Source: Ophiothrix spiculata
Lineage: Eukaryota > Echinodermata > Ophiuroidea > Amphilepidida > Ophiotrichidae
Assembly (NCBI GenBank): GCA_000969725.1
Contig: JXSR01S064557.1
DNA length: 64,000 nucleotides
Direction: 5' to 3' (one strand)
Below, piece after piece: positions 1 to 64,000 of this stretch. The number at the start of each line of letters is the position of its first letter. The stretch's first letter is position 1. The notes under the pieces were generated by a model that was not told where the DNA came from, searched no databases, and saw only the letters and a list, made by a program, of their open reading frames with translations. The translations under genes and the position numbers were made by a program.

Positions 1-264
1 AGTCGATATATTTCTGGTTTAACAAAACGCCTTAACGATATTTATTTGGATATCTTAAATTTCTAGACACAACATCCTTATAAATATAATCCTTTGTTGG
101 AGACAAAATGACATTTGCCTGATTCCTACTTCATACGGATTAACTAATACATTGGCAATTTGTCTTTAACCTGCTTCAATTGATTTGCAATGCATTTGGT
201 CCCTTTAGCACCACACATGTTACTCTGCAGACTGCATTACATCTTTAATACCTGAATGAAGTGA

Positions 265-1232
265 TATATGGCTCATTCTCCGATAAAGTGTGCAACTTTG
301 CCGTTTTGGTGTCGCTCATGTTCGTGTTACTTGTTTAACGTTGTTAAGCCTATTACAAATAATTTGATTGGTCTAGTTGATACATTAGAGTCACATTAGT
401 AACATGTGTGAAGCTAAACATTGTAGCATGCCAGGAAAGTAGATAACGATTAATCCGAAAATGAAAAATCGTTACTTTTCCCCATGTCGCCAGCCATACT
501 TTTTATGTTTTAGGTGCCCCCGATCCTAAAATATTCGGGCATATCAAACGCAATGCACGCTATTTAACAGCCCGTCATAGGTATTGATAATGACTTATAA
601 AGTTTAATTATATTAAGTATTTGATATGCATAAGAGCTTTTTAAAGCATGTCGCCAATATTGCAAACAGATACGAAGTAGATTCTAAAATCGATAACAAA
701 GTGTGAAAATGAATTTGTTGATGGATGATTCCGCATTAGGTTTATCAAGTAAACTTCAGTGTTGAATAACATATATGTTATATAGAATTATATTTACAGT
801 AATGATTTACAAGGATATTAATATCAAAAAAAAAAACTATGTGACTGTCACGTCGCGACAGATACGAAACGCACATTTTGCTGCCTTCTCGCAAAACGCG
901 GTACACTGTGAGCGAAATACTACACCACAGTGTAGTATGTGTAGAGCTCCTAATTTAGTGTAAAGATCAAGTTTGTAAAAAAACTAATTTTCTCAATAAT
1001 GAATATTAAAAAAAGATTCAAACAGATACGAAACGACAGATACGAAATTTAGGTATAGGGAATACAATGGTTAAAAAATCAAGTATTTTTTAAAACGTCT
1101 CCCATGCACTTTTTCTTCTTCAAAAACCATAAGAGTTTATGATTTTGTATGTTTTTCATGAGTTATTAGTAGTCGAAATTTCAACATTTCTCTAACCAAA
1201 GTTGCATGGTTTATCGGAGAATGAGCCATATA
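265..1232. mobile_element. Non-autonomous DNA transposon with ~35 bp TIRs
   Basis: TATATGGCTCATTCTCCGAT at the left end recurs as its reverse complement at the right end, and the match continues as GCAACTTTG after a few mismatches. The ends are flanked by TA/TATA, which suggests a TA-type target (Tc1/mariner-like), but the palindromic end makes the exact TSD ambiguous. No transposase is recognisable inside. The interior carries an 11 bp direct motif, CAGATACGAAA, at about 1023 and 1042 and in variant form at 667 and 859. It lies just left of the tandem array. Confidence 0.7.
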
Positions 1233-1619
1233 CCCAATCATGATTTATATAATGTACCTGAACATAACTAAGGGTAGTGATCCAGTTGCACCATTTTGAC
1301 AGTAACATAGTGGCGAAGCTCGAAGGTTTGGCTTATTTAAGATGGTGCTACAGTTCACATGTTTATTTTTTTGAAGTTAGGTTTACTTCTTGAACTGTAT
1401 CTTAAGACCTTATAATACAAATGCCATCAACATTTCCGGAAAGGTTTCAAACCAATCTCAAAATGATGCCTTTGCAAACTAAAGTTGATTAGGAACATTT
1501 TCCAGTTAAAAATGATAATTAACTTGAGTTCTAACCACCTGTATTATGAGTTGAAAGTAATTTTACTAACCAATATTTGATCACAAATTTTCAAAATAAT
1601 ATATTATGACAGGATTTGT

Positions 1620-2870
1620 GGAATGAATTTCCCCACGGGGGCAGTTTTACCGATTCGTTTAGTTGCAGTGGTGTAAAAACGCAATATTGATTTTGAAACT
1701 CGTAATAAAATGTGTTCATCTCTATATAGCGCTACAGGTGAAAACGCATGCCAAGGTCGTAATTTCCCCAAATCATTTTTCGTCAAATTTGCAATCCACA
1801 TGCTTACTTCAAATACATGAAAAATTTCCCTTCAAAGAGATGATCGGAAATATGAAACATACATGTAGGCTATATTCTTAGGACAATATTGGACTTACAG
1901 GTCTTTAAACGTGTTTGTCTAAGCTATATATTTTACTACCTGACAACATTTGACGGACCAAAAAATGAAAATACAATATGCTGCTTTATGATAAATGATC
2001 ACAAATATGTAAAAGCGACGGCGTGTACTAGAGATGGAAATTAAATTTGAAATAGGATCGTTGATTCTCGAGAGGACACAACCCTAATGTTTACAACTTT
2101 CAATACCCGCGCTTTTGGCGAATTGTTTCCATAATTTTAGACTGTTTTTGCCCTGATTTTTATTCTGAAGTATTGATATAAACGCCTACATGTGGTCTGA
2201 TAAGTGGACTAAGTACCCTCCCTTGCGTAATATCGACTGCCCAGTATGCCTGTAGATATAAAGCAAACATCAGCGATGTATCCAGTACAAACTCTGATGC
2301 TTACGTTGGATAGCTGTAAGCCTTCTAGCAGAGTGGTAACTACGGACATTCTATAGAGTCGCCATTAGACAAGATTTAAGTACATCTATGCAATTTTGTA
2401 TGTTGTTTTGCATACTTTAAAATTCATTCGGTAAGAATTTGGGGATGTTTTCAATTATGACATAGGTATATGAAAAGATAGAATATAAAATTTCTATTTT
2501 CATTTATGTCTGTGTTTTGACAATAAAAAACAGTTAGATCAATATAAACAGTGATAAAGTAAAATTGGTCAATCGTAACTTCTACACACTAAAAATTATA
2601 TTTTTGTCGCAAAGAATTATGTTGTAAGCTTAGCACACTTAAAAAGGGGTAGGGCTTTTTGACCTGTATCTTTACCAGCATTTTTATACATTTGCTATAA
2701 CGTGGATTAAGGGTTATTAAGAGAATAAATCCATATCAAAACATTACAAGATGCTCGTGAATCCACTTTTTTGCTACTCTATGGCGTGTCGGAATTTAGA
2801 TGGATTTTAATAACTGTTTTCACACTTATTACCATCATGAATGAAAATTAATCTTACTGATTACTAAATT
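1620..2870 (+). repeat. Unit-head block, older paralog of the unit-tail block
   Basis: This block (copied at 19770-20174 plus 22301-23165) is also similar to the tail block 17306-17640 and its copy 41862-42240. Shared landmarks are a run ending CGTAATAAAATATG-type sequence, then GTTGATTCT, GCTTTTGGC, ATTCTGAAGTATTGATATA, ACGCCTACATGTGGTCT, AAGTGGACTAAGTA and CCTCCCTTG. Similarity is lower than between units, so head and tail were duplicated before the unit itself was. No coding potential is seen. Confidence 0.8.
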
Positions 2871-2879
2871 CGAAAAACT

Positions 2880-3715
2880 TTCCCCCACCCCTGGAAATCT
2901 AATGGTGCGCCCCTAATGTAAACTTTTATTAAACATTAATAGCAACAATTTACAAAGGCCATATTTTATCCGATCTATTGTAGTACTCCCTGATATTTCT
3001 TTTACACTTTTCTTTGGAAACTTTTTGCTATTTTTTATGTATAATAATTTAACGATATTCACGCAACAAAACCAAAATAGTATTATAAATGATAAATTAT
3101 ATATGTAATGAAATGGAGTATGGGTCTGGAAGCTCAAACTGATGAGAATAAGACGTTTACCTATATCAAATACATACCCTTTTTAAAATGGATTTTTCTC
3201 AAAAACTAAGTCGGTGACCCCCTTTTTTTTAAATTTCAGATATGTGATCAGCACACATAAAAACACCATATCCTATCAAAAAATAAGAAAATTAAATAGA
3301 GGAATTCTATCTGTGCTAGGCCACCTTAAAAGTGTACTTTTCCCTTTTTTCTTTGTGAGTTAACGCCACATTTTACGTAAATAAAACTTTCAAAATCTGA
3401 GATGTTAGCTTTAATCATCTTTTTAGTTCCAAATAATCAAAGAAAAATCCTGACTACATGTATAATTTTGCATTTTTATGTGTCTTCAAATTGATTATAG
3501 CAGGAATTGAATGGTTTCGCTCAAGTGACTATTGATTTAATCAATAGTCTATAATTGCACTTTCTTATGTTCTGTCTAATCCCGGAATATAATCTTCTCA
3601 GTTATGATATCAAACAATGAGATGATATTCACACATTTATATGTGTATTTAGATCTAATCGGGGATCTAATACATCTTCTAAGGTATAATACTCAAATGT
3701 CTCTCTTAATTTTCA
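2880..3715. other. AT-rich stretch with nothing recognised
   Basis: Unit 1 homology to unit 2 fades near 2870. The rest is AT-rich sequence with homopolymer runs, no TIR pair, no tRNA-like promoter and no convincing exon. Confidence 0.5.
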
Positions 3716-3727
3716 TCTTCCTCCGTT

Positions 3728-3821
3728 AGCGTGATCGGTTAAGGCGCCGGCTTAATATATCAGCATGTACAATTTTCCCTGTAGTCAGTGGTGTCAGTGG
3801 TTCGAGTCCCGGCAGGACAAG
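3728..3821 (+). repeat. tRNA-like SINE head (fragment)
   Basis: It contains an A-box-like GTGATCGGTTAAGGCGCCGG and a B box GGTTCGAGTCCCGGC in tRNA order. The segment between them is too long and unpaired for a clean tRNA. An A-rich tail follows (about 3835-3895). It is best read as a tRNA-derived SINE or tRNA pseudogene. The neighbouring motif TTAATATATCAG also occurs at 26022. Confidence 0.5.
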
Positions 3822-4228
3822 TGCAATTTTAGAAAATCAAATTAAATTGAAAAATGAAAAACAAAATTTGATAAAATAAAAAAAAATGAAAACGTCAGAT
3901 TAGACTTAACCTAAGATCTTATCTGCCTGATTGTTTAATATACCGCCCTCTATAAAATCGCGGACGCAGAAAAAAAAATTGGAGCCACGATTTTTGCCGA
4001 GTGTCACCTCCTATATTCATCCTCCTTGATATTACAATTCATTGTTCGATTATGAATAAACTACAACCTTGAACATTCATTCACATTTTGTGAGATTACG
4101 AATCATGAGGTTTTGTATTACAAGGTTAACTTTAAATGTTTGCAAATTCCAACAAAGGCCTAAAGAATCTACACTTATTGTTCTTTATTTCGACGTTATT
4201 TTTTGTATTTTAAACAATGGTTTAAGTC

Positions 4229-4309
4229 AGGGAATCCACTCGAAGTTAATGATTCGTGATCTCCAAATCCACTCGGGATCCACGAATCAATACTCCTTGT
4301 GGATTCCCC
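4229..4309. repeat. Short imperfect palindrome
   Basis: GGGAATCCACTC on the left pairs with GTGGATTCCCC on the right, and ATGATTCGTGAT pairs approximately with ATCCACGAATCA inside. It could be a tiny MITE or a decayed foldback. No TSD was resolved. Confidence 0.4.
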
Positions 4310-5497
4310 GTGACATAACCTAGGACTGTGCTCCTCATATTTGTCCCATTGAAATTACATCAAATATAGGACCTGCAAATTGTCTGAATTGGAGTGTCAG
4401 GGGCTTGACTCAACAGTGACGTTTAATGTTCAATATTAGTATTCACACTGGCACATATAAGCACACATTTAAATTGCTTCCTGTTACCTCATTGCATGCC
4501 AATTCACTCGCCTTACTAATGGCAGTAGAAGTTTTGTCTTTAAAGTTCATTTCATTTAAGATTTCGCGTTATTGTAATTATTAAGTTTGCAACTTTTATT
4601 GAAAAAATGAAGATCCTGAAGGAATTATTTTATGCAATTTGGATTAGTTTGCACCCTGTGCATTATGGTATTAATTTCATTAAGTAGAAATACCTTACTC
4701 TCTCTATTATATCCATTTTCAAAGTAGACAATTTGTGGCAAATCAAAGTAACGTTTGCTTGCGTTATAATAGGAGTACTCTTTATCATAATTTATAAAAG
4801 CTTAGTCTGACATTGTGTTATAAACTGAACGTCACCTTTCTGGAACTTTTTGGGTACAAGTAGTACAAAATGGCTTGTATTATGATTAAAATTTGATAGG
4901 TTACTTCTAAAAGATAAAGTTAAAAGTAGGTCAGGGGTTTTATTATTAGTCAGAGGAGATTTCTAAAGATACATGTAGGCTTACATTGGGAAATCTTAAA
5001 AACGTCTAGAAAGATCTGGTTTCTATTAATTGACTCCACTGAGGACACAGTACCGCTAATATCGCGCACACTTATTAACATCCTATGGCATCATCTTTAA
5101 AATTCACTGCTTGAAAGAAAATCCCATTTCATTTTAATGTTTTACTAAAATGGAATATGTTTCAAATTATAATTTTTAATTTGCTAAGTAAATAAAACAT
5201 ATATTTGCTATTAATAGGACATTTTAATGCGCAAAGCTCATAGGATTAGCTGTTATATTCTGCACAGAATCCTAAATTAGTATGATATGCTAATATTTTG
5301 CCGAAAGCGATGTTTAAAAGTGCACAAAAATAGGTAAATGGAACAGGAAAATGCAGTTTGATATCTCCACTGATTTGATTGATTCATTAATAAAAATGCG
5401 GTTAATTGTCTGATGTTTCAAATTACATGTATAAAGCTAATTGATTTATGCTTATAATGGTTGTAAAAGCTGTACGTAAGACTAAAGAAATACTATA

Positions 5498-5681
5498 GGC
5501 TCGGTCCAGACTCCACTATCGTATAGAATATTTTGCTTAGAATATTCTATGCTGACGACAAAATGACGTTGGTCATAGAATAAAACACACAGTTTAATTC
5601 GATGACCTACGTCATTTTATCGTCAGCATAGAATATTCTAAGCAAAATATTCTATACGATAATGGAGTCTTGGACCGGGCC
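5498..5681. mobile_element. Palindromic MITE, TA target (unit 1 copy)
   Basis: Two arms of about 80 bp (5498-5579 and 5601-5681) are near-perfect inverse copies starting GGCTCGGTCCAGACTCCA, separated by about 20 bases. TA flanks both ends (5496-5497 and 5682-5683). The small size, TA target and absence of coding sequence fit a Tc1/mariner-type MITE. The same insertion is present in unit 2 but absent at the matching position of unit 3 (near 45555). Confidence 0.85.
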
Positions 5682-6449
5682 TAAAGGCAATATATATTAC
5701 TAGATGCTAGAAGTTTAGCAACGCATTGAAAAGAACTATATAAAAAAAACCTGACCGGACAACATGTTTAGTTTAGGGAATATCGTATACTAGAATGATG
5801 CCAATACGTGTCAGTTAGATCTTGATTTAATTCAAGTACACTGAGTAGCAAATAAAGATTTAAGGTGTACCATATGTACAAGCACTATATCTTATAAAAT
5901 AAGTTTTTGAGAAAAGGATATTCATTACATTTGTAATTAAATGTAAATTGCATAGTTATGTTTTAGTATATTAGATTACACGTATATAGATGTACGTAAT
6001 TAGTGCTTTTATAACGATATGCAGTAAGATTTCAAACAATCGACTCAGAATATTCTGTACGAAATAGATTAGGGTAAATAGATTAGGGTATCATTGTAAT
6101 CCTTTTATTATAAATTTAATGGATGAAATCATCTGAACCATTATTGAAGAAACATTTCATTGCGGGTAATTTAACTGATACTACAACCAATTATTTTGAA
6201 CTTGATTGATTACATGTGACCTGGTTTCCCAGTAGACAGTCCTTTGCTGTTACAGAATTCTTGACTCGAATTACCTAGGATTAAATGATACAAGTAAGGT
6301 TTATATGCATGAATATGACACAGACAATGTTACTATAACAGATTCCGTTGAACCTAAATGTGGGACGAGGGGATACGTGTAGCAGACACAAACTTTCATT
6401 AAAGAATTCTCTATTAATACTAGTCTTTAGAATAGCTCTTCAAATACTA

Positions 6450-6592
6450 ACAAAAATGATTCTGGATTGTCGTCTCTGATTGAAGTGTTTAACAAAAGCC
6501 TTCAAGATGGGATTTTCAAAAAACCTGAGTCTGCCAGTAAACTACGTCCAATTGCTCTTAAAATTGTTTGGTAGAGTGTTGTGACTGAATGG
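6450..6592 (+). pseudogene. LINE reverse-transcriptase fragment (unit 1)
   Basis: The + strand translates to residues like SLIEVFNKSLQDGIF followed closely by KLRPIAL. This resembles the stretch of non-LTR reverse transcriptases with the form FNxSLxxGxFPxxWKxA...NYRPIALT. About 15 residues normally between these motifs appear to be missing. The frame ends soon after at KIVW and a stop. Only this scrap survives, so the clade (CR1, L2 or Jockey-like) cannot be assigned. It lies about 240 bp left of the inverted 26 bp array. Confidence 0.5.
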
Positions 6593-6829
6593 TTAAGAGA
6601 TGAATTTTTTACCACTTCTTGATACCAAACAATACGGTAATACACTTAAAATATGCATTTGTAGGATTGTTCAAACTATAATAAAAAGTTATGTTAGACA
6701 AATCCAGTGATTACTCACATCTCTTTAGCTTTCGACCTCTCGATCAGAGATCTTGATCACAGGTGTCGTCCCGCGACGATCCAAATCCGATGACCTTGTA
6801 GACTCTTTCACAGACTCTTTCTATCAGTC

Positions 6830-7345
6830 TGGAAAAAGGTTCACTAGTCTAATTTGAAAAAAAAAGGTTCACTAGTCCTTAAATGAACTAAGGTTCGCCA
6901 GTCCATAATTAAAAAGGGTCCGCTATAGTTGTAAGGTTCGGCAGTCTGGAAATGAATTAGGGCTCACCAGTCAGGAAATGAAGAAACCTTTGCCAGTTCG
7001 AAAATAAAATAAGTTTCACCAGTCCGAAAATGAAAAAAGGTACGCTGGTCTGAAAAAAAAATCAGCATGATATAATTATTTTTCAGACAAGCGAACCCTT
7101 TTTCATTTTCGGATTGGCGAACCTTGTTTCTTTTTCGCACTGGCGAACCTTATTTCATTTTCGGACTGGCGAACCAACTTATATTTTCGGACTAGCGAAC
7201 CTGTTTTCACTTCCGGACTGGCGAACCTTAGGATTAACGAACCCTTTTTATTTCGGACTAGCAGACCTTATTTCAATTTTTCATCTTCGGACTAGTGAAC
7301 TATTTCATTTTCGGACTAGCGAACTGTCAGACTAGCGAACCTTGG
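6830..7345. repeat. Inverted array of ~26 bp tandem repeats (unit 1)
   Basis: From about 6840 to 7055 there are about nine degenerate direct units of consensus AAGGTTCGCCAGTCCGAAAA plus TGAAA. From about 7083 to 7343 about eleven units of the reverse complement follow (TTTCATTTTCGGACTGGCGA plus ACC). The two tandem arrays face each other across about 25 bases, giving a foldback made of minisatellite arms. An open frame of 73 codons across the right arm is only a translation of the repeat. Spacing varies between 17 and 33 bases, and the left arm is more degenerate. Confidence 0.85.
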
Positions 7346-7386
7346 AATAAGCGGGCTTCAATCTAATAAGGGACGTTTAGAGACGG

Positions 7387-7851
7387 ATACCCTAGTCACA
7401 TAACTTTGTGGCGAGGTTACGATATGTTTATGGCGTCATACCGGGTAGAAATCAGCGGACACCGATCGGACACCAGACGATGACCGTCAGGTGTACGGAC
7501 GGTTTCTTGGCGGATCCATGAGCAGCAGAGACGCCGGAAGCATGCCGCAAGAATTTCATTCTTATGATATGGTCACTTACGCCGAAGGAAGCCGCACTGT
7601 CGCATCGCCGCAACGCGCAACGCCGGTGTTACATCGGCATGACACTAGTCGGCGAGCGTTGGTAAAGTGACCATAACTTAAGATATCATATAAAAGCCGG
7701 AAGATTTCAACTGAGAATTAAATTATTTCGGCATGCTTCCGGCGTCTCTACGTCTCACGGACACCGCCCAGTCTCTACACGGACACCGTCCGGACAACGG
7801 TTGGTCACCGACCGGTGTCCGGTCGGTGTCTGCTGAATTCTACCCGATAAA
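7387..7851. mobile_element. CpG-rich long-TIR element, right end lost (unit 1)
   Basis: The left arm starts ATACCCTAGTCACATAAC and runs through GGCGTCATACCGGGTAGAA and repeated CGGACACC motifs. The right arm is its inverse, ending GAATTCTACCCGAT. Arms are over 200 bp. The outermost ~40 bp of the right arm, seen in unit 2, are absent. Instead 7852-7876 repeats the array sequence found at 7073-7097, so a rearrangement joined array and element. One arm carries TATAAAAGCCG at about 7691. It has no coding capacity. Confidence 0.75.
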
Positions 7852-10800
7852 ATTATTTTTCAGACAAGCGAACTTATTTCTCCTTGTTTTCTACAATTTT
7901 AAATTCTTATAGGCAAAATATATTTTTCATATTTTATCAATCTGAGTTTTCATATTTTTACAAGCAGAATCTAAAACAAAATTGATTTAAGGGTTGAAAT
8001 TCGTTAATTTTTATAGAAAATACCATATAATGCATCATTTTTTACCAATAGCAAAAAAACACTTACATAAAAGGGACAACTTCAAATTTTCATACCCACG
8101 TTTTCAATTTGCATTTGCTTTCTCCTTTTTCAGATAATAAGGGTTCAAAGTCAGATTTATCGGCAAGTCACGGTAATTAAAAAAAATAAAAAAATAAAAA
8201 TATTACATTGCTCATTATAAGCTTATTTGCGGAGGACCTCAGTACTCACTGCACGCGTGAATCTAAACATGATGGTTTAAAACACCATTATGCCTTGATC
8301 TGGAAACATAAATAATTACACATAATTATTATGAAAATATTAAATATATCGATATGACATGAAATTTATTTTTTCTAAAATAAGTGTTAATTGGAATATT
8401 AGCCAAACGTATCAAACTGATATCACTAATTAAACTATTATGGACTCGATTGGTTTAATATTATTGATAAATCTATATCCGACATTATAGCGGTCTATTT
8501 GCCATCAAATTAATTCAAACGTGCCGTTGGAGTATTTTGTCCTGATTAAGTAAAGTTATGAGTATAAAAACAGACAATAACTTCGAAAAATTACCCTGCT
8601 GTCGAGGGTAAAGAATGATAATAAACACACGTTCATTTGTTGTTGTAACCTGTTATTATTTGTTTCAAATCACATATAATCCAAACCTATCTAACATCGG
8701 TATATAGAGGCTTGATGCACACTAGTACACGAGAGCAAAACTGATTCTACCGTGTTCTAATAAGTACACACACGTATCAAAAGTATTGCAACATTGGTGA
8801 ATTACAATTTTGACGCCGAATTCAAATAGCGTTTGCAAAGTGTTGCTATAAACAATAATCATGCAATTTATAATGATATCTTTATGAAGTTATTTTCATG
8901 TTTCTATCCTGTTATTCTTGCGATTGATTTGCACCTTATTTCAATAACTAGGGAGGTAGCCAAACAATTTGCTGATGACAGCTGCTCGCCTTCAAACTGC
9001 CATACACTTCGAAGGCCTGAGACCTGATATCTGCCTAGGAGCGCTTCGTAAATTAAAACAATCCCTATCTCTTGAGTGGTCTGTTATTCAGTAATCGTCT
9101 ATAATGTTATCTAACAGGTTTTCTACTGGATTTGCACAATGCGCATGTGCATTTGAAATGATGCTGTTTACTCCTTGGTGGAGGAACTTATTACCAAACG
9201 CCTGTGCGCAACAGAGTGTGACACTAAAATTAGGAACGATGAACAGTTATTAAAGCAGCCGGGCATGTTCTTGAAATATTTTTACAGTGTTTTGCAAAGA
9301 ATGTTGATATATCGGATGCTATCGATGATTCTGTCAATTATCGTAAGTTTTTCGACATAATACATATTAATACAGCTTTGACTGTAGCATTTACGCGTTT
9401 GTCATTAGAGAGATATCACAAGGGTCGTAGGTTTGTTTTTTAACTCTTAAAAAAACATTCTTCAATTATCAAAAGTCAAGCTGAACCCATGCTCCTCATT
9501 GAAAACATTATGATGCCAACCCAAAGTCCCTGTCAAGTTCGTCATTCTGATCCCCATCCCAATTCTTCGCTCACTGTTTGCAAGTGCAATCAATTGTTTT
9601 ATTTCTTTATTCTACACATTGAGTCAATAATCGTCAAATACTTCCCAGAAAATAATCATTATACGTGGTTTACTCTACTATTATGGCTTTATTGAAGGAC
9701 CAAAGGTGCTCATGCAAGAGTGTGTTTATACAAAACGAATATAATGGTATTCCCTACGTGTCTTGATTTTTTCAGAGATGGCTTCTTATACGCGATTCAT
9801 TGGCAACACTAGAGTCCATTGGACATAGGTAGCGTTGGTAGCAACAACCGAATTCGTTCAGACTTGCATAACAAACGAGGAATCCTTTGTCCCACAAGGC
9901 TACATAATGTCTATGGCCGTTATTCATTAGCTCTCGTAATGTCGCCATTTTGAAAGGAATAAAAAATGCTTTTGGAGCAAAATAAGCTAAGGACTCTATT
10001 TAAATGCATGACACAATAAACACGGATAACATTGTTTGGTTAAAGGAAATACATTAAACTTAAGCATCAGGAGCTGTAGTTTCAAACACAAGGATTTACC
10101 ATATGTTGCAATACTTTTGACAAGTACGTGTAAATTATGTTTATCAGATTAAATGAGCATAATCGTACTTGTATCCTTTCATCCTATATATTAATTGCAA
10201 CAAATCAGCATAAATGTGCTACTTACTTCAGAGAACCTTTGTTATTACTTTACAAACCTCGAAGTATGCAACAAACGATCAAACTCCTGTTACGAAATCC
10301 ATAGCATATCCCTTGTATTCTACAACATAATGAACAGGTGGTCTTTGTATTGTGTAAGAGACTAGTAATAATTTATAGGATTGATTAAGACCAAATCACT
10401 TCGTATTGTATTAATATTTTTGTACATGAATCGTTCATGATTTTGGTATTATTTTTGGCGAATTTTGTTGTCACCACGTAGACGAACATTTGAATATTAA
10501 GTAAGATTTGCCATGGTTGTGATTCGAAAAATATGGACTAATTTACTTCCCCGTATGGTCATATTGGTTTACATGCGTTAATCGGTTGCTTGTTGCATAC
10601 TTTATACTATTGCATAGTTTTTAGAGTATAGGTAATCAATGTCACAAATTTGTAACAAGTAACAACAAAGAAACACCTTTCGGGAAGTCAGGCCATATTT
10701 AATTGTATCAAAGTATAAGAAAAAGAGTTTCATGTGATTTATGTGAATTTATGTACATTTTACGATGGATACTCCAAAAGTTCGCAGCCTGAAGTAGTAA

Positions 10801-11411
10801 AATAAAAACAATAGTTGTTTTATTAACATGTTATGTAGTTCAACTTGATTGATTGATTTGTGAAAAGTTTTCTTATTTTCATGTTACAGAAAATCATTAT
10901 TCGCTGGTGAAGGTTTTTAAATTTCTGAACTCAAAAACGATATAACGATAATGAGATCTCCTACTTGCTATGTTACAACGTAACATCCATTTTGTTACTG
11001 AATGAAGAAGACTGCTTTCTATTAATGTTAATACCTTGTTTGCGTTGAGTTTTGGGAGGGACATTCTAATGTGGCTGCGTATGTCAGTGAACGATGGTCT
11101 CGATTAGATTATAATGTGTGAACGGACCTTAAGATTCACATGTTTTTATAGCATTAATGATGTCATGTTTAAAATGTCCTTTACGCAATGTTAGTATAAA
11201 TAAGGAGATAACTAAATAGTGTATGTAAATTGTTTATTCTAAAACTACTTGATGCTACTTGTGACTTCCTTTACTCCTACTTGGTGCACTTGAACTTCAA
11301 GTCTGTATCTTAGAATAGATTTCAACTTAATTTTATTAATGCATCATCTAGTATTACATTTGTTTAATATACTTACACTCTATTTCTTGTATTATTCATG
11401 ATTGGTCAGTA

Positions 11412-11744
11412 GAGGCCCGTAGCCAGGATTTTTTCAAGGGGGGTGCGGATTTTCAAAAAGTGGACCTTTTGGAGGAAAATTTTCATTTTGGTCGACCCAA
11501 AACTAATTTTAGTGGTTTTGAAAAAGGGTGACAAGCAAAAAAAAAAAAAAAAAAAAAGGTTTTCAGTAGTTTTTCAAGCATTTTGTTTAGTATTTTGGTA
11601 AAAACGGCCTTCCATTTACATGTTTTGGTGCTTTAGGTCCTCTTTTGGTGGGTATTTAGGGATTTTTTGTGGACCTTTTTTGTACATTGTCAAATTTGGG
11701 GGGGGTGCGACGCCCCCACCGCACCCCCCCTGGCTACGGGCTTG
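11412..11744. mobile_element. hAT-like MITE with 8 bp TSD
   Basis: The ends read GAGGCCCGTAGCCAGG and CCTGGCTACGGGCTTG, inverse of one another. The 8 bp GGTCAGTA stands on both sides (11404-11411 and 11745-11752) and occurs once in unit 2 (38879-38886), which lacks the element. The 8 bp TSD and CGTAGCCAGG ends fit hAT. It is 333 bp, with a poly-A run inside and a G/C-rich stretch near the right end. No transposase is present. Confidence 0.85.
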
Positions 11745-12054
11745 GGTCAGTAATACAAGAAGGCAAGAAGAACATTTATATCCAATGACGTATAATTTGT
11801 TGTCGGTTGATTCAGTAAATTGTATAAGCAGGATTATTGAGTGAATCAAATTACGTCACATTAAATTTGATATCTTAGATACCGTATTAGACCGGTAACC
11901 ACCACCCTTGTCAAAAAATCAAAACAAACTAAAATAAAACAAACCAAACAAACAAACTGAGGACAAATTATAACCAGCACTTTTATTGAATAAATTTGAA
12001 CAATCTTACGTAAATATACAGGATGTCCAAAAATTAACTACACATTTTTAAATT

Positions 12055-12515
12055 TTGCCGAAACGCCGGTGTGAAATCGGTATAACACAGGGGAATGATT
12101 GCGATGCCCGGTCGGTCACCGGTCGGTTATCGGTGGTTATGTGACTATAAGCAAGACATCGTATAAAAGCCGCAAGGTTTTAACTCAGAATTAAATTCTT
12201 GCGGCATGCTTCCGGTGTCTCTACGGCCGGTGTCTGCTGCATAATTCTACCCGATATGACGCCGTACCACGTCGGGATACCTGGTAGTCATACCTGGTAG
12301 AATTTAGCGGACACCCATCGGACACAGGCCAGCGACTGACCGGTGTCCGGATGGTGTTCTTTAGCCGCAGAGAAGCCGGAAGTATGTCGCACGAATTTAA
12401 TTTGAGTTAAAATCTTGCGGCTTGTACACGATGTCTTCAGTTATGGTCTAATAACGACTGGCATCCGACCGGTGGCCGGCCGGGCATCGCAAGAGTTCGC
12501 AAGCATTCATCGGTG
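12055..12515. repeat. CpG-rich palindrome, two family arms joined end to end (unit 1)
   Basis: The first ~210 bp match the right arm of the 29893-30392 family and the second ~210 bp match its left arm. The palindrome centre at about 12275 is therefore the outer end of two elements, not the middle of one. Landmarks are TATAAAAGCCGCAAGG (12172), TTCTACCCGATATGACGCC (12243) and TGGTAGAATTTAGCGGACAC (12295). Unit 2 keeps a longer version of the junction. Confidence 0.7.
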
Positions 12516-12914
12516 TCATACACAACTAGTTTCAACAATGTTCAAAATGTTTATGACAAGTTACGTACGTTGTGAAAACGTTGGTGAATAACAATAATGA
12601 TTAATTTGTTGTTTATGCGTAACACCATAATTGCATGGGTTAACAATAACAAATAAACCAAAGATATTGGATCAGGTTAATGATCGAGATAATGCATATT
12701 TGATCACCCTGTATACAAAAAATGCAGCAAAAATGGTCATAGCAGAAACTTGAGTGTTGCTTGTGTCTCAAGTATTGTCAAACTTCTATCTATTGCTAAG
12801 ACATATAAATAACTCAACAAATATAACTAAATATCTCATGCAGGCATACAGTCCTTTCGAAATGTATATAATTGTAACCACCCAGTTAGTTCTATTTTCT
12901 TATTGAGAGCCATG

Positions 12915-13650
12915 TGTTTAGCTTTGTAAATCATACCTGTTTTGTTTTATGTTTTTATGTTTGTAGCTGTTAAGAATAAAATAGGTGTATGAAGAAAGTA
13001 AAATCAACACATATTTTTTCAGTTTACACCCTGTATGATTTTAACACACCCTGTATAATGACAGTATCATTTGTATAATTGGTATCCTTGTAATATGAGC
13101 TTTGAAAAAATTTATACTTGTTTGGTCTTTTTATGTACATATTTATCCTATGCTGAGAAATATTCAAATGTGTGATGTTTATCGCATTTAGTGGCATGTT
13201 ACACTTTTTCTGACCAATTCATGACTTATAATCATAAATGTATCTTGTTTAAATTTGTGAAGCCCACATAAATGATTTTAGTAAGCAATATTTTGTTATA
13301 ATTAACAATTACCGACAGACAAATGATTAGTATTTAAAGCAGGTCTTCCAGACTTCGTGCCATTTGCCTGATTACGCAATTATTTAAATTTATTCGAATA
13401 ATCATGATAATCTACGCTTGTCACGGTGGCGGCTAATGGTACGTTTACACTGTGACGGTTTGTTTCGATGGTAACGTATTGTCAACTAAAAAGTTGTAAC
13501 TGAAAACGACTGATAGTAACGATAGTGTGTGCAGATAGCAGCGTGTGTGAGCGTTAACTGACTTTAACTAACGATGACTGGCGTAAAACTCAAAACTGCA
13601 AGACGCAGGTCTACGTTGCTTGTCATTACCCCCAATTAGTCACAGTGTAT
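12915..13650. other. Unit 1 stretch deleted from unit 2
   Basis: In unit 2 the flanks join directly near 40370 (GGGAGCCATTGCAAGAGTTG). Unit 3 keeps part of this stretch (51445-51530, with GTGCCATTTGCCTGATTA and CACGGTGGCGG), so absence from unit 2 is a deletion. Two ACACCCTGTATPy motifs (13036 and 13057) look like worn mariner-type ends. There is no gene. Confidence 0.7.
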
Positions 13651-13980
13651 TGTATTGTAAGAGTTGTATTTTGTCAAATAAAGTAAGGTAAGTCGACATT
13701 GATACTGAAAATAGAAAAAACATGTGACGGATTAAGTTAATATCGGTAACCACCGGGCAGAATTCAAGTGGATTGCATAAATAATCAGCAATAATTGTCT
13801 AAAATAAAGCGTGACAGTCAGATTGAAGCATTTTTGGAGCCACTTTCCTCGCTGGATTTAATGGTACTGCGCAGTAGTGTGAAAAACGTGATTGTAATTT
13901 TAAAAGTCACAAATAACAGCAGTGATAAATTTGTGGAAATAGAACTCATTTTATCATAGCTCAATATGAGGCTGTGTGTA

Positions 13981-15193
13981 CAGGGTGTCCCAATAAAAAT
14001 GCATCACTTTTGTTTTTGATCATATCTCAGAAACCAATGAATAAAAATTAAAATTCTTTTCATAATAATATTTAGTATAGTTTAGTCTTCAATTGGATGA
14101 AATTTTGAGCAAAATCCGTTGAGCCATTCTTGAGAAAATTATAATTTTGTAAGAAGACTCAATTTTACCCCATTCCAATGGGGTTTACCACAGTAATGCA
14201 TATTTGCAACTATCATCGATCTGACATGACCATGTCATCACAGTAGTAGGCCTACTCTAAATGGAAAACTCATTTCATTCATGGATAAACACCTTTTCAG
14301 GAAAGCAACTACAAAACAACATCGACAACAATAGCAACAACAACAGAAAATTTAGACTTTGAATAAACCTGATTAAAACTTGAAAGCTTGTCTGATCGCA
14401 CTCAACTCCCTTCATTGTTCGGGATTTAGAACGTCGCATTGGACCAGAAACATGATGATAAGAACTCAAAGGTACCTGGAAACGGATTGTGGAAATGCGG
14501 AAGGCAGAGTTGCCTGAAACTCACTTAACACTGTACCAAAATTATTCAACGCGAGCTATCAGACATTCCACTTTTCACGAGGAAGTGAATAACTGCTTTG
14601 TTATTTTGATTTGAATATGTTGACACTGCTCTTGTAAAGGGAGAGACAGTTATAAAGATTTTCTTTTTTATGTAAAAAAGCTTAAAACTTAGAAGATATA
14701 AACGTTTCTGTAATAGACTTTCCATTAAAGGAAATCCCTGCCTTGGTTTTCTTGAGAAACCATGAACTCGTTTCTTCGTTTTATTTAACGCTGCAAAACA
14801 GCAAAACCAACCCATTGAATTACGGTGCCACTTTCAGTGCTGATAAATATATCAAAATCGTGTTTCAGTGTCTATTCCATATTTTGTCATCTTTTTTAAG
14901 TGTCTGCATTGCAAGTTTAAATTAAATTGATCAATAGTAACCAAATATGTGCTTTACTAACATGATAAACGTGAGTTACTGTGGTAAACCCCATTGGAAT
15001 GGAGTAAAATTGAGTCTTCTTACAAAATTCTAGTTTTCTCAAGAATGGCTCGACGGATTTTACTCAAAATTTCACCGATGAAGGACTAAACTATACTTAT
15101 TATTATTATTATAAAAAAAGTTTAAATTTTTGTCAATTGGTTTCTGAGATATGATCAAAAACAAAAGTGATGCATTTTTATTGGGACACCCTG
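13981..15193. mobile_element. Mariner-type non-autonomous element (unit 1 only)
   Basis: It starts CAGGGTGTCCCAATAAAAAT and ends with the exact inverse. Matching continues inward for about 230 bp on each side with scattered differences. TA flanks both ends (13979-13980 and 15194-15195), and unit 2 has a single TA at 40693-40694. CAGGGTGTCCC ends plus a TA target are typical of the mariner/Tc1 superfamily. The interior (about 14210-14980) has short open frames with no transposase motif. Length is 1213 bp. Confidence 0.9.
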
Positions 15194-15740
15194 TATAACT
15201 TCATGTATACGTTACGCAATAAAATACAAGGTATGAAATAGTTTTAAACTAACACATAAGTCACCAGTCAATAGATATTTCTAAATCTCTTTATCATCGT
15301 TTATGTCAAAACGCACAGTTTTCTCCGTAGTTTCAATACGAATAATGATTCAGTATAAAATAAATAACCAATTATTGCGATAAAAATGCCTCCGGTATAT
15401 TAAGGTCAATGAGACTGTTGACTACTTACATTTGTGCCCATTTGGAATCAATTTGCACTTGCTTCTTTGGCATTTGAAAAAAGTCGCTGTTGATAAGGAA
15501 AGTGAAATCTATGGGTTCACTTTAACTGGCGGCATAAAATTTAGGCACAGTGCATGATATATCATTGCTAAAGGGTGATTCCCTATGCAACTACCGAATA
15601 TGAAACATTTGTATACTAGATTATAATGAAACGGACTCTTCTTTTATAAATTTTTTCAAAAATTACAAAATATAAGGCAAATCTGATGATTTCAATAAAA
15701 AAATATAAAATAATACAATACAGTGTGTCTCAATAAAAAT

Positions 15741-16634
15741 CAGGGGGGAAGGCTGGTCTCCCGATGGCAACGGAAAAAATGAATCAGCAACACGGCTGCT
15801 AGTACAGTAGGCTACTTAGTGGCAAATTCTGTTTTAATTGTAAATAAAAATGAGAAAAGAAAGTGGGAAAGGTATTTGGTCTGAAAGAATGATATGTTTT
15901 AAGAAAATTATAAAATCTAATTGAAAAAAAAAGAAAAAAAAATCCACTGACCGGCATCAGATCTCGAACCCGGTACCTTCTGGTCCATAGCACGACGTCT
16001 AGTTCGATTAGGCCACTGACTCTTCGTACCTACATCGGGAACATTTTAGATTGATATAACGCAAATCAATTCGTATTGAAATGTACGCAGAACTTTGTGA
16101 ATGGAATATCACATTCTGGATCAAATTCTGTCAATTATCGTTATATTTATACAAATATAATGTTATTTTAAAAGATAGGCCTGAATGAGCTACTTATGAT
16201 ATAGTTTTAGGATAATCGATTCAAAATCATTACCGGCGATGATGCGAGACCCTGAAGTGCGGAAAAAAACGTGTTTATCAAACTCTGTAACACATCGATA
16301 AATATCGCTACAGCGCTTCTATTGCAGGTCAAGTCGTCTTGAGTTACGTAGAAGAAACGGGCAACTGTTGAATTTTAAAATGATCTTGCAATAGCGGAAA
16401 CAGTACAAAACCCCGCGAAATTCATAAAACAAAGTCAATTATTTCAAAATTTACTCGATGCACCTTTTTTTGGTTTTCCTCCTATAATTGCATTTTCTTT
16501 CTTTGCGCCTTTTAAAAAAATAGGTGCATCGACTAGTTTTAAAGATGACTTTCTCCATAGAATTTGTACGTGAATAGGGATTTTAAAAATCTCTAAAATT
16601 CAGTAAATTCACGAACCTTCCTGCCCCCCCCCTG
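15741..16634. mobile_element. hAT-like non-autonomous element nested in a mariner MITE
   Basis: The ends are CAGGGGGGAAGG and CCTTCCTGCCCCCCCCCTG, inverse of one another. The 8 bp ATAAAAAT is duplicated at 15733-15740 and 16635-16642 and is single in unit 2. CAGGGG ends with an 8 bp TSD fit hAT. It is 894 bp with no transposase. It contains a tRNA-like SINE on the minus strand and an 80 bp palindrome (16456-16535) with TCGATGCACC arms. Confidence 0.85.
15928..16035 (-). repeat. tRNA-Arg/His-like SINE
   Basis: On the minus strand AGTGGCCTAATCGAACTAGA (A box region) is followed by CCAGAAGGTACCGGGTTCGA (T-arm with B box) in tRNA order, then an A-rich tail (plus-strand T-rich at 15917-15944). 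The D and anticodon arms resemble vertebrate and invertebrate tRNA-Arg (CTAATGGATAAGGCGTCTGA type), but pairing is poor, so it is not a working tRNA. It sits inside the hAT-like element. Confidence 0.65.
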
Positions 16635-17823
16635 ATAAAAATTGTGCAAGTTAAAAAGCGCCCTCTGTGGAAAAATAAAATGCTAGTTTGATATAATGGA
16701 ATATCATTGTAAAGGAAAAACAGCCCAATGTTATCAAGAAAATATAAAGTTTATCCTTGTTATTGAAATTAACTAGCATAAGTGCGGATATGTAGAGTTA
16801 GGGAACATCCTCTTGTTTCCCCCACCTATACTTAAATGAACAAAATCTGAGTGTATGTTACGGAGTGGTAATGTCATCAATCATGATGATAAATAATTCT
16901 GCATAATAACAATTTCCACGATCTCCTGTTCTTTTACACAATCAATATGTAAAATGCTGTTTTTCGTTACAAATTAGACTTAACAAAGGTAACATTACAT
17001 GTAGTAATATTTACATTTTTGATGTTTCACTTAAACAAAGGACAAACATAATTTCAAAATAAACTAAATGCTCTCCTTGATTTTAATGCATGGCTTTCTT
17101 TCTTGATTAAAGTGTCACAATTGTGATTGTACTTTTATAATTAAGCATATCTCGAGATTCAAATAAGCAACTTGATCAGAATAAACGGCATTTGAAAGCT
17201 TTTCTATTACAATGATGTACAATTATTCTTAACTATTATTTTAGTTTCGCCACGGAGGGCGCTTTTCAACTTGCACATTTTTTTATTGGGACATGCACAC
17301 TGTATATGATCCAACATTTCCAAATAGAGGTATACAATTTTATCGCTTAGTTAAGTTGCAGTATATAAAGGTGATTTTGATTTTGAAATTCGTAATAAAA
17401 TATGTATGCAACAGTAACGTTGTGTTCAAAAATGTAAAAGGAAACGGGATTGTTGATTCTTAATGTTCACGACCCGTGCTTTTGGCAAATTGTTTCAATA
17501 GCTTTCCTATTTTTGTCCTGATTTTTATTCTGAAGTATTGATATATACGCCTACATGTGGTCTTATAAGTGGACTAAGTATCCTCCCTTGTGTGATATGG
17601 ATTGCCCAGTATGCCTGAAGATATAAGCAAACAATAAAGTAACTAGTGTTAACACTGGTGCTTTCTGTATACATGTACAATTTTAAATGCTTATTTCATT
17701 TTGAATTTCAAAAATGTAACGATGTTTTTTTATTAATTAAGACACAGGCCTTTAATTTCATTCAAAAAGATATATTTTAAAATAGCATTTTTTTATAACT
17801 GGTTTTTCAGCGATTTTCCATTT

Positions 17824-18176
17824 AGATCAAACCGCTCATGATTCGCTGCAGGTAGATTGTCACAATCATTTCACTTCATTTAGGCGTTTTGCGGCCTTTT
17901 CAAGCGCATATCCTATCGGTAGTTAGATTGCAATATGTACCCTTTATGCAGCTTCCCATATCCTGGGTGGGGGCGGACTATGGTGGACAAATCTGGTGAC
18001 AGTTTTAAGTGCAGGAGGAAGACCGGAGTACCCGGAGAAAAACCTGCGGAAGCGAGTATGAATTGAAAACCAAAAGCACATACAGCGCCTGGACCGGGGA
18101 TCGATCCCACGACAGTCCTATGGGCTCATTGGTGCAAAGTGAGGGAAGTACCGCTGCGCTAACCCGCTTCAATTTG
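17824..18176 (-). repeat. tRNA-derived SINE with TCTCCGGGTACTCCGG body
   Basis: The minus-strand head GGTTAGCGCAGCGGTACTTC leads to the B box GGGATCGATCCCCGG. A conserved body block reads GCAGGTTTTTCTCCGGGTAC plus TCCGGTCTTCCTCCTGCAC. CGATTTTC(C)ATTT flanks both sides (17811-17823 and 18177-18188) and is the likely TSD. The matching site in unit 2 (about 42365) has no SINE. The body block recurs in the SINEs at 51925 and 52290, defining a family. Confidence 0.8.
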
Positions 18177-21075
18177 CGATTTTCATTTATGTCACATGTT
18201 TTTAACTATAGAGAAAGGAGTTTTCATTCGGAGTGAAACTAGTCAATCTTAATTGCGTCGCACTAAATATATATTGCCCGACTAATTGTCTCGTCGAATT
18301 TAAAATTATGTTTTGAACTGAGCCTCACTAACATCCACTTAAATATAGCGCAGGAAAAATGGGAGTGAGTCAATGATGTTGGCAAATAAGACAAAAGCAG
18401 ATCTGTGTTTGAATTGACCTAAAAAGATAAAGATAAATAGAGCCATTTAGGATTTGTAAGAAAAAGTAATAATTCAATTTCGGTACAAATCCAAATCAAC
18501 ACATCAAGAGATACTAGATAATTGACTGTGTTGCTGCTGTATGACGTGTTAGAATTTATATGGATTTAAATTACTACACTTACACGTATTACCATGAGTG
18601 AAATGTTAATCTTACTACGACAATGTTCTTAAATGAAGTTATTTGCCCTTCCATTCCTTGTTCTTGTAATCTACTGAGATTATAAAATCGTGCTCAAGCA
18701 ATAGAATCACGCATTATGTCGTGACTTGTCGTTTAATAGCACTGCAAATATTGGTCTTGAATTTTCATTCCTTGACGCCAATTTGAAAATAGCACATAAG
18801 ACTTCTCTGGAGATTTGTCTAGCCACCGTAACCTTTTCTACCTGATGGATATTACAATTATCTTAATTAAGTTACGAGCAAGTCAACTTTGTTATATACA
18901 TATAACTTAAAGTTTATTCATGTTAATGTACAGTGTGTAAGAAAAAGTCAATCTCTTGAAGGAAATGAAAGGTGAAAGAAAATTTCAAATCTTAAGGTTT
19001 GAAAAGAGGTTTTCCTTAAGAAAAACAGGAAGTGCTCTTTTAATTATTATAGGTTGAAGATATAATCGCCGACAGTCAACTATTCTGTTTCCTGTATACA
19101 CGCTTATATTGAAGATTATTCAAACCCAATACAAACTGACACTGGGCTTTAATTGATATAAATGATAGACGGAAACCCTTTCACGGGCAGCTAAAAGCAT
19201 TGAACGAGGACTGTTCACATAACATGCGATCCCTGTTGGTGTTTCGATTATCAAATTAGGGAAATTGACATTTGACCTTTCACATTTTGTTAGCAGGGAT
19301 TTCACTTAAGCTTATATACATTTGATACAAGCCACTATTAGATGGACTTAATCACTTTAAAATATAACAGTCACGTAATTATTAAAAATCAAAATTGAAA
19401 TATAATGTTTTTATATAAGTAGAATTCCTGGTCTTAAAAAAGTGAAAAGCTAATACATATATCATAAAAGGTGTCCAAAAAGTCCCTCCACACTTGAACT
19501 TGAAGACAGATTAACATGAACGCTAAAAATCACAATGCATAATCATATATACATTTAAAAACTTTTTGAACCCATGCAGGTGCATATTGTTTTTCAATAT
19601 AATCTCAAATGATGCCTTTGCAAACTGAAGTTGATTAGGTACATTTTCCATTTAAAAATGATAATTAACTTGAGTTCTAACCATCCTGTATTATGAGGTC
19701 AAAGTAAATTTGCTAACCAATATTTGATCACGAATTTTCAAAAGAATATATTATGACAGGATTTGTGGAATGAATTTCCCCATCGGGCAGTTTTACCGAT
19801 TCGTTTAGTTGCAGTGGTGTAAAAACGCAATATTGATTTTGAAACTCGTAATAAAATGTGTTCATCTCTATATAGCCGTAAATGCAGCAAGTTTTATTTT
19901 GCGCTACATGTGAAAACGCATGCCAAGGTCGTAATTTCCCCAAATCATTTTTCGTCAAATTTGCAATCCTTATGCTTACTTCAAACACATGAAAAATTTT
20001 CCTTCAAAGAGATGATCGGAATTATGAAACATACATGTAGGCTATATTCTTAGAACAATCTACAGAAAATATTGGACTTACAGGTTTTTAATCGTGTTTG
20101 TCTCAGCTATATATTTTACTACCTGACAACATTTAACGGACCATAAAATGAAAATACAAGATGCTGCTTTATGATACAGGCTTGACATTAAATATGGAAT
20201 ATATTTTTTCAGTTGGTTTCCATGTTGTATAATCCGCCATATTGCAGGATATGATAAGTCCAGGATGGTGTGTTTCTTCATATTTGTAACTATACATGCA
20301 AACTTTAAACCAAGACCCCTTTTGTGCACATCTGGGTGACACAGAAACAATGGAAAACTTGAAAGCACAAAAACCTCTCGAAATTGGGTCCAAACTCATG
20401 CACAGTAATACGGAGTTAAATAAATTAAATTTGCCATAGTTTCTTTAATGAATTACCTGGACGCCTGAAATTTTGAAGGGTTGTTCTACATATTGTTGGT
20501 TATAAATTATGACCATTTACTTTTTGCTATGCCAACCGTAAGAAGCGTACAGCTCCTTGACTCTCCATGCGGATATTCCACCTGTGAGTGGAGAGTTCCG
20601 ACGTGTATCTCAGCCCAAGTATCAAGCACAGCCTATAGCCATACCTGTACATTGGTGGTTTGATGTAACTTGTTGTTCATCGATGTGTTACTTCAGCCGA
20701 GAAGTCCTCGATAGAGCTCATATCTGAAGATCTTCCCAAACATGGCAAGTGTCGAACATCATGATCTTTCATAAAACAAGCTCATATTAAGGACATTATC
20801 AAATTCTTGCTTGATTTAAACTGGCGATCACGTTAAAAAACAACTGGAGAAAATAACTTGACCAAACACCTTTCCCCGCGACGCTTTGACTGAGCCACAG
20901 ATCTTCTTCCATTTCGTGTCCCACCAATGAGATAACGTTATCTTCAGTGCTTAGACTAATTTTGAAATATACTGCCAAGAGGGACGCGTCAGAGCCACAG
21001 ATGTACAGAGTAGGGTTATACTGAAGCGCGTATGCTATTAACAATTCATTTAGAAGAAGGTAACATCGCCTTCCG

Positions 21076-21339
21076 GGTACTTTACATGCAGGTGGAAAAT
21101 CGGTCCTGATCACCTCGGAAGACAGTCTCCATCAGTATCAGTACAGATGCATTCTAGAAGCATTGATAATGTTATTGGCTAGAGGTATCTTCGGAAATAA
21201 TTTTGTGCTGCACTATGACAACTCTCACCTCCGTCGTGCTCGTGCAATCAGGACTTTCCTGGAAGATCCGGGTGTTGAGTTCTTGCCTTGTCCGGTAAGA
21301 TCTTCAATTATAAATCCTATTGAGAACATCAAAGGTTAA
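21076..21339 (+). pseudogene. Tc1-family transposase relic
   Basis: The + strand reads HAGGKSVLI, then SLHQYQYRCILEALI, GNNFVLHYDN, RARAIRTFLEDPGVEFLP and NPIENIKG before a stop. In Tc1 transposases the order is GGGSVMVWG, QYQYRxIL, NNFVxQxDNAPxHxAR, FLEDxGVExLPWPxxSPDLNPIENxW. The second catalytic Asp (in YDN, 21217-21219) and the Glu (in NPIEN, 21322-21324) have 34 residues between them, the DD34E spacing. The WGC...EG block is missing between SVLI and SLHQYQ. SPDLNP has become SSIINP. The N-terminal HTH and the first Asp region were not found. Confidence 0.85.
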
Positions 21340-21433
21340 GAAACACGTTTGATTAAAAGTATATTATATTACCCAACCGAGGTGAAGGGATTTTGTTGGG
21401 CTGTGTTTGGTGCTCTGGCTGAGACACCCCAAA

Positions 21434-21875
21434 GGGGGCGGCGTAGTGTAGTGGTTAGCAATCTCGCCTTGCACGCATTGGACCCGGGTTCGATTCCCGG
21501 TGAGGGTTGCCTTGCCGGAATGGAATCTCGGAATCTTTGCTAAGATGTTTGTCTGACTTTGTGGGAGCATTGGGTCAGATATTTGATCTTCTCCGCCCCT
21601 TACATGAAGTATTTAGAGTTGGGTGAATATTTCATGAGAGATTGTCGTCCTTCGGAGGGGACGTAAAGCCGTCGGTCCCATGTACAGAAGAGTCATACCT
21701 GTACATGTAATCGCAGTCAGTATCGTGAAGAGTAGGGTATTCTACCCCTGATTGTTCCCAACCCCGTTCTGGTCATTGTAGGGGTACCCCTTGTAGAGTG
21801 TTTATCACTGTTGGGTATACCCGTGAGGATCACTCCTCTAAAGTGTAATAAAATAAAAAAATAAATAAAAATAAA
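21434..21875 (+). repeat. tRNA-derived SINE inside the Tc1-like element
   Basis: The head has an A box within GTAGTGTAGTGGTTAGCAAT and a B box GGGTTCGATTCCCGGTGAGG. The body includes TCGGAGGGGACGTAAAGCCG followed by TCGGTCCCATG and ends in an A-rich tail of AATAAA repeats (about 21845-21875). It is about 440 bp, a full-length-looking SINE with tRNA head, central domain and tail. It lies between the transposase relic and the right TIR. The TSD is unclear. Confidence 0.85.
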
Positions 21876-23204
21876 GAACTCTCCAATCACAAATGGAGAG
21901 CATTCCATGGAGAGTCATGACGTTGTACGCTTCTAATGATGACAGAGAAAACATTAATCAATCAGAAATTACTACAAACACTGTGTTAATTAGCCCTGTC
22001 AAATTTCATATCTCTAGGTAACGTACAAAAGGAAAGATGGTAAATTTCGCTTCCTCTGTTTAATATTACTGAACACGGCTTTTGGACCTAATTTTCTGAG
22101 TTATTTGTACCTTCAAGTTTCCCATTGTCTCTGTGTCACTTCAGTGAGCTTTAAAGTTCACTTGGTTTGAAGTTTATAAGTGTAGTTACGAACATGACAA
22201 AGCACACGTCTCTAAATTTCGTACATACCGAGATATGGGGGGTTATTCAAGATGGAAACCAACAGAAAAAATATATTCCATATTTAATGTCAAGTCTGTA
22301 AATGATCACAAATATGTAACAGCGACAGCGTGTACTAGAGATGGAAATTAAATTTGAAATTGGATCGTTGATTCTCGAGAGGACACAAACTTAATATTTA
22401 CAATTTTCAATACACGCGCTTTTGGCGAATTGTTTCCATAACTTTAGACTGTTTTTGCCCTGATTTTTATTCTGAAGTATTGATATATACGCCTACATAT
22501 GGTCTGATAAGTGGACTAAGTACCCTCCCTTGTGTAATATCGACTGCCCGGTATGCCTGAAGATATAAAGCAAACATCAGCGATGTATCCCATACAAACT
22601 CTGATGCTTACGTTGGATAGCTGTAAGCCTTCTAGCAGAGCGGTGACTACGGACATTCTACAGAGTCGCCATTAGACAAAATTCTATAGTACATCTATGC
22701 AATTTTGTATGTTGTTTTGCATACTTTAAAATTCATTAGGTAAAAGTTTGGGTTTTTTCAATTATGACATAGGTATATGAAAAGATAGAGTATACAATTT
22801 CTATTTTCATTACAATAATAAACAGTTATATCAATATAAAGTAAAATTGGTCAATCGTAACTTCTACACACTGAAAATTATATTTTTGTCGCAAAGAATT
22901 ATGTTGTTAGCTAAGCACACTTAAAAAGGCATAGGGCTGTTCAACCCGTATCTTTACCAGCATTTTTATACGTTTGCTATAACGTCGATTTAAAGGGTTT
23001 TTAAGAGAATAAATCCATATCAAAACATTGCAAGATGCTCGTGAATCCACTTTTTTGCTACTCTATGGCGTGTCGGAATTTAGATGGATTTTAATACTAG
23101 TAACTGTTTTGACACTTATTACCATCATGAATGAAAATTAATCTTACTGATTACTAAAATGTCTTGAATGAAGTTCACCCTTCCATGTTCACACCATACT
23201 GGGG

Positions 23205-23562
23205 ATTTATAGTGCGCAATGGCTCCTAGATTTGTAATTCCACGCGGCCTCTGCACACTTTACATGTGTTCGCTGACCATTGTGGCCCAAGTTAGCTCCA
23301 TTCCACACCAAGCATCATTTCAGGTTCTGTAGTAACCTCTAGATACGATTAAACTTGATCAGCCCTCATACGCACCATCGCTGCCCAGATCAGCTCCCCG
23401 AGTTTCGTACGGGTTTCCACGAGACAATTAGCAGCTAGTTCCTTGTCCAATGGAATTTTTCAAACACACTCAACTTTTGGCAACAGCGGGGTTCGAACTC
23501 GGGACCTTCCGCATCGCAAGCGAGCGGCTTACCATTTGAGCTAACTTGACTGCCTTTAACTT
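23205..23562 (-). repeat. tRNA-derived SINE (second family)
   Basis: On the minus strand AGTTAGCTCAAATGGTAAGC (A box) and GGTCCCGAGTTCGAACCCCG (B box) form a well-kept tRNA head. The body runs left past TCCATTGGACAAGGAACTAG to GAGGCCGCGTGGAATTAC near 23236-23254. It is absent from the corresponding sequence in unit 1. A body fragment recurs at 61467-61502. Confidence 0.75.
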
Positions 23563-24321
23563 TTCATGCCATGGATTGTTTTCGCAATCCACTGAAAATA
23601 TAAAATCATACTCAAGCAATGAAATCACGCATTATGTGTCGTTCAAAATGTGGATTTAAAACTTATGTCCGTGGTGACGCCACTTTGGAAACAACGTATT
23701 AGATGAAGGTTTAAGGTTTATCTTGCCACCGTAACCTTTTCTATCCGACGGAAAAACAACTACTAGTATCTCAATGAAGTTAAAGTCTAGACAAGATAAT
23801 TCCTTTGATCATTCAAAATAAATCATATTCACACATCTACCAAAACCATAAGGGTATTTTTGGTACCTTACCATAAAACATGTAATTATGTAATCTTCAT
23901 TAAACTAAAGGACAAAGACAAAACGGAACACACCGAGCTATAAAGTGGTGAGTGCAACCCCAATGGTGATAGTTTTATGATATTTAGATGACACAATCAC
24001 TACAATCACAATTATAATTATATCAAAAGAGAGGATGAAGAATTACCTGCAAATTAAATTGAATATATACGTGGTGTTTCCATTGTAAAACAAACATATC
24101 AAGTTTACTTTTGTTACAAAAGTATTTGAAAACCGTAACACAGAGGCTCTATCTTCTCATTTGATACTTCATCTTATGCCCTGTTCCAAGTATGGCTCCT
24201 GATGCTTTCGAGATGATTTCCCTAAGCATCCTCCACCGCCACCCTCAAATTGTGCAAAAATAATGTGAAGTTTATAAGAGTCTAAGAATGCATCGAGGCA
24301 TCATGAAAAATTCGGGAGCAT

Positions 24322-24622
24322 GGGACCAAAAAAAATTGTTTGGTTGCCCTTCAGCCCGACCCAAAATATTTTTTATTGAATGTTATAATGTGAAAAGAGG
24401 GTCTACATGCCTTCTTTCAACCCTCAAAACGATTAGGATGTCACAATCACTACAAGAGGTATTTGATTGTTTTCATTCGGATGTAGTGGGGGAAGTTGTG
24501 AAGGCTGAAGCGGCCGATTGACCTAGCGGTCCGTGGAGGAGTATTAAAAAAAAAAAAAATCTGACCCACCGACCCTCTCTGAAAAAAGCTGTGGAGGGCA
24601 ACAATACATTTTTTTTGCCTAG
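24322..24622. mobile_element. MITE with CCAAAAAAAATTGTTTGG-type ends
   Basis: The left end GGGACCAAAAAAAATTGTTT plus GGTTGCCCT is matched in inverse orientation by GGGCAACAATACATTTTTTT plus TGCC at the right end. It is about 300 bp. A second copy's right half lies at 35632-35782, where the end reads closer to the left consensus. No TSD was resolved. The short open frame through it is repeat-derived. Confidence 0.65.
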
Positions 24623-24994
24623 TGGACATTAGTTACATATCCATAACCTGACACATTAAGCATGCAGGTTGTTAGATGTAAATAATATGTTTTCAAAAGG
24701 CCATGATCCATCTTGCATAAAAAACAACGTATAAACCACAAATTAAACAATGTTTTCGAAGTTTGACGTCGTACTAAGCTAAATACTTCAAAAATAATAT
24801 TGCTAAGCTTTGTAATATTAGAGAGATTTTTGGTTTGAAAGAGTGGTTTAATTTCAATGTATTTCTTTTGCTTGAGAACCAAATAAGGGTGGTAGTAGCA
24901 AATACTCAAGTTCTCTAATATACGGTAGCTTTTTAAATTTTATCAAATTCAATCAGGTAAACCTACGAAATTGAACACATTGTGGATTATACAA

Positions 24995-25165
24995 AATGGG
25001 GATCAGATCAAATGAATATTGGATCGGACCAATAAGTGATTAATCACCAAATGATCAATTGTTTCAATTTGGGATTAAACAAATGGATATTGGATCAACT
25101 GGGGATCAAACGAAACGATATTGGACCAAATGATACAGGATTGGACCAGTGAGTATTGAATTTAA
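24995..25165 (+). repeat. Degenerate ~40-50 bp tandem repeat
   Basis: Variants of GGATCAGATCAAATGAATAT plus TGGATCGGACCAA recur about four times (24998, 25040, 25090 and 25120). Motifs ATTGGATC/ATTGGACC are regularly spaced. It is a decayed minisatellite with no coding sense. Confidence 0.6.
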
Positions 25166-25329
25166 TAGCCGTTAGACAATTACACAATTAGAAATAGGTA
25201 CTGGAAGAACAATTGAATTAGCCGAAATGATTACTGTCAAAGAAACCTACCCTTTCATTACTTTAAGGGTTTTTTTTCTAAAGAAACGGGATTAAAAATT
25301 TGATTTTTGATCCCATAGAGAATTAGTTA

Positions 25330-25545
25330 GATATGAGATAATAACTTTAAATTCACAAACATTTCGCGAATAATTTTCATACTTTCATAGTTTGTGTTCT
25401 GAATATTAGTATGTAGCTGTGCCTGACAAGTAGAGTAATTACCCTCCCTTGTGTGTAAGTGACTTAACAGTAAGCCTAAAGAAATAAGGCAAACATCGAA
25501 CGATATAGTATAAACAACATCTGAGGAGAGTTATGAAATAACCTT
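25330..25545 (+). repeat. Oldest decayed copy of the unit head/tail block
   Basis: TTCTGAATATTAGTATGTA, CTGACAAGTAGAGTAATTAC, CCTCCCTTGTGTG, AAATAAGGCAAACATC and ATAGTATAAACAACATCTGA align in order with 2170-2295 and 22465-22610, at clearly lower identity. The block has therefore been duplicated at several different times. Confidence 0.6.
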
Positions 25546-25763
25546 TTTTCATTTTTACCATGCTACAGGCCTATTATAATAGCAGTCTTTTTCAATTGTA
25601 GGTTGAGTTTCATAATTTAAAAATATCCTTATTTAGGATGATAAAATGTTTATTTTTACATAACCCAGGACTGTGCTCCTCATATTTGCCCAATTGAAAT
25701 TACATCAAATACAGGACCTGCAAATTGTCTGAATTGGAGTGTCAGGGGCTTGACTCAACAGTG

Positions 25764-27027
25764 AGTAATGGGTGCCCCCGCAGGGGGTGCCCATTACGAT
25801 AAAATAATGTACACACCCATCCATTATGAGACGATAGATGACAGGCAAAACAAGAAATATTATCTTTTATTCTCATTCTTATTCGGATTTTTACCGTTTT
25901 TAAGAAAATTAATGTGTTTTTACGTTAAAAATTTGCGCGACATCATCTAGTTAATTACTGACACCCCTGTCCAAATAATGAATCAATCCACATGTACGAT
26001 TTTTCCAGCGCGAAGCTGGCGCGGATTAATATATCAGGTGAATCTCACATTGTTTTGTTTACAATGACATGAATGACGAGCCATGAAGAAAATATGCACA
26101 AAATCTGATTGGAATATATTAAAATGTGTTTTGATGAAGATATAATTGTAATCATTACTTGGTGTGTTTGCTGAAAAACGTAACATTGCATGAAATAGAT
26201 GACACGATTTTCCGAGTCAAAACTGGCACTGACGCTGTCACTGAGAGGCTGAGCATTCACGATTTGGCTTGCTGAGAGTCTGAAAGTCATGAAGACTTGA
26301 AGCGGGACTTGAAGTCATAAACTCTGCTTTTCTTAACTAGAAACTGAGAAAACAGTGCTATTGGTAATTGTAAAGAAGATTATTTATACAAAACTGAGCA
26401 AGGTAAGCAACTGTAAGCTTAATTCAATCCCGGCATTACATAACATTTCATCGGAAGGCCAGTGTTGAGGCTAGCCTAGCTAGGCCGGCCCGGCGTCCAG
26501 TGTAAAATTCAACAATGCACGAATCCTACCGTCTCGGCCTCTGACTTGCCAATCGTGCCAACATTTATTTGCAACAAGAATTTCAGTTCAAAAAATAACG
26601 AGATATTTTAGTAATATAACAAAAATGATGAGCTAGCCTATGTTGTTCACCACAACATTTTGCTTCGAGATCAGTGCATGCACATGTGTTTACTTTTAGC
26701 TGAGTGAGAAGGCCTGGGCTAGGCTGGGTTGATCGTCGAAAGAACTGAATACATTTTATGAAATTTACAGTATCGGTTCAAAATCGAGTGTGTCATACAG
26801 ATGTTTTGACTTATTTTATGTCATAAATTAATTAACCTGTCTTTATAAGAATGTAAATTGCTAAAACAAGTCCCAAACGCAGCACTGTAAAAAAGTAGTT
26901 CCTATTTGTTTACATGTTTCAAACTTGACGCGCTGCCTGTCATCTATCGTGTCATAATGGATGGGCGGAGGGAAGAACCAGTCAGATTGCTTCATTGAAT
27001 TATAAGCCACACCCACTGAATAAGAAT
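25764..27027. mobile_element. Unclassified 1.26 kb insertion with internal TIRs and terminal hairpin
   Basis: It is present in unit 2 and absent at 4421-4428 of unit 1. The left edge is a perfect 15 bp stem hairpin (25765-25797, GTAATGGGTGCCCCC and its inverse around GCA). Inside, CACCCATCCATTATGAGACG plus ATAGATGACAGGC (25814) is matched in inverse at 26934-26969. The interior has no transposase. The ends do not give a clean TSD; six or seven bases of the unit 1 site are replaced. Confidence 0.65.
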
Positions 27028-28084
27028 GTTCAATATTAGTATTCACACTGGCACATATAAGCACACATTTAAATTGCTTCCTTTTACCTCATTGCATGCC
27101 AATTCACTCGCCTTACTAATGGCAGTAGTTTTGTTTTTAAAGTTTATTTCATTTAAGATTTCGCGTTATTGTTATTATTAAGTTTGTAACTTTTCTTGAA
27201 AAAATGAAGATCCTGAAGGAATGAAATTTGGATTAGTTTGCGCCCTGTGCATTATGGTATTAATTTCAGTTAGTAGAAATACCGTACTCTCTCTATTATG
27301 ACCATTTTCAAAGTAGACAATTTGTGGCAAATAAAAGTAACGTTTTCTTGCGTTATAATAGGAGTACTCTTTATCATATAGAAGCTTAGTCTGACATTTT
27401 GTTATGAACTGAACGTCACCTTTCTGGAACTTTTTGGGTACAAGTAGTACAAATAGTACAAAAGTGCTTGTATTATGATCAAAATTTGATAGGTTTTTTC
27501 TAACAGATAAAGTTAAAAGTAGGTCAGGGGTTTTATTATTAGTCAGAGGAGATTTCTTAAGATACATGTAGGCTTACATTTGGAAATATTAAAAACGTTT
27601 AGCAAAATCTGGTTTCTGTTAATTGACTCCACTGAGGAAACAGTACCGCTAATATCGCACACACTTATTAACATCCTATGGCATCATCTTTAAAATTCAC
27701 TGTTTGAAAGAAAATCCCATTTCATTTTAACGTTTTACCAAAATGGAAATATGTTTCAAATTATAATTTTTAATTTGAATTTGCTAAGTAAATAAAACAT
27801 ATCTTTGCTCTTAATAGGACAATTTAATGCGCAAAGCTCATAGGATTAGCTGTTATATACTGCACAGAATTCTAAATTAGTATGATTTGCTAATATTGTG
27901 CCCAAAGCGATGTTTAAAAGTGCACACAAATAGGTAAATGGAACAGGAAAATGCAATTTGATATCTCCACAGATTTGATTGATTCATTAATAAAAATTCG
28001 GTAAATTGTCTGATGTTTCAAATTACATGTATATAGCTAATTGATTTATGCTTATAATTTATGTAAAAGTTGTACGCAAGACTA

Positions 28085-28267
28085 GGCTCGGTCCAGGCTC
28101 CACTATCGTATAGAATATTTTGCTTAGAATATTCTATGCTGACGACAAAATGATGTAGGTCATAGAATAAAACACACAGTTTAAATCGATGACCTACGTC
28201 ATTTTATCGTCAGCATAGAATATTCTAAGCAGAATATTCTATACGATAGTGGAGTCTGGACCGGGCC
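28085..28267. mobile_element. Palindromic MITE, TA target (unit 2 copy)
   Basis: This is the orthologous copy of the 5498-5681 element, with the same two arms of about 80 bp and TA flanks at 28083-28084 and 28268-28269. A few substitutions separate the copies. Its presence in both units dates it before their duplication. Confidence 0.85.
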
Positions 28268-28989
28268 TAAAGGCAATATATATTACTATATACTAGAAGT
28301 TTAGCAACGCATTGAAAAGAACTATATAAAAAACCTGACCGGACAATATGTTTAGTTTAGGGAATATCGTATACTAGAATGATGCCAATCCGTGACAGTT
28401 AGATCTTGATTTAATTTAAGTACACCGGGAAGCAATAAAGATTTAAGGTGTACCCTATGTACACGCACTATATCTTATAAAATAAGTTATTCAGAAAAGG
28501 ATATTCATTACATTAGTAATTAAATGAAAATTGCATAGTTATGTTTTAGCAAAACAGGTATAGTAGATTACACGTATATAGATGTACGTACTTAGTACTT
28601 TTAACAATCGACTCAGAATGTTCTGGACGAAATAGATTAGGGTATCATTGTAATCCTTTTATTATAAATTTAATGGATGAAATCATCTGAACCATTATTA
28701 AAGAAACATTTCATTACTGGTAATTTAACTGATACTGCAACCAATTATTTTGAACTTGATTGATTACATGTGACCTGAAGACAGTTCTTTGCTGTTACAG
28801 AATTCTTGACTCAAATAACCTAGGATTAAATGATACAAGTAAGGTTTATGTGCATAAATATGACACAGACAATGTTACTATAACAGATTACTTTGAACCT
28901 AAATGTGGGACGAGGGGATACGTGTAACAGACACAAACTTTTATTAAAGAATTCTCTATTAATACTAGTCTTTAGAATAGCTCTTCAAA

Positions 28990-29140
28990 TACTAACTGAT
29001 TCTGGATTGTCCTCACTGATTGAAGTGTTCAACAAAAGCCTTCAAGATGGGATTTTCAAAAAACCTGAGTCTGCCAGGAAACTACGTCCAATTGCTCTAA
29101 AAAAATTGTTTGGTAGAGTGTTGTGGCTGAATGGTTAAGA
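28990..29140 (+). pseudogene. LINE reverse-transcriptase fragment (unit 2)
   Basis: This is the paralogous copy of the fragment at 6450, reading DSGLSSLIEVFNKSLQDGIF, then ARKLRPIALKKLFGRVL. It is slightly better preserved, with LFGRVL matching the LGRVLE-type motif that follows NYRPIAL in non-LTR RTs. Before and after it there is no further recognisable RT or endonuclease. Confidence 0.5.
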
Positions 29141-29349
29141 GATGATTTTTTTACCACTTTTTGATACCAAACAATACGGTAATACACTGAAAATATGCAT
29201 TTGTAGGATTGTTTAAACTATAATAGTAAGTTATGTTAGACAAATCCAGTGATTACTCACATCTCTTTAGCTTTCGACCTCTCGAACAGAGATCTTGATC
29301 ACAGGTGTCGTCCCGCGACGATCCAAATCCGATGACCTAGTAGACTCTT

Positions 29350-29850
29350 TCCATCAGTCCGGAAATAAGGTTCACTAGTCTAATTTGAAAAAAAAAGGTT
29401 CACCAGTCCTTAAATGAACTGAGGTCCGCCAGTCCATAATTAAAAAGGGTCCGCTATAATTGTAAAGTTCGGCATTCTGGAAATGAATTAGGGCTCACCA
29501 GTCAGGAAATGAAGAAACCTTTGCCAGTTCGAAAATAAAATAAGGTTCACCAGTCCGAAAATGAAAAAAGGTACACTGGTCTGAAAAAAAATCAGCATGA
29601 TATCAGTTTTTTTCGGACAAGCGAACCCTTTTTCATTTTCGGGTTGGCGAACCTTGTTTCATTTTCGCACTGGCGAACCTTATTTCATTTTCGGACTGGC
29701 GAACCAACTGATATTTTCGGACTAGCGAAACTATTTTCACTTCCAGACTGGCGAACCTTAGGATTAACGAACCCTTTTTATTTCGGACTAGCAGACCTTA
29801 TTTCAATTTTTCATTTTCGGACTAGCGAACTGTCAGACTAGCGAACCTTG
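29350..29850. repeat. Inverted array of ~26 bp tandem repeats (unit 2)
   Basis: This is the paralogous copy of the array at 6830, with left-arm units in the GGTTC...CAGTCC orientation to about 29580 and right-arm units in the opposite orientation from about 29610. One right-arm unit present in unit 1 (about 7300) is missing here. The array has therefore changed by a whole unit since the duplication. Confidence 0.85.
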
Positions 29851-29892
29851 GAATAAGCGGGCTTCAATCTAATAAGGGACGTTTAGAGACGG

Positions 29893-30392
29893 ATACCCTA
29901 ATCACATAACTTTGTTGCGAGGTTACGATGTGTTTATGGCGTCATACCGGGTAGAAATCAGCGGACACCGATCGGACACCAGACGATAACCGTCCGGTGT
30001 CCGGACGGTGTCTTGGCGGATCCATGAGCCGCACAGACGCCGGAAGCATGCCGCAAGAATTTCATTCTTATGATATGGTCACTTACGCAGAAGGAAGCCG
30101 CACTGTCGCATCGCCGGTGTTACATCGGTATGACACCGGTCGGCGAGCGGTGGTTATGTGACCATAACTTAAGATATTATATAAAAGCCGGAAGATTTCA
30201 ACTGAGAATTAAATTATTTCGGCATGCTTCCGGCGTCTCTACGTCTCACGGACACCGCCCAGTCTCTACACGGACACCGTCCGGACAACGATTGGTCATC
30301 GGTCGGTGTCCGTTCGGTGTCCGCTGAATTCTACCCGATATGACGCCGTAAACACATCTTAACCTTGCTGTAAGGTTATTTGACCAGGGTAT
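29893..30392. mobile_element. CpG-rich long-TIR element, complete ends (unit 2)
   Basis: Both ends are present: ATACCCTAATCACATAAC at the left and TATTTGACCAGGGTAT at the right, inverse of one another. Further matching follows inward (GGTTACGATGTGTTTATGGC against its complement near 30335-30375). It is about 500 bp and almost all arm. The arms hold repeated CGGACACC/GGTGTCCG boxes and a TATAAAAGCCG motif near 30180. High CpG contrasts with the AT-rich surroundings. The superfamily is not identified and no clean TSD was found. Confidence 0.75.
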
Positions 30393-30394
30393 TA

Positions 30395-30592
30395 GTTAAA
30401 ATCTTTCGTCTTGTATGCGATGTATTCAGTTATGGTCAAATTATGACCGGCGACAGACCGGGCATCGTAAGAGCTCGCAAACATTCACCGGTGTCATATC
30501 GGCATTGAAGCGTTGCGGATTCCTTCGGATTTACGAGACACCGGTCGGCGACCGTTGGTTATGTGACCAGGGTGTCACATAGAACAATCCAA
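30395..30592. repeat. Solo fragment of the CpG-rich family
   Basis: It shares AGTTATGGTCAAAT, GACCGGGCATCGTAAGAG, ACATTCACCGGTGTCATA and GGTTATGTGACCA with the elements at 12055-12515 and 39185-39990. It abuts the complete element at 29893-30392, so two family members sit side by side. It is missing from unit 1. Confidence 0.65.
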
Positions 30593-31200
30593 AAGAGAAC
30601 ACCCACTTGTTTTTTTTTTAATGAAGTCTAAATTTAATGCTTGTACATGTATTGAGAGAGAAAGTTTGACGCAATTGATATTTTAATGAGATGTTTCTCT
30701 CCTCTATTCTGTGTTTCCACGCAGTCTGATATCAGCTCCCGTAAATGTTCATTGGTTTATATTCTTTTATGCATAAAAATAACCACTATCGCTATTCATA
30801 AGGCTGAGTCCAAGATTTTAAAATCGAATTAAATAACTGAAAGAAGTCAGAATTTCAGAAAATTTTACGCAGAGCAGATAAAAGAAAGTCTTTAAAACAT
30901 TTAACAATTTTTAAAAAAGTCTGAATTTTTAAACTGTATGTCCAATTATACCGAGGCATTTAACGGAGTGTTTAATTTAAGCTAAAATTAATACTTATCA
31001 GTATTGTATATTTTGACTGTACCGCTGAGTAACTGAACCTTTGTGTGTTAGTTAACCCGAAAATCTTACGATAAATATTGATAAACCAGATTTGATGTAT
31101 GGGTATATTCCTGTTGTTCCATATACACTCAAATGTGATGATCAGTGCGCATGCGTAAACAATTACTTTAAATACGCAGAATACATTTATTAAATACCCA
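30593..31200. other. Unit 2-only stretch, nothing recognised
   Basis: It lies between the CpG-rich repeats and the split tRNA-like sequence. It is AT-rich, with no TIR pair or exon seen. It belongs to a 1.65 kb block (30393-32035) with no counterpart in unit 1. Confidence 0.5.
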
Positions 31201-31210
31201 TTAGCACTAA

Positions 31211-31735
31211 GTGAGTCAAGTGGCCTAACGGTGTTGGCATCAGACTCTATATGTGACCCGTCATATCGAAAGGTACCTTAAGGTCGTCAAAATCAAAATT
31301 GATTTTTTGGTCTCATCTGAAAGCCGAGATTTTAAGCTTTAAAATGACACCTTGATTTTGGTTATTGGATGTTCGGTTGCGAAGTTACACCCAAATTGGT
31401 AAAAGGCATCGGACTGATTCGGAAAACTATAGTTCTGAGAAAATCGAGTTTAAAGTTTTGGTACTTAGTAAATCTTGAATAGAGAGGATTTTTAGCTTGG
31501 TTTTTAATACATTTTTCTTATGTTTTGGATGTTGGAACCTGATTAATATGATAGAACACACTTCAATGATAACCTTTCTGATGAAATTAGAAATTCGACC
31601 TTGGACGTGATTTTTGACTATGCTCAGCTTCAATGGCCCGTATCTCATAATGTACTATGCCGGTATTAAGGTACCTTTCGATATGACGATCCACATATCT
31701 GAAGATCATTGGTTCGAATCCCGTCATAGTCGTTT
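31211..31735 (+). repeat. tRNA-Arg-like sequence split by a MITE
   Basis: The 5' half (31211-31252) reads GTCAAGTGGCCTAACGGTGT plus TGGCATCAGACTC, and the 3' half (31695-31735) reads ATCTGAAGATCATTGGTTCG plus AATCCCGTCATAG. Across the insertion they line up with tRNA-Arg (TGGCCTAATGGATAAGGC, TCAGAAGAT, GGTTCGAGTCC). The insertion lies in the anticodon loop. The acceptor stem does not pair well and a T-rich stretch follows, so a SINE head or pseudogene is more likely than a gene. Confidence 0.6.
31253..31694. mobile_element. MITE with GTCATATCGAAAGGTACCTT inverted ends
   Basis: The left end GTGACCCGTCATATCGAAAG plus GTACCTTAA is inverse to the right end TTAAGGTACCTTTCGATATG plus ACGATCCAC. 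Flanks TATAT and ATAT suggest a short AT target. It is about 440 bp with no coding sequence. The host is a tRNA-like sequence whose continuity confirms the boundaries within a few bases. Confidence 0.8.
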
Positions 31736-33330
31736 TGTAAATTTGTATTTTTTTTGGCCGTGGCGTGTTGATTTTTCTTCAATTATTCACTGTCACGAAT
31801 GACATTCTCGATTTTTTGACATAATTTATATAAAATAACCCAAAAGGTTACTTTTCAGTCAATAAACACATGTCAGATTCATTAATTTTCACAAGAAATG
31901 CAAAATATTTCAACACAGCGAAGGCCGATTCACTCAGAGCCCAAAGTCTGAGCTCCATGCACGCTGCTGGCATCAGATGACCTGTCGTTACACAAGGTGC
32001 TAGTTATCGACATATTGGTGCCTGGTTATCGCAATACAAATCTCCTTGTTTTTTCTTCAATTTTAAAGTCTTATAGGCAAAATATATATTTCAAATTAAT
32101 TTCATCAATCTGAGTTTTCATATGTTTACTAGCAGAATCGACCAAACTGACGTATTTTTATCTTCTAAAACAAAATTGATCTAAGGGTTGAAATTTGTTT
32201 GTTTAATAAGGCTCAAAATCGTTGATTTTTATAGAAAATACCATATAATGCATCATTATTTACCAATAGCAAAATATTCACTTACATTATAAAGTAAAAA
32301 CTTCAAATTTTCATACCCACGTTCCCAATTTGCATTTGCTTTCTCACATTACATTGCTCATTATAAGCTCATTTACAGAGGACCTCAGTACTCACTGCGT
32401 GAATCTAAACATAATTGTTTAAAACACCACAACGCCTAGATCTCGATACATGAATAATTATACATAATTATTATGAAAATATTAAATATATCGATATGAC
32501 ATGAAATTATTTTTTTTCTAAAATAAGTGTAAATTGGAATATTAGCCAACAATGTAAAGTTCCAATACGTATCTATTAACTGATACCACTGATTAAATTT
32601 CGATTGATTTAATATTATTTATAAATCAATATCCGACATTATAGCGGTCTATTTTGCGCGTATTTACAATCAAATTAATTCAAAACGTGTCGTTGGAGTA
32701 TTTTGTCCTGATTTAGTAAAGTTATGAGTATAAAAACAGACACTAACTTCAAAAAATTACCCTGCTGTTGAGGGTTAAGAATGATAATAAACAAAAGTTC
32801 ATTTGTTGTTGTAACCTATTATTATTTGTTTCAAATCACATACAATCCTATCTAACATCGATATATGTGTACCGCCGCGCCGCAGAGAACCATTGCAACA
32901 TTGGTGAAATACAATTTTGACGCCGAATTCAAATGATATCTTTATGAAGTTATTTTCATGTTTCTATCCTGTTATTCTTGCGATTGATTTGCACTTATTT
33001 CAATAACTAGGGAGGTAGTCAAACAATTTAATGATGTCAGCTGCTCGCCTTCAAAGTGTCATGCACAGTTAGCAGTCTCTGAGACCTGATATCTGCCTAG
33101 GAGCGCTTCGTAAAATAAAACAATCCCTGTGTTTTGAAAGGTCTGTTATTCAGTAATCGTCTATAATGTCATCTAACCGGTTTTATGTTGGATTTGCACA
33201 ATGCGTATTTGCATTTGGATTAATGCTGTTTACTCCTTGGTTGAGGAACTTATTACCAAAAGCCTGTGCGCAACAGAGTGTGATACTAAAATCAGGAACG
33301 ATGAACAGTTATTAACGCAGCCGGGGCATG

Positions 33331-35070
33331 CAGTCGGGGCCACTCGCTCAATTGAGCGTACTGCTGCATGCAGCGGTACGCTCGATTGAGCGAGTCCCTG
33401 TATTGCTGGATAGAGCGTGCCCGCTACAATAAGCAACATCGCCGTTTCCTTTAGTATCCTCTGGTTGTCGTGTGAATATTTTAGTTATGAACAACGATTT
33501 TTTCGCTATTTATTATTTACGTTCATTCCCTACACAACAAAATTACTTGTGTTGCTTCAACATGTTCAAAGAATTTTACAATATAATATATATACAATCA
33601 ATGTTTGCGGGGGTATCCCGGTATGTACACCTAATGTCGCGCAGCTTCCTAAACTAAACGTAACCTGGCTGTATCATACTAATAACCTCTGTACCCCGAC
33701 AACGTGACAAAACTATTTTGCATGGCAACTGAGGTGCGCGTCAAATAGATCAGTCAGGAAACTTCTAAAATAGTAGGAAATTTGTTATATGTACTTTGGC
33801 CCCGGGATGCGGCCCCGTCTCATTTATAAATATCCAACATAGAATTATAGAATGCAATTACTGTAAGCTATTAAAGAATAAAATTAAACTGAATCTTGTA
33901 TCACGTGAATATAATAACAGACATCAAGGGGTGGGTATTTTCAGACTTTCAACATAGGGGGAAGGACAAATTGTTTGGATATCAAGAAAAAAGTGGAAAA
34001 TGTACTGTGAAATCAAGTATAATAACGTTATCAAGATTGAAGAAACTATTTTTTAACTCGATAATAGCATTGAGTATCAAGGGTGGATAGAATTTTAAAA
34101 TTGTATGAACAAAGAAATGAATAGCAGCCGTTAACGTTTTGCTTGTATCTTCGTTGTATACACGTTCACGTTTCAAAGATAGTCTTGACAAAAATTAAAT
34201 TAGAGATTCTCTGGATAAGAAATTTATGACTGTAGAAATGACTGTATAGAGAGGTACTAATTGTGTGGGAAAAATCGAGAAAAGGTAATTTCAGACTTCA
34301 GATCAACATATTGTTGCATATTTAGTGAAAAGTTGAAAAATTTACTTTCAAGTACAACGCTGCGAAGGAAGAAAGGACCATTTTCAATTAGATTATTGAA
34401 ATGAGCATCAAGGTTGAACAGCATGTTTCTTTGATCATGTTGATATGAACAAAGATTTTTGTCGGTAAGATTTTGGTTGTATTTTCCTTTTTGAATACAC
34501 GTGCACAAGATGGTCATAGCTAAATTGAAATTGGAGGTTCAGGTTAATGATTGGATTATTTTTAATGTGGAAATGGCTATACAGACGGATTTAGCAACTT
34601 TGGGCATCGAAAGCTATCAAAAAGGACATTTAGGTAAAAATTGTCATTACCGCAATTCGTCAGAGGATTTTCCCCATTATTATAATTTGTTGGAAAAACA
34701 TGCATAATTTTGTTGATAACAATTAAGGCAATTATTTATCAATCATATTGCTCCTACATTAATCACCCATGATATAATGCATAGACAGTACCGTTGGTAT
34801 CGCTCAATCCAGCGGTCACGCTTAATATGGCGTACTTGAGAAGTACAACGATGCTTTTTCTGTTGCCAAAAATGAATTCCCCGGTGAATTTTTTTTTGAC
34901 CCGGTCAAAAGTTTAATAATTTGTAGACATTTACTAGACACAATAAATATTTAGTGTAGCTTTGAGTGACACAGTGAAGTGAAGCGAAGTATGGAAGTGA
35001 ATGCAACGCTGCATCGAGCGTGATCGCTCAAATCAGCGTATACGCTGGATTGAACGAGTGGCCCTGACTG
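33331..35070. mobile_element. 1.74 kb non-autonomous element with CATG TSD (unit 2 only)
   Basis: The ends CAGTCGGGGCCACTCGCTCA and GAACGAGTGGCCCTGACTG are inverse. CATG stands on both sides (33327-33330 and 35071-35074) and once in unit 1 (about 9267-9270, GCCGGGCATGTTCTTG). Subterminal regions are packed with short palindromes such as CGCTCAATTGAGCG and GCTGCATGCAGC on the left and GTATACGCTGGATTGAACGA-type copies on the right. No open frame over about 96 codons exists and no transposase motif was seen. A 4 bp TSD is known for Chapaev, Sola, Ginger and some Academ elements; none can be assigned. Confidence 0.85.
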
Positions 35071-35631
35071 CATGTTCTTGAAATATTTTTACAGTGTTTT
35101 GCAAAGAATGTCGATATATCGGATGTTATCGATGATTCTGACAATTACCATTCTTCAATTATCAAAAGTCAAGCTGAACCCATGCTCCCCCTAGATTATG
35201 GTGCCAACCCAAAGTCCCTGTTCAGTTCCTCATTCTGATCCACGTCCCAACTCTTCGCTGTCTGTTTGCAAGTGCAATCAATTGTTTTATTTCTTTATTC
35301 TACACATATGAGTCAAAAATCCTTAAATACTTCCCAGAAAATAATCATCATACGTTGTTTACCTCTACTATCATGGCTTTACTGAAGGACCAAAGGTGCT
35401 CATGCAAGAGTGTGTTTATGCAAAACGATTATAATGGTATTCCCTACGTGTATTTTTCAAAGATGGCTTCTTATACGCGATTCATTGGCAACACTAGAGT
35501 CCCTTGGACGTCTATAAATTATGGAAATCATTTGGTAGCAACAACCGAAACGCAGACCTGCATAACAAACGACAAAAAAACTACAAAAAAAAGTTATATT
35601 TTTCGCTTTTTTCGATATTCAACTCTCAAAA

Positions 35632-35782
35632 TGTTTCAGATGTCCCAAATTACTACAAGAAGTATTTGATTGTTTTGATTTGGATGTCGCGGGGGAAGTT
35701 GTGAAGGCTGGAGCGGCCGATCGACCTAGCAGTACTCTGAAAAAAGCTCTGGAGGGCAACCAAACAATTTTTTTTGGCCTAA
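35632..35782. mobile_element. Partial MITE, right half of the 24322 family
   Basis: It matches 24436-24622: ACTACAAGA, GTATTTGATTGTTTT, GGGGGAAGTTGTGAAGGCTG, AGCGGCCGAT, CTGAAAAAAGCT and the terminal GGAGGGCAACCAAACAATTT. Unit 1 lacks it (near 9880-10140). The left end is not recognised; the region 35570-35630 upstream is A-rich. Confidence 0.65.
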
Positions 35783-35903
35783 GTGTAAATTATATACATA
35801 ATATAATCGTACATGTATCCTTTCATGCAATCAAACTCCTGTTACGAAATGCATAGCATATCCCTTGTATTCTACAACATAATGAACAGGTAGTCTTGTA
35901 TTG

Positions 35904-35953
35904 NNNNNNNNNNNNNNNNNNNNNNNNNNNNNNNNNNNNNNNNNNNNNNNNNN
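35904..35953. other. Assembly gap (N) flanked by a 37 bp exact repeat
   Basis: The 37 bp before the gap (35867-35903, starting GTATTCTACAACATAATGAA) recur exactly at 36109-36145. Unit 1 has this sequence once (10315-10351). The 155 bp between the gap and the second copy include AGGTCAATGACCTTTAAAGG and are not in unit 1. The repeat may be an assembly overlap error around an insertion. Confidence 0.8.
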
Positions 35954-36616
35954 AGCTAAAAAGGTCAATGACCTTTAAAGGTCATCAGAGGTCAAATTAT
36001 TTTTGGGTCTGGTTCTAGAAATGATCCTTAGGGTATGTACTAGCTGTATGCAAACTTTCATGCTTTTATCAAAAAGTGCACAATACTTATGCTTAGCAGG
36101 TGTACTATGTATTCTACAACATAATGAACAGGTAGTCTTGTATTGTGTAAGAGACTAGTAATGATTAATTAGGATTGGTTAAGACCAAATCACTGTGTAT
36201 TAATATTATTGTACATGAATCGTTCATGATTTTGGTATTTTTATTGGCGAATTTTGTTGTCACCACGTGGACGAACATTAAAAATAAGTTCATTTGAATA
36301 TTAAGTAAGATTTGTTATGGTTTTGATTCGAAAAAAATGGGCTAATATACTTCCCCGTATGGTCATATTGGTTTACATGCGTTAATCGGTTGCGTGGTAC
36401 TTTAAAGTTTATAGAGTATAGGGTATCAATGTCACAAATTTGCAACAAGTAACAACAAAGAAACACCTTTCGGGAAATCAGGTCACATTTAATTGTATCA
36501 AAGTATAAGAAAAAGAGTTTCATGTGATTTATGTAAATTTATGTACATTTTATGATGGATACTCCAAAAGTTCTAAGCCTGAAGTAGTAAAATATAAACT
36601 ATAGTTATTTTATTAA

Positions 36617-37222
36617 CCCTCGTCCACCTAACGTATTTTCTACTACGTCGTTACCTAAGGGTAACCCCCCCTGTGGTGAAAATGAAATTGACGTGCCAAA
36701 CGTGTGGTTTATTTTATACCATAGTATAGGGTTGGGTCTCCTCTTTCTATTGATACCAAAATCATGAAAATCGGTCAAGGCGTTACGTAATTATGACGTC
36801 ATAAAGTACTTTAGGCCGAAATCTGAATTTCGGCGAAAATTCAAAACAATTCAAAAAATCGCTATAAAAGTTCTAAATATCGGATTGTCATCGGGTTTTT
36901 TGCTAATGAATAAAGAAAATGGTAGTTTTAACATGTTCTGTAAGTTTCAGCTTGTTAGCACGCAGATATTTTTCAAAATGGCGACTTTATATATAGGGGG
37001 GGGGGATGTGGTTAACACCCCCCTACCCAAAGACTTTGACGGCTTACCCTACCCCCACCTAAGGTGGTATCCCCGACTTTTTTTTCATCAAAATGACCGC
37101 AAAGGATGTAAAAACAATTACTTAAATGCCACTTTGTTTTGCGTTTTTGAGCAATCGCCGACGATCCGTTAAGGGTTGGGGGTTGGTAACCACCCACCCC
37201 CACCCCCTTAGGTGGACGAGGG
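36617..37222. mobile_element. piggyBac/Kolobok-like element, TTAA target (unit 2 only)
   Basis: The ends CCCTCGTCCACCTAACG and TTAGGTGGACGAGGG are inverse. TTAA flanks both sides (36613-36616 and 37223-37226) and occurs once in unit 1 (10823-10826). A TTAA target is characteristic of piggyBac and Kolobok. It is 606 bp and non-coding, with C-rich and G-rich subterminal stretches (TAACCCCCC left, GGTAACCACC right). A related decayed segment lies at 62205-62375. Confidence 0.9.
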
Positions 37223-37498
37223 TTAACATGTTATGTAGTTCAACTTGATTTGTGAAAAGTTTTCTTATTTTCATGTTACAGAAAATCACAAATCGCTGGT
37301 TAAAGTTTCTAAAGTTCTGAACTCAAAAACAATATAACAATAATGAGATCTCCTCCTTGCTATGTTACAACGTGACAGCCATTTTGTTACTGAATGAAGA
37401 AGACTGCTTTCTATTCATGTTAATACCTTGTTTGCGTTGAGTTTTGGGAGGGACATTCTAATGTGGCTGCGTATGTCAGTGAACGACGGTCTCGATTA

Positions 37499-38574
37499 CA
37501 GTGTGTCCCAGAATGAAGTTATCAAGATTTTAATGCCTCATAATTCAAAAACTAAAATACCCCAGACACTGAAAGTTGCTTACTATCATGCCTGATGTCT
37601 TTTCTTGCTTTGGTGCAAAGATAAAGAAAATCCATGCATTAATTATCTAGAAGTGAGCATTTGAAGCTCCAGAGGGGTTTGGACACTTTTCCCAGTTTGG
37701 AGAGGTTTTAAAAATCCAGCGGTAATTTGCAGCGGAAGTATATAAGCTTGGATGTCATTTTTACCCAACATTTCTGTTTTGTTTCGCATGTTGCCTCTCC
37801 TTGATGATGCCTTGGAGTCTTAATAAAGGTTCAGCAGAATGTTATAAGTCAGCTTCTACCTTGGCATCCACACGCTTCTTTTTTGTTTTGTTTTTCAATT
37901 CCTTCTTTCATATCTGATACCATAGGCTACTTATTTTCTGACATTTTTCAGATGGGCTACTTATGCAAGGGAAATACCTGGCTCCTGGAAATGTTAAATA
38001 AATCTCTCCATTGTTTCAATGATATCTGTACTTTCCAGGTATTGGTCAATCATGATACTCTTTTCTAAAATTGACCAATGAGGTGTTATTTTTGCTTTGA
38101 ATGACCTTATTCCTACAACCACTGCTACCAGTTAAACAGCCCTTTAGCGTATTTTCAAAATTGCCCACTGAATGATTTTCCAAAACAATTAGCTAATAAA
38201 AATTTTTGAATGATTTTAAACATGAAAAAGAACCAGATTTAGGTTAATTATAATCTTGAAAACAAAAAACACTTATAATATTAGACAAATATTATCACGA
38301 CTGTCTGTAAAGATGACGTTCTTCTTTGAATGGTTATGCTACAAATCTCCGTGGAATTTGTATATACAACTTTCGAAAACTGGGAAAAATGTCCAAACCC
38401 CAATAGAGCTTCAAATGCACATTTCTAGAAAACTAATGCTTGGATTTTCTTCATTTTTGCACCACAGTAAGTCAAGACATTAGGCATGATTGTCATTAAG
38501 TTTCATTGACTGAAAATTTAGTTTTTGAATTGTGTGGCGTTGAAATCTTGATAACTTCATTCTGGGACACACTG
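37499..38574. mobile_element. Mariner-type non-autonomous element (unit 2 only)
   Basis: CAGTGTGTCCCAGAATGAAG at the left is exactly inverse at the right, and similarity continues inward about 230 bp per arm (for example GCATTTGAAGCTC in both arms). TA flanks both ends (37497-37498 and 38575-38576), and unit 1 has one TA at about 11107 in CTCGATTAGATTATAATG. It is 1076 bp with no transposase. Confidence 0.9.
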
Positions 38575-39184
38575 TAGATTATAATGTGTGAACGGACCTT
38601 AAGATACACATGTTTTTATAGCATTAATGATGTCATGTTTAAAATGTCCTATACGCAATGGTATTATAAATAGGAGAGATAACTAAATAGTGTATGTAAA
38701 TTGTTTATTCTAAAACTACTTGATGCTACTTGTGACTTCCTTTACTCCTACTTGGTGCACTTGAACTTCAAGTCTGTATCTTAGAATTTAAGATACAGAC
38801 TTAATTTTATTAATGCATCATCTAGTATTACCTTTGTTTAATATACTTACACTCTATTTCTTGTATTATTCATGATTGGTCAGTAATACAAGAAGACAAG
38901 TAGAACGTTTATATCCAATGACGTATAATTTGTTGTCTGTTGATTCAGTAAATTGTATTAGCAGGATAATTGAGTGAATCAAATTACGTCACAATAAGTT
39001 TGATATCTTAGATACCGTATTAGACCGGTAACCATCACCCTTGTCAAAAAAAAACAAAACAAAAAAACCCAAAACAAACCAAACAAACAAACTGAGGACA
39101 AATTATAACCAGCACTTTTATTGAATGAATTTGAACAATCTTACATATACATGATGTCCAAAAATTAACTACACATTTTTAAAT

Positions 39185-39990
39185 TTTGCCGAAACGCCGG
39201 TGTGAAATCGGGATAACACAGGGGAATGATTGCGATGCCCGGTCGGTCACCGGTCGGTTACCGGTGGTTATGTGACTATAAGTGAAGACATCATATAAAA
39301 GCCGCAATAAAATTCTTACGGCATGCTTCCGGTGTCTCTACGGCCGGTGTCGGTTGCATAATTTTACCCGGTATGACGCCGTACCACGTCGGGATACCCT
39401 GGTCACATAACCTTGCGGCTACGAGGTTACGATGTGTTTACGGCGTCATACCTGGTAGAATCAGTGCCGTATGAAGGCATGCAAGCCAAGGGGGGCAAAC
39501 ACATCTACCGTCCCGAAATTCATGTTTCGTCCCGATGTATATACCGTCAATTTGTTTGTAATGCGCGCGTATTTTGCTATTTTCAGCCAAAAATCGATAT
39601 AAAACCTTGATATTCGTGCTAAAATTGGCTTATTTTGACTAAAAGTTTGCGGGACAGTAATATTGGGACGATATTTTGATATTTGTCCCGTCAGCGTCCC
39701 GGGGGGGGGGGGGGGCGGGTCCCCCCGCTTCCCCCCCCCCTCGCTTCGTAGGGCCCTGGGTAGAATTCAGCGGACACCTATCGGACTCAGGCCAGCGACT
39801 GACCGGTGTCAGGACGGTGTCCTTTAGCCGCAGAGAAGCCGGAAGCATGTCGCAAGAATTTAATCTGAGTTAAAACCTTGCGGCTTGTATACGATGTCTT
39901 CAGTTATGGTCTAATAACGACTGGCATCCGACCGGTGTTCGGCCGGGCATCGCAAGAGTTCGCAAGCATTCATCGGTGTCATACCACAAC
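39185..39990. repeat. CpG-rich palindrome, two family arms joined (unit 2)
   Basis: This is the copy of 12055-12515. The junction is fuller here: GACGCCGTACCACGTCGGGA is followed by ATACCCTGGTCACATAACC, the terminal sequence of the family, so two adjacent elements are visible. A hAT-like MITE (39462-39758) sits inside the second arm. TATAAAAGCCGC lies at about 39296. Confidence 0.7.
39462..39758. mobile_element. hAT-like MITE with 8 bp TSD (unit 2 only)
   Basis: The ends are CAGTGCCGTATGAAGGCA and CGCTTCGTAGGGCCCTG, inverse with mismatches. The TSD GGTAGAAT is at 39454-39461 and 39759-39766. Unit 1 has the site once (near 12296) without the element. It is 297 bp, with long G and C runs near the right end that could trouble sequencing. 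Confidence 0.8.
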
Positions 39991-41172
39991 TAGTTTCAAC
40001 AATGTTCAAAGGTCAAAATGTTTATGACAAGTTCCGTACGTTGTGAAAACGGTGGTGAATAACAATAATGATTAATTTGTTGTTTATGCGTAACACCATA
40101 ATTGCATGGGTAATAACAAATAAACCAAAGATATTGGATCAGGTCAATTATCGAGATAATGCATATTTGATCACCCTCTATACCAAAAATGCAGCAAAAT
40201 GGTCATAGCAGAAACTTGAGTGTTACTTGTGTCTCAAGTATTGTCATACTTCTAACTATTGCTAAGACATATAAATAACTCAGTCAACAAATATATCTAA
40301 ATATCTACAATCCTTTTGAAATGTATTTAATTTTAATCACCCAGTTCTATTTACTTATTGGGAGCCATTGCAAGAGTTGTATTTTGTCAAATAAAGTAAG
40401 GTAAGTCGACATTGATACTGAAAATAGAAAAAAATATGTGATGGATTAAGTTGATATCGGTAACCACCGGGCAGAATTCAAGTGGATTGCATGAATAATC
40501 ATCAATAATTGTCTAAAATAAAGCGTGACAGTCAGATTGAAGCATTTTTGGAGCCACTTTCCTCGCTGGATTTAATGGCACTGCGCAGTAGTGTGAAAAA
40601 CGTGATTGTAATTTTAAAAGTCATAAATAACAGCAGTGATGAAGTTGTGGAAATAGAACTCATTTTATCATAGCTCAATATGAGGCTGTGTGTATAACTA
40701 CATGTATACGTTAGGCAATAAAATACAAGATATGAAATAGTTTTAAACTAACACATAAGTCACCAGTCAATACATATTTCTAAATCTCTTTATCATTGTT
40801 TATGTAAAACGCACAGTTTTCTCCGTAGTTTCCACGAATAATGATTCAGTATAAAATAAATAACCAATTATTGCGATAAAATGCCTTCGGTATATTAAGG
40901 TCAATGAGACTGTTGACTACTTACATTTGTGCCCATTTGGAATCAATTTGCACTTGCTTATTTGGCATTTGAAAAAAGTCGCTGTTGATGAAGAAAGTGA
41001 AATCTAATGGGTTTACTTTAACTGGCGGCATAAAATCTATGCAACTACCGAATATGAAACATTTGTATACTAGATTATAATTAAACGGACTCTTCTGTTA
41101 TGAAATTTTTCAACGATTACAAAATATAAGGCAAATCTGATGAATTCAATAAAAATATAAAATAATACAATA

Positions 41173-41858
41173 CAGTTTGTCTCAATAAAAATTGTGCAAG
41201 TAGAAAAGCTCCCTCTGTGGACAAATAAAATGCTAGTTTGATATAATGGTATATCATTGTAAAGGAAAAACAGACCATTTTAATATGAAGTTAATCCATG
41301 TTATTGACATTAACTGGCATACGTGCGGTTATGTAGCATCAGGGAACAGTCTCTTGTTCCCCCACCTATACTAAATTGAGTAAAATCTGAGGGTATGTTA
41401 CGGAGTTGTAATGTCATCAATCAAGATGATAAATAATTCTGCATAATGACAATTTCCACGATCTCCTGTTCTTTTACACAATCAATATGTAAAATGCTGT
41501 TTTCGTTACAAATAAGACTTAACAAAGGTAACACAACATGAAGTAATATTTACATTTTTTATGTTTTACTTAAACAAAGGACAAACATAATTTCAAAATA
41601 AACTAATGATCTCCTTGGTTTTCATGCATGGCTTTCTTTCTTGATTAAAGTGTCACAATTGTGATTTTTTACTTTTATAATTAAGCGTATCTCGAGATTC
41701 AAATAAGTAAATTGATCAGAATAAACGGCATTTGAAAGCTTGGAGTTTTTCTACAAGTTACAATAATGTACCATTTTTTAAAACTATTTTTTTGGTTTTG
41801 CCACGGAGGGCGCTTTTCAACTTTTTTTACATTATTTTTTATTGGGACATGCACACTG
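41173..41858. mobile_element. Mariner-type MITE, uninterrupted (unit 2)
   Basis: This is the orthologous copy of the element at 15721-17302. It starts CAGTTTGTCTCAATAAAAAT and ends GGGACATGCACACTG, flanked by TA. It lacks the nested hAT insertion, so it preserves that element's empty target (ATAAAAAT, about 41185-41192). Confidence 0.85.
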
Positions 41859-43699
41859 TATATGATCCAAAATTTTCAAATAGAGGTATACAATTTTACC
41901 GCTTAGTTATGTTGCAGTGTATAAACGTGATTTTGATTTTGAAATTCGTAATAAAATATGTATGCAACAGCAACGTTGTGTTCAAAAAATGTAAAAGGAT
42001 ACGGGATTGTTGATTCTCGAGAGGACGACACCTTAATGTTTACAACCCGTGCTTTTGGCTAATTGTTTCAATAGCTTTCCTGTTTTTGCCCTGATTTGTA
42101 TTCTGAAGTATTGATATATACGCCTACATGTGGTCTGATAAGTGGACTAAGTATCCTCCCTTGTGTGATATGGATTGCCCAGTATGCCTGAAGATATAAA
42201 GCAAACATCAACAAAGTAACTAGTGTTAACACTGCTGCTTACTGTATACCTGTACAATTTTAAATGCTTATTTCATTTAGAATTTCGAAAATGTAACAAT
42301 TTTCTTTCAATTAAAACACAGGCTTTTAATTTTATTCAAAAAGATATATTTTAAAATAGCATTTAAATTTTTCATTTATGTCACGTGTTTTATTTAAAGA
42401 GAAAGGAGTTTTCATTCGGAGTGAAACTAGTCAATCTTAATTGCATCGCACTAAATATATATTGCCCGACTGATTAGTCAGTCTCGTCGAACATAAAATT
42501 ATGTTGCGAACTAACATCCACTGAAATATAGCGCCTAAAAAACGGGGTGAGTCAATGATGTTGGCAAATAAGACAAAGGCAGATCTGTGTTTGAATTGAC
42601 CTAAAAAGATAAAGATAAATAGAGCCATTTAGGATTTGTAAGAAAAAGTAATAATTCAATTTCGGTACAAATCCAAATCAACACATCAGGACTCGATAAT
42701 TTACGGGACCGTTGCTGCTGTGTGACGTGTTATTAGAATTTATAGGGATTTAAATTACTACACTTACACGTACTACCATGAGTGAAATGTTAATCTTACT
42801 GAGTACGACAATGTTCTGAAATGAAGTTATTTGCCCTTCCATTCTTATGTCATTGATTGTTCTTGTAATCTACTGAGATTATAAAATCGTGCTCAAGCAA
42901 TAGACTCACGCATTATGTCGTGACTTGTCGTTTAATAGCACTGCAAATATTGGTCTTGAATTTTCTTTCCTTGACGCCAATTTGAAAATAGCACATAAGG
43001 CTTCTCTGGAGATTTGTCTAGCCACCGTAACCTTTTCTACCTGATGGATATAACAATTATCTTAATTAAGTTACGAGCAAGTCAACTTTGTTATATACAT
43101 CTTACGTAAAGTTTATTCATGTTATTAATGTACAGTGTGTAAGAAAAAGTCAATCTCTTGAAGGAAATGAAAGGTAAAAGAAAATTTCAAATCTTAAGGT
43201 TTGAAAAGAGATTTTCCTTAAGAAAAACAGGAAGTGCCCTTTTATTATTATAGGTTGAAGATATAATTGCCGACAGTCAACTATTGTGTTTCCTGTATTC
43301 ACGCTTATATTGAAGAGTATTCACAACCAATGCAAACTGACACTGGGCTTTAATTGATATAAATGAAAGACGGAAAACCTTTCACGGGCAGCTAAAAGCA
43401 TTGGACAAGGACTGTTCTCAAAAAATGCGATCCCTGTTGGTGTTTCGATAATCAAATTAGGGATATTGACATTTGACCTTTCACATTTTATTAGCAGGGA
43501 TTTCACTTAGCTTATATACATTTGATGTAAGCCACTGTTAGATTGACTTTATCGCTTTAAAAGATAACAGTCACGTAATTATTAAAAATCAAAATTGAAA
43601 TATAATGTTTTATATAGGTAGACTTCCTTGTCTAAAAAAGTGAAAAGCTAACAAATATATCATAAAAGGTGTCCAAAAAGTCCCTTCAAACTTGAAAAC

Positions 43700-43870
43700 A
43701 GATTAAAATGAATGCTAAAAATCACAATGCAAAATCAAATACACATTTAAAAACTAGAAGAGTAAGCATTTTTACCCATGCATGTAGTGCAAATTGTTTT
43801 CCAATATAACATGAAAACTAAAAATCACAATGCCAAATCAAATATAAATTTAAAAACTGGAAGCCTAGGC
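43700..43870 (+). repeat. Short tandem duplication at the unit 2/3 junction
   Basis: GCTAAAAATCACAATGC...AAATC...ACATTTAAAAACT (43713-43755) recurs at 43811-43858. The spaced copy suggests slippage or local duplication near the tandem breakpoint. Upstream GGTGTCCAAAAAGTCCC (43671, also 19471) resembles a worn mariner-type end. Confidence 0.5.
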
Positions 43871-44462
43871 AATTTTAATACAATTAAGATAATTTTTATT
43901 ACTATCTGAACATTTATGTCAAATATTATTTATCTAAACTATCAGTTGAATATGTTCCGTCATTAGGCACAGAGTCCTTGTAGTACTAAAAAAATCCTAC
44001 TTTGTAAATTTGATGTCTAAGTAACAACATAATTTTGCAAATTTCCCCTACCTTTCTACACTATTCAAGCGGCTAATGGCGTCAATTGGAGTTTTAGGCG
44101 TTAACTTCAGTCGTGTTGAACATAAGTCAGATCGATTCTACGGCTACAAAAGAGTATTATAAAAGAGTGTCTGGTGAAGACTATGCAACCCACTCTGAAC
44201 TGTGTGTATAGTGTGGAACGATTGCCAGACTATTACATAATCACTTCTACAGCGAACAATAGGGAATCTAAAGAGGTAAGTCACCAAGACTTTAGTCTGC
44301 ACCTATTTGCAAATTTACGTCCGCTATACAGGTCAATAACGAGCGTATGTATGGTATTGACATAATAACTTTTATATTTGAAAGTAAGATACAGGGTTGT
44401 ATATATTCTGTATGTTGCATTTGTAGTAGGTCCCAAATGACCCATACTTCAAAACCTTTTAA

Positions 44463-44952
44463 GGGGTGTAAGCACCTCACTCAATGTTACATTTTTGCAA
44501 ATTTATTTTGTATCATAACTTTTTGAGAAAATCACGAAAAACACACTTTTTGGCCATTTGGGCTTCCAACCAAGCTAGAAATAACATTTTTTTAAAAAAA
44601 TGACCTAGGAATGAAAATTTTAAACTTTTAAATTTTTAAATTTTAAATTTAATTTTCATGCCAAATAAGGTCAAAAAAGACGCAATATGCGAGTGGGTGT
44701 TTAAAATTAAAATTCCCATTCCTAGGTCATTTTTTTTAAAACATGTTATTTTTAGCTTGGTTGGAAAATGTGTTTTTCGTGATTTTCTCAAAAAATGTGA
44801 TATTTGGTCAAAAATCAACATCACCATCGTGTTCCTTGTGAAAATTCCTTTCGGGAAATGTATACTTTTATTAACTTTAAGCACTTTGTTAAAAAGTTAT
44901 GGTACAAAATAAATTTGCAAAAATGTAACATTGAGTGAGGTGCTTACACCCC
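44463..44952. mobile_element. TTAA-flanked element with ~75 bp TIRs
   Basis: GGGGTGTAAGCACCTCACTC plus AATGTTACATTTTTGC at the left is exactly inverse at the right, and matching runs about 75 bp, continuing inward with mismatches (CCTAGGAATG arms). TTAA flanks both ends (44459-44462 and 44953-44956). It is 490 bp and non-coding. A TTAA target implies piggyBac or Kolobok type. A related element starts at 63626. Confidence 0.85.
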
Positions 44953-44956
44953 TTAA

Positions 44957-45335
44957 GATATCATATACCGCCAAGAACCATTCCACGTTAACCACAACCC
45001 TATTTTTTGCAAATTGAGGGGCGTTGAAGAAACATTTTGTGCTTTTCTTCCAAGCATTCTCTTGGCGCAGTCAAGCGTGATCAAGACATTCAAGCACATG
45101 CTTATCCCTCTATTACAGATAAAATCAAATTTGACCCCAAATTAACCCATAATTGTTGTTGCCCCCCTTACCAGTACATGAGAAAATTAATAACATTCGA
45201 AGTTCCATTTCACACCCAACAAGATAACCTATTAAATTTGACCAAAAGCAGCATAAGTTTCCAGATATTTTCATCATAAGATTTACATAAAAAAGTGGTT
45301 GAAATAGTTTTATTCCAACTTTAGGAGCAACCGTG
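44957..45335. other. Stretch with an 80-codon open frame, not recognised
   Basis: An open frame of 80 codons (45037-45279, +) holds a CCCP and a short hydrophilic sequence with no known motif. There is no homologous frame in units 1 or 2 and no splice or promoter context. It is probably chance. Confidence 0.3.
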
Positions 45336-46336
45336 TATTATTAAATGCACGAAACGCATAGAATTTAATAGCATGCACAACATATAATTCTAAATTAGTA
45401 TGATTTGCTAATATGTTGCCAAAAAGCGATTCTTACAAGTGCTTGATATATGTAATTGGAACAGAAAAATGTCTTTATCATCCCATCTGATTTCACTAAT
45501 CAATTTACATACATAAACATATTGATGTAAGATGTAGTCTTTCAGCTGTAAGTAAGTCTAAGGAGAATAAACAGTCATATTCATGTCAGGCTTTTACTAC
45601 ACATAGTGTCGCTTACTAGTCATGAGTATATACCAATAATTATAGAATATAGCAATTTATTGAAAGCCTCTGAAACCTTTTCAAAAAACAAGTCAACAGA
45701 ATAAAAGAAATAGACACCACAATCTGCGGTAACTAGGTGGGTAGTTAGAGCTTGATTAACCAAATATAAGCGAAACACTTTCAAAATCTGGTGATTTAGA
45801 GTGAGCCATACCTCCCTGATTTGAATTTCTATGTCTCAATCCAAAAATCTAAGTAGTTCGCGTATACGATAGGGTCAGGGGTAAAATGATTTCGAGGCAT
45901 CTTTTGAGGGTCCGGGTCCCCGAGTACATGATTTTGGGCCATAGAGCAAGCTAAGTTATCTCTAAACGGAAGAAAAATAGGTCGGCTGGCATTTTCAAAT
46001 CTGCCCTTTTCAATTGATTTTTTTCATTTCTTATCATACATGTAGATATAAGAAAGACTTAGTATGCTCATAATAAAATTGCAAACTGTGTTACGGTTGA
46101 ATGAGCAAATCACGGACAATATTCACTCACGGGGAACTTGAAATCGGACCGGACAATATCATTGCTGGTACTTTGACTGAGTGCAACCGATATTTAAACA
46201 TCATAAATCGCACGTGTTCTGATTTCCCAGCAGACGTTTATATTTGTTATTATATACCGCATTAATAAATTTAACAGAGTTGATTGGATGAAACCCGATC
46301 ACATTATTTCAAATAGCTTTAACCAGATTAATGAAA

Positions 46337-46430
46337 ACCCTATATAGTACTTTTGAAAGTACTATATGGCGCTAAATAGTACTTTTGAAAGTACTATTTA
46401 GCATTTTTGGAAATACTATATAGCGCTTAC
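46337..46430. repeat. Repeated small hairpins
   Basis: AGTACTTTTGAAAGTACT occurs twice (46345-46362 and 46378-46395), each extended by flanking complementary bases (TATAT/ATATG and TAAAT/ATTTA). A third arm, AATACTATATAGCGC, follows. It may be the core of a palindromic MITE; the right side is close to an assembly gap. Confidence 0.6.
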
Positions 46431-46499
46431 TGCATTTACCTTATACGCGAAGCAGCTTTCACGCACGAATTTACGCACTCATTAAACTTATACGCGCAA

Positions 46500-46689
46500 N
46501 NNNNNNNNNNNNNNNNNNNNNNNNNNNNNNNNNNNNNNNNNNNNNNNNNNNNNNNNNNNNNNNNNNNNNNNNNNNNNNNNNNNNNNNNNNNNNNNNNNNN
46601 NNNNNNNNNNNNNNNNNNNNNNNNNNNNNNNNNNNNNNNNNNNNNNNNNNNNNNNNNNNNNNNNNNNNNNNNNNNNNNNNNNNNNNNNN
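46500..46689. other. Assembly gap (N)
   Basis: This is 190 undetermined bases. Sequence after the gap (46705 on) aligns with 6255 of unit 1. Confidence 0.95.
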
Positions 46690-46919
46690 TACTACTTATG
46701 ACAGAATTATTGACTCGGATTACCTAGGATGAAAAGATACAAGTAAGATTTGCATGTATACATGACACGGACAGTGACACTATAACAAAATAATTGGAAC
46801 ATAAATGTGGGACACGGAGACGCTTGTGGCAGGCACGAAGGAAAATTTAATGAATTCTCTTTAGAGTGGTTGTTCCTTACTGATTGTGCAAGACACAGGA
46901 GACGCATGTTCGAGAAAAA

Positions 46920-47855
46920 AACGAGAAGAACAAGGTTTTTCCTATAATTAAAATTTTACCTATGTTTTATTTAGAGCCTGTTGTATCTGTGTGTGTTAGG
47001 AGGTAATTTGCACACAGCTCATGTGAGAGTAAATATGTAAACTTAACTCATTAGCGGTGGAATATCCATTTCTATTCCTTTCTTCTTTTTTATATGTTTC
47101 CAAGCGCGTTGTATTTATGCACAGAAACATCATGCTGCAATAGTAGTGTGGTCTTAAGCCATGATACTGATTGTTTCGAGTAGGTTGTGAATTAAATTGC
47201 GGGATTTATTTAGTTTGAATGCTCTATGAACTCATTAACGATGTCATCGAGATATTGTTACAAGAAAGCTATCTTCCTGGGGACTAACTTTATGTTAATC
47301 TGCTCGAAGGATACCATAAAAACCTATTACCGAGGAACTTTTTTTAAAGTAACCTTAAAGTTGCCAATACGAATCCTGACAACTTGTCTTTATTTAATAT
47401 GTTGCTTTAGATATTATTTTAAACACCCGTATTTCTTTCTTAATGTGATTTACTTTTTTATCAGCTGACATTAAAGCAATCCGTTTGAAGCGTATTTGTA
47501 GTAAAAACATTCAAAACGTTTACTTCATCATTATATTGGAAAATTAACTTATGGGCAAATACCTTTTTATTTCAATACCCTACGGATATTTTTTCTTGAT
47601 TACAAGACGTTCATATAAATATGTGATATACGATCATGAAATACCACAAACATGTTAAGTTATCTACAATCATTAAAAAAAACCCATAATGTTCAATCCT
47701 ACAGCATCTCAATCCTATCCTATCCACTTTGTAACTTAAACCTCCATTCAACGCTGTTCAACTAAATGCAACTTAGTGTAATCCATATATTATATATGGT
47801 ATATACAGGTTCCTGTCATCTGTTTATTCAAAACTGGTGCGTGCCTAAAAGTTCA
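46920..47855. other. Unit 3 stretch without recognisable content
   Basis: There is no alignment to units 1 and 2 here, where those carry the inverted array and the CpG-rich element. It is AT-rich, with no TIR pair or exon found. Open frames such as 47226-47468 (+) are hydrophobic and match nothing. Confidence 0.45.
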
Positions 47856-49310
47856 TGGCTTGAAGTATTAAAATATAAACCAAATTTTTAATTATCATGT
47901 TATGTAGTTCAACTTGATTGATTGATTTATTTTCATGTTACAGAAAATCATTAATCGCTGGTGAAGGTTTTCTTTAGTTCAGAACTCAAAAACAATGTAA
48001 CAATAATGAGATCTTCTCCTTCCTATGGTACAATACAGCTATTTTGGTACTGAATGAAAAAGTAACTTTTCTATTTACGATACCTTGTCTTAAATGAGTT
48101 CTTGGAGGAAAATTCTGAGGTAGCTGTGTATGTCAATGAACGACGGTCTTGATCAGATAATAATATGTGTGAACGCACCTTAAGATGCACATGTTTTATA
48201 GCATTTATGATGTAAACTTTTCTTTAAGCAATGATATTATAAATAGTGTATATAACTAAATATTGTCTGTATGTTGTTAATTCTAAAACTACTTGATGCT
48301 ACTTGTGACTTCCTTTACTCCTACTCGGTGCACTTGAACTTCAAGTCTGTATCTGAAAACAGATTTCAAACTTAATCTCATTAATGCATCATCTAGTATT
48401 ACATTTGTTTAATATACTTACACTCCCTTTCTTGTATAAATAATGATTTGGTCAGTAATACAAGAAGACCAGAAGAACGTTTTAATCGAATGACGTATAA
48501 TTTGTTGTTAAGGGTAAAATCGACACATCCAGTTTGTTATCTTAGCAATTAGACTGGTAACCATCACCTAGGTCGAAAGATAAAAAAACAAAACAAAAGT
48601 AGACTTAGACCGGTCTCTGAAGAGACAGGAACCCTAACGATTGTCATATTTTGTGTCATATGACTTCTATATGCATAAATCATTATTTGTCAAAGGTACT
48701 CAAAGGAAAGTTCGTGTGACCTTTGATCGCTGGTCCAAGGCGAAACATTTGATACCTTAATCTTTGAAATTGAACAAAGTGAATAATTTAACCTTTCCAT
48801 TGACCTTTCTATTCATTCATTCATTCATCTCTGAATACAATAATACACACCACTCAAACACTTCCATTGGAACAACCGATACCGGTAGGATCTAGGTTTA
48901 ACATAGGAACACATTCAAAAAGTCAAAATCTGAAAGTTTAGGTTACCGCTGCAAATCCCATTTTGTGTTCTCATATTTAGTACAAGTAGCAGGATATGCC
49001 GTATGTCCACTCTGCAAGTGACCCTGATACCTCAAAGTAGTTTAACCAGAAAAATAGAAAGAAGTTTGTTTCTGGTATCGAAAGTAATACATACTTTTAC
49101 TCCTTATAGGAAAAGTTACCTCTAATTTTTTATATATATTTTGTATGAAATGTAATCAACTTGAAATCACTAGACCTTTGTGTTGCTAGACGAATTCCTT
49201 GGAAAATAATATATAGTTATTGTAACTTAATCTCTATTTTGTTTTACCGAATTGGCTTAATTAAATATGTATGTATCTTCTATCGTGTTTTAATAAAATT
49301 TGTTTCGTAA

Positions 49311-50309
49311 AAAGTATACTTAAGGTAAATACTGGTACACAAAGTTTGGACAATACTAGATATTCAAATTTTGTCCAGTATTGTCCAATTCTAGTTTAAT
49401 TTCTGTATTCCAGTATTGTTGGTCAAAAATACTAGGTATATACCAGTATTGTTCAATTCATGTCAATATTCCAGTATTGTTGGTCGACAATACTGGTTTG
49501 TATCAGAAGGTTACGCTCCTGAATCGTAACATCATTTTTTTTCCAGTTTTATGGCAACTTTCCTTTATGAAGTTCAAAAGCTGTGTAAAGTCTGACTATG
49601 GGGCAATGTTATGATGAACCAGCAGGGTCAGCCTCATAAAAGGCCTTCGTTTTCAACCAGCAATTTCCCCAATGACTTCTTTTACAACAGCAACCCTATT
49701 TTTTATCGATTTTTTTTCTGTTCTACTTCCTGTATGATCCCTCCTTTATAGAGGTACACTTTACCTGGAAGGTCCCTACATACCTCCAAACTGGAGAAGG
49801 CACAAACCGCCACAATGAGGCGCTCTCAGGAGTTTAACATATTTTTTTCTGTAAATTGATCTAATATAAGTTGGTAAGATTAGCAATATACTTAGTCCTT
49901 CAACTACTGCTTGGTTAGTAGACCTAAATATTAGGCCTTATGTTGGCTTTCAACTAGACTTTTTGGGATTTCAGAATGCAGATGTATTGGGATTGTGGAC
50001 TGATAATGTGTAAAAGCCATACATACAGAATTGGAGAATAAAGGCTTTCCAAGAATCAATAAAATAATTAGTCTTTGATAATGGAGCAACATTGGTGATT
50101 GTTACTTGAATAAGACAAATTTTACCATTTAACAATACTGAAATAACAGAAGCATTGACCAATACTGGAATGAAATGTGTGTACCAGTCATTGTATAATA
50201 TTTGCAACAATACTGGAACAAAAACACCCCACAACTGTTTAAAACTGGAATGTCCTAGAATTGACCAATACTGGTATATACCAGTATATTGGACCTGAAG
50301 TATACTTTT
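49311..50309. mobile_element. 1 kb element with many CCAGTATTG motifs near both ends
   Basis: The left end AAGTATACTTAAGGTAAATA plus CTGGTA is inverse to the right end TACCAGTATATTGGACCTGA plus AGTATACTT. CCAGTATTG/CAATACTGG-type motifs occur about a dozen times, in both orientations, clustered at 49330-49500 and 50130-50285. Because AAGTATACTT is its own complement, it could be part of the TIR or a TSD. The middle (49510-50100) has no recognisable gene. Confidence 0.7.
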
Positions 50310-50688
50310 TTCTCTGTTTCTATATATGTCACCATAGTTAGAGTGCGCCTTTCCTACAAGGTAATGTAGACGTAATGTTACAGAAAGTCTAGGTCAATAG
50401 AATAGACATTTCATTCGCGGTATGTCATTTTCCACCAAACAACGGCTAGTTAACGTTTTTGTGTAGTTGGTGCTACACTACCGCTTTTAAGTCTAAAACT
50501 ACCTGAAGACGTTCGTAGCTCTTTAAAAATATGTATGGATATAAAATATGATACAATTCATCCTTTACAAAGCTAAATTGCAATTATCATTAGCATATAA
50601 ATTAAAGTATTTCGGAAATAAATGCAATTGATTTGATTATGTTTTCAGAATAAGGCTGCGGATTTCTGTGTAATTTACTAAATGTTTA

Positions 50689-50936
50689 GGGGAGACACTT
50701 AAACTAATCGGCAATGTGGTTCAGATATCTGCACCAGTAGGAACAGTCTATTTCTCCACTAATCTTACATATATCGATAATTCCTCTTATCCAGGCATTT
50801 GATTGTGTGCCTGTGTACTATATCTATGATTTTAAAGCATCAAATTGAATATGTTCCGGCCAAAAGCCAAAAATTTGACTTTCCCGTCTAGTTAAGATAA
50901 CGGCAGGCTGTTGCCGATTAGTTTACGTGTCTCCCC
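50689..50936. mobile_element. 248 bp MITE with GGGGAGACAC ends, TTAA-like target
   Basis: GGGGAGACACTTAAACTAAT plus CGGCAA is inverse to TTGCCGATTAGTTTACGTGT plus CTCCCC. TTAA follows the right end (50937-50940), and TTTA precedes the left (50685-50688), probably a mutated TTAA. It is non-coding. Confidence 0.75.
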
Positions 50937-51924
50937 TTAAACCGATTTCACTTGGACAGGTTAAACTTTTAAATGGAAGCTTTTATGAACTACTAAAATT
51001 GATCAAAATCGTAGCGTATAATACAGTATCACCGGAGTAGTAAGCTTAAAAACAGACATACTTAAATTGTTTTCATTACATTTATGGAATTAAAGTCATT
51101 CATGCAAAGTATATGTATTTCTCTACTTAAAAATCCTACAATTCCACTTGGGTTTTTCTGTGTGTGTATGTGTTTGTTCAAATCTGAACGGCGATAAAAA
51201 AAAAATCCACCATCGTATTGTCATCGTATTGCAAAATTGTCATTTGCGCAATGATTGTGCGCATTGCCAAAGAGGAACCCCATTCTAAACTTTGTTTACG
51301 TATTCTAATGATTATAATGATTCATAATAGCCTACACATACGGTTTTCGTTCATCAAATCTTTAAACGTTTAACCGTTCATCGTCTGTTTAAACGTTAAA
51401 ACGGATAGTATCGACATCTTTATTTCAGAAGCAATTTTTTGTAATAGTTAACAACGTCGTGCCATTTGCCTGATTATCCATTAAATTAAATTTACTCGAC
51501 AATTCACGCTTGCCACGGTGGCGGATAAAGAGTGCTATTTTTTGTCAAATAAAGTAAGTTAAGTCGGTATTGATACAAAAAATACAGAAACTAGAATAAA
51601 GCATGTGATGGCTTAAATTGATAACGGCAACCGCCGGGCAGAATTCAAAAGGATTGTATAATACATCATCGATAATTGTCTAAAATATATCGTGACAGCC
51701 AGATTAAATCATTTTTGGAGCCATTTACTTGGATTTGTGAAAGACGTGATTGTAATTTTAAATGTCAAAATTAACAACAGCGATGAACACCTTTTGTGCA
51801 AAAACACCTCAATTTACATATTTTTTTTCCAAAAGCTTGCTGTATTATAGGCAAGAAAACACAAGATATTAACTACTATCATTCTAAGGGATGATAAGCT
51901 ATGCAAGTACGTAGCAACATACGT

Positions 51925-52090
51925 AGCGGTAGTTCCGTCACTTTGTTTCAATGAGGTCCTAGGTTCGATTCCAGCACCTGACGTTTTATGTGAACTTGTT
52001 TTCAGTCCATGCTCGCTCCCGCAGGTTTTTCTCCGGGTACTCCTCCTGCATTCAAAAACTGAATTAAAAAAATAACATCTTGGAGCCCAG
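51925..52090 (+). repeat. tRNA-derived SINE (TCTCCGGGTACTCC family)
   Basis: The head ends in GGTTCGATTCCAGCACC. The body block GCAGGTTTTTCTCCGGGTAC plus TCCTCCTGCAT matches the SINE at 17824-18176, with part of the repeated CTCC deleted. A poly-A-rich end is at 52060-52075. The A-box part is weak, so the 5' end is uncertain. Confidence 0.7.
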
Positions 52091-52289
52091 TTGAAGATAA
52101 GCTTCCTTTAGCTTACTTGGTACGAAGTACCAACTTGGGTTTCCTTGGCGAAAGCCTAAACAAGATGATCCCAAAATTTGCAAACAAATATATCATGACA
52201 GCCAGATTGAAGCAGTCGGGGAACGGCATACCCCCTGGAGGTATATAATTTTATCACTCCGTTAAGTTGCAGCGTAAAAACGGGGGGAC

Positions 52290-52455
52290 GGGGACGGGGG
52301 AAGGATTGGCGCAGCGTTTCTGCCCTGGGTTTCGGCCCGGGTTCGATTCCCGATCGGACCTAAGTTGTACGTGAATTTGATTGTCTGTCCATACTCGTCC
52401 TCGCAGGTTTTCTCCGAGCACTTCGGTTACCTCCTACATCTCAAATAAAAAATTC
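52290..52455 (+). repeat. tRNA-derived SINE (same family)
   Basis: GATTGGCGCAGCGTTTCTGC (A box) and GGGTTCGATTCCCGATCGG (B box) are followed by the body CGCAGGTTTTCTCCGAGCAC plus TTCGGTTACCTCCTAC and the tail AAATAAAAAATTC. It lies 200 bp from the previous family member, in the same orientation. Confidence 0.75.
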
Positions 52456-52705
52456 TTTCCATTATTCTGTCTTTCACACCACGGAGGCGTCCCTTGAATT
52501 TAATGCAAATTTAACGTGTTTTAACACGTTTTATGACGTGTTGAGCTTCATTTAAGGAATTTTATCTCATTTGTGGGCGTTTTTAACGTTTAGTTGGTAT
52601 ATTATTTCCGATTTTTGCGGATTATTCCGGATCATTACGGATTTTTGCGGAATCTTGTGGATATTGCGGGTTGGGAGATGAGAATAAAAATAAAAATATC
52701 GATGC

Positions 52706-52750
52706 TGTTCTCGACGTGATTCGAACACGCAACCTTCTGATCTGGAGCCA
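52706..52750 (-). pseudogene. tRNA-Trp 3'-half fragment
   Basis: On the minus strand CTCCAGATCAGAAGGTTGCG plus TGTTCGAATCACGTCGAG equals the anticodon loop (CCA), variable region and T-arm of animal tRNA-Trp. The 5' half and acceptor stem are missing; upstream sequence is unrelated. It is a truncated tRNA pseudogene or SINE remnant. Confidence 0.65.
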
Positions 52751-53214
52751 CGAAACCTTTACAACTGTTTTAAGATATAAGAAAAGGAAATACCCAAACG
52801 TGGACTCGAAGCATGAATAAGCAAAAAGGACAACAAATTACTTTTCTTTCTACGCATTTTTCTATTTTTTAGCCCTTTTCAATTCTACTCATTTTTTACC
52901 TCTTTCTAATGCCAAATTTAAGCTAAAACGCTGCAACACAAGATAAATTAATTTTAAAACGCCCTCAAACGTAATAAAATTAGGCTTAAAATACTCTACA
53001 TTACGCCCAAAATACTCTATTTTCCACAATAATATTCATCATTACGTAAATTAGGCCACGTCCACTTCATTAATATTCATTATTATGCAAATTAGATAGA
53101 ATTGCACCCTCTCGATTTCAAAACCTCCGAAATCCGCCCACTTTCTACAAAAGCGTCATCCTAAGACACTTTTGCTCCCGGAATAGCTTTTCTCTGTTTT
53201 GCTAGTCACTTTTC

Positions 53215-53315
53215 ATATTACTTATTTATATGTATTTTTGTTGTTTGTAAGCGCTGTATTTAAATAGAGCGCTATGTGCTTCAATTATAAGAATAATAAT
53301 AAAATAAAAAATGTA
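53215..53315 (+). repeat. Retroposon-like 3' tail
   Basis: GTAAGCGCTGTATTTAAATA plus GAGCGCTATGTG is followed by AATAATAATAAAATAAAAAA. Such a GCGCT stem followed by an AAT microsatellite tail is common at 3' ends of LINE/SINE copies in invertebrates. The 5' extent is not resolved. Confidence 0.4.
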
Positions 53316-53830
53316 ACGATTTTTTTCAATTATACCACAGGCCTTTTATCTCATTCAAAAATATTTTAAAAGTAAATTTTCAATTTTCATTTATGTCACG
53401 TGTTTTAACAAATATAGAAAGGAGAAATAGAAATCTCATTTCAATTACATGTATTTCCATGTCCAAACCAACACATCAAGAGATACTAGTGATTTTCCTA
53501 CCCAAGTTTGCGGCACATCCCCGTAATCACTTTTGTACTAAGTACCCCCCCCCCGGCATGAAAACTTCCAAGATACTATCACAAGGAGTATGCAATTTGT
53601 CCTTGAGTGGCCACACTGAATGGGATTTCTGTTTGCCAAGAGCTTAAGTCAACAGACTTGCACATCTCATTATCCGAAAGTGTGTTGTCAGGGGCAACCA
53701 GCTGAAAGTGTCAACGGATTAAGCTCAGCCTAATCTGACCAACAGTTATAAAAGGTCAAAATAACCAAGGCAAAACTATAGAGGTTGCTGAGCAGGAAAT
53801 AAAGATGAAATGTATGTGAGTGACAACAAA

Positions 53831-54304
53831 TACGAAATCATGAAGCTTCATCAAATCATATTGTGCTCTGAAAAAGATCGTATGATGAGAACGTTTAATA
53901 ATTCTAATGATAAACATTAAGCAAGGTGGTATAAGATACCATTTGTAAAAAGCACACAAGCACTTCCATTCTCTAGCTGCTTGCGTACTTAACCTGATCC
54001 TTAAGCCCATGTGGCGTTTATTCAGTAAAAAAAAGAAATAAGACAATCATACGACTTGGGACCAAACTAATATTGACATGATAGCAAATATTGAAATGAA
54101 TAATGCCATGAACGTGCAGTACTTGTTTTATTTGGTTGCTTGGTGGATGTGAAGAGGTACTTCCATTTACGAAAGGTAAACATTGGATATGTGTTCTGAG
54201 CTACGTTTGAATTTGATTTTTGGATAACTGACACACTTTTTTAAAGTAGAAAAGTCACAGGATAACAAGGGGTTAAGTGATTATAAATATTTGCTAGTTT
54301 GGTT
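53831..54304 (-). repeat. Inverted duplication, arm 1
   Basis: The reverse complement of this block matches 59740-60155 plus 60722-60745 almost throughout, including CACTTAACCC, TTTACCTTTCGTAAA, GAAGTACCTCTTCACATCCA, CCAAATAAAACAAGTACTGC and CATACGATCTTTTTC. Part of it also matches 58312-58570. The block contains the uninterrupted TA (53849-53850) where arm 2 carries a mariner-type element. It has no open frame conserved between arms. Confidence 0.85.
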
Positions 54305-54379
54305 TTTGTCACCTGTACACTTTTATTATTAAAGAGTTTACCTCTATACGCCATGGAAAGCCAGGGGTAAGACAAATTT

Positions 54380-54690
54380 GATTTGGGGCAACATTTTGAG
54401 AAAAAAATAACGCGTGCGTAGCGCGCAAAATATTTCGAACAAATATGTTTATTTTGGCTAAAAAACGCATATTTTGAGTAAAAATAATGAGATTTAATGG
54501 TGAAATGAGCGCGAAGTGCGCAAAAATTTGTACATTTTAGGTCAAAATTATCAATAAAAAGGGGTAATTAAGAAAATGTTCGCAAAAAGGCTTCTGATTT
54601 TTTTCGGGGGTGGGGGGTGGGCAAAAATATATATATATATTTTTTTGAGGGGGGACTTAACCCGTAGTGCTGCCACTAGGAGTCAGCTCA
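54380..54690. repeat. Decayed hAT-like repeat with GCGCGAAGTGCGC motif
   Basis: CGTGCGTAGCGCGCAAAATAT and GAGCGCGAAGTGCGCAAAAA are spaced variants of one motif with AAAATTT runs around them, followed by GGGGGTGGGGGGTGGG and a short (TA)n. The style resembles the interiors of hAT-type non-autonomous repeats whose ends read CCAGGGGT. The ends are not resolved. Confidence 0.4.
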
Positions 54691-55763
54691 TCCCTTCTAA
54701 ACAAAGAAAAATCCATTGATTGTACTGTTTATTGTTCATTGTAAAGGCAAATGTATACTCGGCCTCCACACATAATATTTCACTATCAAACATTTGATCA
54801 TGACGTAAAACTGACGTATGACGCCAACTAAAATAACCTCAACATCGAGTTAAAAACAGATAACAGGTCAAACATGTGTTGAAATGAATTAACATTTACA
54901 TCGCGTCAAATGCTTGTTACCACCAATCTAGTCCATCAAATTTATTTTGGTGATGTTCAGGGTAAATACTCTCCATGTGCTCATAAAAATTGTATATCCT
55001 AACTATTTTTTAGTCATGAAAAGAGAAATAGTTTCAAGTGCATTTGTGGGGACTTGGAACCTTGGCTTATGGTGAGGGTTAGTCATGCATTACAAAGCGA
55101 GGGATCTACCGCAAACGACAGAATTTGAGAGTCATAATTCACGTCCGTTTTTCCAGGCAAAACAACACGGGTTAATTACATTATCATTCAAAATCAACAC
55201 AACATATTTATAGAATATTATTTGTAATTCAGTAGGAAGTATCAAGGCTACAATGTGTCAACATTTGAAAACAACCGAATTGTTCGAACATGAAATTCCT
55301 AGGTTTTGGCGAAAAAGGCGTCAACTTTTTCGAAGTAGTCTGTTAACGTCATTTTGACCCTGCTCATGGATGTGAAGTCACTAGTAAAGGTTCATGTATA
55401 AACTAGAGACTCTATTTCATGTGTAAGTAGGCAAAAACATATAGTAAACATGACGTTCCGCCATCTCGCTTGTGAAAAAGAACCGTGTGTCTATTTCATT
55501 TTTTTATGAAATGTTTGATGTTATATATCAGACCCCGAAACAATTTAAGGACAACTTCGGAGATATTAAGTCAAGACTTGTTTGGTAGCAAAAAAGACCG
55601 AGTATATCAAATTCATTCGGACTTTATTCAGATACAATTGATGGCTGATATTATGGAGATAGATACTCGTATATTTGACCCGACAGGTCGATATTCCAAA
55701 TTTTCGAAGATATGACTAAGGACTAAAAATCCCGAATAAGAAACTGTCAGATTAATTAACCTG

Positions 55764-56231
55764 TCGGTATACGCCGGGGAAGTAGTGACGTCACATTTAT
55801 GATAATTAGCCAAACACGTGCGATCTGGTTCCAAACAAATGATCATGGCCAGTCCTGGCTTAAGATCACAATATTCAGCATAACAGGCCGGTGTGAAAGG
55901 AATCTTAGTCCCCCTGAAATGGTAGTCCGCCTTCCATTGACCATAACGGAGTAAAGTTTGAAACTAATGTTGCGTGAGAGTTGTTAGCCTATACTTTACT
56001 GTACAACCCGGAAAATAAGAACGGGGGACTTACATTCCTGCTATACCGGCATGTTTTCCCTTATTTTTGTTTTAGACGAATCTTATGGTATCAAAAAGGA
56101 GTCTGAGTTTTCCCCCATAGACTTAACGTGTGGCAAAACTGTCCATTCCGTTTGTTTTGGTCCAAAACGCACGTGTTGGGTGATTTACATAAATTATGAC
56201 GTCACTACTTCCCCGGCATATACCGCTACTT
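55764..56231. mobile_element. MITE with ~85 bp TIRs containing GTAGTGACGTCA
   Basis: CGGTATACGCCGGGGAAGTA plus GTGACGTCA at the left (to about 55850) is inverse to TGACGTCACTACTTCCCCGG plus CATATACCGC at the right, with further pairing through CACGTGCG and TGGTTCCAAACA. Central sequence 55860-56120 is non-coding. Small open frames on both strands (ending VTTSPAYT) are just the TIR read twice. The TSD is unclear. Confidence 0.8.
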
Positions 56232-56279
56232 AAATGTAATAATTAGAGTTTAATTTAACAATAGGTCATCCTTTTTAAT

Positions 56280-56915
56280 GTGGGCACCCATAAAAGGTGG
56301 ATTTGTTACATTGAGAATGATTTATGCATAAATTTTGTCATATCTTTTCAGCAATCCCATGAAATGTTTTAATTTTTGTATCATTTTAAAGACAATTTAT
56401 TTGACCTTCAAGAAATTAAGAATAGAACCCAAAATGAAGTGATTAAGTAGGCTTAATAACCTGTTAAAGCTAATTAGCCAGGGTGGAGGCGGGTGTGGAT
56501 GAGGCGGGTGTGGATGAGGCATCATGAAAATTGTGCATCATTTCTTGTGTCATATCTTCTTAAAAATCCATTGAAGTGTCATAAATCTGATTTGATTTCA
56601 AAGGCTGGTTATTGTTTATCAAAATCAAGTTGGAATTAACCCGAATAAAGTTGATCATTAACGCTAATAACAATTTAAAGTCAATAAGCTAATTTAGCCA
56701 GAAATCAAAACGGGCATAAATGTGGTTGGTGTGGATGAAATATGTACATTGTGCATCAAATCTTATCATAACTTTTCAAAAATTGTATGATTTTGAAGAT
56801 AATGTATTAGTCTATAAAATCAATTAAAAATAAGCCAAATAAAGGTGTTTATTATCTCTAATCAACCATTACCAGAAGGGAGTTAAGTATGGATGAAGTG
56901 AGTGAGTTGTAACGC
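56280..56915 (+). repeat. ~230 bp tandem repeat, about three decayed units
   Basis: Each unit has TGTGGATGA, a variant of ATGAAAATTGTGCATCA, CATATCTT and a run AAAATCCATTGAA-like, near 56330, 56512 and 56730, then AATTAGCCAG or TTTAGCCAG. A 16 bp GAGGCGGGTGTGGATG is itself tandem at 56487-56519. No function is apparent. Confidence 0.6.
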
Positions 56916-56919
56916 AAAC

Positions 56920-58200
56920 GGGCCCGACCTCAAAAAATATGACCAATAATTAACAATAATGATACATTTAAATATCGAGTATACTTTGTACTTTAATGAA
57001 AACAAAAAAGTTTTGCTATTATCTGTGTACGTTCAGTATTTTTTCTAGAACCTCTTCAGAAAGACACGAAGTCTACAAAAACACACGAGTCTGAGTGAAT
57101 GTACCCATTTCCATTTCATTGACGTCAATGTTGTTGCTTTTTGTGCCTACTGTCTAATTTCTAGATGTCAGAAACATAAGAGGAATGCATTAAATATAAA
57201 TAAATTCATGTTTTCATAATATCAAGGTAATGCAAACTGTTGTGAGAGTCGAATAAACTTGAAACTCTCATGAAACAAAGATGAACAGTTGACGGCTACC
57301 ATAGAAGGCCAAGTGTCGATTCAATAACTTAACAAAGGACAGGAAGAAACAAAGTAGAGGGGGTTTAACAGGAACACGTGCCATTACCACTTCAGTGTTT
57401 CTTCCTAAGCTTTCTAAATTATATACACTTATAGAGTAGATTTAAATCAAAGTATTCAAATTAAATTCGACACTAGGTGTTTTACCGCATTTAATTTAGG
57501 TAAGCGTATACAATAAAAGCTTTCAGGTCTTCAAAGAAACGTGTCTGAATTTGCATAAAACCACTGCAAAAATACACTTGTACTAATGACTTCATGGTCT
57601 TAGAAATTATAGATAATATTGTAGTTTGCTGTTTTTCTAACACTGATGGATATGTAATTGATAAAATATTACAAATATTTGTTTGAAGTTATTTTAATCT
57701 GAAGTACTTTTGCCACTACAAATGTTTTAAGGATTCAGCTTTCTCAATGTCAAACTGCTAGGTTAAACTGTAGATACAGGAGTCAGAAACAGCGCGGTCT
57801 GATGGCCTAGTATTTTAACTTCGTTGCTGGCTGATAAAACAGGTGGATTTGTAGAGGATTTTCTGATTATTTAAAAAAATAATTTAGTTTCGGACATGTG
57901 TTTTACCAACAACCTATTTATTCGTTATACGTATGTATATGATATTTAATGTTTGATCTTAATCAGGTAACTCATACCTCCAATAATGGATTTGTATACC
58001 AAAGTGCCAGTGAAGCTCCATGCATGAATATACACAACATCAACATCAACAACGACAACGAACACTTGGCTTAGTGTTAGTTGAATTATTGGTTATGAAA
58101 CCTCTCCTTATTATGATATATCACACGTTTTCGATATAAAAATGAGACAGAACTTGTTGATTAAACATAACAAGCAGGTATTCAAAATCATTTAATTTTC
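56920..58200. other. AT-rich stretch, nothing recognised
   Basis: No TIR pair, tRNA-like head or convincing exon was seen. CATTGACGTCAATG at about 57117 is a perfect palindrome containing a CRE-like TGACGTCA; there is no nearby gene to connect it with. Confidence 0.45.
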
Positions 58201-58311
58201 GTGATTTTGTGACTTTTCCACGTTAATACAATACTTTTCAATATAAAATATCAAAATCTAACTCAGATAACTAAAAATGTGCTTTCACAAATGGAAGCAC
58301 GCCACATTGTG

Positions 58312-58570
58312 TCACTAAAACTAAACTAGCAAATATTTTATTTGGTGACTTTTCTGCTTTTTAACAATAAACCTGTCATAACATAAATGTCATAAGTTAA
58401 TCTTGCGCAAATGGAAGACTTATCTCTTCACATCCACCAAACTACCAAATAAAACAAGTACTGCACGTTCTGACATTATTCAGTATTTGTTATCATATCA
58501 ATATTAGTTTGGTCCCTACTCGATTGAATCTATCTTTGCCTTATCTGTTTTTAGATAAACCCTATGGTAA
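58312..58570 (+). repeat. Inverted duplication, third diverged copy
   Basis: ACTAGCAAATATTTTATTT, GAAGACTTATCTCTTCACAT plus CCACCAAACTACC, AAATAAAACAAGTACTGCAC and AGTTTGGTCCC align with arm 2 (59740-60000) in direct orientation, at lower identity than arms 1 and 2 share. Similar words in 58205-58310 suggest a further partial copy immediately upstream. Confidence 0.75.
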
Positions 58571-58712
58571 GTTATCATCCTATACCCAAAACACGGTAAC
58601 ATATCGATTTGTTTGTTTTTTATGTACATTTTTTTTTACATCATGTTTGTAAATATTGATATGGAAAATAAAAAATGAGGTGTCATTTGTAAAATGCGCC
58701 TTTTTAATATGC

Positions 58713-59185
58713 TTCTGAAGGCGGAATATCCCCCTCAGACATCCCCTAGACATGTTTTGTCTATTGCTAAATATGTTTTCCTGGAGTACCTTGCCAAGTT
58801 TTTTGATGAAGCATCAAGTAGCAAAATCTATGCACCAAATCGAGTAATTTGTGTTTTAAAAAAATGCCAAAATTGTCTAATTCTAGCTATTGAGCTATTA
58901 TGGAAAATATGGGAAACTATGCACCAAAATGTCGGGAAAAATGTTGGAAATTGTTCTTACTCCTGAAAGGGGGAATATCCCCCTCAGACATCCCCTAGAC
59001 ATGTTTTGTCTATTGCTCAATATGTTTTCCTGGAGTACCTTGCCAAGTTTTTTGATGAAGCATCAAGTAGCAAAAATCTACGCACCAAATCGAGTAATTT
59101 GTGTTTTGAAATGCCAACATTTTCTTAATTCCTGAGGGGGCACATCCCCTTAGACACCCCCTACACATGTTTTGTCAAAAATAGT
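58713..59185 (+). repeat. ~259 bp tandem duplication plus partial third unit
   Basis: GGCGGAATATCCCCCTCAGA plus CATCCCCTAGACATGTTTTG (58720) recurs at 58969 with near identity through TTGATGAAGCATCAAGTAGC and CCAAATCGAGTAATTTGTG. A third, weaker start, GGGGGCACATCCCCTTAGAC, is at 59137. The high identity of the first two suggests a recent event. Open frames across them are repeat-derived. Confidence 0.85.
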
Positions 59186-59214
59186 ACCAATACAAAGCTT
59201 TGGTATAATGCCAA

Positions 59215-59362
59215 AAAATACCTCTAACACCTCCCCCCTCCTGTACAAAGGCCCAAACCCCAAGTCGTGGAGAGCTCCCCTTACTTTGCTCGCTACTCTC
59301 GGATGAGTCAAAAGTTGCCCCCCCCCCTCTTGACCAAACCTGGATCCGCCACCGCTTCATGC
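59215..59362 (-). repeat. hAT-like end with GGTGGCGGATCCAGG
   Basis: On the minus strand GCGGTGGCGGATCCAGGTTT is followed by a GGGGGGG run and CTCATCCGAGAGTAGCGAGC. GTGGCGGATCCAGG starts many hAT-type non-autonomous repeats. The opposite end was not found, so the extent is approximate. Confidence 0.45.
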
Positions 59363-59368
59363 AATTTG

Positions 59369-59537
59369 TATGAATCCGATCATTGGCTTTAACTTGCAAC
59401 AAGTATTGTAGATACTTTTTTAAATATCAAAAGGGAGGGGATAATATTGTTTGAATCCGATCATTAGCTTTAACTTGCAACAAGTATTGTAGAGACATTT
59501 TTAAATATCAAAAGGGGAGGGGGTAATATTGTTTTAC
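59369..59537 (+). repeat. ~84 bp tandem duplication
   Basis: TGAATCCGATCATTGGCTTT plus AACTTGCAACAAGTATTGTA recurs at 59453, and each copy ends with TATCAAAAGGGGAGGGGGTAA-like sequence and TATTGTTT. Only a few substitutions separate the two. Confidence 0.85.
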
Positions 59538-59739
59538 CAAAGTCTTTTAAAAATCAAAAAAAAAAGATGGAGGAAAAAATGCGGTGAAATGATCAAAATC
59601 ATAAATTTGGAAGACAACTTAAGTACAACTACAGTACGATTATCCGATAAAGTGCCACCCAGCAAACATTCATGGGTATTTACAAATTGTTTTTATATTT
59701 GTAATCAGAAATGGAATACGGTGTGCAACCTAGCAAATA

Positions 59740-60745
59740 TTTATAATCACTTAACCCTTTGTGATCCTGTGACATTTCTACTTTAAAAATTCGTGTCAGT
59801 TATCAAAAAATCAAACTCAAGTGTAGCTCAGAACACATATCCAATGTTTACCTTTCGTAAAAGGAAGTACCTCTTCACATCCACCAAGCTACCAAATAAA
59901 ACAAGTACTGCACGTTCATGACATTATTCATTTCAATATTTGCTATCATGTCAATATCAGTTTGGTCCCAAGCCGTATAATTGTCTTATTACTCTTTTTG
60001 TTTCTGAATAAACTCCAAATGGGCTTAAGGATCGAGTTTAGTACACAAGCAGCTAGAGAATGGAACTACTTGTGATTTTTACAACCACCTTGCTTAATGT
60101 TTATCATTAGAATTTTTAAAAGTTATCATCATACGATCTTTTTCAGGGCATAATACAGGGTGTCGCAGAAAAAAATCTTTGCGTGTACTTTTCGTGGGCT
60201 TAACGGATAATCTGAAAGTTTGTAAAGGTTGCATTTTATAGCCCATAAATTAAACTTTTACCGTTTGTTTCAAAATATTTGGGTGGATTTTTGACTGGTC
60301 CAGTTTCATGGATATTGGCCATAAAGTAGTGGTGTTTCTGAATAGAATAAAAACGGATCACATCTGTCTTATCTTTACATAAAATTTGTTAATTTTTTTA
60401 AAGTAAGATAAAAGACAGCATGTACATAATAAATTAATAAAAATTGTTAGAGTTAAATGAGCAGATCAATGATAATACTCAATAGAACTTCATCTAAAGG
60501 GAACTTACAAAATCGTGAAATTGGACCAGAAAATTTTACTTCCAAAATTTGACAAAACATAATTTTTGTTGTACACTACCGATTGAAATGAAACAAACGG
60601 TGTCTGATAGTTCAATTATTCAAGGACTATAAAATTCTACCTTAACATACTTTCTAACTATCCGTTAAAACCAAGGAAATTACACGCAAAGATTGTGAGG
60701 TGTTTGTTTTCTGGGACCCTATATGATTTGTTGAAGCTTCATGAG
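59740..60745 (+). repeat. Inverted duplication, arm 2 (with mariner insertion)
   Basis: It pairs with arm 1 at 53831-54304 in inverse orientation. It is interrupted at 60156-60721 by a mariner-type MITE; past the insertion the match resumes (TATGATTTGTTGAAGCTTCA) and ends at about 60745. Confidence 0.85.
60156..60721. mobile_element. Mariner-type MITE in arm 2 of the inverted duplication
   Basis: The left end CAGGGTGTCGCAGAAAAAAA plus TCTTTGCGTGTA is inverse, with a short insertion, to TACACGCAAAGATTGTGAGG...TTTTCTGGGACCCTA. Further inward, TTAACGGATA and ATTTTATAG match in both arms. TA flanks 60154-60155 and 60722-60723; arm 1 has a single TA (53849-53850). It is 566 bp and non-coding. Confidence 0.85.
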
Positions 60746-60749
60746 GTAA

Positions 60750-62200
60750 ACATTTTTTAGTTGAAGAGTTTTCTTTTACATTTATAGATCGATCTAAAGC
60801 TCAACAAATAAGAAGAAAGAAGAAACATCAATCTATACCATGTTTAGGAATGAATTGATGCTTGCTATGTCTATATTGTAAAAGTTCATTATTTCCTCTT
60901 TCTATACATACCAAAAACTCCTCATAAAACCTAGTATTAGTGGAGATATGGTCAGACAAAGTTGGTCATGAAAAAAAATGTTCATTTGGGCGGCCACAGC
61001 CGCCTGCCGCACTGAATGGGGATTGGTAAATACTAACAACACTATTTCTTTAATACAAAATAACACGACGTATATCGTGCATAGATTTATTACAATCTTT
61101 TCATAAAACTCTAGATGTCGCAAATTAAGGTGCTCCCTCTTTTCGTAAAACACTATCTCGTTTTTACCCTTTCACCTTTTACCTCTTTCAAGGAAGATAA
61201 AATCAGGCAGTGTCTTTAATGTTAAATCAAATTCTATTGCATTTACTATTGTGAAATAGATATCTGGATCATTTTCATGACTTCCTTGATTGACTCCTGC
61301 CCTGCAACTCCTATACATAAGTATTCGTGCTTTTCTAAAACTTTAGATAGTTCTTAACAAAATGTTTGTAACACTTTTTTATAACTTTTTTCCAAATACC
61401 CGTAACTAAATATAATAATGAAAAAATAAATGCAGTTGATTTATAATGCATTAAGCCTCCTGACTAATTATTCCACGCGGCCTCAGCACACTTTACAGAG
61501 CATATACAATCAGTTCTAATGTCTAAAGTCTCGCTGAGGATTTTGTTTTGATGATAAAATGCTAATTATTAATCAATTTTTAATAACGTTAGAGTGGTCA
61601 AAACAAAAAGATGATGTCGTTTTGTAGTATCAATAATGCTTAAAACACTAAAAAACTAAAATTGTCATTTTCAAGAAATTCACATTTATTACAATTATGA
61701 TACTTCTATTTAAAGAATAAATAAAAGTAAAAAAAAACATATTATTAGTATGCGTTTTGGAATCTGAATAGCTCACCGATGTCATAATTGACTCTTAAAT
61801 AAAAAACAATAAAATATCGGTAGTTTTTCACGCGCTTGAGGTATATTATTTATGCAGTTTCCCAGTATTCTGTTATACATGTAGTTCTAATATTCTTTAT
61901 TTCAAGGCTTAAATCCAGATCATGTTTACATAAATAAATTTTTAAGATTGCGATATTGTAAATCCATTCTATGTAAAGTGTGATTGTGCTATAATGCTAG
62001 AAAATTACAATAGGGGGGGGAGGGTATCAACAAGTTTTAAACTTTACCCAGAGCTATATCAGTAGTTTTACTTAATAGGTGGTGGTTGATGTCATATACC
62101 TAGCCGCTTATCACATAAGCTGCATGGAGGAAATTGATACATTTGGCGTATAAGTCCCTTAGCCCAGTAAATCTTAATGACACAATAACCAAAGTTAAGT
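60750..62200. other. AT-rich stretch, nothing recognised apart from a SINE scrap
   Basis: It contains a 35 bp SINE fragment (61467-61502, listed separately) and an open frame of 83 codons on the minus strand (60902-61153) with an Ala/Val-rich centre (SVRQAAVAAQM) and no known motif. There is a G-run at 62012-62024. Confidence 0.4.
61467..61502 (-). repeat. SINE fragment (23205-23562 family)
   Basis: ATTCCACGCGGCCTCAGCAC plus ACTTTACA matches 23239-23267 of the SINE body with one or two differences. No tRNA head is present. Confidence 0.6.
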
Positions 62201-62204
62201 TGTT

Positions 62205-62375
62205 TGATAGTTTGATACCATGGTTTAGGGTAAGGTTTCCCTTTCTATTATTACTAAAATTATGGAAATCGGTCAATGAATGACGTGATAAAACATGACC
62301 GCCATGAATATGGTGATTTTCATTTAAATATAAAAACCGATTTTTTCAATAGAGAGGATCCCTACAATTATGGTC
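62205..62375. mobile_element. Decayed relative of the 36617-37222 element
   Basis: GATACCATGGTTTAGGGTAA, TTTCTATTATTACTAAAATT plus ATGGAAATCGGTCAA align in order with 36714-36780. The TIRs are not preserved here. Confidence 0.55.
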
Positions 62376-62419
62376 TATGGACAGTCGATTAAAAGTAAGA
62401 GAAATGTTTACATTGGCTA

Positions 62420-63615
62420 TGCAAAGATGCCTTTGGTGTCTCGTAATAAAGTTACTTTCCTGGCTCTATTTCTTCTGAGTCAAGTTTAAATCTTCTTAAT
62501 ACCCCTTGTATATGTTTGGATACATATAGTGTGTGGCAGGTCTTCTCTAATATAGAGGATGTCGAACTGCTATAAGCCAAATTTTGAGTCTTTGAACACA
62601 ATCTGGATATCAATTTTCCACCATTATTTATATGGGACAAATGTATTCACATAGGCAGGAGGATAAGATACCAGAATATGAGGTTTATTTGTTTAAAAAA
62701 ATATTCCATTATTATTTTGCAACGTAAGGGCATGGAAGATCACAATTAGAATGAATTTTAACCCTACCCTTAATTCTAACTAGCATTGGCATGATTTATG
62801 AAATAATATAAATCAGATACACTATGCTATTGCCGCAAATAAAGAATTGAGAAAATTAAAGAAACCACTGCGTACTATATGTACAAATAGTTTTCTGTGT
62901 AGATAACCCGACCTATTAAACCCGTAGGCAAGTTTAGATATAAATAAAAAGCACAGAAATGCATATATTAATATTTTAAATAGTCCATTACCTCACCATT
63001 GCAAAGGACGATATTAAAATCAAATCAAAGTACCTACGATGTTTCGTTGAGATGATGTGTGACTGTTCATCTCGAGGCATCTCATCATTTTCACTTTTTG
63101 ACGTATTAGAGGCCAAATATTCTAGGTCTGTGTGTGAGACTAATAAGAATCTTAAAATTTCAGGATATATTAGTTACTACTTTTTATTGCTGCAAATTTT
63201 AAGTATAGAATCAATTGTAAATTTAGTGACAACAAAATTGATTTTCAACCTTTTGTAATGTTGTTGAGCAACATTTTACGAAAAAAATACATTAAAGTTT
63301 TTGTATAAAAATGTACCAAAATTAAGTGCATTTCGGATAATTATCTCAATCAGCAAAATTGTGTCCTTGATATTTACTAGTTGTGTTTAGGTCTTATTCC
63401 GTGACTGACTTATTCCGTGTAGTTCAATTAGACCCGGGCCTGGTTATGGGAGACATTCAGTCTCATTACACTGGTTCTAAGTACTATACGTCGTGATTAA
63501 CCTTTACAATTTTAAAGAATGGGTATGATTTAAAAAGGCGTTCTAGGAAAATATTTTTTTCATTAGGATGGCATACAAGTTTTCCGGGCAACTCCTGAAC
63601 ATTTTCATCATGTTG
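62420..63615. other. AT-rich stretch, nothing recognised
   Basis: No TIR pair, SINE head or exon was seen. Open frames at 62452-62640 (-) and 63052-63258 (+) match nothing known. Confidence 0.4.
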
Positions 63616-63625
63616 TTTCATTTAA

Positions 63626-64000
63626 GGGAGGTAGGAGCCTCACAATCCCTAAAAATGGTTTTTTATCATAACTTGAAAACTAATAAAGTAACCTAGATAA
63701 ATGTATACATTTTTAGAAAGAAAATTTTACAAGGAATCCATATATAGCATCAAAATTAAATTTTATGAACTCACTTTTTAGAAACTCGCCAAAAACGAGT
63801 TATTTTGCCAAAATTTTTTGAACAAGCCTAGAAAAAGTATTTTTTGGCAAATATGGTTCAAAATTGGTAAAAACCATCTAAGTCGATAGTTCTAGGGAAT
63901 GTTTTCTCAAATTTTTGATTAACTTCTTAGTTTTAACAAAAATGGCCAAAAAGTGCAAAAAAATGTCCAAAAATCATGATTTTTTGAAAAAAATGAATTT
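63626..64000. mobile_element. Left part of a TTAA-type element running off the window
   Basis: TTAA (63622-63625) is followed by GGGAGGTAGGAGCCTCACAA and TTTTTATCATAACTTGAAAAC. This follows the pattern of the 44463-44952 element (GGGGTGTAAGCACCTCACTC, then TATCATAACTTTTTGAGAA). The later sequence has many AAAAATGG/CCAAAAA runs. The right end lies beyond the window. Confidence 0.6.

Follow-up and report, generated by a model that had tools for sequence, protein, structure and literature searches.

A non-coding segment probably duplicated in tandem in repeated rounds within a 64-kb window of a eukaryotic genome

The window analyzed here, i.e., the whole 64-kb stretch of DNA, carries three copies of a non-coding segment in an array that, judging from the sequence, is probably the product of recurrent tandem duplication in a eukaryotic genome, with separate transposon insertions afterwards. 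In the order of events that we propose, the oldest duplications left the paralogous head and tail blocks of the unit, and a later one left unit 3, which is ~18% diverged in its alignable islands. A more recent event, at 5.6% divergence, would then have copied an old tail, the core and the tail whole and in direct tandem, giving rise to units 1 and 2, which subsequently acquired their DNA transposons independently.

The array resembles known tandem (intrachromosomal) segmental duplications in having direct adjacent copies longer than 1 kb and more than 90% identical (units 1 and 2), which have aged independently by substitution and transposon insertion. There is no difference in kind; what is specific here is that the repeated rounds can be read at a single non-coding locus, together with an outgroup copy. 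It is probably an ordinary tandem segmental duplication, repeated at least twice, well preserved and not surprising, and no general view is changed by it. Its value is that of a readable case of repeated non-coding tandem duplication, in which the outgroup copy shows whether an insertion or deletion is new, while the junction at 19602 distinguishes microhomology-type from homology-type duplication.

Layout of the array and its older layers

Self-BLAST and colinear chaining of the 64-kb window confirmed that unit 1 (1445..19602, plus strand, 18.2 kb) and unit 2 (19592..43809, plus strand, 24.2 kb) are direct tandem copies. Among the 18.2 kb of unit 1, 12.0 kb falls in ordered blocks aligned colinearly with unit 2, every chained block being in direct order. 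The two units differ by 5.4-5.6% substitutions (K2P 5.8%), and they are adjacent, direct, longer than 1 kb and 94.4% identical over aligned bases, as is characteristic of tandem segmental duplications (>90% identity); the identities of ~90% in the BLAST table count gaps and are for that reason lower than the substitution-only figure. The earlier note had proposed a three-copy array of an ~18 kb unit, with units 1 and 2 matching over their whole length. The array itself was borne out by self-BLAST and chaining and, for unit 3, by sensitive search and profiles. The stated length fits unit 1 but not unit 2, which has been enlarged to 24.2 kb by private insertions. Likewise, the whole-length match stands after removal of the private insertions and of one non-homologous stretch (2869-4312 in unit 1, 23159-25657 in unit 2), but not otherwise. 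The unit 2 version of this stretch holds tail-like sequence (23550-23785), and it is therefore unit 1 that has been altered at this place.

Unit 3 (45340..53495, plus strand) had been described as a more decayed copy, which proved real but sparse. Sensitive search and profiles recovered it as colinear islands at 45340, 46156, 46701, 47847-48597, 51454-51887, 53308-53424 and 53457-53495, and their order agrees with that in units 1 and 2, running from 45340 (matching 5223) to 53495 (matching ~18520). The alignable part amounts to ~1.8 kb of 9.7 kb at ~18% divergence, and the best island scored 551 bits, whereas none of 30 first-order Markov shuffles of the region exceeded 39.7 bits. The unit ends at ~53495, and most of the head is missing from it. 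Island distances are 18.5% between units 1 and 3 and 18.4% between units 2 and 3, and this equality makes unit 3 the outgroup to units 1 and 2. The window is AT-rich, with a mean GC content of ~34%. Its two N gaps both lie within units (50 bases at 35904-35953 in unit 2; 190 bases at 46500-46689 in unit 3), and none is found at the unit 1/unit 2 junction.

Concerning the unit's head and tail blocks, the claim that they are themselves paralogs was confirmed by nhmmer and distance estimates: they are colinear and direct over ~1.2 kb, ~34% diverged (33-35%) and ~15 kb apart, and reach ~83% identity only in a short stretch. All copies lie on the plus strand. In unit 1, the head block (1627..2865; nhmmer and distances) probably represents the tail (T0) of an older unit that preceded unit 1, and the tail block T1 (17335..18886; chaining and profiles) is broken by a private insert at ~17791-18179. 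In unit 2, profile searches placed the head block at 19775..23785, broken by a Tc1/mariner insertion (20177-22298), and the tail block T2 at 41891..43085. Tail remnants of unit 3 (T3; sensitive search and profiles) occupy 52156..53495. A still older copy, reported previously at 25330-25545, was confirmed by profile search (E = 1e-14) and alignment as a diverged, partial copy of the head/tail block at 25341..25524. The distances of 4.9% (H1-H2), 5.1% (T1-T2) and 5.6% (whole) are nearly uniform, indicating that the head, the core and the tail were all duplicated at the same time. There are at least three divergence layers, namely ~34% for head/tail, ~18% for unit 3 and 5.6% for units 1/2, which support the view that one gene-poor neighbourhood was duplicated repeatedly.

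The simplest reading of these layers is that the ancestral repeat consisted of core plus tail. The head/tail paralogs are most readily understood as the tails of older units that followed one another, and what is now the head of unit 1 would have been the tail of an earlier unit, with its core upstream of the window. The profile search gave no match to unit-related sequence at 1-1444, and the upstream unit 0 predicted by this reading is not seen there, which counts against it, although much of the interval is spanned by an inverted-repeat pair (247-300 paired with 1197-1246).

The junction between units 1 and 2

The junction (19590..19606) joins the tail ...CAATATAA to the head TCTCAAATGATGCC, with ~2 bp of exact microhomology and no N gap; at 19602, the tail ...TTTTTCAATATAA passes directly into the head TCTCAAATGATGCC, and around the join there is only weak similarity. 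The left flank of unit 1 reads ...AAACCAA up to the boundary and TCTCAAAATGATGCC after it, while the right end of unit 2 reads ...CCAATATAA up to the boundary and CATGAAAACT beyond. On the tail side the block is complete (17335-18886) and has ~700 bp of tail sequence beyond it, after which the complete head follows (19592 onward). Position 19602 thus lies outside the head and tail blocks, both of which were kept complete, and for this reason it is not the product of a head/tail crossover.

The earlier note had suggested recurrent unequal exchange seeded by the head/tail homology. Direct colinear paralogs ~15 kb apart would in principle be a suitable substrate for such unequal crossing-over (non-allelic homologous recombination), but the exchange should have left one chimeric tail/head block in place of the complete tail, the ~700 bp beyond it and the complete head. 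Moreover, blocks that are ~34% diverged, with only a short stretch at ~83% identity, are a poor substrate. It is therefore highly improbable that units 1 and 2 were made in this way, and the proposal is contradicted at the sole readable junction; for older events, whose junctions are illegible, a head/tail crossover could still apply.

What is found at 19602, i.e., microhomology within the range of ~1-15 bp and no long homology, corresponds to a microhomology-mediated product, and since the junction has aged (5.6% divergence) the original microhomology may have been somewhat longer than the ~2 bp now seen. We thus infer that microhomology-mediated template switching or end joining, rather than homologous unequal exchange, produced the recent duplication. 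In yeast, template switching at microhomology, rather than unequal crossing-over, can give rise to segmental duplications (PMC2518615). The yeast duplications induced during replication at microhomology or microsatellites share with the present case the tandem arrangement and a junction with microhomology instead of long homology (PMC2518615); the mechanism proposed here, by contrast, is read from one aged junction. A local duplication of ~103 bp (43704..43877, plus strand; t1 43704-43806, t2 43807-43877) has its boundary 1-3 bp from the right breakpoint of the unit duplication. The two parts differ by ~16% over 71 bp, which for such a short length is not clearly above the unit-unit difference, and so the local duplication may have formed in the same event, although this is only suggestive.

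A different origin for the junction would be that the assembler joined, end to end, two divergent haplotypes of a single unit, which now appear as units 1 and 2, leaving unit 3 as the sole true paralog. Divergence of 5.6% combined with many private insertions does resemble divergent alleles of a hyper-heterozygous species, the two units share the same two end points in the manner of the arms of an assembly bubble, and the N gaps in the window mark a scaffolded assembly. However, 5.6% would be a very high divergence for alleles, which counts against joined haplotypes. In addition, the sequence is continuous through 19602, with no N gap and no overlap of assembler scale (no more than ~2 bp exact), and unit 3, as an independent older copy, shows that tandem duplication has occurred at the locus. 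We regard the explanation as unlikely on this balance. False heterotype duplications in assemblies also appear as two divergent adjacent copies on one scaffold, but the array described here differs from them in its gap-free junction and its independent older third copy (PMC9516828).

Transposon insertions private to each unit

Most of the length difference between units 1 and 2 is accounted for by private DNA-transposon insertions, seven of which have recognisable target-site duplications. Five of these show exact textbook signatures at an empty site in the other copy (three TA, one TTAA and one 8-bp), while the duplications at 15741-16634 (8-bp ATAAAAAT) and 33331-35069 (GCATG) are of plausible grade.

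Four of the seven are private to unit 2. The first is a degenerate element of Tc1/mariner type (20177..22298, plus strand, 2122 bp) with a TA duplication, inverted repeats of ~422 bp whose ends match at 24/25 bases, and a transposase fragment at 21064-21336; its assignment is based on the combination of TA, inverted repeats and DDE similarity. The fragment resembles the Sleeping Beauty transposase (E = 0.0005 over 85 residues), and Pfam DDE_3 was matched below threshold only. The others are an insertion of 1739 bp with a GCATG direct repeat and related inverted ends (33331..35069), a piggyBac-like non-autonomous element of 606 bp with a TTAA duplication and CCCTCGTCCACCTAA ends (36617..37222), and a mariner-type element of 1076 bp with a TA duplication and 200-bp inverted repeats (37499..38574), the latter two having empty sites in units 1 and 3. 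Private to unit 1 are a hAT-like MITE of 333 bp with the 8-bp duplication GGTCAGTA (11412..11744; empty in units 2 and 3), a mariner-type element of 1213 bp with a TA duplication and inverted repeats of ~216 bp (13981..15193), and a hAT-like element of 894 bp (15741..16634).

Unit 3 provides the empty site for 36617-37222 and 37499-38574 of unit 2 as well as for 11412-11744 and 17791-18179 of unit 1. As it reads through at these four sites, the differences are insertions and not deletions. The opposite holds for 12914-13653, a stretch that unit 1 has and unit 2 lacks: unit 3 matches 13352-13436 inside it, and unit 2 has therefore lost at least part of this segment. No exact matches of the transposon ends or of the conserved patch described below were found in viral and prokaryote collections, in keeping with a eukaryotic origin.

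Given direct order and richness in transposon sequence, the whole unit might itself be taken for one giant transposable element that inserted several times, each time next to its earlier copy. Such an origin is scarcely credible: the unit ends have neither inverted repeats, nor a target-site duplication at 1445/43809, nor a Helitron-type 3' end, and the core has no transposase.

Coding content and conserved islands

No gene was found in the array, and no Pfam, Rfam or tRNA match rose above threshold. The 127 longest ORFs compared with Pfam, and all stop-to-stop frames compared against the window, yielded nothing above threshold. Per-ORF counts of synonymous and non-synonymous changes in 642 alignments gave a best p of 0.0004 for synonymous excess, which fell in a repeat that is not part of the array, and the indels separating units 1 and 2 showed no bias toward multiples of three (29/114). 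The shared blocks do not bear the marks of a protein-coding family, the sole weak domain being the transposase fragment in a private insertion; no bacterial-type genes appear in the 64-kb window, which on this ground and for its DNA transposons of eukaryotic type is taken to be eukaryotic. One minus-strand frame (2163-2300 and its copies) was considered as a conserved frame and set aside, its signal being weak (best p = 0.0017 among 642 tests) and the frame being lost in the copy at 25330. The earlier description of the unit as non-coding thus holds at the sensitivity of the Pfam, Rfam, tRNA and codon tests. The tests lent no support to its further suggestion of a decayed gene or lncRNA family, as protein, codon, Rfam and conserved-hairpin signals were all negative.

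The best-preserved island is block C (10776..11411), with copies at 36566-38885 (interrupted) and 47847-48457. It is 13-16% diverged from unit 3, whereas other islands reach up to 29%, and two patches of ~75-90 bp within it (~10827-10918 and 11236-11310) have hardly changed in any of the three copies, with permutation P values from 0.0004 to 0.02 depending on the definition. These observations speak for the unit being a decayed or living family of lncRNA or regulatory loci, with its islands, block C in particular, under selection. However, the unit 3 islands evolve no slower between units 1 and 2 than the remainder (87/1668, 5.2%, vs. 581/10306, 5.6%; p = 0.53), and most of them are therefore probably just remnants that can still be aligned. 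Coding signal and Rfam matches are absent, and a short gene-conversion tract would yield an identical patch pattern. The 11236-11310 patch was also rejected as a microRNA-like hairpin, with z = -2.4 in unit 1, -1.0 in unit 2 and -0.2 in unit 3, where the fold is not kept. Selection on a lncRNA or regulatory family is thus quite unlikely in our view, and it is very unlikely that block C acts as a conserved element, regulatory or of non-coding RNA, for whose dosage the array has been kept through raised copy number.

We favour instead a segment lacking protein-coding function, whose islands would mostly be what remains alignable, while the block C patches could represent either regulatory sequence or gene conversion over short tracts. 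The unusual conservation of these two patches is unexpected under neutrality and speaks against a wholly neutral segment.

Inverted repeats downstream of the array

Downstream of the tandem array of duplicated non-coding units, our analysis revealed a pair of 443-bp inverted repeats (53859-54301 and 59726-60155), which share 88.8% identity and are separated by 5.4 kb. A third, related copy lies near 58382-58649, and it is this copy that gave the top synonymous-excess signal of the window in the codon-level scan (p = 0.0004, 642 tests). A Pfam search of the inverted repeat family returned no match. The inverted repeats and the related copy probably constitute a transposon family. Two further repeats were observed downstream of the array: at 59366-59534 an 81-bp tandem duplication (93% matches), and at 58718-59131 a 166-bp direct repeat (93%) whose copies are about 249 bp apart.

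Repeats within the units

A 26-bp minisatellite of the TTTTCGGACTGGCGAACCTTTTTTCA type (6958-7325 and 29481-29760), arranged as two mutually inverted half-arrays, is common to unit 1 and unit 2 and thus predates their duplication. The units additionally carry a complex fold-back repeat family (7429-7849, 12039-12553, 29926-30528 and 39146-40010), of which numerous partial copies are present in both direct and inverted orientation. When units 1 and 2 are aligned, several of the alignment gaps coincide with the edges of these repeats.

Unit boundaries, spacer and left flank

The unit duplication has its right breakpoint within 1-3 bp of the boundary of a 103-bp local duplication (43704-43877). 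The spacer between unit 2 and the older unit 3 contains a palindromic element about 500 bp long (44457-44958). Most of the left flank appears to be occupied by an element of about 1 kb (247-1246), judging from the short inverted pair formed by 247-300 and 1197-1246. This element may conceal unit 0, an older unit predicted upstream.
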